36,460 nucleotides of DNA, from contig JAFDIS010000059.1 in NCBI GenBank assembly GCA_019307945.1, forward strand, positions 1-36,460, written 5' to 3'. Every line of letters begins with the position of its first letter. The first letter of the stretch is position 1. A program made the translations under genes and the position numbers. Under the pieces are notes generated by a model, which saw only the letters and a list, made by a program, of their open reading frames with translations, ran no database searches and was not told where the DNA came from. Of this stretch, positions 1 through 36,460 are shown in pieces. The DNA is from Deltaproteobacteria bacterium. Lineage in GTDB: Bacteria; Desulfobacterota; DSM-4660; Desulfatiglandales; Desulfatiglandaceae.

Positions 1-126
1 TCTCATCCAACTCCCAAGACGGACAGCTCAGGGCCCGGATGCTGGACCGCCAACAGCCTCCTCCCCCGACCATTTTCCGCTGGAAATCCCGATCCTTTTG
101 TGCTAAATTAATGTTTTATTTTTCAA
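1..126. other. Upstream flank of tRNA-Arg
   Basis: No gene is evident in these bases. The segment just before the tRNA is AT-rich (around 100-125) and probably contains the tRNA promoter, but I cannot place confident -35 and -10 boxes. Confidence 0.3.
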
Positions 127-203
127 GCGCCCATAGCTCAGCTGGATAGAGTGACGGACTACGAATCCGTAGGTCGCAAGTTCGAATCTTGCTGGGCGCG
201 CCA
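127..203 (+). tRNA. tRNA-Arg (anticodon ACG)
   Basis: The 77 bases fold as a full cloverleaf: acceptor GCGCCCA pairs with TGGGCGC, D stem GCTC/GAGT, anticodon stem ACGGA/TCCGT around loop CTACGAA (anticodon ACG, Arg), T stem GCAAG/CTTGC with loop TTCGAAT, discriminator G and an encoded CCA end. The 3' 45 bases are also the attachment core of the element that follows, so part of this functional tRNA is reconstituted by the integrated DNA. Confidence 0.96.
159..203 (+). repeat. attL core, 45-bp direct repeat inside tRNA-Arg
   Basis: This segment, from the first base of the anticodon loop through the CCA end, is identical to 14231-14275. The flanking bases differ on both sides (158 a versus 14230 t; 204 a versus 14276 g), which fixes the repeat at 45 bp. 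Duplication of a tRNA 3' end beside a tyrosine recombinase gene is the classic footprint of site-specific integration. Confidence 0.95.
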
Positions 204-220
204 AATAAAATCAAACACTT

Positions 221-246
221 AGGCCACTCACAAGGTGGCCTTTTTC
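221..246 (+). terminator. Element-supplied terminator for tRNA-Arg
   Basis: AGGCCAC and GTGGCCT form a 7-bp stem with a 7-nt loop, followed by a T run. It lies 17 nt beyond the tRNA CCA end, within the integrated DNA, and replaces the original chromosomal terminator that now sits beyond attR (14285-14321). Confidence 0.8.
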
Positions 247-297
247 TTTGCCTGAGAGGCCAGGGTGCGTATAGGGTGCATTTGGGCGCAAAAAAAA

Positions 298-1434
298 TTA
301 CTTACTCACCGCTTCCGAGTTCGGGGCCGTCTTGGAATCAAGCTCATCCACCTGGGACTTGTGGGACCCCGGCATCCAGTGAGTGTATATGTCCAAGGTA
401 ATCTTTACGCTACTATGCCCTAATTGCTTGGATACGTCTAGAATGTTGTGTCCTGCTTGGATTCTCAAAGTTGCGTATGTGTGCCGAAGGTCGTGAATCC
501 GGATCTTTCGTAGACCTGCTTTTTCCAGAGCCTTATGAAACACCCGATTCCTCACGTTGTTAATGTCAATGGGGTTACCCTCACGGTTGAAAAACAGGGT
601 TTGCGGGGGTTCGCCCCATCCCTTGGTAAGCGTAATCTTTTTCCGCCTTACAAGGTAGCGCTTGAGCACTTCGGCAAGCTCGGGGGACATATCCACACGC
701 CTTGACTTACCGCTCTTGGGGGTCAACACTTCCCCCGCTGAATACGCCCGCCGAACCTCGATGAATCGCCCATTGAAATCCAGGTCGCCGGGCTCAAGGG
801 CCTTGGCCTCGCCTAATCTCATTCCTGTTCTCAGAAGGGTCAAGAAAAGGGGGTAATACCATGCGTAATGTTTTCTGAGGGTCTCTTCAAGTTTTGCCTT
901 TTCCTCCCACGTTAGGGGGTTAACGTCAAACCCGACACGCTTATTCTTGATCAACCGCCCTGTCCCCAACGCAGGGTTGGCGGTTATGATCTCATCGTCC
1001 AGGGCCTCCCGAAAGATCGCCGACAGGTAGGACTTAAGATTTCGAACCGTAGAAGGACTAATCCCCTCTGACTGCTTTCGCGTAATGAAATCCTTGATGT
1101 CGCTTCGGGTGACCTCGTCCAGGCGCTTGCTCCCGAAGTACGGCAAAATATGCTTGTCCAACGCTCCACGATATGACCGTCTCGTAGTTGGCTTATGATT
1201 CATCGCAGAGTAAGTTTTCATGAACCGCTCGGCGTATTCCTTGAACGTCGGCACTGGTTTTTTCTCCTCGAACCCGAACGTCCCCAACTGTATCCGTGCC
1301 CGGATCTCGGAAGCCACCCTTTCAGCCGCGCGCCTGTCCCCCACCTTCCTGGAGGTTCGCTTCCCGTTCTGGGATATAAAAACCCACCAAGGCTGGCCTT
1401 TTCCTCTTACCTTTTGCCTGACCGTAACGCCCAT
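298..1434 (-). CDS. int: Tyrosine recombinase / phage-type integrase
   Basis: This protein of about 378 residues catalyses integration and excision of the element. It has an N-terminal arm-binding-like region, a SAM-like core-binding domain (about residues 65-150, TFKEYAERFM onward) and a C-terminal catalytic domain. Catalytic motifs are visible: the first Arg in LLRTGMRLGEAKAL, the HDLRHTYATL box (HxxR) and the nucleophile Tyr in LGHSSVKITLDIYTHW. ATG at 1434 is preferred because GAGGGG precedes it by 5 nt; a TTG one codon upstream is also open. The gene sits 95 bp from the attL core with its 3' end facing the tRNA, the usual orientation for tRNA-targeting integrases. No separate large serine recombinase or transposase is present in the element. 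Confidence 0.96.
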   Translation of the reverse strand: MGVTVRQKVRGKGQPWWVFISQNGKRTSRKVGDRRAAERVASEIRARIQLGTFGFEEKKPVPTFKEYAERFMKTYSAMNHKPTTRRSYRGALDKHILPYFGSKRLDEVTRSDIKDFITRKQSEGISPSTVRNLKSYLSAIFREALDDEIITANPALGTGRLIKNKRVGFDVNPLTWEEKAKLEETLRKHYAWYYPLFLTLLRTGMRLGEAKALEPGDLDFNGRFIEVRRAYSAGEVLTPKSGKSRRVDMSPELAEVLKRYLVRRKKITLTKGWGEPPQTLFFNREGNPIDINNVRNRVFHKALEKAGLRKIRIHDLRHTYATLRIQAGHNILDVSKQLGHSSVKITLDIYTHWMPGSHKSQVDELDSKTAPNSEAVSK

Positions 1435-1437
1435 CAA

Positions 1438-1680
1438 AGCCCCTCGCTTTCTCCCTGGTTTTGGTTTACCCCCGGGGCAGGGTGCCAGGGTCGCACCTTT
1501 TCGGCTCCGGATGCCTAGCCCCCGGGGGCGGGGTGTGGGTCCATTTTAGACCCCAACAGGGGTTCAATCAAGACAGGACCGCCCCCTAGCGTCGCCACTA
1601 GAGGAACCTTCAGCGTTCGTTTCTTTGATTCGTGTTGTCATTGTCCTGTGGTTTGGGGATTGCTTTTCGCGTAAGCAAAT
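1438..1680. promoter_or_regulatory. Structured GC-rich intergenic region upstream of int
   Basis: This gene-free stretch separates the divergent int and ribbon-helix-helix genes. It has several small inverted repeats: GGTGC/GCACC around 1481-1497, a perfect palindrome GCCCCCGGGGGC at 1518-1529, and GGGTC/GACCC at 1537-1553. These could be recombinase or excisionase binding sites or a leader for int. No clear -35/-10 pair can be named. Confidence 0.35.
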
Positions 1681-1682
1681 GT

Positions 1683-1704
1683 TATACTATGTTAACAAAG
1701 TATA
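1683..1704. promoter_or_regulatory. 22-bp near-perfect palindrome, probable operator
   Basis: The two arms read TATACT-n-TGTT and AACA-n-AGTATA around a GTTAAC centre. 20 of 22 positions obey dyad symmetry; the only break is one A/A pair. It lies about 37 bp upstream of the ribbon-helix-helix gene and overlaps the AT-rich sequence where its promoter must be. Autoregulation by that protein is the simplest inference. Confidence 0.6.
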
Positions 1705-1741
1705 CATTCAATGTCAACCGAAAATCTTGTATCATGGAGGT

Positions 1742-1891
1742 ATGGAATTGATAGCTATTAGAATTCCCGAAGAAATGAAGAAAAAACTTGAGGTCTTGGC
1801 AAGAGAAGACCACAGGTCCCTGTCAAACCTGGTCCGTCTTATCCTGATACAGTGGCTAGAGAAGCACGAAAAAGAGAGCGAAAACAAATAA
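1742..1891 (+). CDS. Small ribbon-helix-helix (CopG/MetJ/Arc-type) protein
   Basis: A 49-residue protein beginning MELIAIRIPEEMKKKLEVLA. The pattern fits a ribbon-helix-helix DNA-binding fold: a short N-terminal beta strand (ELIAIRIP), helix A (EEMKKKLEVLAREDH) and helix B after the RSLSNLV turn. Such proteins are usually dimeric repressors or antitoxins. The GGAGG at 1736-1740 is unusually close to the ATG (1 nt), so start efficiency or the exact start is uncertain; the frame stays open upstream but the upstream residues do not look like this fold. It overlaps the following nuclease gene by 40 nt in another frame and has a palindrome upstream, which suggests an autoregulated two-gene unit. 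An antitoxin role is possible, but no matching toxin is obvious. Confidence 0.75.
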   Translation: MELIAIRIPEEMKKKLEVLAREDHRSLSNLVRLILIQWLEKHEKESENK

Positions 1892-2358
1892 GTCGGGTCT
1901 GCTGGGTCTGGCTCACGTTTGTTCTAGGGATTGAGCTCCTTTCCTCACCGACTACCGCGTGTCAGTTTAAGGTGACACGAGTCTATGACGGGGACACGGT
2001 TCTTGCCCGGGCGAACGATCTAGTCATCAAGGTTCGGTTGGTTGGGATTGACGCTCCGGAAGTGTCGCACGGAAAGCGAAAACCCGGCCAACCATACGGA
2101 AGGAAGGCGCAGAAGTTTCTCGCATCGCTTGTATTGAACAAGACGGTTGAGATTCGAGCCTATGGCCTAGACCGTTATAACCGTGTCCTCGGGGTCCTGG
2201 TATTAAACGGAAGGGACATCAACCTTGAGATGATCAAGGCGGGCCTCGCGGAAGTCTACCGGGGAAGACCGTCCAGAGGGTTCAACGCAACTCCCTACCG
2301 CGAAGCAGAGGAACACGCGAAGAAAACAAGGACCGCCAGAAACAGGAGCGTCCGTTAA
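1852..2358 (+). CDS. Exported thermonuclease (SNase-like) family nuclease
   Basis: 168 residues from a GTG start. A basic N-terminus (REARKRERK) leads into a hydrophobic stretch (VCWVWLTFVLGIELL) ending at SSPTTAC, which looks like a secretion signal, possibly with a lipobox-like Cys. The mature part matches the staphylococcal nuclease fold: VTRVYDGDTV (Ca-binding Asp), VRLVGIDAPE (catalytic Arg and Glu) and LDRYNRVLG (second catalytic Arg). It should hydrolyse DNA or RNA outside the cytoplasm. The start lies within the preceding regulator gene (40-nt overlap) and lacks a convincing Shine-Dalgarno, so translational coupling is likely and the exact start is uncertain. As cargo it could degrade extracellular or incoming DNA; this is inference. 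Confidence 0.85.
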   Translation: MAREARKRERKQISRVCWVWLTFVLGIELLSSPTTACQFKVTRVYDGDTVLARANDLVIKVRLVGIDAPEVSHGKRKPGQPYGRKAQKFLASLVLNKTVEIRAYGLDRYNRVLGVLVLNGRDINLEMIKAGLAEVYRGRPSRGFNATPYREAEEHAKKTRTARNRSVR

Positions 2359-2561
2359 CAAACTCGTGCCTTTGGAGATCAAGACTCTACACCAGATGCA
2401 CTATTCAGGCTCTTCGCAACCGAAATCGTCCAAAAATGGTTCGTTGGGAATATCTGGTGGAGAAATGGTTTGATTTGCTACGTTTGGGTCGTAGGTGACA
2501 ATCTTATCAAGATAAGAAAGGGTATCAACGACCAAGTAGGCGTTATCATTTATTTTTCTAA
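2359..2561. other. Gene-free gap between convergent genes
   Basis: About 200 bp separates the nuclease gene (plus) and the Ntn hydrolase gene (minus), which converge here. I see no coding frame or clear intrinsic terminator. Base composition falls toward the AT-rich side, in line with the Ntn hydrolase gene having a different origin. Confidence 0.3.
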
Positions 2562-3299
2562 TCATTTTCTCTTGCCTTTCTTTGCGGGCTTTTTAAAGAA
2601 GAAATCCTTCATTTTTCCGTTTTGGTCTTCATTTTTAGTAACAATGGTCATTATTTCATCCTCTTCTAGTTCTTTATATCCATTCTTTACTGTAATTTGG
2701 GCCATCCGAATAGGCCCGCCAACTTTTGGGTCTTGAGTAGCAGTTTCTTGAATCAAAAAAGCGGCTAGACTTTTGATATGGGGCAACTTCATTTCAGGGT
2801 TGTAGAACCTGTGAATTAAGTACGTTGCGTATTGAGGTACCCCGGCTAACATGTGTCCGGATGTGCACAACTGAGGTGCAAAATCCAGATTAGATGAAAG
2901 CAGATAAATTTTTTTGTTTCCGTTGCCTCGCTTACCATATCCAGCAAGAATAAAAGTCATAGTTGGCCTTTGATCAACAATTGGTTGCCCGTGGGAGACA
3001 AAAGGTTTTTCACCAAACCATTCTTGAAATGTGGATCGGGAAAATTTAAAAAACTCTTGAACAATTTCCTCTATTCCAATGACGTCCTCCCCCTCTAACC
3101 TCTTTGTGAAAGAGTAAATAAGCTGGTTGTTCAACTCAGCCGAGCCTGCGGTTGCGATCCCACAGTATTTACTCAAACTGAAAATTTTTTTATGGACATC
3201 GTTAATCGCTGTCAAACCCCTTGGGTCACCTATGGTACCACGACTATCAGATGCAAGAATCAGACCGTCTTTCCCTTCAAGGGCAGCAATTAAAGTCAT
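2562..3299 (-). CDS. Proteasome-beta/HslV-like Ntn hydrolase
   Basis: 245 residues starting M-TLIAALEGKDGLILASDSR. Removing the initiator Met would expose a Thr nucleophile, as in self-compartmentalising proteasome-type peptidases. With that Thr as residue 1, Asp falls at position 17 (ASDSR), a conserved proteasome active-site residue; Lys 36/37 (HKKIF) is the likely counterpart of the catalytic Lys 33. GIATAGSAELNNQ matches the GTAGSxAD-type signature of the fold. The length is near that of proteasome subunits. No ATPase, HslU or second subunit lies nearby, so it would act alone or as a homo-oligomer. ATG 3299 is preferred over an upstream start because it puts Thr at position 2 and follows a G-rich stretch. 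The gene is markedly AT-richer than its neighbours, suggesting separate acquisition. Substrate unknown. Confidence 0.75.
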   Translation of the reverse strand: MTLIAALEGKDGLILASDSRGTIGDPRGLTAINDVHKKIFSLSKYCGIATAGSAELNNQLIYSFTKRLEGEDVIGIEEIVQEFFKFSRSTFQEWFGEKPFVSHGQPIVDQRPTMTFILAGYGKRGNGNKKIYLLSSNLDFAPQLCTSGHMLAGVPQYATYLIHRFYNPEMKLPHIKSLAAFLIQETATQDPKVGGPIRMAQITVKNGYKELEEDEIMTIVTKNEDQNGKMKDFFFKKPAKKGKRK

Positions 3300-3344
3300 A
3301 GCGTATCCCCCCCAGAACCAAAATGAGGTAATTTGAATAAACAA

Positions 3345-3925
3345 GACAAAATAGCTGGAAGTTTCTAGAAGTTGCGCATGTTTCGTTTTTGTAGAATTTC
3401 GGTTTCCTTCTTTCCGTCTGTGCAGTAAACTTTTAGGTGTCTATTGGTTGCCTATTTGACTATGAGATATTTTGCGTGGTCCGGTTACCTGCAGTGCCTA
3501 GGTGGCGGAATTTCATTTCTTTTGATCTGTCGATATACTGACACCACTACATATCTTTTTCTCATATAAATGATTGGAATGTGAGTCAATGAAAATCATT
3601 AGGGAGCCTTAATGGGCTGTATAAGTATACCACGCAGCGATGTATAATAATAGGTTCGCGCACCGCTGAATGGGCTTGAGCGATTTTTGGAGTACCCAGG
3701 CTAAGTTCCGGTTGGGTTTCTTATCAGCAGCAGCAGAACACCCCGCTTCGTTTCTCCCGTTACGGGATTTGTTTTCTTGGGCGACTTATCCCCTCTTCCG
3801 GTGGGGGATTAGGACGCCGCCAGAAGGCTATTCAATTTTTAAAGAACTACGCGGGAACAATATCAGACCCGCCTGCCATACTTGCGCCAATAACTCTCAC
3901 GCTTTCTTGCCGCCCTCCGCCTTTT
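3345..3925. other. Long gene-poor stretch in the cargo zone
   Basis: Nearly 600 bp without a convincing gene. The first half is AT-rich and must hold the promoter of the Ntn hydrolase gene. The second half has short inverted repeats, for example ATCCCC/GGGGAT around 3788-3808, and open frames without ribosome-binding sites. It may mark a site of earlier gene gain or loss. Confidence 0.3.
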
Positions 3926-4024
3926 CTAGTTTCGCGCTTCACTGAGTTTCGTATACGAACCCCGCCGCCTGACCTCGACAACTATCTCTTCACTGCGACG
4001 CTGAAACCTGCCTATAGCAGACAT
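3926..4024 (-). CDS. Possible 32-residue basic peptide
   Basis: An ATG frame begins 10 nt after the zinc-knuckle gene stops, with a weak GGTGAT upstream. The product MSAIGRFQRRSEEIVVEVRR (first 20 residues) is strongly charged. Position at the end of the minus-strand operon and tight spacing are the only support. It matches nothing I recognise. Confidence 0.25.
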   Translation of the reverse strand: MSAIGRFQRRSEEIVVEVRRRGSYTKLSEARN

Positions 4025-4034
4025 TAGATCACCA

Positions 4035-4451
4035 TTATTCACTCGGACGTACAATCCACCTTCTCCCCGCGGCAGCCGTTTTAGTTGGCTCTATGTGGCC
4101 TTTTTCTAGCAATACGGCCACAAAAACACTCTTGTCAACAACCGATATCCGATAGGCGAACAGAGGGCACAGGATAGCTGTACACTTTGAGACCTCGCGG
4201 ACGTTCCCCGCCATGCACCAGGCGCAGAAAACACGGATCACCCGGGCTCGCTCCTTGGCGTCCTGTTTGCCTGTGCCCATTCGGTATGAATGCAATGGGC
4301 AGTCCGTAAAAGTACAATTAGAGACCTCTACATATGACCACCCAGAGCAATTAAGACACCGCTCACGGATAGCCCTGCGCCGGTTCAAGTTCACAACTGT
4401 CGTTCCGTCTTTGCTTTGTATCTCAACAATCACAACCAATGCCCAAGCCAT
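4035..4451 (-). CDS. Tandem zinc-knuckle phage-type protein
   Basis: About 138 residues with two copies of the same module, each C-x2-C-x10-C-x4-C followed by PL-x-[SA]-YR: CLNC...NCTFTDCPLHSYR and CAWC...KCTAILCPLFAYR. The second copy lies about 41 residues after the first. Single-module relatives are common as small hypothetical genes in prophages (recollection of the family, not a search); the cysteines probably bind zinc. It is the last larger gene of the minus-strand packaging-side operon. The ATG at 4451 has no good Shine-Dalgarno, so a downstream GTG could be the true start. The role is unknown; a nucleic-acid-binding regulator is the natural guess. Confidence 0.65.
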   Translation of the reverse strand: MAWALVVIVEIQSKDGTTVVNLNRRRAIRERCLNCSGWSYVEVSNCTFTDCPLHSYRMGTGKQDAKERARVIRVFCAWCMAGNVREVSKCTAILCPLFAYRISVVDKSVFVAVLLEKGHIEPTKTAAAGRRWIVRPSE

Positions 4452-4608
4452 GAAAAAAGTTTTTGGGGCTGGCAGAGGCCCCGATGGGTTGCCGCCCCAG
4501 GTCAAAGGAGATCCCGCGCTTTTCGGGGATAATGTGCATGCGGGGCGCGGGACGCTCGGAGCACACGCTTGTATGCCCGCACACACTCCCCTTTCCCATT
4601 CCCCTTGG

Positions 4609-5103
4609 TTAATCGTCGTTCGGGGGGTTGCCGTACCTCACCTCCACCTCAACCGGTTCATCGCGAAAGGAAAGGTGCGGGTTTCTTATCCTACTCTCAC
4701 GATCCTGGTGAGATGAAACCCATAAAGAATCACCCTTCGCGTTTGTTGAAGGCGTGTCGCTTTTGTCATCCAGCACACCCTTGGGTAAATCGGGATTCAT
4801 CTGCGTCAGGCTCTTTGTCCGCTTCAGGCCTTCCCTCACCCGCCGCCCGGCTTCCTTGATCCGCTCCACGCTGTATGGGTCGTTTTGGTAGTCAACGGGG
4901 ATCCGTGCCAGCTCCGCACCTATCAAGTCGCCGTGTTCGCGAAGATCAGGGTTCTTGTCGAAAAACTGGCGTTCAGTCTGTGTAAGCATTTTCTGCAAAT
5001 GCAGCGCCTCAGTCCGGTTGATCATATCCGCAAGTTGGCGGTCGAGGATCGGGTCCGGCTGATTCATCATGCCTTCTGTCTCGCTGTAACTATCATCATT
5101 CAT
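4609..5103 (-). CDS. Unrecognised acidic/polar element protein (164 aa)
   Basis: Begins MNDDSYSETEGMMNQPD and is rich in Asp, Glu, Arg and Asn, with a helical middle (DRQLADMINRTEALHLQKML) and a disordered Ser/Asp-rich tail. No signal peptide or membrane segment. The start at 5103 overlaps the preceding stop by 8 nt and has GGAG 9 nt upstream, so it is translationally coupled to the gene before it. I do not recognise a family. Its place downstream of the terminase suggests a packaging, capsid-interaction or scaffold-like role, but nothing in the sequence proves this. Confidence 0.6.
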   Translation of the reverse strand: MNDDSYSETEGMMNQPDPILDRQLADMINRTEALHLQKMLTQTERQFFDKNPDLREHGDLIGAELARIPVDYQNDPYSVERIKEAGRRVREGLKRTKSLTQMNPDLPKGVLDDKSDTPSTNAKGDSLWVSSHQDRESRIRNPHLSFRDEPVEVEVRYGNPPNDD

Positions 5104-5692
5104 CGCCTTCTTCTCCTTCCCGTTGAATCTCCTCACGCCTCAGTCTCGGTCCTTCGCGAATCATATCACGGAATTTACGCTCCTCTGATAACCTAGATCG
5201 CCGTTGCTTCGTAACCACCTCGTTCCTAAGTCCCAGGTAGTCAGTGGCTTTTTCTGCCGCAATGACAAGGTTCTCCTCGAACTTCCCGCGTGGGTTCTCT
5301 GCCTGCGCCCGCTGAAACATTGAAAACAGGACTGGCTCCTTGCCCTGGAGATGGGGGGCGTTGTTTTTAATGTACTCTGCCGCATATTCGCGATAGTATG
5401 CGCCCTTGTCTGTATCACCTTTCATGACATCCCTGTACGTGGCTGCCATGGGGCGTAATATGTTCTGTCGAAATTCCGCGTCGTCAATCAGCTCGTCCAG
5501 GTCGTCATACTCCGACCCATCATCCGACGCGATGGAGTCCAGCTCTTCCTCTGACAAGCCCGCCAGTTCAAGTTTGCGTTTGAGTTCTTCATACTTTCTG
5601 TTCTCCAGCCTCTCTTTTACGTCCCGCTCTAGTTCATCGTCCGGTACAACGCCCGAGACTTGCATGTCCGGGTGTATAATCGCATCTTCCAT
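5096..5692 (-). CDS. Unrecognised acidic helical protein (198 aa)
   Basis: Starts MEDAIIHPDMQVSGVVPDDE. Residues from about 20 to 70 are highly charged and probably coiled (ERDVKERLENRKYEELKRK, then an acidic DDGSEYDDLDELIDD run); the C-terminus is Arg/Glu-rich. The composition resembles scaffolding or head-morphogenesis accessory proteins, but no motif allows a call. GGAGG lies about 12 nt before the ATG at 5692. It overlaps the next gene by 8 nt and follows the 75-residue gene by 4 nt, so it belongs to the same transcription unit. Confidence 0.6.
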   Translation of the reverse strand: MEDAIIHPDMQVSGVVPDDELERDVKERLENRKYEELKRKLELAGLSEEELDSIASDDGSEYDDLDELIDDAEFRQNILRPMAATYRDVMKGDTDKGAYYREYAAEYIKNNAPHLQGKEPVLFSMFQRAQAENPRGKFEENLVIAAEKATDYLGLRNEVVTKQRRSRLSEERKFRDMIREGPRLRREEIQREGEEGDE

Positions 5693-5696
5693 GGTT

Positions 5697-5924
5697 TTAA
5701 TTATCCTCCGTATCCGTGGGCACCGTAGTTCGAACGTCATCCGCGCTCTTATACTCCGTAATCTTAATGCCCTTGAGATTGTTTTTCATGTTCTGACCAG
5801 CAGGTGCACGCCCAGGAAAGGGCTTTACGCCCCCCACCTTCACGGCCCCGGGAACGCCCTGGGATCCAGGTTTAACTTTCACTGCGCCACTACCTCTTTT
5901 CTTACCTTTCTTGATCATTTCCAT
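5697..5924 (-). CDS. Small basic Gly/Pro-rich protein (75 aa)
   Basis: The N-terminal half is Lys/Gly/Pro/Val-rich (MEMIKKGKKRGSGAVKVKPG) and the C-terminal half is more ordinary (ITEYKSADDVRTTVPTD). It looks intrinsically disordered and nucleic-acid-binding by composition only. The gene sits in a tight minus-strand run: 6 nt after the preceding gene and 4 nt before the next. Function unknown. Confidence 0.55.
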   Translation of the reverse strand: MEMIKKGKKRGSGAVKVKPGSQGVPGAVKVGGVKPFPGRAPAGQNMKNNLKGIKITEYKSADDVRTTVPTDTEDN

Positions 5925-5930
5925 TTGCTC

Positions 5931-6128
5931 TTACCTCCGTCTATTTTGTTTCCACCACGCCTCACCAATACTCTGAACCGGCCCAAAGTCGTCCGGGCTC
6001 ACATTCGGCGTGTTTCCTGTGTTGTATGTAAACACCTCGTCAACTCGTCTCACCTTGAAACTCGCCGCCGGTCGCCAAGACTTTGGAATCCGACAGGTCG
6101 GACTCCGGAATTCCTCATCGGCAGTCAT
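5931..6128 (-). CDS. Small unrecognised element protein (65 aa)
   Basis: Starts MTADEEFRSPTCRIPKSWRP; the C-terminus is GEAWWKQNRRR. GGAGG about 10 nt upstream selects ATG 6128 rather than an ATG cluster further upstream that would overlap the previous gene. One Cys, no clear motif. It lies in the operon between the 238-residue protein and the basic 75-residue protein. Function unknown. Confidence 0.55.
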   Translation of the reverse strand: MTADEEFRSPTCRIPKSWRPAASFKVRRVDEVFTYNTGNTPNVSPDDFGPVQSIGEAWWKQNRRR

Positions 6129-6147
6129 TTGTGATTCACCTCCTTCC

Positions 6148-6864
6148 TTAATGATATGTGTTAACTTCCGGGATCCCGCCATCATCAACTTTTGGCAACC
6201 TCAGCCTGATACCAGTCCCCGCATACGCCGCGAAAGAGAGAGCCTTCAACGCGCTCGGGTTTTGACTCAGAAGGTGACGACACTCGCTGTTGATTCGCAA
6301 TAGCCCTGATGCAATCTGAGAGCGTAACAACCCATTGAGATAATCTTCACCACCGCCCCGGCCGTTCCCTATCGGCAAGGGAAGAATCACCGGGGCTTCA
6401 ACCTCGGGGTCCCTCAACCAATTGCGGCGACGCTGCCTGCCCACGCGCCGCCGGTAAATCTCTGAAAGCAGGTTGGTAGACTCCCCCGCAAGGTCACGGT
6501 CCCCAGGGGCGCACCAGAACACAGAGACAGAGTATTTATCACTGTATTCAACAACGGCCTCCAAAAGGGAGCGGTAGTTCCGCTCAAGGTGCTCGTCCAC
6601 AACTTCGATCAGCGCGTCGTCGCTATACGTCCAGGGGCCAGGGTTGATACCACTGGTAATGCTGCGAAACGGTTCAAGGTCGGTTGGAATATCAACCCCA
6701 CCGCTTACCTCGTGCTCTGTCGGTCGGTAGGTTTCGCCTGCGATGAGAAAATAGCCTTCCGGAACACCGCGAGGAAACTCCAGGGCCCCAAAAAGCGGCC
6801 GATAATAAAGCCGATCACTCACCACCACGCGATCCGGTTGCAATTTCACTTTGACGTCAAGCAT
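6148..6864 (-). CDS. Unrecognised protein translationally coupled to terminase (238 aa)
   Basis: The ATG at 6864 overlaps the terminase stop (shared ATGCTTGA), with a G-rich Shine-Dalgarno inside the terminase gene. The N-terminus is strand-rich (LDVKVKLQPDRVVVSDRLYY), the middle has a likely alpha/beta region (ALIEVVDEHLERNYRSLLEA, YSVSVFWCAPGDRDLAGES), and a Gly-rich linker precedes a helical C-terminus. The size and place fit a partner of the packaging enzyme. A portal is normally about twice this length, so this is not a conventional portal. No family recognised. Confidence 0.65.
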   Translation of the reverse strand: MLDVKVKLQPDRVVVSDRLYYRPLFGALEFPRGVPEGYFLIAGETYRPTEHEVSGGVDIPTDLEPFRSITSGINPGPWTYSDDALIEVVDEHLERNYRSLLEAVVEYSDKYSVSVFWCAPGDRDLAGESTNLLSEIYRRRVGRQRRRNWLRDPEVEAPVILPLPIGNGRGGGEDYLNGLLRSQIASGLLRINSECRHLLSQNPSALKALSFAAYAGTGIRLRLPKVDDGGIPEVNTYH

Positions 6865-8302
6865 GACCCGCCCCCTCTTCGAAACGGAATAAATTGTCCC
6901 CCGTCAGATCCCAGAAAAACGAGTCCGTCGTCCCGCACTTGAAAGCCGCAAGGGCAATACAAACCGCAAAGTCGTCGTGACGGCCGGCAAGTCTCGCATG
7001 ACCGATTTGAATGTTTCCTGATGGGGTGACCCGGGCCTCTAAGCCCTTCAGCTCCCCAATGCTGTCGGGGTGGTCAAGAAGCTCAATGCTCCCCTCCATA
7101 ATGCGATGCTTGAGGGTTGAAAAGATTTCCCGCTTGAATCCCGTGCTAAACGGACTCTCAAGAAACGTAATCCCTCGCTCTCGAAAACCCTGCCTGACAG
7201 GTTCCGAACAATACTGATCACCGTGAACAAGGCCGCAGTGATATACTCGCAGCGTTCGGCAAATCTCATCTAACGTAGACGCCAAATTAACCGGCTCCTT
7301 CTTCGTTCCGTGCCAGGCTGAGATATAATCAAAGATGACTCGTCCGTCGTCGTCGCGGTGACAAATGCCGAATGTGAAAGCGTCGCTTTTAAATGCCACA
7401 TCCACTGCGGCCGTATAAACAAACTTGCCGTGATAAGGGAGTATCTTGCGCTCAGGAATTACACACGCATCAACAGATTCAGATGGCAAAAAATCACTGA
7501 TGGAATCGGAAAATTCCGCCAGGTATTCCCTCTTGTACGAGTCAGGGTCCCGGCGTTCTTCCTGGCGTAAAAAACTGTTCGAAACGGTCGGGTTCATCAC
7601 CTTGGTCGGCGCACGCCAGACGAGCACCGGCGCATTTGAATCTGCGTAGTAGTTCTTGAAATCCTCCCATAATACGCCCTGCTTCCAGAATGGAGTTGAG
7701 ATCTTCACCAGCTTACTATTCGCGAACGTAGCCTGCGCCGGGCGGATCGCCTCCAAGATCTGCTTGTCCACGTTCTGTCCCTCCACGCGAAGGAAAGCGG
7801 CCTCATCAACTATCGCAAGAGGGATCGAAAATCCGCGAAGCGTACGATACGAACAGGGATAAGACCCGATCACTATGTTGTTCCGGAAGTGAATCTCCTC
7901 CGCATACGTGGCTGCAACCATGCTGGATAAAAGACGCGATGATTCCACCTTGCCGCGAACGTAAGAGAGAATAAGCCCCGCCTGCTTTTTGTTTACGCTG
8001 ATAATAATTATATACGCCTTCTCCCCCATACTCAGATGCCGCTCGTGGCCGCCCTGCAACGCCTCAAACAACGCGACGTTGCTTGCAATTCGATCACTCT
8101 TGCCAGACCTACGACCGCAAATTAGCGTGGCCTCCCTGTACGGCCGCGCGTGGTACTCCTCCAACCCCGTGCACCGCTTGTAAACGTCCAGCTCACGCTT
8201 GCTGAGTTCAAGACCATAAAACGCCTTCAGGGCGGCCGTCTGCGCTATGGATAACTTTTGCCCGATCAGGTTTTTATCCCGTATGAAGTCAATAATGTTC
8301 AC
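6857..8302 (-). CDS. terL: Terminase large subunit-like packaging ATPase/nuclease
   Basis: 481 residues from a GTG start. The N-terminal ATPase has Walker A at LICGRRSGKSDRIA (about residue 63) and Walker B at IPLAIVDEAAF (about residue 166), followed by a coupling motif region (VKISTPFWKQG). The C-terminal RNase H-like nuclease shows its acidic residues in AAVDVAFKSDAFTF, GLVHGDQYCSEPV and LAGRHDDFAVCIALA. Length and domain order are those of phage large terminases, which translocate DNA into proheads and cut it. The upstream gene looks like a small terminase. The protein is complete and shows no disabling change at visible motifs, which argues for selection. With no capsid or portal in the element it would need a helper phage or the neighbouring unknown proteins. 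Confidence 0.9.
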   Translation of the reverse strand: MNIIDFIRDKNLIGQKLSIAQTAALKAFYGLELSKRELDVYKRCTGLEEYHARPYREATLICGRRSGKSDRIASNVALFEALQGGHERHLSMGEKAYIIIISVNKKQAGLILSYVRGKVESSRLLSSMVAATYAEEIHFRNNIVIGSYPCSYRTLRGFSIPLAIVDEAAFLRVEGQNVDKQILEAIRPAQATFANSKLVKISTPFWKQGVLWEDFKNYYADSNAPVLVWRAPTKVMNPTVSNSFLRQEERRDPDSYKREYLAEFSDSISDFLPSESVDACVIPERKILPYHGKFVYTAAVDVAFKSDAFTFGICHRDDDGRVIFDYISAWHGTKKEPVNLASTLDEICRTLRVYHCGLVHGDQYCSEPVRQGFRERGITFLESPFSTGFKREIFSTLKHRIMEGSIELLDHPDSIGELKGLEARVTPSGNIQIGHARLAGRHDDFAVCIALAAFKCGTTDSFFWDLTGDNLFRFEEGAGHA

Positions 8303-8317
8303 TACCGCAAACCTTCC

Positions 8318-8380
8318 CTAGTCCACGTCCCCGTTCACCAGTGGGCCTGTATACGTTGTTTCAGAAAAATGTTGTGTCAT
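8318..8380 (-). CDS. Possible 20-residue leader ORF before terL
   Basis: An ATG frame encoding MTQHFSETTYTGPLVNGDVD ends 16 nt before the terL GTG. It has no Shine-Dalgarno and may be chance, but its position would suit a leader peptide coupled to terL. Very low confidence. Confidence 0.15.
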   Translation of the reverse strand: MTQHFSETTYTGPLVNGDVD

Positions 8381-8706
8381 TGTGCGTGAGGCCTAACCCA
8401 TAAAATGACCATGTCGAATTCCCGATTTCGGGTCCGGGGGGTCCCCACGGCCTTCCTGGAACGTGTTTTTTCTGCCTGCCTGGATGCTCCCCCCTTGCTC
8501 CTGGCCCTGGTGTTGCCTGGTCCTTCCTGCGCCCGTCGTCCCGGCCCCGGGTTCCTGGCCCTGTCCACTGACACGACGCGAAAGAAGAAGGGGGCGCCAC
8601 CGTCTCGCATGTTGTCTGCATCGTGCGCCGGCACCTGGTCCCGGTCCTGACCATTCATTGATCTTGCATCGTCTCCTGCGTCCTGCGTGTGATGGACGTG
8701 GGACAT
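8377..8706 (-). CDS. Possible basic hydrophilic protein (109 aa)
   Basis: A frame from ATG 8706 (MSHVHHTQDAGDDARS start) fills the gap between the two terminase genes. The product is rich in Arg, Gly, Pro and Asp with repeated GPG-like segments. The region is GC-rich and locally repetitive (GGCCAGGA/GGACCAGG-type words), so two other long frames stay open by composition alone. No Shine-Dalgarno is seen. If real it is a disordered basic protein. Confidence 0.25.
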   Translation of the reverse strand: MSHVHHTQDAGDDARSMNGQDRDQVPAHDADNMRDGGAPFFFRVVSVDRARNPGPGRRAQEGPGNTRARSKGGASRQAEKTRSRKAVGTPRTRNREFDMVILWVRPHAQ

Positions 8707-8790
8707 GCTGTTTTGTTTCGTCACATACGCGCCCAAAACCCGCCCATGTTGCGACTTTTGGCCGGACGCATACTTCTTGACACAGGGGGC

Positions 8791-9393
8791 TCATTCCTCG
8801 CCATCCTCCGGGGCCGTGGCGTCGTCACACGCACACACACAGGGCCTTTGTGAACACTCGGAACACCCACACCCGGGAACCGCACCCGATCCGTCTTTGT
8901 TCGCACAGGCTTTGCCTGAAGGAGCAACCTCAACGTCAATAGGTCCCGCGTCCTTCTCCTGCGCCTTGTCGCGTTTTGCAGGCTTCAGGCTCGCAATGTA
9001 CTTTTCGTAATCAATGCCCTGTGGGTCTGCTTGCTTGCCTAAATCCTGCAGGGCACGGAGGTTGAGACGTAGACTATTACTCCAGGCCAAATACTCCCTT
9101 CCCAATGCGGGAAGCAATGAGCCCTCCTTGGTGACGATGCTCTTCTGCCTCAACGCCCACTCGGCCATGCGAGATAGCACCGCGATTTGTTCGCAAACAT
9201 GGTCTAAGAGAATACCTTGAGACGTGTTTGGCCGTCCGCCCATGTCTTCCAACAACCCCCTGCGAGCCTCGGTGACGTATTTGCCCGTTCTGGTTCGTAA
9301 ATCAATCCAGGATTCTCCCCGGGCGATCGCCTTTACGAGGGCTTTCCCGCCGTGTTTTTGACGGTTATGCCGAACTTCTCTTTCCCTTTTCAT
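8791..9393 (-). CDS. terS: Probable terminase small subunit (P27-like)
   Basis: 200 residues beginning MKREREVRHNRQKHGGKALV. The central helical region (DHVCEQIAVLSRMAEWALRQ ... LGREYLAWSNSLRLNLRALQ) resembles the P27-type small terminase pattern of a tandem helical block with SLLPALGREYLAW; this is a pattern judgement, not a database match. The C-terminus is Cys-rich (CGCSECSQRPCVCAC), a possible metal knot not usual for the family. ATG 9393 is preferred over GTG 9423 because its first base is the last base of the upstream stop (TGATG) with GAGG 8 nt upstream. Small terminases recognise pac/cos DNA and would determine what this element packages. Confidence 0.55.
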   Translation of the reverse strand: MKREREVRHNRQKHGGKALVKAIARGESWIDLRTRTGKYVTEARRGLLEDMGGRPNTSQGILLDHVCEQIAVLSRMAEWALRQKSIVTKEGSLLPALGREYLAWSNSLRLNLRALQDLGKQADPQGIDYEKYIASLKPAKRDKAQEKDAGPIDVEVAPSGKACANKDGSGAVPGCGCSECSQRPCVCACDDATAPEDGEE

Positions 9394-9593
9394 CACATGA
9401 ACCTCAAGTTTTGCTCGATCCACTCGTCTAGCTCATGTCTATCCAACCAAATCTTTGACCTAGGCCCCCGCTGAATACACCGTAACTCCTGTTGGTACAG
9501 GAGCTCGCGCACGCTATCGACAGACCGACCCAGGTACACGGCGGCTTCCTTTAAAGTCAACAACCTCGGACGCACTCCATTTTTCTTGTCCAA
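9393..9593 (-). CDS. AlpA/excisionase-type HTH regulator 1
   Basis: 66 residues from a TTG start chosen because GGAGG lies 6 nt before it; the GTG at 9611 lies upstream of that site. The core LLTLKEAAVYLGRSVDSVREL ... WLDRHELDEWIEQN is the winged helix-turn-helix of excisionase/AlpA-like proteins (Helix_turn_helix_17 type). Such proteins bend DNA for excision or activate satellite late genes, as P4-like AlpA does. It directly precedes the small terminase gene (TGATG overlap), so it may be its activator or simply co-expressed. Confidence 0.75.
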   Translation of the reverse strand: MDKKNGVRPRLLTLKEAAVYLGRSVDSVRELLYQQELRCIQRGPRSKIWLDRHELDEWIEQNLRFM

Positions 9594-9688
9594 TTTGCAC
9601 CTCCCCGGCACCCAAATACCGTGTCCGTTTTATTTCTGCTGTTATTTTAGCCTGTTACCTTGCCTGACCTTCGGACTGATGATCCGAT

Positions 9689-9934
9689 TTAGCCCTTCAG
9701 GGCGTCCATTACCTCATCTACAATGCCGTTGATATCCTGCCTGGTTGTGATCCTAAAGTTTTCCACCCAAGCGTCAAATTCATCTTTTCTGACCAGAATT
9801 TTCCCATCCAGCTTGAAGGCGGGAAGACTTCCGCGGTTGATGTATCCACGGAGACTCGACACGGACAGGCTTGCATACTCAGCAAGCTTTCTCAGGTCTA
9901 GATATCCGTCCGTCTGCCTTCTTCCGCCTTTCAT
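9689..9934 (-). CDS. AlpA/excisionase-type HTH regulator 2
   Basis: 81 residues beginning MKGGRRQTDGYLDLRKLAEY. The segment LRKLAEYASLSVSSLRGYINRG-LPAFKLDGKILVRKDEFDAWV is a clear winged helix-turn-helix of the excisionase class: recognition helix around SVSSLRGYI, wing KLDGKILVR. The C-terminal TRQDINGIVDEVMDALKG adds a short helix. It lies between the iteron region and the terminase module with a palindrome (9973-9988) about 40 bp upstream, and is the best candidate for the switch controlling excision or packaging genes. Confidence 0.8.
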   Translation of the reverse strand: MKGGRRQTDGYLDLRKLAEYASLSVSSLRGYINRGSLPAFKLDGKILVRKDEFDAWVENFRITTRQDINGIVDEVMDALKG

Positions 9935-9972
9935 GGTTTAATTGATCCACCCCCTAACACGAGGAATACTGC

Positions 9973-9988
9973 GTACGTTAAAACGTAC
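9973..9988. promoter_or_regulatory. 16-bp inverted repeat upstream of HTH regulator 2
   Basis: Arms GTACGTT and AACGTAC are separated by AA. It lies about 40 bp upstream of the regulator start, in the expected promoter zone, so it is a likely operator, perhaps autoregulatory. Confidence 0.5.
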
Positions 9989-9989
9989 C

Positions 9990-10258
9990 TCAAAGCGCAC
10001 AACCTATTCTCACCACCTCAACCCTTCCTGGATCACAATGCATTGTAACCATTGAGAATCTTTTGCCTCTCTGTGCCATTGACAGGCTGCTAGACCAATG
10101 TTTTCCGCCTTCCCGCAAGCGCCAGGGGAATGCTGGGTTTTGGCGGTATTTCTCGTCCCAAATTCTTTCAGTTGCATTCCCTGGCAACGCCGCGCCCCCT
10201 CTTGGGAGAGAACGCGAAAGGGGAGAGACGCCCAGCACCCGCCGCACCGTGAATTTGT
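9990..10258. other. Non-coding region between regulator and origin
   Basis: Frames here run on into the iterons and look spurious. The segment includes a perfect 12-bp palindrome, ACAATGCATTGT, at 10035-10046, a possible second operator. No RNA gene recognised. Confidence 0.3.
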
Positions 10259-10263
10259 AAACC

Positions 10264-10292
10264 TGTAAACTGTAGACCTGTAGACTGTAAAC
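10264..10292. repeat. Four tandem TGTARAC heptamers
   Basis: TGTAAAC, TGTAGAC, TGTAGAC and TGTAAAC occur at 10264, 10271, 10279 and 10286. They directly abut the outermost iterons and form a second repeat family, possibly another protein-binding site of the origin. Confidence 0.55.
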
Positions 10293-10300
10293 AAGTCCCC

Positions 10301-10579
10301 GTCCCATATGCGTCCCATGTGTGTCCCATATAGCCAAGTCTGTAAGTACTTGAAATCATTGGTCCCGTCCCATCAGTCCTATATGTCCCATCAATTTTTG
10401 AATTCGTCAGAAATTTGTATAAAGAGAGCCTTGTTATGCTGTTGTTTTTGTAGTTCTGAAATTTCTGACGTATAAACATATGGGACATATGGGACATATG
10501 GGACATGGTCAGTAATTTCAACAAGTTAGCCCCTTCGGTTGATGGGACATGATATGGGACTTGATGGGACATATGGGAC
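10301..10579. other. Putative replication origin: divergent iteron arrays flanking an inverted repeat
   Basis: The 9-mer ATATGGGAC and its variants TGATGGGAC and ACATGGGAC occur about 13 times. Left of centre all copies point left: 10301, 10312 and 10323 (11-bp period), then 10367, 10376 and 10385 (9-bp period), with a partial copy at 10362. Right of centre all point right: 10478, 10487 and 10496 (9-bp period), then 10540, 10552, 10562 and 10571. Between them lies an AT-rich core bounded by a perfect 12-bp inverted repeat, CGTCAGAAATTT (10405-10416) and AAATTTCTGACG (10459-10470). The primase-helicase gene ends 8 bp to the right. Iteron clusters flanking an AT-rich unwinding segment next to the replication gene are the known plan of PICI/SaPI origins. 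Origin function is inference but well supported. Confidence 0.8.
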
Positions 10580-10586
10580 ATGGTCG

Positions 10587-12785
10587 TCATTTTTCCTCCC
10601 AGTCGATTTTCAAGCCGATATGGCCCTCGAAAGCCGCCCGACATTGTTCTAGGTCAGGGATTTCATATCCCCACTTTCTCACGTCGCCGATGACCGGCCG
10701 GCCCCTTTTCACGCCCGCGGGCCAAAGGGTTTTCAACTCGCGAATGAACACTTTATTGGTTAAGGGATGCCGATTTTTCACCGTTTCGCAAAATTCTATG
10801 TAGCGGTTATACAATTCGTCCGTGGGGATCCACTCACCGAAGATTTCCCCGTCGCCGTCCGTTAATGCCTCAACCCAAAATTTCCCGACAGTCCCCATTG
10901 TGCGCAAAACTTGATCAACGAGAGCGTCCGTCTTGGGGAAGTTGTTGGGGTCAAAGCCCGTGAGGTCATAATTCTGAAGCAGGTGGAGAAGGGCACCCAC
11001 GCCGTCGTTCGACATTTCGTCGAAAATGGCCTTGAAATATTGACGGTTCCCCACTTTTTCGCCGCTCACGTCGATCACGCAAAACCGACGTTCCAGAGGT
11101 CCGGCAGGCACAACCCAATTGTTATTCGACGCAATGATAAAATTTGCGTGGTTGCGAACCTGAAACAGGTCTTTACCTTTAAGTTCAATATTGACCACGT
11201 CCTCGGTGATAAGACCCTTCAGCACGCCTTCCGCCTGCTTATCCCCAGCCCAAAACCCCTCGTCGACGTACACAAGGAGCGCGTCTTTCAAGGCACTATT
11301 GAACCGGCCGACCACATGGTTTTGATTTGTCACGTGGATAAAATGCTTCCCGAATATCCGGCCGAAGCCCTGAACGAAACAGCCCTTGCCTGCCCCTCGC
11401 GGTCCCCGAAGGACAAGTGCGACTTCACTGCGTCGTTTTCCCAGGTGCTGGACCTTCCAAGCCATCCACTCAACAACGTACTTAAACAGCTCTTCATTCC
11501 TCCGGGCGATTACATCATGAATGTGGCACAGATATTTTTCACACCTGCCCTTCGCGTCCGGTTTGACTGCCAGGCCCCTGAATAGGTTGTAGGCCCCAGA
11601 GATTTCTTTTCGCGAAGGCTCGAACACCAGCCCGTTTTCGTATGTGCGCCTGTGTTTATTTTCAATCCACAGCTTGGCCACGGGGGCGGGCTCGGTAACT
11701 ATCTCCCCGTTTCTCTCCTTTTCAACAGGGATCTTTCTGTTGGCGTATCGCGTCTTGAAGTCGGCAACGGTCGATAAGGTGATATCAGGCCGACCATGGA
11801 TCGGGTCTGCAATTTCATTGAGAATACAGCATCGGCCGCCAACCATGACCACGGCATGCTTGGAGTTAAGCTCCTCGATTGCTTTTTCGACGGCGTCCTT
11901 TTTCTTTTGCGTTTTTGGCTTGGGATTTCTCACTGTTTCTGCAAGGTTCTTTACTACCGCATTCGCCCCTTCTAAGATGGCCAGATCGTTGAAGTCTGTT
12001 GGGCGCGTGTCCGTGTTTTTAAACCTCGGCACGGCCAACTGTCCATCCACCGCCCACGCCGCTTCACGGGCCGCAGCCAAACCCGGATTGCCTTCCGTCC
12101 ACTGGTCGTTGTCAGCACAAATCGTGATTTCCGCCTCGGGGTGCTTCTCGCGCACAACCTGTGCAACAGATTTTAGATTGCCCGCGCTGAATGCTACATA
12201 GATTGTGCCACCCGTGGACTTGCGAATAGTTAGGCCCGTAGCAAACCCTTCACAAACGAATATTCCGCCCGCCTCGTCACCCAGAATCCTAAAGAAATTT
12301 CCGGAGACCTTTGAGCCCGCAAGAAACTTTTTCTCACCACTAGCCGAAATTCGCTGGATTCCCGTGATATCCCCTTTTGCATTAGTGACAGGCACAAGTA
12401 GCGTCGCGTTTAGCTGCTTCAGCCCGGGGCAGGGTTCCACCTTCTTGGTTAGTAAATATGGATGGTCTTTACAGGCAGGTTTTGCCCGCTGTAAAATCGC
12501 CTGAAAATCCTTGGTCGGTTTTTGGATATTATTGGTATGCTTGACCTTCGCCACACCCTGACCGCTGCCACCCTCAAAAAACAAATCTGCCAAGGTCAAC
12601 TCCATGGCCTTGGTAACCTCCCACGGCGTACACCCGGCGAAGCAATTGAGAAGGATCCTCCCATCTGCGCCCGTGCCGATCGACAAACTGGCATTGTGAT
12701 CGTCATGCGCGGGGCATCGAGCAACCCAGCCCGTTCCCGATCTTCTTACGCCATCCAGCCGTGCTAAAAATTCCCCAATATCCAC
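10587..12785 (-). CDS. Primase-helicase (zinc-Toprim primase fused to SF3/D5-like helicase)
   Basis: 732 residues from GTG, the replication protein of the element. Residues about 20-55 hold a CHC2-like zinc site (CPAHDDH ... CFAGC). A Toprim primase follows (about 140-260): the Glu in FVCEGFATGL and the acidic pair in ICADND. The C-terminal half is a D5/SF3-type ATPase: Walker A LRGPRGAGKG (about residue 465), Walker B LLVYVDEGFWAG, and an ASNNNWVVPAG sensor-like segment. The architecture is that of P4-alpha-like and phage/plasmid primases that both prime and unwind. It lies next to the iteron array, so origin recognition by this protein or a partner is likely. A strong terminator 30 nt upstream of the start suggests its expression is gated. 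Confidence 0.92.
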   Translation of the reverse strand: MDIGEFLARLDGVRRSGTGWVARCPAHDDHNASLSIGTGADGRILLNCFAGCTPWEVTKAMELTLADLFFEGGSGQGVAKVKHTNNIQKPTKDFQAILQRAKPACKDHPYLLTKKVEPCPGLKQLNATLLVPVTNAKGDITGIQRISASGEKKFLAGSKVSGNFFRILGDEAGGIFVCEGFATGLTIRKSTGGTIYVAFSAGNLKSVAQVVREKHPEAEITICADNDQWTEGNPGLAAAREAAWAVDGQLAVPRFKNTDTRPTDFNDLAILEGANAVVKNLAETVRNPKPKTQKKKDAVEKAIEELNSKHAVVMVGGRCCILNEIADPIHGRPDITLSTVADFKTRYANRKIPVEKERNGEIVTEPAPVAKLWIENKHRRTYENGLVFEPSRKEISGAYNLFRGLAVKPDAKGRCEKYLCHIHDVIARRNEELFKYVVEWMAWKVQHLGKRRSEVALVLRGPRGAGKGCFVQGFGRIFGKHFIHVTNQNHVVGRFNSALKDALLVYVDEGFWAGDKQAEGVLKGLITEDVVNIELKGKDLFQVRNHANFIIASNNNWVVPAGPLERRFCVIDVSGEKVGNRQYFKAIFDEMSNDGVGALLHLLQNYDLTGFDPNNFPKTDALVDQVLRTMGTVGKFWVEALTDGDGEIFGEWIPTDELYNRYIEFCETVKNRHPLTNKVFIRELKTLWPAGVKRGRPVIGDVRKWGYEIPDLEQCRAAFEGHIGLKIDWEEK

Positions 12786-12814
12786 CGACGTTCGGCTCCT
12801 TCATTTCTTTGCAC

Positions 12815-12858
12815 AAAAAAAGCCGAAAATAACTGCCTAAAGCAATTATGTTTCGGCT
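12815..12858 (-). terminator. Intrinsic terminator 30 nt upstream of the primase gene
   Basis: On the minus strand AGCCGAAA pairs with TTTCGGCT, and inside it ATAATTGC pairs with GCAGTTAT (one G-T pair); seven T residues follow. No promoter is evident between it and the primase GTG, so it looks like an attenuator rather than a simple operon end. A further palindrome, GAGTTTT-T-AAAACTC, lies just upstream at 12864-12878. Confidence 0.75.
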
Positions 12859-12903
12859 GGCTTGAGTTTTTAAAACTCTGGCTTGCCTTGACTAAATATT
12901 AAC

Positions 12904-13107
12904 TTACCGTGTTACTTCTAGCTGGTTCTCAATATGTTTATTCATTAAAATTTTACCAGCTTTGGTTTGTTTGATAATATATTTTCTCCCGCTGTATTGA
13001 TCGATCAAAACCAACGGATATTGTGCCACGGTGATTTCGCAAACCCCGTCAAAGATATTAAATCCAGTTTGTATGGTTTTAGCTAGTTTTGTGGTATTAT
13101 TTTGCAT
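12904..13107 (-). CDS. Small unrecognised protein (67 aa)
   Basis: Begins MQNNTTKLAKTIQTGFNIFD; the rest (EITVAQYPLVLIDQYSGRKYIIKQTKAGKI in part) suggests a small beta-rich fold. GGGGAAAG immediately precedes ATG 13107. It overlaps the end of the upstream HTH gene by 11 nt, so it is co-translated. AT-richer than the HTH gene. Its stop is followed by the attenuator-like hairpins before the primase gene, so it could take part in that control; this is speculation. Confidence 0.6.
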   Translation of the reverse strand: MQNNTTKLAKTIQTGFNIFDGVCEITVAQYPLVLIDQYSGRKYIIKQTKAGKILMNKHIENQLEVTR

Positions 13108-13879
13108 TCTTTCCCCATTTTCCTTTGTTTACAAACTTTACGTGCCACTTTTCAGCGTCATAGACAGCCTCCCGGGCCAGGCCCGCCACCGCTTCAAGAT
13201 GGTCCCGCGCGGCGATGAAATCCCCACGCTCGATTTTTCCCGACTCCCAAAGTCTCACAAGGTGTCCTAACGCTTCTGAGCACCGATTTTCTATCGCGGC
13301 CCTGCGCTCCCACGCCTCCCACTTCACTTTAGCTTCGGGGGTGGCGTGCGGACCTACCGAATTGCTTTTCACCCAGGTCAGGAGAGCATCCACTTCGGCC
13401 CACAATGCTTCCTTTTCCGGGGTGGGTTTCAGGAGGTCTTGGTCGCGCTCGATTTGGAAACGGAAGAACACCTCCGCCCGCAGGTCAGCGCGGTATCCGG
13501 CGATTTCCCGGAAAATGACCCGCGCCGCCTCAGGCCCCAAGCGCTTTATGCGGTCAAGCGTCCAAGTAACGACCTGTGGCGCGAATCTCGCGGAAAACTC
13601 GGCCTTGAAATTCTCGATGTCTTTTTGAACGGATTTCTGATTTTTCCACCGCCAGACCGTGGCCGCATCCACGCCGAGAAGAGCAGCAACTTCTTTTTGG
13701 GAAATTGCAATTTCACCGCCATTTATCGATTGAAGCAGAGCGAAAACCCGCCGTCGGCGGGCGGGCCTCCCCAAAGAACTTTCCTCGGTTTGGTCGGCCA
13801 AAGCTCTGACGAACCCCCGGAGCATTGGGCGGTTCCTCCGCGGATCGATTGCGTTCGCTAGTTGGACTGAATTCGTCAT
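13097..13879 (-). CDS. HTH protein, TerS-like DNA-binding domain, first gene of the element operon
   Basis: 260 residues. A helix-turn-helix at about 58-85 (ISQKEVAALLGVDAATVWRW) followed by a helical stretch (TWTLDRIKRLGPEAARVIFR) recalls the DNA-binding half of phBC6A51-type small terminases. The C-terminal 150 residues are helical, with WEAWERRAAIENRCSEALGH and AARDHLEAVAGLAREAV. It may be a second small-terminase homologue that redirects packaging, an origin-binding protein or a master regulator. It is the promoter-proximal gene of the minus-strand operon, with -35 and -10 boxes about 30-60 bp upstream, and overlaps the next gene by 11 nt. Confidence 0.65.
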   Translation of the reverse strand: MTNSVQLANAIDPRRNRPMLRGFVRALADQTEESSLGRPARRRRVFALLQSINGGEIAISQKEVAALLGVDAATVWRWKNQKSVQKDIENFKAEFSARFAPQVVTWTLDRIKRLGPEAARVIFREIAGYRADLRAEVFFRFQIERDQDLLKPTPEKEALWAEVDALLTWVKSNSVGPHATPEAKVKWEAWERRAAIENRCSEALGHLVRLWESGKIERGDFIAARDHLEAVAGLAREAVYDAEKWHVKFVNKGKWGKNAK

Positions 13880-13909
13880 AAGGCGTTCCTATTTCCTATG
13901 GTGTGCTCT

Positions 13910-13939
13910 AGAATACATTAAAATGCAAGCATTTGTCAA
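13910..13939 (-). promoter_or_regulatory. Sigma-70-type promoter of the minus-strand element operon
   Basis: On the minus strand a perfect TTGACA (-35, 13934-13939) is separated by 18 nt from TATTCT (-10, 13910-13915). It points at the HTH gene 13879. An inverted repeat TGCAAGC (13924-13930) and GCTTGCA (13956-13962) straddles the -35 box, a fitting operator for a repressor. Confidence 0.75.
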
Positions 13940-13962
13940 GTACTTTTTTTGAAAAGCTTGCA

Positions 13963-14230
13963 AAAATATCTCTACCTGTTGGTCTCTCGTCCTCGCCAAA
14001 CAGGGCGTCAAGAAGTACCCAAAATTTTGAAGTTCCTAGGCATCGAGCCGCATTTTTCAGTGATTTTTCAGTGTGTTAAAAACAAAAAAACCCCCACCAG
14101 AAAACGTCTGGCGGGGGTCAAAAACTGGGTGCAGGGAGGGTGCAAACCGCGCGTTTATTTTGTCAAGATCTGCTGCATTCTAATAACCCAACCCTTCTAA
14201 ATTATTGATATTGTTGATTTAATGGTACGT
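13963..14230. other. attR-proximal non-coding arm of the element
   Basis: No gene is visible. The segment holds two copies of TTTTTCAGTG with 11-bp spacing (14053-14062, 14064-14073), which could be integrase arm-type sites, and the hairpin at 14084-14121. The final 60 bp before attR are AT-rich. Confidence 0.45.
14084..14121 (-). terminator. Strong terminator at the right end of the element
   Basis: On the minus strand CCCCCGCCAGA pairs with TCTGGTGGGGG (one C/T-type mismatch) around a short loop and is followed by seven T residues. It faces transcription entering from the chromosomal minus-strand genes at 14397-16392 and so insulates the element from read-through. Confidence 0.75.
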
Positions 14231-14275
14231 CTACGAATCCGTAGGTCGCAAGTTCGAATCTTGCTGGGCGCGCCA
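14231..14275 (+). repeat. attR core, 45-bp copy of tRNA-Arg 3' end
   Basis: Exact copy of 159-203. Only the tRNA portion from the anticodon loop to CCA is present, so this copy is not a functional tRNA. Confidence 0.95.
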
Positions 14276-14284
14276 GTAAATCAG

Positions 14285-14321
14285 GAAGGGCTCCGGTCTC
14301 ACACCGCAGCCCTTCTTTTTT
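14285..14321 (+). terminator. Original tRNA-Arg terminator, displaced by integration
   Basis: GAAGGGCT and AGCCCTTC pair around an inner GGT/ACC stem and are followed by six T residues. Lying just beyond the attR CCA end, this is most simply the native terminator of the tRNA gene before insertion. Confidence 0.8.
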
Positions 14322-14371
14322 GTCCGTTCTGCGCCTCGCCGATGTTTTGTCCGTTCTGCGCCTCGCCGATG
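14318..14371. repeat. Perfect 27-bp tandem duplication
   Basis: Bases 14318-14344 and 14345-14371 are identical, each starting TTTTGTCCG and ending CGCCGATG. It begins within the T run of the terminator. Probably a recent slippage or duplication; no function is evident. Confidence 0.85.
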
Positions 14372-14396
14372 CGGCGTGCGTGGCCGAGCGCGGGCC

Positions 14397-15461
14397 CTAC
14401 CCGTCCGTCGGTGGGTCGTTTATCCCGAATAACTCCCAGGCATGGTAGGGTGCCGTAAACCGCACCTCCAGCCCCCTCTCGTCAAAGTAGGACTCGCAGA
14501 CCGGCTCCAAAAGCTCTTTGGTGAACAGGTCCCCGTTTTTTACCATGAATGCCGCAAGCCCATTGGCCGCCGCTGCGACGGTTTTCACATCTTTTTCGGT
14601 CAAGGGGAGCATCATGCCGTCGCGATCCCTTTTTTGCACCCAGGGGTATGCACGTTGGTCCGCCACGGCCCACCCGTATTCGGCGATCTCCCGCCGGAGG
14701 GTCTTCGGCAGATCCGCTCCGCGCTCGTAATTGAGTGAGAGTGTGGATGTTCCAAGATCGATGGGCCCGGACAAGTCGGGTGCCTTCTCGGCCACTTCGA
14801 GCCATCTCTCGAAGGCGGTAAACGACGGGAAGATCACGATCCCGAAGCTCTCTCCTGCTGCGCCCAGGATGGACAGGCAGGCACCCTTCACCCCAAGGGA
14901 AGGAATGTCCATCCTGAGGACCTGCATATCGGAGGCCTTCGTCCAGGGGGCGGTCTCGTAGAGGAGTTTCGCCGCGTCGAAAAAGGATTCCAGGACTTGC
15001 GGGGAAATGCGTCCTTTTTCGAGGTAGCTGAAGGCCGGTTCCTCCTCGCCCGCGCACATGTCCTCCTGCATCGCCCTGATGAGCCGGTCGATCTCCGGGA
15101 TGGGCCCCACCACCACTTCCAAATCAGGCACCGCCCTCCGAGTCTCCTCCGCTGTTTCTTCGTCGGGGACGCGCACCTTTGCGGGACGCCTGGGTCCGCC
15201 CACCATGGGAGACGAAAAGGAGCGGATCAGGACTGTAGCGGGCGTCTCTTTTGGAGTTCTGGGGTCCACCAGCTCCATGCCCACCACCGGGCACCGGGGC
15301 ATTTCCATCCAGACGATGAGGTCAGGTCGAAAAGGGTCCCGCCCCGTGATAACGGCCGGAGCGGGCACCCGTGCGCCCACCCACAGGAGCTTGCGTTGTC
15401 TGGTTTTCCGTTTCTTCCCGATCCGTTTTTTTCCGCCTTTTTTTTCCTTGCCCTTCGCCAC
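14397..15461 (-). CDS. Conserved hypothetical protein (DUF6930-like region, 354 aa)
   Basis: GTG 15461 is the likely start: AGGAGG lies 6 nt upstream and the start follows the queE-queC remnant stop by 1 nt, so the two were translationally coupled. The N-terminus is very Lys-rich (KGKEKKGGKKRIGKKRKTRQ). A middle segment (RPAKVRVPDEETAEETRR ... VVVGPIPEIDRLI) fits my recollection of the DUF6930 pattern. The C-terminal two thirds (FDAAKLLYETAPW, SILGAAGESFGIVIF) is an alpha/beta domain often seen in uncharacterised proteins of this type. No catalytic motif, signal peptide or membrane segment can be named. A longer frame of 392 residues is open but starts within the pseudogene and is rejected. 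Confidence 0.75.
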   Translation of the reverse strand: MAKGKEKKGGKKRIGKKRKTRQRKLLWVGARVPAPAVITGRDPFRPDLIVWMEMPRCPVVGMELVDPRTPKETPATVLIRSFSSPMVGGPRRPAKVRVPDEETAEETRRAVPDLEVVVGPIPEIDRLIRAMQEDMCAGEEEPAFSYLEKGRISPQVLESFFDAAKLLYETAPWTKASDMQVLRMDIPSLGVKGACLSILGAAGESFGIVIFPSFTAFERWLEVAEKAPDLSGPIDLGTSTLSLNYERGADLPKTLRREIAEYGWAVADQRAYPWVQKRDRDGMMLPLTEKDVKTVAAAANGLAAFMVKNGDLFTKELLEPVCESYFDERGLEVRFTAPYHAWELFGINDPPTDG

Positions 15462-15462
15462 A

Positions 15463-16392
15463 TCACCCTCCTGCATACACCGTCGGGTCCGCAAGGCCCG
15501 CCTCGGCGAACCCTCTCTTTCTGAGAAGTTAACTGTCGCACCGACCGCAGGCACGGCCCTCCCCGTCCGGGTCATAGCAACTGTGGGCCATGCCGTAGTC
15601 CACGCCCAGTTCCATCCCTTTCCGGATGATCTGGGCCTTGGTCATCCGGATCAGAGGGGCGTGGATCCTCACGGAAACCCTGCCCTCCACCGTCGCCCGG
15701 GTAGCGAGGTTCGCCATGCGCTCAAAGGCCTCGATGTAGGCGGGTCTGCAATCGGGATACCCACTGTAGTCCAGGGCATTGACCCCGATGAAGATGTCCC
15801 CGGCCCCCAGGACCTGGGCCCAGGCAAGTGCGCAGGCGAGCAATACGGTGTTCCGGGCGGGCGCTGCCAGGCCCTCCAGGATCCCCCTCGCGAACTCGTA
15901 GCCCTCCCGGTCGCCCATGACGAACTTCAGTTCGTCCCCCGGAGTCAGGCGCCGGAGGTTTTGGAGGTCGTTTTCCCGGCACATTCCGCTGCAAGGGCAC
16001 TTGACATCCACGATCCGGGCGCAGCGGGAATCCACGAGGCCGATATTTCGGGTGCCGTTCGTCTCCAGGAGCACCTCGAATCCCGCTTTCAGCAAGGCAT
16101 CCATCAGGGCCGGGGTTTCCTCCTGAAGCAGCGGCTCGCCGCCGGTCACTTCCACGAGGCCGCCGCCATGGGAAGAAACCTCTGACACGATCTCCCCCAT
16201 GGACATCATGCGCCCCACGTCTTAGGCTTAACGAGTGTCGCAGTAAGAACACCGCAGGTTGCGGGCCGTCAGCCTCACGAACACGTAGCGGCGGCCCGCC
16301 TGGGTCGACTCCCCCTGGATGCTGCAGAAGATCTCGTTGACGTTCAGGGGCACCCGTTTCCTCCTTGGAAAGCCAGGGTGGGTTTGCCTCAT
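15463..16392 (-). pseudogene. queE/queC: queE-queC deletion fusion pseudogene (queuosine precursor synthesis)
   Basis: One reading frame runs from ATG 16392 (CAAGGAG upstream; alternative GTG 16353) to TGA at 15463. The first half is QueE, the radical SAM 7-carboxy-7-deazaguanine synthase: [43 protein letters not shown]. After [18 protein letters not shown] it switches directly to the C-terminal half of Que[67 protein letters not shown]. The end of QueE and the P-loop half of QueC are missing. TAA codons interrupt at 16228-16230, 16222-16224 and 15529-15531; the last replaces a QueC zinc-site Cys. The first Cys of the QueE CxxxCxxC motif is Arg (LTARNLRCSYC). No frameshift. It cannot make either enzyme. 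Confidence 0.9.
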
Positions 16393-16790
16393 GCTAAACT
16401 CCTTGGGGATTCAAATCAAGTGCGTCGATCCTGATGGGGATCGCTCCCCATATCGTTGAAAGTTATGAAAACATGGATGTCCCCCCTTTTGCGCACATTT
16501 GCCCACGCACATTTGTATTGGGGAATTTCCTTGCGGAGGGTCAAGGGCGGATCGGGTGCCCGAATACCTCGGAACGGCCCGAAATCACGGACATCCCCAT
16601 ATTTTGAGGGTTGTAATGACAGGGAATCGTGATTATCATGGCCCCGAACAGTTTTGAAGGACACCGTTCCCAGGCCAGCGTACGACCCGGGGGCGGCAGG
16701 TTGCCTGTCAACCGCCGCCCCTTTCACGTGGCTGAGTACGGCGAGTGGAAATTTGTGCTGGATCGACTTGTATCGGGAGTGCAGTGAGAA
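16393..16790. other. Divergent intergenic region between queE remnant and ClC gene
   Basis: About 400 bp without a convincing gene. A 130-residue minus-strand frame covers it but has no Shine-Dalgarno and no recognisable content. Short words recur (GCACATTTG at two places near 16490-16516; CCCCATAT at 16446 and 16594), of unknown meaning. Promoters for both flanking units should lie here. Confidence 0.3.
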
Positions 16791-16850
16791 ATGGAAAGAG
16801 GCGTCCATTCAAAAAGGAACGCTGACTCCGCCGGGCCTCTGGGGATTTCC

Positions 16851-18644
16851 ATGGTGCGGCTCCGAACCGCAACCCGCTGGATGCTGCTTTATGTGCTCAT
16901 CGGCTTGATCGCGGGTGCCGGTTCCATCCTCTTTCACTACCTCTGTCAGGTGGGAGGGCATTTTTTCCTGGACTGGCTGGCGGGATACCGGCCACCACCT
17001 CCGGCCGGCGAATCCCACCTGTTTTTCCCCACCTCGACCCCGTTCAACCGCTGGATCCTGTTTCTCCTTCCCGCAGTGGGCGGCCTTTTCAGCGGATGGC
17101 TCGTCTATACGTTCGCCCCCGAGGCCGAAGGACACGGCACGGACGCGGCCATCGAGGCCTACCACGAAAAGGGAGGGTTCGTCAGGGGGCGGATTCCCAT
17201 CATCAAGACCATCGCCTCGGCCATCACCCTGACCACGGGGGGCTCTGGGGGCCGGGAGGGCCCCATCGCCCAGATCGGCGCCGGTTTCGGCTCATTCCTG
17301 GCTACGCGACTGGGGCTCTCGGATCGTGAGCGGCGCATCATGCTCGCCGCCGGGATGGGCGCTGGAATCGGCAGCATTTTTAGGGCACCCCTGGCGGGAG
17401 CCCTTTTCGCGGCCGAGGTCCTCTACCGGGACCCGGAGTTCGAGTCCGAAGTGATCATCCCTGCGGGGATCTCCTCCGTTGTGGCATATTGCTTCTTCTG
17501 CCTTGTTTTCGGGTGGGGCTCCCTGTTCGACTCGCCTGATTTTTTCTTCCAGAATCCACTGGAACTGGGACCTTACACCGTATTGAGCCTCGTCCTCGTG
17601 GCCGCGGGCGTGCTTTATGTGAAAAGTTTTTACGGTGTACACGCACTGTTCAAGAAGATCTCCATACCGAACCATCTCAAACCGGCCCTGGGCGGCCTCT
17701 GCACCGGGGCCATCGGATTCTTCATCCCCGAGACTCTTTCTTTCGGGTATGGCTATGCGCAGCAGGCGCTCGAAAACCAGTTGCCTACCCTCCTCCTCCT
17801 TGGCATCGCCTTGGGGAAGATCTTCACCACCTCTCTTTCCATAGGCTCCGGAGGCAGCGGGGGGGTATTCGGTCCTTCGGTGGTGATCGGCGGAACTCTG
17901 GGCGGAGCGGTGGGCCGTGTGTTTCACGACCTCATGCCCTCGGTGGTGGGCCATCCGGGGGCCTTCGTGGTGGTGGGCATGGCGGGATTCTTCTCGGTGG
18001 TCTCCAACGCCCCCATCTCCACGATTATTTTCGTGAGCGAGATGACCAACTCCTACCACCTGCTCTTGCCGAGCCTCCTGGTCTGTTCGCTGGGCTATCT
18101 TCTTTCCAGGCGCTGGACCATCTACGTGAAGCAGGTCCGAACGCGGATGGACTCCGCCGCCCATCGCGGGGATTTCTTCGTGGATGTGCTGGGAGCCATC
18201 AAGGTGCGCGATCTGATGCAGTACTTGCGGGAAGTGGAACGGATCCCCGAGCAGATGCCCTTCGAGGACTTCAAGCGGGTTTTCAGTTCCTCCCAGCAAC
18301 ATTACTTTCCCGTAGTGGGATCCGACGGCCGCCTCACGGGGATCTTCTCCATCAACGACATCCGGGAGGTCCTCTTCGACCCAGGGATCTCCGACGTGGT
18401 CATCATGAAAGACATCGCCAACCCGGAGATCATCAGCACGTCGCCTTCGGAAGATCTCAACGAGGTGCTCAAGAAATTCACCATCCGCAACATACAGGCC
18501 CTGCCCGTGGTAAAGGATGACGACCCGGCCCATCTGCTGGGCATGCTGGACCGCAGAGAAGTGATCCAGTATTACAACCAGCGTGTGGAGGAAATGAAGT
18601 CAAACGGGGACTCACGGCAAGAAAGGTCCGCGAAAGAGGCCTGA
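16851..18644 (+). CDS. ClC-family chloride channel/transporter with CBS pair
   Basis: About 597 residues from ATG 16851 (an upstream ATG at 16791 would add 20 polar residues). The first 420 or so residues are the multi-helix ClC core: GGSGGREGPIAQIG carries the GREGP motif with the gating Glu, and GSGGSGGVFGPSVVIG is the GxFxP motif. The usual first filter motif GSGIP is replaced by GHGTDAAIEAYH, as in the ClC subgroup that lacks the GSGIP serine (family recollection). Residues about 460-590 form two CBS domains (VRDLMQYLREVERIPEQ and VVIMKDIANPEIISTS regions) that usually bind adenine nucleotides and gate transport. It moves anions, perhaps with proton exchange, across the inner membrane. 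It stands alone between divergent and convergent neighbours. Confidence 0.92.
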   Translation: MVRLRTATRWMLLYVLIGLIAGAGSILFHYLCQVGGHFFLDWLAGYRPPPPAGESHLFFPTSTPFNRWILFLLPAVGGLFSGWLVYTFAPEAEGHGTDAAIEAYHEKGGFVRGRIPIIKTIASAITLTTGGSGGREGPIAQIGAGFGSFLATRLGLSDRERRIMLAAGMGAGIGSIFRAPLAGALFAAEVLYRDPEFESEVIIPAGISSVVAYCFFCLVFGWGSLFDSPDFFFQNPLELGPYTVLSLVLVAAGVLYVKSFYGVHALFKKISIPNHLKPALGGLCTGAIGFFIPETLSFGYGYAQQALENQLPTLLLLGIALGKIFTTSLSIGSGGSGGVFGPSVVIGGTLGGAVGRVFHDLMPSVVGHPGAFVVVGMAGFFSVVSNAPISTIIFVSEMTNSYHLLLPSLLVCSLGYLLSRRWTIYVKQVRTRMDSAAHRGDFFVDVLGAIKVRDLMQYLREVERIPEQMPFEDFKRVFSSSQQHYFPVVGSDGRLTGIFSINDIREVLFDPGISDVVIMKDIANPEIISTSPSEDLNEVLKKFTIRNIQALPVVKDDDPAHLLGMLDRREVIQYYNQRVEEMKSNGDSRQERSAKEA

Positions 18645-18744
18645 GGCTTTCCTGCCTCCCTTCCGATTCACACCGCCCCCGGAGAAGACATGTCAGGCGC
18701 GGGGTGGAAGAAGCCCGGCACGGGGATAGAGCGAAGCGGGGGAA

Positions 18745-19344
18745 TTACTCCACCACCACCTCTTGTCCGGGATGGATCACGCTGTGGGGCGAGAGCCGGT
18801 TCAGGGTGAGAAAACGCTCCAGGGGCATATTGTGAGAGCGGGCGATGCGGTACGGGGAGTCTCCGGGCCGCACGTGATAGACTTTCACCTTTTGCGCAAC
18901 GGCCTCCGGGGGCGCCCCGGAAACCGGTATGTTCTTCTCCGAGAGAGCTTCGCGTACCTGGGCGATGATTTCCTCGGCCGTGGCCCTATCCCGGGAGAAA
19001 CGACTTTTCGCCGCCGTTGCCGAGACCCTCGTAGTTCCGGGCGTTACGGCCTCGAGTTCCAGTTCCACCAGGAGTTTTCCGGCCGCCGCCCTGATGATTA
19101 TCGTGCGCTCTGCGTCCTCCTTTTTCTGCAAGGGAATCTGCATCCTGCGAAGGGCCTCCTCCGATGCCTCTGCCACTTGAGGGAGCGGACGGGTGAAGGT
19201 CTTGCAGGCGGTGTTGCCGCGGCTGTAGCGGAAGAGTTCGGCTGCCCCGGTCATGGTCCCGGCGGCAAGCAGTTCCACGCATCCGGAAAACGCAGGGAGG
19301 GCACATAGGATACAAAGAAATGTCACTACGCGTTTCGGTCCCAT
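18745..19344 (-). CDS. LysM-domain lipoprotein with DUF3568-like region
   Basis: 199 residues from ATG 19344 (GGGAGAG just upstream). The N-terminus MGPKRVVTFLCILCALPAFSGC is a lipoprotein signal with lipobox AFSGC. Residues about 40-130 (ACKTFTRPLPQVAEASEEAL ... LELEAVTPGTTRVSATA) resemble the DUF3568-type small periplasmic domain. The C-terminal 45 residues (YHVRPGDSPYRIARSHNM ... HPGQEVVVE) are a LysM module, which binds peptidoglycan. The product is probably an envelope protein that touches the cell wall. Its stop lies 100 bp from the end of the ClC gene (convergent); the gap has no obvious gene or strong terminator. Confidence 0.85.
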   Translation of the reverse strand: MGPKRVVTFLCILCALPAFSGCVELLAAGTMTGAAELFRYSRGNTACKTFTRPLPQVAEASEEALRRMQIPLQKKEDAERTIIIRAAAGKLLVELELEAVTPGTTRVSATAAKSRFSRDRATAEEIIAQVREALSEKNIPVSGAPPEAVAQKVKVYHVRPGDSPYRIARSHNMPLERFLTLNRLSPHSVIHPGQEVVVE

Positions 19345-19605
19345 CGGTTCTCTCCCGCACGCCATCTGCCTGCCACATTAAATTTGTGGTGCAATTATCC
19401 TGCCAGGCTTCATCACTTCAGGTTCAGGCCCTTTCCGGGGCCCTGGCATGTTGAGGATCCGGCTGAAAAAACGACCCTTTCAGGACGACCCATGCAGACC
19501 TCCACACACCCGTGCGGGGGCGGTCAGGGTGCATCCTTTTTCATACACCGCGACCCTGAAAAGACACACCATGCCTTCCTCAGGAGGTCCGTGGAGATCT
19601 GATCC
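19345..19605. other. Intergenic region
   Basis: About 260 bp without a supportable gene. A plus-strand frame is open but has no Shine-Dalgarno and consists of low-information, Arg/Pro/His-rich residues. The promoter of the LysM lipoprotein gene should be at the left end of this stretch. Confidence 0.3.
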
Positions 19606-20397
19606 TCAATACCCCCTGAAGCGCGGCTCCCGCTTTTCCAGGAAGGCCTTGACCGCCTCCTGGTGGTCGAGGCTGCTGAAGCAGTGGGTCTCTACCATTT
19701 CCTCATAATCGAGGGCCTGGGAAAAGGTGCTCTCCAGACCGTGCCGCAGGGTCCGCTTGGCCATGCGAACCGCCAGGGGGGGCAGGGATGCGATCTGCCG
19801 GGCCATCTCCATGGCCCGTTCCATGAGTCCGTCCTCGGGAACCACCTCGTTGACAAGACCGATCTCCTTGGCCTCCCTTGCGTCAAAGATGCGAGCCGTG
19901 AGGACCAGTTCATTGGCCTTGGTCAGGCCTACGATCCGCGAGAGGAGGAACGAACTACCGTACTCGGGTGAGAGGCCCACGCGGGCGAAAACCGCCCCGA
20001 AGCGCGCCCCTTCCGCCGCAAGGCGCAGGTCACAGGTGAGAGAAAGGGTGAAACCGCCCCCAACGGCAGGACCATTGATGGCGGCGATAACGGGGATTTC
20101 AATGCTCATAAATTTTCTTGACAGATGATTGATAAAAAGCTCCCGCGCCCCGCCCTTCTCGTGGTGGGCCTCCGAGCGTTCCAGGAAACCCTGAAGATCC
20201 CCGCCTGCGCAAAAGGCGCTCCCTGCGCCTGTGATAATCAGGACCCTCAGGTCGGACAAGGCCTGTATGCCGTCCACACAGGCGTGAAGTTCCGACTGCA
20301 TCTCGAGGCTCAGAGCGTTGAGCTTGTCCGGCACGTTCAGCGTGATGACGCCCACCGGGCCATCCTGTCGCCAGGCTATGGTTTCATACTTGTCCAT
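19606..20397 (-). CDS. Enoyl-CoA hydratase/isomerase (crotonase) family protein
   Basis: 263 residues, the usual family length. The oxyanion-hole segments are visible: ITGAGSAFCAGGDLQGF and AAINGPAVGGGFTLSLTCDLRLA. In the position of the second catalytic Glu it reads ARVGLSPEYGSSFLLSRIVG, that is P-E-Y-G rather than the P-D/E-x-G-G of hydratases. The reaction may therefore be isomerisation or hydration of an unusual acyl-CoA; sequence alone cannot tell. GGAGG lies 9 nt upstream of ATG 20397. It is probably cotranscribed with the FmdE gene upstream (56-bp gap). Confidence 0.9.
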   Translation of the reverse strand: MDKYETIAWRQDGPVGVITLNVPDKLNALSLEMQSELHACVDGIQALSDLRVLIITGAGSAFCAGGDLQGFLERSEAHHEKGGARELFINHLSRKFMSIEIPVIAAINGPAVGGGFTLSLTCDLRLAAEGARFGAVFARVGLSPEYGSSFLLSRIVGLTKANELVLTARIFDAREAKEIGLVNEVVPEDGLMERAMEMARQIASLPPLAVRMAKRTLRHGLESTFSQALDYEEMVETHCFSSLDHQEAVKAFLEKREPRFRGY

Positions 20398-20452
20398 ATT
20401 CTATTTCCTCCGCCTTTGATCTGTCGCACCGGGGAATCTCACCCCGCATTCA

Positions 20453-21076
20453 TCATGGGCCTTTCACGCGGCCCGCACACTCTTTGCAAAAGCGCTTTCC
20501 ATTCCTCTCCTCTAGACGTGAGGCCATGGTGGGCTCTCCGCACGCATCGCAGGGCACGGAAGCCTCTATTTCCGCTTTCGGGGGTGGAGATACCCTGACA
20601 TCGCGTAGTTCGAAGAGATCCTCCAACGGCATCTCCAGGATTTCCTCGCCTTTGAGAAGATGCAGGGTCTGGAAACGTCCCCGCTCCTCCATCGTGGCCT
20701 CACCCTTGCGGATCTTCCGGAGAAGCAGCCGGTGTTCATCGCCCCAGTTGAGGGCCCCGGCCCGCAACGAGACTCTTACACCCTTGCCGGAGTCGCGGTG
20801 GAAAAAGGTGAACACGTGCTTTCCGTGGTCACGGTAGACCAGATTCCCTTTTCCAAAGGTGCAGCCTGTGAGCACCTGGACGGCGTCGACCCCGCAGGCC
20901 TTGTTTTCCACCACGGCAACGAGTTCCTCGTCCAGGGCACGCTGGTCCGACAGCTTCTCCAGCCCCGCCCGCGCGGCCCGATACCCGATCGCCAGGCCGG
21001 GGCATATATGCCCGTGAAAAGAGGCGCAGCGCTTGAAATCTTCCGGCCCCATTGCACTTCTCTTTGTAATCGTCAT
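20453..21076 (-). CDS. FmdE family protein with C-terminal zinc ribbon
   Basis: 207 residues from ATG 21076 (an in-frame ATG at 21097 lacks better spacing). The N-terminal FmdE domain shows FHGHICPGLAIGYRAA and ENKACGVDAVQVLTGCTFGKGNL, with the conserved His and Cys residues of the family. The C-terminus (PCDACGEPTMASRLEERNGK ... CKEC) is a CxxC...CxxC zinc ribbon. FmdE was named from the formylmethanofuran dehydrogenase operon, but stand-alone copies are widespread in anaerobes and are usually linked with molybdenum or tungsten enzyme biogenesis. No such enzyme is adjacent, so the substrate is open. The hairpin-rich leader at 21231-21265 suggests regulated expression. Confidence 0.88.
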   Translation of the reverse strand: MTITKRSAMGPEDFKRCASFHGHICPGLAIGYRAARAGLEKLSDQRALDEELVAVVENKACGVDAVQVLTGCTFGKGNLVYRDHGKHVFTFFHRDSGKGVRVSLRAGALNWGDEHRLLLRKIRKGEATMEERGRFQTLHLLKGEEILEMPLEDLFELRDVRVSPPPKAEIEASVPCDACGEPTMASRLEERNGKRFCKECAGRVKGP

Positions 21077-21230
21077 GCCCTCGTCACCTCGTTTCATTCC
21101 GCCGCATGCCCTGCTGGGAGTTCCGGCCGTTTAGCAGAGTGCTTTCACACTTACCCGCGTTTAAGCGGATTGGCAAGGCATAATTCCCGGACCCGCTCCT
21201 CTGCGAGTGTAATTTCTTTCCGATACATGG

Positions 21231-21265
21231 TAGAAAACTACCCACACCTCGTGGTAGTTTTTTAC
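21231..21265 (-). promoter_or_regulatory. Mutually exclusive hairpins upstream of FmdE gene
   Basis: On the minus strand CTACC, GGTAG and CTACC occur in order. The central GGTAG can pair with the left CTACC (long stem AAAACTACC-AC/GTGGGTAGTTTT with one bulge) or with the right CTACC (loop TTTT). Two alternative stems ahead of a gene are typical of attenuation or riboswitch-like leaders. It might equally be an operator or a terminator. Confidence 0.4.
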
Positions 21266-21561
21266 ACACCACCGGTCTGCTCCCGGACTGGCAATCTGGT
21301 CAACTAGCTGTTTTAACAGATAAAAATACCAGGAATATCCGTCAATGTGTTGTGGCATGGTTCTTGATGGATATAGGGAAATCAAAGCCGGACTCGGGGA
21401 AAAACGAGCAGCGCCGGGAATAACCCGGCCCTTCCCCGGAGACATTCATCCGGCACGCCCCGGAAGAAAAGGCGGGGTTGCAAATACTATCAAAGATGGT
21501 TAAATTGTTTTTAAGTGTCTTTAGTCGTTCGTGGAACCCAGTGGAATTCAGGAGGCCCGAA

Positions 21562-22275
21562 ATGGACGAAGGGTCATTCATATTAAATGCCGCTGCCCGG
21601 AAAGTGCGCTGGATCGTCCCGGCATCGGCGCTGTTGTTGATCGCCTTCTCCCTTTTCTTTCGGACGGAAGGCGAAAGCGTGGCTTTTGAACAGGAACCGG
21701 TCGTTGCGCAAATTCCGACACCGGTTTTTTCCGTAGAGGAATTGCTGGATTTTTCACCGGTGCCCCCGGTCCTGCCACCGGGCCATGATCCGGTGTTCCA
21801 ACTTCCCGACGCCCCCTCGGTCACGGAGAAGAAGGCTCCCTGGGTGCCGGCCCGGATCAGAAGGGTGCAACGGGCCCTTCACCCGGTCATCGTGCGCGAG
21901 GCCCAGGAGCATGGACTCGACCCCTCGCTGGTCAAGGCCATCATCCTGGCCGAGTCGGGTTACAACCCAAAGGCCGTATCCAGCAGGGGAGCCAAGGGCC
22001 TGATGCAACTCATGCCCGGTACCGCACGCTCCCTCGGGGTGGTGGATGTCTTCGACCCCCGGCACAACATCCGTGGCGGCGTCAAGTATTTCAAGGAACT
22101 CCTGGAACGTTTCGGCGGGGACCTGAAACTGGCACTTGCCGCCTACAATGCGGGCACAAGGAAAGTATTGAAGTACAGGGGCATCCCTCCGTTTCAGTCC
22201 ACGCATGCCTACGTGCAAAAGGTGCTGGACTATTACGAGTACTTCAAGAGCCGGGAACGATCCGAGTCCGCATAA
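21562..22275 (+). CDS. Membrane-anchored soluble lytic transglycosylase (SLT, GH23)
   Basis: 237 residues from ATG 21562, chosen because AGGAGG lies 6 nt before it; the frame is open further upstream. One membrane segment near the N-terminus (WIVPASALLLIAFSLFF) and a Pro-rich spacer precede the SLT domain (about 110-225). The catalytic Glu is in AIILAESGYNPKAVSSRGAK; the GLMQLMPGTA and NIRGGVKYFKELLERF motifs and AAYNAG complete the family signature. It cleaves peptidoglycan to 1,6-anhydro products in the periplasm. It is divergent from the FmdE unit with about 480 bp between starts. Confidence 0.93.
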   Translation: MDEGSFILNAAARKVRWIVPASALLLIAFSLFFRTEGESVAFEQEPVVAQIPTPVFSVEELLDFSPVPPVLPPGHDPVFQLPDAPSVTEKKAPWVPARIRRVQRALHPVIVREAQEHGLDPSLVKAIILAESGYNPKAVSSRGAKGLMQLMPGTARSLGVVDVFDPRHNIRGGVKYFKELLERFGGDLKLALAAYNAGTRKVLKYRGIPPFQSTHAYVQKVLDYYEYFKSRERSESA

Positions 22276-22522
22276 CGGACCGATGGACCGAAGGCCATCT
22301 CTGCTCGTCGGCGTCACCGTTTCCGTACCCTGATTCCGCTCAAGTGTTCGGCTGCGATCCGGATGCCTCCAGGGTCGGAGTCTCTCCCTCATGGGTGGAA
22401 TGCCTGAATCCCGTGTCCGGTCCGGCGAGTCCCTTGTAATCCAAATTTTGTATGTTCAAGCACCCGTTTTCGTGGTAGTAATGGTTTCGTCACGCTGCTG
22501 ATCCGGAGGACAAGACGCAACC
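22276..22522. other. Intergenic region
   Basis: About 250 bp with no supportable gene, RNA or repeat. The promoter for the following gene should be near 22440-22490, where the sequence becomes AT-richer. Confidence 0.3.
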
Positions 22523-22945
22523 ATGAGCGACGAACACGCCACACCGGTGCTTTTCAGGGGTGTCATCCTGGGCATCCCCCGGGACGCCTTCGACAAACTC
22601 AACCGTACCTACGAACAGCTCAAGGACAAGGAAAAAATCTTCATCTCAGAAGCGCACTGGGGGGATGCGGAAGGGGGACGATTGGTCCTCGACCTCACCC
22701 TGCGCCGGGACGACAGTTACGGGGTAGCCCACCTTGAACGGGATTTCTTTCAGGGAATCGCCGACGCCATTTCCAACGACGGCTACGGACTGCTGCTCTT
22801 CGTGGGAGAAAAAATTACCGACCTCGCCTTCATTTTCTTCGGCCGGGGCGTCTATGAGTGGAGACCCCTTCGCTCCGAAGCACCCTCCTGGTGGAGCCGA
22901 GAACGAATGAATCCAGCCGACTGGGAAAAGCTTTTCGAATTTTGA
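22523..22945 (+). CDS. Conserved hypothetical cytoplasmic protein (140 aa)
   Basis: Starts MSDEHATPVLFRGVILGIPR, with GGAGG about 13 nt upstream of the ATG. The sequence is a regular mix of charged and hydrophobic residues with a likely alpha/beta fold (GRLVLDLTLRRDD, GYGLLLFVGEKITDLAFIFF) and a Trp-rich C-terminus (SWWSRERMNPADWEKLF). No signal peptide, catalytic motif or family I can name. Confidence 0.75.
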   Translation: MSDEHATPVLFRGVILGIPRDAFDKLNRTYEQLKDKEKIFISEAHWGDAEGGRLVLDLTLRRDDSYGVAHLERDFFQGIADAISNDGYGLLLFVGEKITDLAFIFFGRGVYEWRPLRSEAPSWWSRERMNPADWEKLFEF

Positions 22946-23172
22946 GGACTTAGGGCCCCGACCCCGGGCCCTGGCCCGGGCGGGAACTTGTCACAGCGGC
23001 GAGTGCCAACCCGGGCACCGCAATCAGGCCATACATTGGATGCCGCCGACCGAGCTGCTCTTTCGAGCCTACACCGTTCATTTTGTGTCACAAACGGACG
23101 TGGGTCCCCTCTTCCGACAAAGGCCGAGAGACCAAGGGGCCCGGGAGGGCAAAAGAGCGGAGGTGGACCGGT
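22946..23172. other. Intergenic region
   Basis: About 230 bp, GC-rich. A self-complementary GGGCCC-type cluster lies around 22950-22980, just after the hypothetical gene; it could act as a terminator stem but lacks a clear T run. Confidence 0.3.
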
Positions 23173-23502
23173 ATGAAAAGATTCGGCCTGTCAGCACTCT
23201 TCGCAGTCCTTGTCACGGTGGGTTCGGCCATTGCGCCCGTAACAGCGGCCCGGATGGACAACACCCTTTACGCCCAACTCCCGGCCCGGTACGTGTACCT
23301 CGATTACGACTGGTCCCTCAACGGGTCTGAGGGGCGAAGGGCCCGAAATTCGATCTGCGGTCCGACTATTCAAATCAGGCGTCCAACACGGGGAGGCAAG
23401 CCGTGGCGACTTACGATTATGACATCGGCATCATCGGCGGGGGCGCGGCAGGACTCACCGTCGCGGCCGGAGCGGCGCAACTGGGCGCCAGGACCCTTCT
23501 GA
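23173..23502 (+). pseudogene. Exported-protein remnant overlapping the flavoprotein gene
   Basis: GGAGG about 9 nt upstream and a textbook signal peptide (MKRFGLSALFAVLVTVGSAI, cleavage after PVTAA) mark a real start. The next 25 residues (RMDNTLYAQLPARYVYLDYD) look natural and faintly recall the start of DUF547 proteins, which occur near flavoprotein/TVP38 pairs in other genomes (recollection only). After about residue 58 the frame becomes Arg/Pro-rich and runs 100 nt into the next gene in another frame. A truncated gene with a chance 3' extension is the best reading. A genuine small exported protein is possible. Confidence 0.45.
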
Positions 23503-24881
23503 TCGAAAAGGAAAAGGAACTGGGCGGCGACTGCCTGCACTACGGCTGCGTCCCCAGCAAGACCCTGATCCGAACCGCACAGGTCTATCACCTCCTGAAG
23601 AGGGCGCCCACATTCGGCCTGCCCGGGATGAAGGTCCCCACCGTGGAATTCGCCCAGGTCGCATCCAGGATCAGGTCGGTGATCCAGACCATACAGAAAC
23701 ACGACTCCGAGGAGAGGTTTTGCTCGCTGGGGGCCAGGGTGGTATTCGGGTCTCCGGAATTCTCGGACGAACACGTCGTCAGATTGAACGGCCAGAGCTT
23801 CGCCGCGAAACGATGGGTCCTGGCCACCGGGTCTTCACCCGCGATACCCCCTTTCGAGGGGCTTTCGGAAACGCCGTTTCTCACAAACAAAGAAATTTTT
23901 TCCCTCCGGCGCCTCCCCGAATCCATGATCATCCTGGGCGCGGGCCCCATCGCCTCGGAGACGGCACAGGCCTTTTGTCGCCTGGGAACCGATGTGACGG
24001 TGGTCCAGCGTAGCGGCCAGATCCTGAGCAAGGAAGACAAGGACATGGCGGACCTGGTCATGGAGTCCCTCCAATCAGAAGGCGTCCGGTTTCACCTCCG
24101 TTCCACGGTCCAGGCCATCCGGAGGCTGGCGCCCGACCGTCAGGAGGTCCGAATTCGGCCCCAAGAGGGAGCGCCCCTGAAACTGGAGGCCGAAAAGATC
24201 CTCGTGGCCGTGGGAAGGATTCCCAACCTGGAGCTCTTAGGCCTCGACAGGATCGGCGTGACCTTCAGCAGCAAGGGCGTCATCGTGGACGACCGGATGA
24301 GGACCTCCCAAAGACATATCTTTGCCGCGGGCGACATCACGGGGTCCTATCAATTCACCCACGCTGCGGGCTACGAAGGGGGCATCGTGGTGACCAATGC
24401 GGTTTTCCACTTGCCGCGAAAAGTCAACTACACCTGGCTTCCGTGGTGCACGTACACGGACCCTGAACTTGCCGGCATCGGCATGAACGAAAAGCGGGCG
24501 TCGGAGGCGGGCATCGCCTACACGGTCTACACCGAAAAATTCGGGGACAACGACCGGAGCCTGGCGGAAGGACAACCGCGGGGCAAAATCAAGATGATCC
24601 TGGACGAAAAGGAAAATCCCGTGGGCGTTCAGATTTTCGGCCCTCATGCAGGAGAACTCCTGAACGAATGGGTGGCGGCATTGAACGGAAAAATGAAGCT
24701 GTCCACCCTTGCCTCCGCCGTCCACCCCTACCCCACCCTGGGGGAAATCAACAAGCGGGTGGCGGCCAACTATTTTTCCCCGAAAATCTTCTCGAACCGG
24801 GTCAGGAAGGGTCTCAAATTCTTCTTTCACCTCAAGGGCCGTGCCTGCACACCGGAAGAGCAGCGAAAGGATGCGCCATGA
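23403..24881 (+). CDS. FAD-dependent disulfide oxidoreductase (mercuric/dihydrolipoyl reductase-like)
   Basis: 492 residues from a GTG start with GGAGG 6 nt upstream. It shows the FAD dinucleotide fold (IGIIGGGAAGLTVAAG), the redox-active disulfide CLHYGCVPSK (C-x4-C), an NAD(P)H fold (SMIILGAGPIASETAQAF), the second FAD motif (RHIFAAGDITG) and the C-terminal dimer domain with AVHPYPTLGE, where the catalytic His-Glu pair of the family sits. It lacks an N-terminal metal-binding domain and the C-terminal Cys pair of true MerA, so mercury reduction is unlikely. Such proteins are often linked with TVP38/DedA-type membrane proteins, and one is encoded downstream (27947). The stop overlaps the gnd start (ATGA). 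Confidence 0.9.
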   Translation: MATYDYDIGIIGGGAAGLTVAAGAAQLGARTLLIEKEKELGGDCLHYGCVPSKTLIRTAQVYHLLKRAPTFGLPGMKVPTVEFAQVASRIRSVIQTIQKHDSEERFCSLGARVVFGSPEFSDEHVVRLNGQSFAAKRWVLATGSSPAIPPFEGLSETPFLTNKEIFSLRRLPESMIILGAGPIASETAQAFCRLGTDVTVVQRSGQILSKEDKDMADLVMESLQSEGVRFHLRSTVQAIRRLAPDRQEVRIRPQEGAPLKLEAEKILVAVGRIPNLELLGLDRIGVTFSSKGVIVDDRMRTSQRHIFAAGDITGSYQFTHAAGYEGGIVVTNAVFHLPRKVNYTWLPWCTYTDPELAGIGMNEKRASEAGIAYTVYTEKFGDNDRSLAEGQPRGKIKMILDEKENPVGVQIFGPHAGELLNEWVAALNGKMKLSTLASAVHPYPTLGEINKRVAANYFSPKIFSNRVRKGLKFFFHLKGRACTPEEQRKDAP

Positions 24882-25789
24882 GACTTGCTATGATCGGACT
24901 GGGACGTATGGGTATGAACATGGCCCGCAGGCTTCTCGCCCACGGCCACGAAGTGGCGGCCTACAACCGAAGTCCGGAAAAGACCCGAGAGCTTGCGTCT
25001 CAAGGGGCCGCGGCCGCCTTCAGTCTCGAGGAGGTGGTGGACCAACTCACGCCCCCCAGGGTGGTGTGGATCATGCTTCCCGCGGGCCCGGTGGTGGATG
25101 AACACGTGGAACGCCTGAGCCGACTCCTCTCCCCGGGCGACATCCTGGTGGACGGCGGCAACACCTATTACAAGGATGACCTGCGAAGGGAGGCGCTTGT
25201 TGCCTCCCGGGGGATCCGCTACATGGACGCCGGCGTGAGCGGCGGCATCTGGGGTCTGGAGAAAGGGTATTGCCTCATGATGGGCGGCAGCAGAGAGGTC
25301 TACGATTACCTGGAACCGATCCTGAGGGCCCTGGCGCCCGAGGAGGGGTGCATCTATTGCGGCGGAAGCGGGGCCGGACATTTCGTCAAGATGATCCATA
25401 ACGGCATTGAGTATGCCATGATGCAGGCCTATGCCGAGGGCCTGGAACTGATCGATGCATCGCCTTACGGGGAGGGGATTCACTACAGGGAACTGTGCCA
25501 CGCGTGGAACCGAGGAAGCGTAATCCGATCCTGGCTCCTGGAACTGGCCGAGCGCGCTTTTGCCGCTGATCCCGGCCTTTCCGGAATCAAGGGCTATGTG
25601 GATGACTCGGGGGAAGGACGATGGACCGTGCAGCAAGCCGTGGAAAGCGGCGTGTCCGCGCCGCTCATCGCCCTATCCCTGTTTGAACGATTCCGGTCCA
25701 GGAAGGAAGATACCTTTTCCAACCGGGTGCTTGCCGCCCTCAGGAGGGAATTCGGGGGACATGCTGTGAAAACGGCGGATCAAGTCTAG
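24878..25789 (+). CDS. gnd: 6-phosphogluconate dehydrogenase, decarboxylating (short form)
   Basis: 303 residues, starting in the ATGA overlap with the preceding stop. The Rossmann motif is MIGLGRMGMNMARRL; the substrate-binding and catalytic segments are DAGVSGGIWGLEKGY, GAGHFVKMIHNGIEYAMMQA (Lys and Asn of the active site) and the C-terminal all-helical domain. The length is that of the short, often NAD-preferring class rather than the 470-residue enzyme. It converts 6-phosphogluconate to ribulose 5-phosphate and CO2 and works directly after zwf, which lies 216 bp downstream. Confidence 0.93.
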   Translation: MRLAMIGLGRMGMNMARRLLAHGHEVAAYNRSPEKTRELASQGAAAAFSLEEVVDQLTPPRVVWIMLPAGPVVDEHVERLSRLLSPGDILVDGGNTYYKDDLRREALVASRGIRYMDAGVSGGIWGLEKGYCLMMGGSREVYDYLEPILRALAPEEGCIYCGGSGAGHFVKMIHNGIEYAMMQAYAEGLELIDASPYGEGIHYRELCHAWNRGSVIRSWLLELAERAFAADPGLSGIKGYVDDSGEGRWTVQQAVESGVSAPLIALSLFERFRSRKEDTFSNRVLAALRREFGGHAVKTADQV

Positions 25790-26005
25790 GTGGGGGCAGG
25801 TTTGCAAAGGCCATGAAGCAGGCCGAGAAAATCCTGATTTCCTTCTCGCTCATCTCCGGGACGAGGAGAAGGTGCGTCATCTCTCGCGCCACGGGGCCCA
25901 GGGGGAGGTAGAATACCTGTTCTACGACTGGAACCTGAATCATTGAATCCCATACCGGCCCCGCCGCGCGCCGGATAGGAGAAAGGCCGAAAGACGAAAG
26001 ACCAT
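25790..26005. other. Gap with an open fragment lacking a start
   Basis: Between gnd and zwf one frame is open to TGA 25944-25946 and ends EYLFYDWNLNH with natural-looking codon use (ENPDFLLAHLRDEEKVRH before it). It has no usable start codon, so it may be the tail of a lost gene. It is not a recognisable phosphogluconolactonase. Confidence 0.25.
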
Positions 26006-27586
26006 ATGGAAAGAGGGCAAACAGGACACATCTTGACCGGGACGGTACCGGCCGCCACAGTGACGTCCCGTGAGGAGGTCTGCCCTGAGGAAACACCGCC
26101 CGGCCCCTGCGCCGTTGTCATCCTGGGGGCCTCGGGTGACCTCACCGCCAGGAAACTTGTCCCCGCACTCTTCGAAGTGCACCGGCGAGGGGCTCTACCC
26201 CGCCGCTTCTGCGTGCTGGGCTGCGGACGGACCGAAATGAACGACGAGACCTTCCGGCAAAAGGTCAGGCCCCGGCAGGTGACCGACCCTGGGGCCTGGG
26301 AGCGGTTTTCGGATCTCCTGTACTATGTCCCCCTCTCCTACGACGACCCCACCTCATACGTCGCAATGGCCCAAAGGCTCCTGCAACTGGACGCCCTTCA
26401 CGGCACCTCGGGAAATCGGCTCTTCTACCTGGCGGTGCCACCCACCCTTTACAAGACCGCGGCCCGCATGCTGGGCGAATCGAGCCTGGGAAAAGAGGGG
26501 CCGGGGGGCTCGGAGCCCTGGACACGACTCGTGGTGGAAAAACCCTTCGGCAGGGATCTCGACTCGGCCGTGGACCTGAACCGGTCCATCCATCGCCATT
26601 TCCGGGAAAGGCAGATTTTCCGCATCGACCACTACCTGGCCAAGGAGACGGTGCAAAACATCCTGGTCTTCCGCTTCGCAAATGCCATCTTCGAACCCCT
26701 CTGGAACCGGCGCTACGTGGACCATGTACGCATCACGGCGGCTGAGACCCTGGGGGTGGAGCACCGGGCCGGGTACTACGAGCAGGCCGGGGTCCTCAGG
26801 GACATGTTCCAGAATCACATGATGCAGCTCCTGGCCCTTACGGCCATGGAACCTCCTTGCAGGTTCGAGGCTGACCCGGTGCGCGACGAAAAGGTCAAGG
26901 TTTACCGGGCTCTGAGACCCTTTCCCGTGGAGGCCCTCCGGGACCATCTGGTCCTGGGCCAGTACGGGGAAGGCCGCGTGGGAGGAAAGCCCGCAGCGGC
27001 CTACCGGGAAGAGCCCGGAGTTGACAGGAACTCCTTGACGCCCACTTTCGCCTCCATGAAAATCCAGCTCGACAACTGGCGGTGGCAGGGTGTGCCTTTC
27101 CACCTCACCTCCGGCAAGCGGCTGCGGGAAAAGCGGACGGAGATCGTAATTCACTTCCGCGAGGTCCCCTACTCCATGTTCCGTACCACCCTGGGGGATA
27201 GTATCCTGCCCAATCGCCTGACCCTGGGCATCTACCCCGAGGAGCGGATCTTCCTCACCTTCCAGACCAAGAGCCCGGGCCCGCGGCTGTGCCTTCGAGA
27301 GGTGACCATGGATTTCCACTACATAGAGGGGGAAGATGCCCGGGTCATGGACGCCTACGAAAAGGTGCTGCTGGACTGTATGCTTGGGGATCCCATGCTC
27401 TTCTGGAGACAGGACGGTGTGGAACAGTGCTGGAAATTCCTCACGCCCATTCTCGAAGAGTGCGAGGCCTGCCGGGACCGCGCGGATATGCTCAAGACAT
27501 ACCCTGCTGGATCATGGGGCCCCCGTGAGGCCGTGCAGTGGGGTCCCGGTGCGCTTGAGAAACCCAGGGACGGAAAGGAGTCATGA
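26006..27586 (+). CDS. zwf: Glucose-6-phosphate 1-dehydrogenase
   Basis: 526 residues with a slightly long N-terminus before the cofactor fold ([20 protein letters not shown]). The signature active site [21 protein letters not shown] with its catalytic His is intact; further family motifs are [33 protein letters not shown] and [16 protein letters not shown]. It oxidises glucose 6-phosphate to 6-phosphogluconolactone, generating NAD(P)H. The ATG at 26006 has only a weak Shine-Dalgarno, so the start could be slightly downstream. It lies 3' of gnd, the reverse of pathway order. No 6-phosphogluconolactonase is visible in the cluster. Confidence 0.95.
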
Positions 27587-27812
27587 TGTCGGCCCCACCC
27601 GAGCCCGGCACACCCATCGCCGTGGCCGACCACTGCTATACGTGCACGGCCGGGATGGGCTTTACCTGAGGTGGGACCATAGAGGCCTGAGTTCGGGCCC
27701 CATTTCTCTGGGAGGCAGTGGTGAAACGCGCATCTGCCGCCTTGTGGAAAGCTTGATGAACACCAGGTACGCCCACGCTGCGGTACGTCTTGCGTTTGCG
27801 GCAAACCGGTAA
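27586..27812 (+). pseudogene. Possible frameshifted small gene after zwf
   Basis: AAAGGAG lies 5 nt before ATG 27586, overlapping the zwf stop, as for a coupled gene. The product [20 protein letters not shown] stops at 27667-27669. A neighbouring frame then continues to 27812 as LYVHGRDGLYLRWDHRG ... LVESLMNTRYAHAAVR. A single indel would join them into a protein of about 75 residues. Equally it could be a 27-residue peptide or chance. No family recognised. Confidence 0.25.
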
Positions 27813-27946
27813 ATCGATCAATTCCGGCATCGGCCTCGAAAAGTACCCTTGTCGACAGGCCCCCCGGAAAAGCCCGGCTGCGGACCTCCTGTGCGGTCGT
27901 GAACGGAAATCCGCTCATCCGCTTTACTCCGGAAAGGTCGTTTCCA

Positions 27947-28717
27947 ATGGAAAAGAACACTCCCTTAAAGCCATCTACGGGCCGCGGCAAGGGCCTTCTC
28001 AAGGCGATCGTCCTCCTGGTGTTCATCGTGGCAGCAGTCACACTGATCCGCTACACGCCGGTCCGGCAATCCCTCACGGCCGAGGCCATGGGCCGCTTCC
28101 TGCGGGAGGCGGGCCTCTGGGCTCCGGTGGTTTACATGGTGATCTACGCGGCGGGCGTCTGCCTCTTCCTGCCGGGCACCCTGCTGACGGGTCTCGGGGC
28201 GGCCGTATTCGGCCCTTACCGCGGGTTCCTGTACGTGTGGGTTGGGGCCATGGCGGGGGCAAGCCTCGCCTTCCTGATCGGAAGGACCCTGGGCCGGGAT
28301 TTCGCGGCGTCCATGGTGGGCGACCGCCTGCGAAAGTATGACGACGCCATCGAACGGAGCGGTTTCGCCACGGTCCTCTATCTGAGGCTCGTCTATTTTC
28401 CCTTTACTCCCATGAATTTCGGAATGGGCTTGACCAAGGTGCGCTTCCGGGACTATTTTGCCGGCACGGGCCTCGGGATCATCGTGGGAACCTTTATTTT
28501 CACGTTCTTCATCGGGACGCTGAAGGAGGTATGGACCTCTGGCGACTGGAGCCGCCTCTGGTCATTCAAGGTCTATTTTTCGCTGGGCCTGTTCGTGTTC
28601 TCATTTTTCATCCCCAAGATCATCAAGAAGCTGAAAGGCGAGAATGCCGGGGACGAAGCCCCCACAGCGCCTGTCGGGCCGATGGAAGACCGAGGGGAGG
28701 CAAGGAAGGGAGACTGA
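27947..28717 (+). CDS. TVP38/TMEM64 (DedA-superfamily) membrane protein
   Basis: About 256 residues from ATG 27947 (an upstream GTG at 27899 is also open). The first helix is [16 protein letters not shown]. The core of the family follows: [25 protein letters not shown], the G-x-x-FGPYRGF loop, [16 protein letters not shown], and [20 protein letters not shown], the conserved F-x-P-x-x-x-x-x-x-G region. A final C-terminal helix and a charged tail close the protein. Family members are proposed lipid scramblases or membrane-homeostasis proteins. Co-occurrence with the flavoprotein at 23403 repeats an association known elsewhere. It ends 4 nt before tkt. Confidence 0.88.
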
Positions 28718-28721
28718 TGTG

Positions 28722-30728
28722 ATGGACCGACTGGATGAGTTGTGCATCAACACGATCCGCATGCTCGCAGCCGACTGCGTTCAGCAGGCCAACTCGGGGC
28801 ACCCCGGAATGCCCATGGGCGCTGCGGCCATGGCGTATGTCCTCTGGACGCGGTTCCTGCGGCACAACCCACGAAATCCCGCCTGGCCCCACAGGGACCG
28901 TTTCGTGCTCTCTGCGGGACACGGCTCCATGCTGCTCTACAGCCTGCTCCACCTGACAGGCTACGACTTGAGCCTAGAGGACCTGAAAGCCTTCAGGCAG
29001 TGGGGGAGTAAGACGCCGGGGCACCCCGAGTACGGCCATACTCCTGGAGTGGAAACCACCACGGGCCCCCTGGGCCAGGGGTTTGCCAACGGGGTGGGCA
29101 TGGCCCTGGCCGAACGCATGCTCGCGGCCCGTTTCAACCGCCCCGGACATGTCCTTGTAGACCATTGCACTTACGGCATCGTTAGCGACGGTGATCTCAT
29201 GGAGGGCATCAGCCATGAGGCCGCTTCCCTGGCGGGACATCTGGGTCTGGGCAAGATCATTTATCTGTACGACGACAACCGCATCTCCATCGAAGGCGGC
29301 ACCCGGATCGCCTTCACGGAAAACCGGGCGGCCCGGTTCGAGGCCTACGGGTGGCACGTTCAGGAAGTCCCGGACGGAAATGACGTTGAGGCCCTTGAGG
29401 CCGCCATACGCGCCGCACGTGAAGAAGAGGACCGTCCATCGCTCATTGCCGTAAGGACCCACATCGGGTACGGAAGCCCGGGGAAACAGGACGACCCCTC
29501 GGCCCACGGCGAGCCTCTGGGCCCGGAGGAACTGCAAAGAACCAAAGAGAATCTGGGCTGGCCCTCCGGTTCCCCTTTCCACATCCCGGAAGAGGCCCTG
29601 GCGCGTTTCCGGGAGGCGTTGGCACGGGGCAAGGCACTGGAAGAGGAAAAGAAACAGGTCTTTTCCGCGTACCGGGAGGCATTCCCCGAACTTGCGGCGC
29701 AGTGGGAAGGGGTCATGGCCGGGAAGCTCCCGCAAGGCTGGGATCAGGATATCCCCCGCTTCGCACCGGACGCTAAAGGAATGGCCACGCGCGTGGCCTC
29801 GGGCAAGGTACTCAATGCCATCGCCCCGAGGGTCCCCGGCCTCGTGGGGGGGTCGGCGGACCTGGCTCCCTCCAACAAGACCCTGGTCCAGGACGCCCCT
29901 GACTTTCAGCGGGACCGGCCCGACGGCAGGAACCTGCGGTTCGGCGTGCGTGAGCACGGCATGGCCGCCATCCTCAACGGCATGGCTCTTCACCGCGGGT
30001 TCATCCCTTACGGGGGTACCTTTCTCGTGTTTTCCGACTACATGAGGCCGGCCATCCGGCTGGCCGCCCTCATGGGGCTCCAGGTCATCTACGTATTCAC
30101 GCATGACAGCGTCGGGCTGGGCGAGGACGGTCCCACCCACCAGCCGGTGGAACACCTGGCGGCCCTTCGCGTCATTCCCAACCTGACGGTTATCCGCCCT
30201 GCGGACGCCAATGAAACGGCGGCCGCCTGGCGGGCGGCCATGGAAAACAGCGGCGGACCGGTGGCGCTGGCCCTTTCCCGCCAGGGCCTTCCGGTCCTCG
30301 AAGGGACGGCCGAGGTGTCTGAAAAGGGTGTGGCCCGTGGCGCATACGTGCTCCACGAATCCCCGGACGACCCGCCGGAGGTGATCCTGATCGGGACGGG
30401 CTCCGAGGTACACACGGCATTGGAGGCCGCATCCCTGCTTGAAAGGGAAGGCATTGCTGTCCGGGTGGTAAGCATGCCCTCGTGGGAACTCTTCGACCGA
30501 CAGCCCCCATCCTACCGGGACGAGGTCCTGCCCCCGGCGGTCAAGACCCGGATTGCCGTGGAAGCGGGCAGCGCCCAGGGCTGGTGCCGTTACGTCACCG
30601 ACGAGGGCGACACGGTGACCATCGATCGGTTCGGGGCCTCGGCCCCTTATAAGGTAATCTACGAAAAATTCGGGATCACGGCGGAAGCGGTGGCGGCACG
30701 AGCACGTGCCCTCCTGAACCGGTCCTAG
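28722..30728 (+). CDS. tkt: Transketolase
   Basis: 668 residues, the normal length for the full enzyme. ATG 28722 follows GGAAGGGAG closely; the upstream open extension lies in the end of the membrane gene. The N-terminal domain has [16 protein letters not shown] and the thiamine diphosphate motif [32 protein letters not shown] (shown in parts), [17 protein letters not shown] and HGEPLG. The pyrimidine domain carries the catalytic Glu in [16 protein letters not shown] and [15 protein letters not shown]; the C-terminal domain is complete. It transfers two-carbon units between pentose, tetrose and triose phosphates. No transaldolase is encoded here, so sedoheptulose chemistry or an aldolase must close the cycle elsewhere. 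Confidence 0.96.
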
Positions 30729-30831
30729 ATTCCTCCCGCCGGCGCGGTCAGACCCTGGAGCGGAGGACCTGTCTGGATCCTTGACCGGGGTGCCGCATCC
30801 CTGCTTCCCTCCGGTCTGAAAGGAGAATATC

Positions 30832-32529
30832 ATGGCCGGCCATGAGAGCTTGAGTCTGGGGCCCTTTGGCTCCGTTGTGAAAGAGGCCCTCCGCGGGGCC
30901 CTGGAAACCAGCCTGGTGCCTCGCATCCGGGCGCATGATTACACGGTGTGGAAAGAGGTCCCGGACGAGATTGTAAACCGCCTGGGCTGGCTCCACTGTC
31001 CGGAGAACATGCAGGGGGGCCTGGCGGAGATCTCTGAATTCGTCCGGGAAGTCCGCGAGGAAGGTTTCGACCGGGTCCTGCTCCTGGGGATGGGCGGTTC
31101 CAGCCTGGCACCTGAGATGTTCAGGGCCGTTTTCGGGGTCAGAGAAGGGTATCTCGACCTCGCGGTGCTGGACAGCACCCATCCCGGTGCGGTGAGGGAT
31201 CGGGCCCTTTGGGCCGACGCGGGCCACACGCTGTTTCTCGTTTCCACCAAGTCCGGGGGCACGGTGGAGACCCTGTCCTTTTTCAAGTATTTTTTCGAGC
31301 GGACCGCCCGTGAGTCGGAGGCCGAAAGAGCGGGCCGGGCCTTTGCGGCGGTCACGGACCCGGGCAGCGGCCTGGAGACCATGGCCCGGGACCTGGGCTT
31401 TCGCAAAGTATTTCTGAACGACCCGGATATCGGCGGACGGTATTCGGCCCTTTCCCACTTTGGGCTGGTCCCGGCCGGACTCGTGGGCATGGATCTTGCC
31501 GAAGTCCTATCCCGGGCCCGATCCGCCGCTTCCGGGGATGACGAGTCCCAGGGTCTTCGGCTGGGTGTGGTGATGGGGACAATGGCCCGGCTGGGCAGGG
31601 ACAAGCTCACCCTGGTCACATCCCGGGCCCTCGCTCCCTTCGGGGCATGGGTGGAGCAGTTGATCGCGGAGAGCACCGGAAAGGAGGGCCGCGGGATTCT
31701 GCCGGTTCACGGAGAGACCCTCATGGACCCCGGTGCCTATGCCGCAGACCGTCTTTTCCTACAGTTGACCCTACGGGGTGAGACGGAATCCGACACGGCC
31801 CTGGCCGCCCTTGAAGGCGCAGGCCACCCGGTGGTCCGCATCACCCTGGACGATTCCTACGACATCGGGGGCGAGTGCTTCAGGTGGGAAATGGCCACCG
31901 CCGTGGCGGGCAGCATCCTGGGCATCAACCCCTTCGACCAGCCCAACGTGGAGTCGGCCAAGGCCCAGGCCCGGGCCATGGTGGCGGCCTATCGTGAAAA
32001 GGGTGTGCTTCCGGACACTCCCCCCACATTTCTGGAAGGCGAAGTGGCGGGCTGGACCCCGTGGCCCGCACAGGGTGTGGAAGAGGCCCTGCGCGGGCTG
32101 TTTTCCAGGGCTCGTCCCGGCGAGAACGAGAGCAAGGGAAGGAGCTACTGTGCCATCCAGGCCTACCTCCAGCCCGGTCCCGACACGGAGCGGGCCCTCT
32201 TCCGCCTTCGCACCCGGATCCAGGAGCGCCTCCGGCTCGCCACCACCGTGGGCTACGGGCCGAGGTTCCTGCACTCCACGGGCCAGCTCCACAAGGGGGA
32301 CGCAGGCGGGGGCCTTTTCATCCAGATCACCGGGGAAACAGGGTCTGAAGAACCGATCCCCGACCAGCCTCTGGGCGGAGGATCGTCCCTGGACTTCGGG
32401 GTCCTGATCCTGGCACAGGCCCTGGGCGACCGCATGGCCTTGCTGGAAGCGGGACGTCCCGTGGTCCGTTTCCATCTGCGGGAACCCGCGGAACAGGGCA
32501 TTGAGCGCATCCTGGGAACCCTCCCCTAG
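30832..32529 (+). CDS. pgi: Glucose-6-phosphate isomerase, TalPgi-type isomerase
   Basis: 565 residues; AAAGGAG precedes the ATG by 6 nt. Sugar isomerase (SIS) motifs are VLLLGMGGSSLAPEMFRAVFG, DSTHPGAVRDR and FLVSTKSGGTVETLSFFKYF. A late segment, GYGPRFLHSTGQLHKG, with the family-typical His, and GDRMALLEAGRPVVRF follow. The closest type I know is the isomerase half of bifunctional transaldolase-isomerase (TalPgi) proteins rather than E. coli-type Pgi. Here it stands alone without a transaldolase domain. It interconverts glucose 6-phosphate and fructose 6-phosphate, linking glucokinase and transketolase. Confidence 0.93.
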   Translation: MAGHESLSLGPFGSVVKEALRGALETSLVPRIRAHDYTVWKEVPDEIVNRLGWLHCPENMQGGLAEISEFVREVREEGFDRVLLLGMGGSSLAPEMFRAVFGVREGYLDLAVLDSTHPGAVRDRALWADAGHTLFLVSTKSGGTVETLSFFKYFFERTARESEAERAGRAFAAVTDPGSGLETMARDLGFRKVFLNDPDIGGRYSALSHFGLVPAGLVGMDLAEVLSRARSAASGDDESQGLRLGVVMGTMARLGRDKLTLVTSRALAPFGAWVEQLIAESTGKEGRGILPVHGETLMDPGAYAADRLFLQLTLRGETESDTALAALEGAGHPVVRITLDDSYDIGGECFRWEMATAVAGSILGINPFDQPNVESAKAQARAMVAAYREKGVLPDTPPTFLEGEVAGWTPWPAQGVEEALRGLFSRARPGENESKGRSYCAIQAYLQPGPDTERALFRLRTRIQERLRLATTVGYGPRFLHSTGQLHKGDAGGGLFIQITGETGSEEPIPDQPLGGGSSLDFGVLILAQALGDRMALLEAGRPVVRFHLREPAEQGIERILGTLP

Positions 32530-32535
32530 AGCGGG

Positions 32536-33561
32536 ATGAACCTTATGAGCACTCTCCCAAAGACCTGTCTTGTGGCCGGGGACGTGGGCGGGACCAAGAC
32601 CCGCCTGGGCCTATTTGTGCCGGGGAAGACCAGGCCCCGTATACTTTGCGCGAAAACGTACGCCAGCAACCAGGCCGGGGACCTGGGGGAGCTGGTCCTG
32701 CGATTCCTGGGGAATCGTTCCGAGCAGGTCGTGGCGGCTTGCTTCGGCGTGCCCGGTCCGGTCCTGAACGGGCGGTGCCGGACCACCAACCTACCATGGG
32801 AGGTGAGCGAAAGGGGACTTCGTCGTCGCTTCGGGTGGAAACGGGTGCGACTGATCAATGATGTGCAGGCCACGGCCTTGGCACTGCCCCTGCTCCGGGG
32901 ACGAGAACTCTTTTCGCTCCAGGGGGGCCGGGCCGACCCCCGGGGCCTCCGCGTACTGGTGGCCCCCGGAACGGGCCTGGGCCTCGCACTTGTCCTGCCC
33001 TCGGCCCCGGGCTTTCGGGCCCTGCCTTCCGAAGGGGGACACGCGGATTTTGCACCACGCAACGAACGCGAAGCGGATCTTCATCGCTACCTCTCTTTGC
33101 GCTTCGGTCACGTGAGCCTGGAAAGGGTCCTGTCGGGACCGGGGCTCGCCCACATCTATTCCTGGCTCCGTGACACGAAACCCGGCCGTGAGCCCGCATG
33201 GCTCGCAGAGGCCCTGAACACCCGGGACCCGGCCGAAGTCATCTCCCAGGCAGCCCTTTCGCGCAAGGACGCCCGGTGCGTCCGGGCCCTGGAGATTTTC
33301 ACGGAGATCCTGGGGGCCACAGCCGGCAACCTGGCCCTGACCGCCATGGCCACGGGGGGAGTCTATCTCGGGGGAGGCATCCCCCCCAAGATCCTCCCCG
33401 TCCTCAAAGGGCAAGGCTTCGCCAAGGCCTTCGCCGACAAGGGAAGATTCAGGGAATGGGCCCGGAAGATCCCGGTCAGGGTCATCCTGAACGACGCAGC
33501 GGCCCTTTTGGGCTCGGCGCAACACGCGGGACGCTCCACCTCAGAACCGCGGCCCCGTTGA
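32536..33561 (+). CDS. glk: Glucokinase
   Basis: 341 residues, starting 6 nt after pgi. It has the ATP phosphate-1 motif VAGDVGGTKTRLGLF, VAACFGVPGPVLNGR, INDVQATALALPLL with the catalytic Asp, VAPGTGLGLALVLP (adenosine/phosphate 2) and SEGGHADFAPRNEREAD, the Glk-type glucose-binding region (GGHxDFAP). GGVYLGGGIPPKILP is the second nucleotide motif. It makes glucose 6-phosphate and feeds both zwf and pgi in the same cluster. A second ATG 9 nt downstream is possible. It ends 160 bp before the kinase-HDOD-GAF gene. Confidence 0.95.
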   Translation: MNLMSTLPKTCLVAGDVGGTKTRLGLFVPGKTRPRILCAKTYASNQAGDLGELVLRFLGNRSEQVVAACFGVPGPVLNGRCRTTNLPWEVSERGLRRRFGWKRVRLINDVQATALALPLLRGRELFSLQGGRADPRGLRVLVAPGTGLGLALVLPSAPGFRALPSEGGHADFAPRNEREADLHRYLSLRFGHVSLERVLSGPGLAHIYSWLRDTKPGREPAWLAEALNTRDPAEVISQAALSRKDARCVRALEIFTEILGATAGNLALTAMATGGVYLGGGIPPKILPVLKGQGFAKAFADKGRFREWARKIPVRVILNDAAALLGSAQHAGRSTSEPRPR

Positions 33562-33721
33562 GATCAAGCCCATCCGCCATTTGTCCAGCCTATGCTGATC
33601 CTCCTTCAGACCGAAGCTCTACCGGCCGATGAAGAGTCATCACCTCCCGCGCCGGGCGGGCGGCCCCATTTGCCTGGATCCCGGTGGCCCGGACGGCACG
33701 GAAGATTTCCGGAGGGTAAAG

Positions 33722-36100
33722 GTGGCCATTCCTTCAACCATCGGCCGCTTCATAATAGAAAGGGAACTGGGACGGGGAAGCCAGGGCGTGGTGTTCCTGG
33801 CAAGGGATCCGCACCTGGAACGCCGGGTGGCCATCAAAACGCTGGGGGTTCACTTGGGCCCCGGAGACGAAAAGCAGGAGCAGCTCATGCGGGAGGCCCG
33901 GACCGTGGGCAGGCTCCAGCACCCCAACATCATCACCCTGTACGAGGCGGGTCAGGAAAACTGCACGCCCTTTTTGGTCTTCGAGTACGTGGAGGGGGAA
34001 AGCCTGAGGGATCTTCTGCGGAAACAGGGACCGCCCCCTGTACACCGAACTCTCAGGATGATGCGAAAGATACTGTCCGGCATCGCCTTTGCCCATGAAG
34101 CCGGAGTGATTCACCGTGACCTTTCCCCCGCCAATATCCTCCTGGACGGTGAAGAGACCCCCAGGATCGTGGATTTCGGGTTGTCCATACTTGAAGGAAA
34201 AGACGCGGACCCCGCCGGCACGCCCTGCTACATGTCTCCGGAACACTTTTCAAAGGGTGGACCGGACCCACGCTCCGATATCTTCTCCTTGGGCCTGATC
34301 CTCTACGAAATGCTGGCGGGCCGCCCCGCTTTCACCGCGGAAAACCATTTCCCGGTGATGTACCGAATCGCCCACGAGCCCCTGCCCCTTCCCTCGCTGG
34401 CCAACGAGGCCGTGGACCGGGAACTGGACCTCATCGTCCAGAAGGCCGTTGAGAAGGATCCTGAGCGACGATACCGGGACGCCTTGGAGATGAAGGAGGC
34501 CCTGGACAGGTATCTCGAATCAGAGTCGGAAAAGGAGCCGATCCCGACGGAGCCTGGTCACAGCACCCTCGCCTTCCTCCTGCGCCGCATGCGGAGCAAG
34601 AGCGATTTTCCCACCTTTTCGCGATACGTCACGGAGATCAACAGGCTGGCCTCGGGCTCGGGTAAGAATTACGCGTCGGCCTCCGAACTTGCCAACGCCA
34701 TACTCAAAGACTTTTCCCTTACCAACAAACTTCTGAGATTGGTCAACTCCGCATTTTACGGTCAGTTTTCCGGAGGGGTCACCACGGTCTCCCGCGCCGT
34801 GGTGGTCCTGGGTTTCGAGCAGGTCAAAGCCGCCGCCATGTCGCTCATGCTCTTCGAACACCTCAAGAGCCGCGCCCAGTCCGAGGAACTGAAAGGAGCG
34901 GCCATGCGCTCCCTGCTCAGCGGCATGATCGCACGCGAGTTGGCCTCTTCCGAAAAGGGCGTGGAGGCGGAAGAGGCCTTCATTTGTGCCATGCTCAAGC
35001 GCTTGGGGAAACACCTGGCCATATTTTACTTTCCGGAAGAGTTCCGCGAAGCCAAGGATCTCATGACCAGAAAGGGCATCACCGAATCCGCAGCCTCTCG
35101 GTCCGTTCTGGGGATGAGCTACGAAGAACTGGGCGTGGGGATCGCAGCCACGTGGAACTTCCCGAACAAGATCCTTCACAGCATGAGAGGCCTGCCCAAA
35201 GGCCCGCTCCCCCTCCCTGCATCCGAGTCGGGGCTCCTGCAACAGATTTCTTCCTTTTCCAATTCGCTCTGTGACCTGTTGGCAGAGCCCCCCGACGCCG
35301 CTCCTCAAAAGGCCCTGGGAGAACTACTAAAGCGGTTCCAAAAAGGTCTTCCTCTGGACCGCGAAACCGTCTGCGAGCTGCTGGAGGCGGCATGGGAGCG
35401 AGTGCGGATCTTCGCGGACATCCTCCGGCTTGACCCCGACGACGGAGCACTTGGGGCCAGACTTTCGAAGTTCATGGCCGCCACCAGAGGCGCGGCGGGA
35501 AAGGACCGCTCCGGGGCCGCACGGGACCGGGATATCTCGTGGGAAGCGATGCAAATCGGGAATCGGCCCGGAGATGGGGGGGAATCGACAGATCCGCGCA
35601 TGGTGCTCATCAACGGAATCCAGGACATCACGGAGACGCTCCTGGGAAACTTCGACCTCAACCAGGTTCTTTCCATGGTGATGGAAACCTTGTACCGCGG
35701 CCTAGGCTTTCACCGGGTCCTCTTTTGCGTCCTGGAGCCCAACCAAAAACGCATGAGCGCCCGTTTCGGGCTGGGTCCCGATGTGGAACGCCTAACCAAG
35801 GCCTTTTCCTTCGGACTTCAGGGCGCCCCCGACGTGTTTCGACTGGCGCTTTCACGGGGAAAGGACGTGGCCATCGACCAGGCGAAGGATCCCAGAATCC
35901 GCTCCCGAATCCCTGATTGGTACGTGGAGGCGGTGGCAGCGCCGGCCTTCGCCCTGTTTCCCATCCTCCTGGACGGACGGCCCATAGGTCTGTTTTACGC
36001 TGACCGGAAAGAATCGGGCCGGGTTCTGACCACCGAACAGGCCAACTTTGCAAGGGCCCTCTGCAACCAGGCGGTGCTTGCCTTCAAACAGAAGGGTTGA
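33722..36100 (+). CDS. Ser/Thr kinase-HDOD-GAF signalling fusion protein
   Basis: 792 residues from GTG 33722, chosen because GGAGG lies 6 nt upstream; an ATG at 33629 without Shine-Dalgarno would add 31 residues. A Hanks-type kinase occupies about residues 8-265: ELGRGSQGVVFLA, VAIKTLG (Lys), HPNIITLYEAG, HRDLSPANILLD, IVDFGLSILEG, CYMSPEH and DIFSLGLILYEMLAGRP. The Lys of the usual HRDLKPxN loop is Ser here. An HDOD domain follows (about 275-480: LANAILKDFSLTNKLLRLVN, AVVVLGFEQVKAAAMSLMLF), then a linker and a GAF domain (about 630-790: GFHRVLFCVLEPNQKR, FPILLDGRPIGLFYADR). It is cytoplasmic with no membrane segment, and probably senses a small ligand. Placement at the end of the sugar cluster suggests but does not prove metabolic control. 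Confidence 0.9.
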   Translation: MAIPSTIGRFIIERELGRGSQGVVFLARDPHLERRVAIKTLGVHLGPGDEKQEQLMREARTVGRLQHPNIITLYEAGQENCTPFLVFEYVEGESLRDLLRKQGPPPVHRTLRMMRKILSGIAFAHEAGVIHRDLSPANILLDGEETPRIVDFGLSILEGKDADPAGTPCYMSPEHFSKGGPDPRSDIFSLGLILYEMLAGRPAFTAENHFPVMYRIAHEPLPLPSLANEAVDRELDLIVQKAVEKDPERRYRDALEMKEALDRYLESESEKEPIPTEPGHSTLAFLLRRMRSKSDFPTFSRYVTEINRLASGSGKNYASASELANAILKDFSLTNKLLRLVNSAFYGQFSGGVTTVSRAVVVLGFEQVKAAAMSLMLFEHLKSRAQSEELKGAAMRSLLSGMIARELASSEKGVEAEEAFICAMLKRLGKHLAIFYFPEEFREAKDLMTRKGITESAASRSVLGMSYEELGVGIAATWNFPNKILHSMRGLPKGPLPLPASESGLLQQISSFSNSLCDLLAEPPDAAPQKALGELLKRFQKGLPLDRETVCELLEAAWERVRIFADILRLDPDDGALGARLSKFMAATRGAAGKDRSGAARDRDISWEAMQIGNRPGDGGESTDPRMVLINGIQDITETLLGNFDLNQVLSMVMETLYRGLGFHRVLFCVLEPNQKRMSARFGLGPDVERLTKAFSFGLQGAPDVFRLALSRGKDVAIDQAKDPRIRSRIPDWYVEAVAAPAFALFPILLDGRPIGLFYADRKESGRVLTTEQANFARALCNQAVLAFKQKG

Positions 36101-36247
36101 AGCATTACGACTGGGAAAGGAAAACCTCCCCGGGATCCCGTGGCGCTGCTCGGCTGGCGCAGCTTTTCTGGAAAAGAGCCATGGGGTCCATGTTTTTCAT
36201 TGATCTGTCATATTTCAGCAGCGATTTTCGCGCTGATGAAAAAATGA
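36101..36247. other. Intergenic region before the insertion element
   Basis: No gene. It includes imperfect palindromes (CATGG-GGT-CCATG at 36179-36191; TCAGC-A-GCGA/CGC-GCTGA near 36218-36238). The latter may be part of the IS end or a terminator stem without T run. Confidence 0.3.
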
Positions 36248-36298
36248 ATACCACCAGTTCACTGGTGGTATCGGGAGACCCCCCTGAAGGGGGGTCTC
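36248..36298 (-). repeat. Two perfect hairpins of an IS200/IS605-type end
   Basis: ATACCACCAGT and ACTGGTGGTAT (36248-36258, 36261-36271) form an 11-bp stem; GAGACCCCCC and GGGGGGTCTC (36275-36284, 36289-36298) form a 10-bp stem with loop TGAA. They lie directly after the transposase stop on the minus strand. Subterminal hairpins recognised by TnpA as single-stranded DNA are the hallmark of this family. Confidence 0.7.
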
Positions 36299-36322
36299 AC
36301 CACCAGCTACTCTTTGATTTGG

Positions 36323-36460
36323 TTATGGGCCGTAGTGCTCCTGGAGAAGCTCTGCTTTTTCTTGGTTTCTGATGTATTCTCGGATCGTTTCTTCATCAAG
36401 GCCCACAGTGCTTACGCAGTAGCCACGCGCCCAAAACGTCCGCCCACGCACCATGCGACT
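36323..36460 (-). CDS. tnpA: IS200/IS605 TnpA transposase, C-terminal part (cut by window edge)
   Basis: The last 45 codons are present: RGRTFWARGYCVSTVGLDEE then TIREYIRNQEKAELLQEHYG and stop. This is the conserved end of Y1 transposases, with the catalytic Tyr expected in the IREYIRNQ helix. The rest of the gene lies beyond the window. The frame is intact as far as visible, so the element may be complete. Confidence 0.9.
   Translation of the reverse strand, partial: SRMVRGRTFWARGYCVSTVGLDEETIREYIRNQEKAELLQEHYGP

Follow-up and report, generated by a model that had tools for sequence, protein, structure and literature searches.

The window, a stretch of 36,460 nucleotides from a member of the Desulfatiglandaceae, contains an element of 14.1 kb at positions 159–14275. 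It is flanked by exact 45-bp repeats of the 3′ end of a tRNA-Arg gene (159–203 and 14231–14275), which are identical at 45 of 45 positions and lie 14,072 bp apart. The features are as follows.

127–203, + strand: tRNA-Arg (ACG), from ARAGORN and the repeats; integration target, its 3′ part being attL
159–203, +: attL, 45-bp core, exact repeat
298–1437, −: tyrosine integrase (phrog_1, 1.1e-77; PF00589, 1.1e-27)
1625–1891, +: CopG-type ribbon-helix-helix protein (PF01402, 1.4e-6)
1852–2358, +: staphylococcal-nuclease-like protein, cargo (PF00565, 2e-25)
2562–3344, −: proteasome-subunit-like (Ntn-hydrolase) protein, cargo (PF00227, 1.4e-6)
4035–4586, −: Zn-finger-like protein, start codon uncertain, conserved in relatives L053 and L056
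4609–5136, −: 175-aa ORFan, no family at 0.01, no homologue in the fetched relative loci
5096–5740, −: 214-aa acidic ORFan, weak match to phrog_15988 (virion structural, 0.045), no homologue in the fetched loci
5697–5924, −: 75-aa ORFan, from profile searches and comparison with the fetched loci
5931–6188, −: 85-aa ORFan, from profile search and comparison with the fetched loci
6148–6864, −: 238-aa ORFan directly after TerL, no profile match; positional counterpart, a 231-aa gene in L053
6857–8302, −: TerL, large terminase subunit, motifs intact (phrog_2, 1e-23; alignment; tree)
8791–9423, −: TerS-like protein (family of 103 rows, E 2.7e-22; structural comparison)
9393–9611, −: first HTH_17 (AlpA-like) regulator (PF12728, 1.2e-9)
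9689–9934, −: second HTH_17 (AlpA-like) regulator (PF12728, 2.3e-10)
10383–10581, no strand: iteron array (ATGGGACAT), putative replication origin, seven exact copies (repeats D3 and I1)
10587–12785, −: Toprim primase fused to a DUF5906 helicase (Pfam Toprim_3 PF13362, 1e-11; DUF5906 PF19263, 2.9e-23)
12904–13107, −: 67-aa ORF, no family
13097–13879, −: HTH protein, regulator or second TerS-like candidate (weak HTH and TerS matches)
14231–14275, +: attR, 45-bp core, exact repeat

Profile and repeat analysis recovered the integrase, iterons, primase-helicase, intact large terminase and small-terminase-like gene listed in the preliminary description of this DNA. Its two AlpA-type regulators are confirmed as well: both match HTH_17 and neither matches PF05930, so that the label rests on HTH_17, which is counted as AlpA in the published PICMI model as well (PMC10803314). 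Six of the seven exact iterons fall inside 10480–10581. A search of viral contigs with the primase found 24 relatives, with partial matches.

The TerL matches Pfam TerL_ATPase at 0.0044, under the cut-off of that family. Its Walker A (GRRSGKS), Walker B (VDEA), nuclease Asp positions and GDQ/HDD motifs align with those of its relatives, in agreement with the earlier statement that they are intact. Among the matches listed, TerLs of cultured phages share 21–30% identity with it. The protein at 8791–9423 belongs to a family of some 100 proteins that neighbour TerL, and it appears to be a better small-terminase candidate than the HTH protein at 13097–13879, whose PHROG matches to TerS are weak (0.003). 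In the structural comparison of its model, HK97 TerS ranked second to third with a Z of 8.1, a low score for a helical bundle, with a Foldseek E above 0.9; the Foldseek search returned no match at 0.001.

Of the element's ORFs tested, none matched a PHROG or Pfam family for portal, capsid, protease, tail or lysis, which bears out the earlier remark that virion and lysis genes are unrecognizable. The element combines att sites, an integrase, regulators and replication genes with the apparent lack of a full virion gene set, as in phage satellites generally. Neither a close copy of the element nor an empty integration site was found in the genomes searched. The suggestion that the same tRNA-Arg locus be compared in related genomes came to nothing: the flanking 392-aa protein, through which the empty site was sought, is missing from all 45 further genomes of this family.

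Relatives of the TerL were gathered by genome searches across the phylum and by alignment queries, while single-sequence scans of viral and genome collections gave no match. Some 100 genomes from several phyla contain them, and the group is represented in culturable bacteria, namely strains of Methylobacterium, Acetobacter, Sphingomonas and Mesorhizobium. Including the one in the window, 35 elements could be delimited by tRNA repeats (at least 33 bp long in 28 of them), with sizes of 8.2–18.3 kb and a median of 12.4 kb. Nearly all carry an integrase and a TerS, and the TerS family lies immediately upstream of TerL, mostly with an overlap of a few bases. By Pfam, with a complete list of 11 families, no portal family was found in 55 large ORFs of group elements, and no conserved portal-sized gene recurs beside TerL. 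With a reduced set, the portal profile matched no genome locus, compared with 11 related viral contigs; the Pfam portal matches of viral contigs comprise 10 Phage_portal_3, three Phage_portal and one SU10_portal. Some group elements do carry a virion gene or two, for a capsid, tape measure or tail fibre. Judged from these sequences, TerL without a portal is the rule in the group, not a rarity. The earlier view of this combination as uncommon is to be adjusted accordingly. The literature searched contained no description of the group, which is widespread and apparently undescribed.

The preferred reading, to which we give a probability of about three in four, is that the element is a phage satellite which uses its own terminase to package its DNA into the procapsids of a helper. 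Helper dependence and packaging are what we infer here. Points against it are that the TerL pairs in the tree with that of a portal-bearing viral contig (L061), that only one instance of the element occurs in the data, and that the ORFans have no known fold.

Foremost among the alternatives, though improbable, is decay of a tailed prophage: its virion module would have been deleted, leaving TerS and TerL behind. The element has no known copy elsewhere, and the TerL of L061, with a portal gene downstream, is the sister of the window's TerL in the tree. A relative with a full virion module had been named beforehand as evidence of simple deletion, and L061 answers to this only weakly: the two TerLs are about 34% identical, and no further shared gene was detected. 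Against decay, the ORFs are intact and both att sites are present; the same compact portal-less core recurs in over 30 elements from several phyla, each placed independently, and TerL in the group is under purifying selection (dN/dS of about 0.04–0.24 where dS could be estimated). Circularity of relatives' contigs points the same way: the metagenomic contigs L071 and L073 each begin and end with the same sequence (114 and 60 bp) and are collinear once closed into circles of 9.7 and 9.3 kb; they carry integrase, TerL and tape measure, with no portal seen. Since the relatives are tRNA-integrated, of similar size and built on the same core with no portal, the element is not simply a deleted prophage, and the proposed satellite lineage with a TerL and no virion module is supported by the tests made. 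Also in favour of the satellite reading, in one genome (G174) two elements near different tRNAs have a 5.8-kb TerS–TerL module in common at 98.8% identity, despite integrase and primase regions that are unlike each other.

Rather less probable is that the element is a minimal virus, or a satellite that forms its own capsid, with portal and capsid hidden among the ORFans at 4609–6864 and diverged beyond recognition. None of these five ORFs has a family match at 0.01, one has the weak virion-structural match given above, and some relatives do have a capsid gene; as no fold is known for the small ORFans, a very divergent head protein may be among them. However, the largest has 238 aa, and known portals and HK97-type capsids exceed this size; nor does any conserved gene of portal size adjoin TerL in the relatives. 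The structural check proposed for this region yielded little, the AlphaFold model of the 238-aa protein having a pLDDT of 37. The 238-, 214- and 175-aa proteins share their position and approximate sizes with three small post-TerL genes of L053, as counterparts by position only; their homology was rejected for want of a significant profile match. For the 238-aa protein and the 231-aa gene of L053, a two-row alignment gave 28% and the profile comparison was not significant. By eye, the pattern of the 238-aa protein had suggested another RNase H domain of the terminase-nuclease kind; this was likewise discarded, as profile comparison with the TerL alignment gave no support. The ORF at 4035–4586, additional to the five, is probably a real gene (hhalign to L053, 1e-10; phmmer to L053 and L056, 3.8e-9 and 4.2e-7).

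Least probable is an integrative element whose TerS and TerL were repurposed, for instance for concatemer processing, maintenance or defence, and no longer package DNA into phage heads: no helper or particle is known and the cultured-phage matches have the 21–30% identity given above, but ATPase and nuclease motifs are both retained, and some relatives carry additional genes for a capsid, tape measure or tail fibre, which are sensible mainly with virions.

The satellite reading can be set beside known systems. Like cf-PICIs, the element would be a chromosomal satellite, and it has an integrase, a regulator, replication genes and a TerS and TerL of its own. In the summary of PMC10690885, cf-PICIs are described as encoding capsid, protease, portal and head–tail connectors and as taking only tails, whereas these genes are undetectable in the element and no portal occurs in its group. 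The core of the published PICMI model, namely integrase, HTH_17/AlpA and DUF5906 primase (PMC10803314), is present in full, and capsid genes are absent from both. PICMIs, however, are smaller and adjoin fis, and a terminase is unmentioned in that paper (PMC10803314); the element lies at tRNA-Arg and carries TerS and TerL. PICIs of the SaPI type also divert packaging with a terminase subunit, providing TerS only or modulating that of the helper (PMC10690885), while the element provides an intact large subunit as well. The virus Rctr16k (KX853514), deposited as a partial tailed phage with a record of 16.7 kb, resembles it in having an integrase, a terminase of 23% identity and few virion genes, and differs by a tail tape-measure gene and, by eye, a head-protease-like gene. 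VEIMEs and tycheposons are small satellites of tailed phages with an integrase, frequently at tRNA genes, a general description that the element would share.

Under the satellite reading, an incoming helper phage would trigger excision by the integrase and an AlpA-like factor; the helper is proposed as incoming, the host genome having neither of the two families searched for a resident helper prophage (PF04860 portal, PF05065 capsid). The primase-helicase would then replicate the circle from the iterons, TerS would mark the element's DNA, and TerL would dock on the portals of the helper's procapsids and fill these. More speculatively, the small post-TerL genes may fit TerL to the helper portal or change head assembly. 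As both subunits are supplied, packaging is proposed to be diverted by replacement of the whole terminase rather than by TerS alone. The group's elements probably fill the particles of other viruses with their own DNA. On a broader proposal, for and against which the odds seem even, a large cross-phylum class of satellites hijacks packaging by bringing a complete terminase (TerS and TerL) to the helper portal; sub-lineages would add no more than a virion protein or two (capsid, tape measure or tail fibre), by which the stolen particle would be reshaped or given a new target.

A TerL and a portal are commonly regarded as a matched pair. If the reading is true, a group with TerL throughout and a portal in no member would imply that a foreign motor can run on the portal of another virus, and motor–portal specificity would become testable with natural pairs. 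A tRNA with an integrase, a TerS and a TerL no more than about 15 kb away, and no portal, may serve as a search signature for further members, many of which may currently be classed as defective prophages. The group would then constitute an additional satellite class in Desulfobacterota, Alphaproteobacteria, Nitrospirota and Acidobacteriota, where few have been described.

The element is inserted at a tRNA-Arg(ACG) gene, 126 bp after the start of the window, and ends in an exact repeat of the last 45 bp of this tRNA at 14231-14275. Its G+C content is about 45-57%, compared with mostly at least 58% outside. The integrase, two regulators, iterons, primase-helicase, large terminase subunit (TerL), and small-subunit (TerS)-like gene named in the preliminary description were all located. 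None of the ORFs tested matched any family of portal, capsid, protease, tail, or lysis proteins, in agreement with the claim that recognizable virion genes are missing.

Features of the element (window coordinates)
127-203: tRNA-Arg(ACG)
298-1437: integrase, adjoining the tRNA
1625-1891, plus strand: ribbon-helix-helix gene, short
1852-2358, plus strand: staphylococcal nuclease homologue, short (PF00565, 2e-25)
2562-3344: proteasome-subunit-like protein (PF00227, 1.4e-6)
4035-4586: Zn-finger-like protein
4609-6864: five small unknown ORFs
6857-8302: TerL (PHROG terminase large subunit, 1e-23)
8791-9423: TerS-like protein (TerL-neighbor family, 2.7e-22)
9393-9611: HTH_17 regulator 1
9689-9934: HTH_17 regulator 2
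10383-10581: iteron array
10587-12785: Toprim-DUF5906 primase-helicase
Between primase-helicase and HTH protein: 67-aa ORF
13097-13879: HTH protein

The proteasome-subunit-like protein is cargo, without a homologue among the loci compared. The nuclease homologue lies behind the ribbon-helix-helix gene, and the core genes are on the opposite strand.

Besides its PHROG match, the window TerL has a Pfam match below the cut-off. The ATPase and nuclease motifs line up in position with those of its relatives, which bears out the earlier view that they are intact. The protein is distant from those of cultured phages, with 21-27% identity among the best matches listed from 50,697 phage records; for the TerLs of two relatives, the matches listed cover part of the protein and reach about 30% at most. 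In related-element pairs with unsaturated dS, some of them not att-delimited, TerL dN/dS was about 0.04-0.24, and the function of TerL has probably been maintained in the group.

Within the phylum of the window (395 genomes searched), six TerL relatives have 32-39% identity along most of the sequence, and one more, in a seventh genome, has 30%. An alignment query of genome contigs returned 105 relatives, 80 of which were analyzed as genome loci. The hosts are Deltaproteobacteria (Desulfobaccales, Syntrophobacterales, and others), Alphaproteobacteria (Methylobacterium, Mesorhizobium, Acetobacter, Sphingomonas, and others), Gammaproteobacteria, Nitrospira, Aminicenantes, Acidobacteria, and Planctomycetota. 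By searching for tRNA-sequence repeats on both sides of TerL, 35 elements were delimited, including that of the window (8.2-18.3 kb, median 12.4 kb); the repeats measure at least 33 bp in 28 of the 35, 22-25 bp in two, and 14-19 bp, which is weak, in five. The relatives are thus small tRNA-bound elements in which the anatomy of the window's element recurs. When TerL neighbors were clustered over 122 loci, 95 had a TerS-like gene directly beside TerL and 67 contained an integrase; primases lay upstream. Many elements also carry a coiled-coil-looking protein of about 190-270 aa after TerL (L123 11543-12304, L148 11512-12240, L103 6926-7636, and similar).

In the majority of loci, the TerS-like gene and TerL either touch or share about 4 bases; the window protein belongs to the family despite lying about 490 bp away from TerL. 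A PHROG scan of 75 members matched only two families, each named terminase small subunit and each hit weakly by a single member. For the window protein, the AlphaFold model (pLDDT 74) places HK97 TerS at ranks 2 and 3 with Z 8.1, a suggestive match that is within the chance range for helical bundles.

Pfam scans of 55 large ORFs from the genome elements yielded 11 families, with no portal among them; capsid occurred in four, a few matched tape-measure and minor-tail families, and DUF2213, S78, and MuF appeared once or twice. PHROGs (25 commonest families listed) added tail fibers, a tail-collar protein, and an internal virion protein. Portals were likewise absent from the 25 commonest Pfam families of genome loci without clear att sites, where weak single matches could hide. 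With the same Pfam method, viral contigs encoding a related TerL gave 10 Phage_portal_3, 3 Phage_portal, and 1 SU10_portal matches, and a profile built from five of their portal proteins matched 11 viral contigs and none of the genome loci. The method therefore detects portals when present, and the genome elements appear to have no detectable portal, although very divergent ones could escape it.

In related elements, an HK97-type capsid gene without a detectable portal is found at L140 11515-12648, L171 12382-13488, L166 7316-8488, and L056 4807-6066. In three sphingomonad elements, TerL is followed by a tail-fiber-like gene encoding about 650-720 aa (L160 13423-15576, L169 12739-14706, L174 13076-15226), and tape measures of 423-1303 aa are found in other related elements.

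The TerL tree makes the window sister to L061 (SH-aLRT 98), a viral contig of 6.6 kb in which an SU10-type portal lies downstream of TerL, and places it near L053, an element of 15.0 kb at tRNA-Leu that lacks a portal; given the long branches, both joins are unsure. L053 and the window have in common a TerS-family gene, an HTH_17 regulator, and a Zn-finger-like gene, while their three small post-TerL genes are positional counterparts only. Since portal-bearing contigs (e.g., L082, L085-L089, L091, L092, and L097) also fall within the wider clade, TerL has passed between phages and portal-less elements. As a guess prompted by L061, the helpers might have an SU10-type portal.

The TerS-TerL packaging module itself seems to be mobile as a cassette: in genome G174, loci near tRNA-Arg and tRNA-Lys share a 5.8-kb module at 98.8% identity (L059 9171-14965 and L060 9097-14891), whereas the integrase and primase regions of the two cannot be aligned. 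Two metagenomic contigs of the viral collection, L071 (9,819 bp) and L073 (9,398 bp), have identical ends of 114 and 60 bp, respectively, and are collinear as circles with an 82-95% match. Both contain an integrase, a replication gene, TerL, and a tape measure, with no portal seen; L073 also has a gp10-like tail gene, recognized by eye. Their circular assembly is consistent with an excised or concatemeric form and does not prove packaging.

By analogy with known satellites, excision of the element would be AlpA-dependent, as shown for PICMI (PMC10803314), the primase-helicase would replicate it starting from the iterons, and its own TerS and TerL would pack the DNA into helper heads. The lone capsid, tape-measure, or tail-fiber genes suggest that some elements also reshape the helper particle. 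Satellites that have TerL but lack a portal were not described in the literature searched, the primary VEIME and tycheposon papers lying outside the comparison, and their newness is provisional. Known satellites rely on the terminase of the helper, contribute TerS or a factor that modulates it, or encode an entire head module, portal included (PMC10690885). In contrast, elements of the window type would supply both TerS and TerL without a portal, a different solution.

What the first reader, a model, noticed from the sequence alone, without database searches (positions are those of the whole stretch)
2562..3299. Stand-alone proteasome-beta-like Ntn hydrolase carried as cargo
Met-Thr start, Asp at mature position 17, a downstream Lys pair and the GIATAGSA signature fit a proteasome/HslV-type N-terminal Thr hydrolase, yet no ATPase partner is present. 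The gene is AT-rich and sits in the int-proximal zone where satellites and islands keep accessory, often anti-phage, genes. A proteasome-like effector in such a spot is unusual.
Basis: partly seen in the sequence, partly recalled or inferred. Interest (0 to 1): 0.72.

Follow-up and report, generated by a model that had tools for sequence, protein, structure and literature searches.

The report
Proteasome-like protease carried by mobile elements
A small mobile DNA element inserted in a bacterial tRNA gene carries a lone, apparently intact relative of the proteasome's cutting subunit, and close relatives sit in phages, another inserted element and an Asgard archaeon, so it looks like travelling cargo whose job is still unknown.

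Summary
The gene at 2562-3299 (minus strand) encodes a 245-aa proteasome beta-type Ntn protein. Pfam PF00227 is over cut-off. The AlphaFold2 model (pTM 0.85) superposes on T. acidophilum beta at Z 25.9, residue 2 opposite Thr1. Thr2, Asp18, Lys38 and Gly52 are invariant in 7 of 7 close and 15 of 15 wider-set sequences. It is not HslV; the genome has its own HslV elsewhere. It is cargo: an exact 45-nt repeat bounds a 14,072-bp element in tRNA-Arg, and the gene lies beside the integrase in an AT-rich pocket. It belongs to a rare subfamily of seven found here: this element, a second integrase/tRNA-linked copy (Dormiibacterota), four Caudoviricetes contigs and a Lokiarchaeon. Phage-borne proteasome homologs were reported in 2021 (PMC8665760), so the kind is known. 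An anti-phage role is plausible but unproven: no PADLOC match, and the defence-like genes near relatives were picked by eye. Best mechanism: Met removal exposes Thr; a homo-oligomer cleaves unfolded or specific proteins without an AAA+ partner and serves the mobile element or its host in conflict with other phages.

The parts
2562..3299 (-). Proteasome beta-like Ntn hydrolase, 245 aa (P0001); putative nucleophile Thr2, with Asp18, Lys38 and Gly52
127..203 (+). tRNA-Arg (acg), integration target
159..203 (+). left attachment repeat (3' end of tRNA), 45 nt
   Evidence: 100% identical copies
14231..14275 (+). right attachment repeat, 45 nt; element 159-14230 is 14,072 bp
298..1437 (-). tyrosine integrase
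   Evidence: PF00589 1.1e-27, phrog_1 1.1e-77
1742..1891 (+). ribbon-helix-helix protein (ORF listed from 1625)
   Evidence: PF01402 1.4e-6
1852..2358 (+). staphylococcal-nuclease-like protein, second gene of the integrase-proximal zone
   Evidence: PF00565 2e-25
4035..6864 (-). small ORFs without assigned function, between cargo zone and TerL
   Evidence: no family over cut-off
6857..8302 (-). terminase large subunit-like
   Evidence: phrog_2 1e-23
10587..12785 (-). primase-helicase
   Evidence: PF19263, Toprim; phrog_2249 9.5e-65
13097..13879 (-). helix-turn-helix protein at the far end of the element
   Evidence: weak hits

Best explanation
Shown by computation: a proteasome beta-fold protein with intact Thr-Asp-Lys triad and oxyanion Gly, encoded as probably separately acquired cargo beside the integrase of a 14,072-bp tRNA-Arg-integrated element, and belonging to a rare subfamily found mainly on phages and integrating elements. 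Inferred mechanism: the initiator Met is removed by methionine aminopeptidase, freeing Thr as N-terminal nucleophile with no propeptide. The subunits self-assemble into a homo-oligomeric ring or open ring; helices H3/H4 carry no insertion and a C-terminal helix is present, as in Anbu-like homologs. The complex cleaves unfolded or specific protein substrates without an AAA+ partner. Inferred purpose: an accessory (moron-like) gene that helps the element or its host in conflict with other phages (defence or superinfection control) rather than a part of virion building.
For: Fold. Invariant Thr2/Asp18/Lys38/Gly52: 7 of 7 subfamily members (A9) and 15 of 15 rows of A6 (5 subfamily, 10 wider relatives). 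Asp190 aligns with the Asp of the proteasome 'RDS.SGG' motif. Element boundaries. Composition pocket. Mobility: L052 gene lies about 0.5 kb from an integrase that adjoins tRNA-Pro; phage contigs L063, L064, L113, L114; viral L064 and bacterial L052 are sisters at 100/99. In the phylum sample of 395 genomes the own one alone has a close copy (next best 28% identity). Cargo slot: sister element L078 has, between integrase and TerL, an AAA ATPase hitting PADLOC NsnB 1e-36 and AriA 2.5e-23.
Against: No PADLOC family for the protein. No conserved partner gene. Defence-like neighbours were picked by eye (hits in 5 of 8; 1 of 10 control proteins). Four of seven members come from a viral collection, so the mobile share is inflated. 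The Lokiarchaeal copy has no integrase or phage gene that I found within 10 kb. The Ser169-type residue of the proteasome is not kept (Val193 in all seven). Oligomerisation and activity untested; [quoted passage not shown]
Confidence: 0.55

Rival explanations
1. Counter-defence or host-takeover protease: the phage/element uses it to degrade a host defence, restriction or regulatory protein during infection or induction.
For: Present in 4 Caudoviricetes contigs; in L113 it follows a DNA methyltransferase and a small ORF on the same strand, a place that could hold anti-restriction genes.
Against: In L064 and L114 it lies on the strand opposite to the neighbouring structural genes, more like a separately expressed gene; it also occurs in integrated elements and an archaeal chromosome.
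Confidence: 0.2
2. Head-maturation or packaging protease, acting near terminase.
For: In L063, L064 and L113 the gene lies on the 5' side of TerS-TerL, within about 0.6-2.3 kb.
Against: L114 has a separate head-maturation-protease-like gene (phrog_80 1.6e-4); MW202777, a phage with related TerL, has its own prohead protease and no proteasome-like annotation in the stretch shown; the window element has no recognised capsid gene; the L064 copy is on the opposite strand.
Confidence: 0.1
3. General protein-quality or peptide-turnover enzyme (BPH/Anbu-like), moved by chance with mobile DNA and of no special use in phage conflict.
For: Known stand-alone homologs lack AAA+ partners and co-occur with HslV (PMC8665760, PMC5777263); the own genome has HslV; distant relatives lie in chromosomal contexts such as L025.
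Against: Sporadic, patchy distribution across phyla and viruses argues for a benefit linked to mobility.
Confidence: 0.2
4. A ligase or other Ntn amide chemistry rather than a protease, as in connectase.
For: Connectase shows the fold can become a protein ligase (PMC8665760).
Against: No two-helix insertion like that of connectase between the early strands in the model; nearest folds are 20S beta subunits.
Confidence: 0.05

Closest known systems
20S proteasome beta subunit (archaeal/actinobacterial)
   Same: Fold (Z 25.9, 195 residues, rmsd 1.9), Thr1/Asp17/Lys33/Gly47 positions, Asp166-like Asp190
   Different: About 20% identity; 29 bits against a cut-off of 224 for the archaeal beta model; no alpha subunit or ATPase in the element; no propeptide; Val at the Ser169 place
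HslV
   Same: Small proteasome-family peptidase
   Different: HslV models not matched, while the own HslV scores 272 bits; no HslU-like partner in the element
Anbu
   Same: Similar length, C-terminal helix, no AAA+ partner (PMC5666114, PMC8665760); fold Z 24.1
   Different: No sequence match shown; no Anbu model tested
Proteasome homologs of Fuchs, Alva and Lupas 2021 (WPH, PMI-4, PPH, AAH, PHD and others; PMC8665760)
   Same: Stand-alone homologs in prokaryotes and phages, no AAA+ partner, no known function; WPH is said to have a coiled-coil C-terminus and to occur in archaea and bacteria
   Different: Their alignments are not held here, so whether this subfamily equals one of the 22 is open; the families their Table 1 marks for phages do not include WPH
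phrog_5990 (phage proteins of about 400 aa)
   Same: Same N-terminal motif; seen in Providencia, Stenotrophomonas, Streptococcus (phage and satellite) and Porphyromonas phage records
   Different: Long insertions; distant clade

Membership tests
Proteasome-like Ntn hydrolase family | Ntn alpha-beta-beta-alpha fold of the proteasome subunit | tested here: met
   Model pTM 0.85; Z 25.9 to 6bdf_1
Proteasome-like Ntn hydrolase family | Thr1/Ser1, Asp17, Lys33 and oxyanion Gly47 | tested here: met
   Thr2, Asp18, Lys38, Gly52 invariant in 15 of 15 (A6) and 7 of 7 (A9)
Proteasome-like Ntn hydrolase family | Pfam PF00227 over curated cut-off | tested here: met
   28.7 bits, cut-off 22.4
Proteasome-like Ntn hydrolase family | Thr-dependent hydrolysis | not testable with these tools
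   needs purified protein
20S proteasome beta (equivalog) | NCBIfam equivalog cut-off | tested here: not met
   TIGR03634 29 of 224 bits, TIGR03690 22.1 of 191.9
HslV | NCBIfam HslV models | tested here: not met
   No hit up to E 1; positive control own HslV 272 bits
HslV | adjacent HslU | tested here: not met
   17 element ORFs scanned, no AAA+ unfoldase
Anbu | membership by sequence clustering | tested here: inconclusive
   Fold match Z 24.1; no Anbu sequence model was tested
One of the 22 homologs of PMC8665760 (e.g. WPH) | cluster membership | not testable with these tools
   alignments are in an external data set
Known anti-phage defence family | PADLOC-DB model match | tested here: not met
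   0 families up to E 1
Integrated satellite-like element | integrase, att direct repeats at a tRNA gene | tested here: met
Integrated satellite-like element | dependence on a helper phage | not testable with these tools
   no helper identified

The most novel reading that the evidence does not exclude
A stand-alone proteasome-type protease serves as a dedicated effector in phage conflict, shared between phages, phage-satellite-like elements and an Asgard archaeon: an ATP-independent proteolytic defence or superinfection-control system with no model in PADLOC-DB 2.0.0.
Probability: 0.27. Interest if true: 0.85.

Novelty: new member of a known kind. Interest (0 to 1): 0.5.

Why it matters
Over twenty families of stand-alone proteasome homologs have no known function (PMC8665760). 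A subfamily that keeps a perfect active site while moving between phages, integrating elements and archaea gives a small, clonable case in which a function (defence, counter-defence or element biology) can be tested directly, with an active-site Thr mutant as control.

Tried and rejected
HslV identity: rejected with the own HslV as positive control. Core virion protease: disfavoured. Pseudoenzyme: disfavoured by the invariant active site in far-diverged members. tblastn of P0001 against phages and plasmids: no match; of the L025 homolog against phages: none; of the Lokiarchaeal homolog against both: none; only the wider relative L043 found 13 phage and 8 plasmid records. Viral-contig scans that gave no subfamily member: 0 of 2 stretches; 1 of 85, a wider relative; 0 of 41. 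L067 and L068 are chance pattern hits, seen from their ORF lists. Empty-site search with a neighbouring gene: 16 of 46 family genomes matched, but no tRNA-Arg(acg) lay in the matched stretches, so no empty site was shown. No second copy of the tRNA-Pro 3' end in L052; its contig ends 3.6 kb upstream of the gene. Custom integrase/TerL profiles on loci L025-L064: beyond loci used to build them, hits only in the two Streptococcus satellites; since the profiles contain subfamily loci and four of seven members come from a viral collection, I claim no enrichment statistic. Rfam: only the tRNA. Promoter scan: no excess over shuffles.

Full report
The feature. The ORF at 2562-3299, minus strand, encodes 245 aa beginning MTLIAALEGKDGLILASDSRGT. 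It passes the Pfam cut-off for PF00227 Proteasome (28.7 against 22.4 bits) and weakly matches archaeal and bacterial 20S beta models (29 and 22 bits, far below the equivalog cut-offs) and two phage families (phrog_5990, phrog_1040). It has no PADLOC match. The HslV models are silent on it but score 272 bits on the genome's own HslV, which lies on another contig.

Structure and active site. AlphaFold2 on an alignment of 15 sequences gave pLDDT 86.5, pTM 0.85. Foldseek's best PDB hits are 20S beta subunits, E 1.7e-12; VIA-align 2 gives Z 25.9, rmsd 1.9 over 195 residues to T. acidophilum beta, model residue 2 being the first aligned residue opposite chain residue 1. Anbu chains score Z 24.1 and 23.6, close behind. 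Thr2, Asp18, Lys38 and Gly52 are invariant in 15 of 15 sequences of A6 and 7 of 7 of A9. In the set of 14 with more distant homologs (A1) position 2 is Thr in 10, Ser in 3 and Gly in 1, and position 38 is Lys in 11 and Arg in 3, so the nucleophile is not universal in far relatives. Thr1/Asp17/Lys33 and Gly47 as triad and oxyanion residue are from PMC8665760 (read: outline with abstract, end of introduction and methods, results, discussion). Asp190 aligns with the Asp of the proteasome RDS.SGG motif, while the Ser before GG is Val here; that these are Asp166 and Ser169 is recalled.

The element. An exact 45-nt repeat, 159-203 (3' end of tRNA-Arg acg) and 14231-14275, bounds 14,072 bp. Inside are an integrase (298-1437), an RHH and a nuclease-like gene, the proteasome-like gene, small unassigned ORFs, a terminase large subunit, two HTH_17 proteins and a primase-helicase. 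I recognised no capsid or tail gene, hence 'satellite-like'; a helper is not identified. The proteasome-like gene is 40.7% G+C and its zone (2359-4034) 43.0%, against 52.3% for the rest of the element and 61.5% for the chromosome, which suggests separate acquisition.

Relatives. In the class sample 2 of 85 genomes matched at E 1e-3, the own included; in the phylum sample 16 of 395, the own included, the next best at 28% identity. One genome-contig scan gave 11 loci of 323 stretches: a Lokiarchaeon (47%) and a Dormiibacterota MAG (39%) are close, nine are wider relatives (22-28%). Eight viral-contig scans gave four contigs with close relatives: L063, L064, L113, L114, and one wider relative, L051. 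The seven close members share DSR[GA]T.GDPR and ETA[ST]QD.KVGG.

Contexts of the seven. Window: beside the integrase. L052: 3627-4394, then integrase 4936-6129, then tRNA-Pro 6221-6296, the same integrase-proximal layout. L063: on the 5' side of ParB-like, radical-SAM-like, TerS-like, TerL and a Mu-type portal, same strand. L064: next to a small ORF, then TerS-like, TerL and portal-like genes, but on the opposite strand. L113: integrase in the contig, methyltransferase and a small ORF upstream, TerS-like, TerL and portal downstream, same strand. L114: plus strand amid mostly minus-strand tail and head genes, with a separate head-maturation-protease-like gene. L053: Lokiarchaeal chromosome near ESCRT/Vps4-like genes (by eye) on one side and a DpnII-MboI-type REase-like gene on the other. 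TerS, radical-SAM, and portal or ParB names without a family hit are my reading of position and sequence. The tree joins viral L064 with bacterial L052 at 100/99 (32 rows, the seven less L113 and L114, which were found later).

Sister elements. TerL relatives occur in 8 of 395 phylum genomes, the own included; I fetched 7 of the 8 other places. None of the 7 has the proteasome-like gene at E 0.01. Five of 7 show a tRNA gene in the fetched stretch; integrase-like ORFs were found by comparison in three and read by eye in others. In L078, between integrase and TerL, sits an AAA ATPase hitting PADLOC NsnB 1e-36 and AriA 2.5e-23. This fits a cargo slot that can hold defence-like genes, in one example. 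Of 8 neighbour proteins picked by eye 5 hit PADLOC, against 1 of 10 control flank proteins; the choice was not blind.

Function. Known: proteasome homologs occur in phages (the 2021 paper names PPH and AAH in its text and marks CPH, PMI-4 and DAH too in its table, as I read its columns), with no AAA+ partner and no suggested function; the word 'defense' does not occur in its main text. BPH forms a double ring with Thr or Ser as nucleophile and Anbu an open ring, both without a known partner unfoldase (abstracts and one section each of PMC5777263 and PMC5666114). A 2022 phage paper names a BPH-like gene (PMC8953757, one passage). My literature searches listed no paper on a proteasome-like anti-phage protein; the library lacks most subscription journals. 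I therefore commit to an ATP-independent, self-assembling Thr protease used as accessory cargo in phage conflict: identity and cargo status are near certain, peptidase activity likely (about 0.7), a conflict role about 0.5, of which defence is the larger part.

Novelty. The fold and the general idea of phage-borne proteasome homologs are known; the subfamily, its presence in a tRNA-integrated satellite-like element and in an Asgard archaeon, and the intact active site across these are additions. Whether it equals the published WPH cluster could not be tested here.

Noticed in passing
window 159-14230; L078-L084: A group of tRNA-linked elements with integrase, TerL-like terminase and sometimes a primase, but no capsid gene recognised in the window's copy; could be a little-described satellite type.
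   Followed up: partly
window 15529-16218 (-): ORF looks like a chimera: residues 2-118 and 117-229 match two separate neighbouring places in several relatives; by eye QueE-like and QueC-like halves. A deletion or an assembly fault.
   Followed up: no
L045, L046, L047, L048, L049, L050: Proteasome-like ~400-aa proteins (phrog_5990, unknown function; five of six scanned) annotated as hypothetical in Streptococcus satellites and in phages, in four of them beside lysis genes or at a record end.
   Followed up: partly
L025 9378-10127 and 10879-11604 (-): Two proteasome-like paralogs near each other in one genome, the second with changed active-site positions (Asn for Asp, Arg for Lys).
   Followed up: no
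window 1852-2358: Staphylococcal-nuclease-like protein with an apparent signal or lipobox segment (by eye) in the same integrase-proximal zone; PADLOC C3a212 3.8e-16.
   Followed up: no
window 10480-10585: Short repeats of ATGGGACAT units just beside the end of the primase gene.
   Followed up: no
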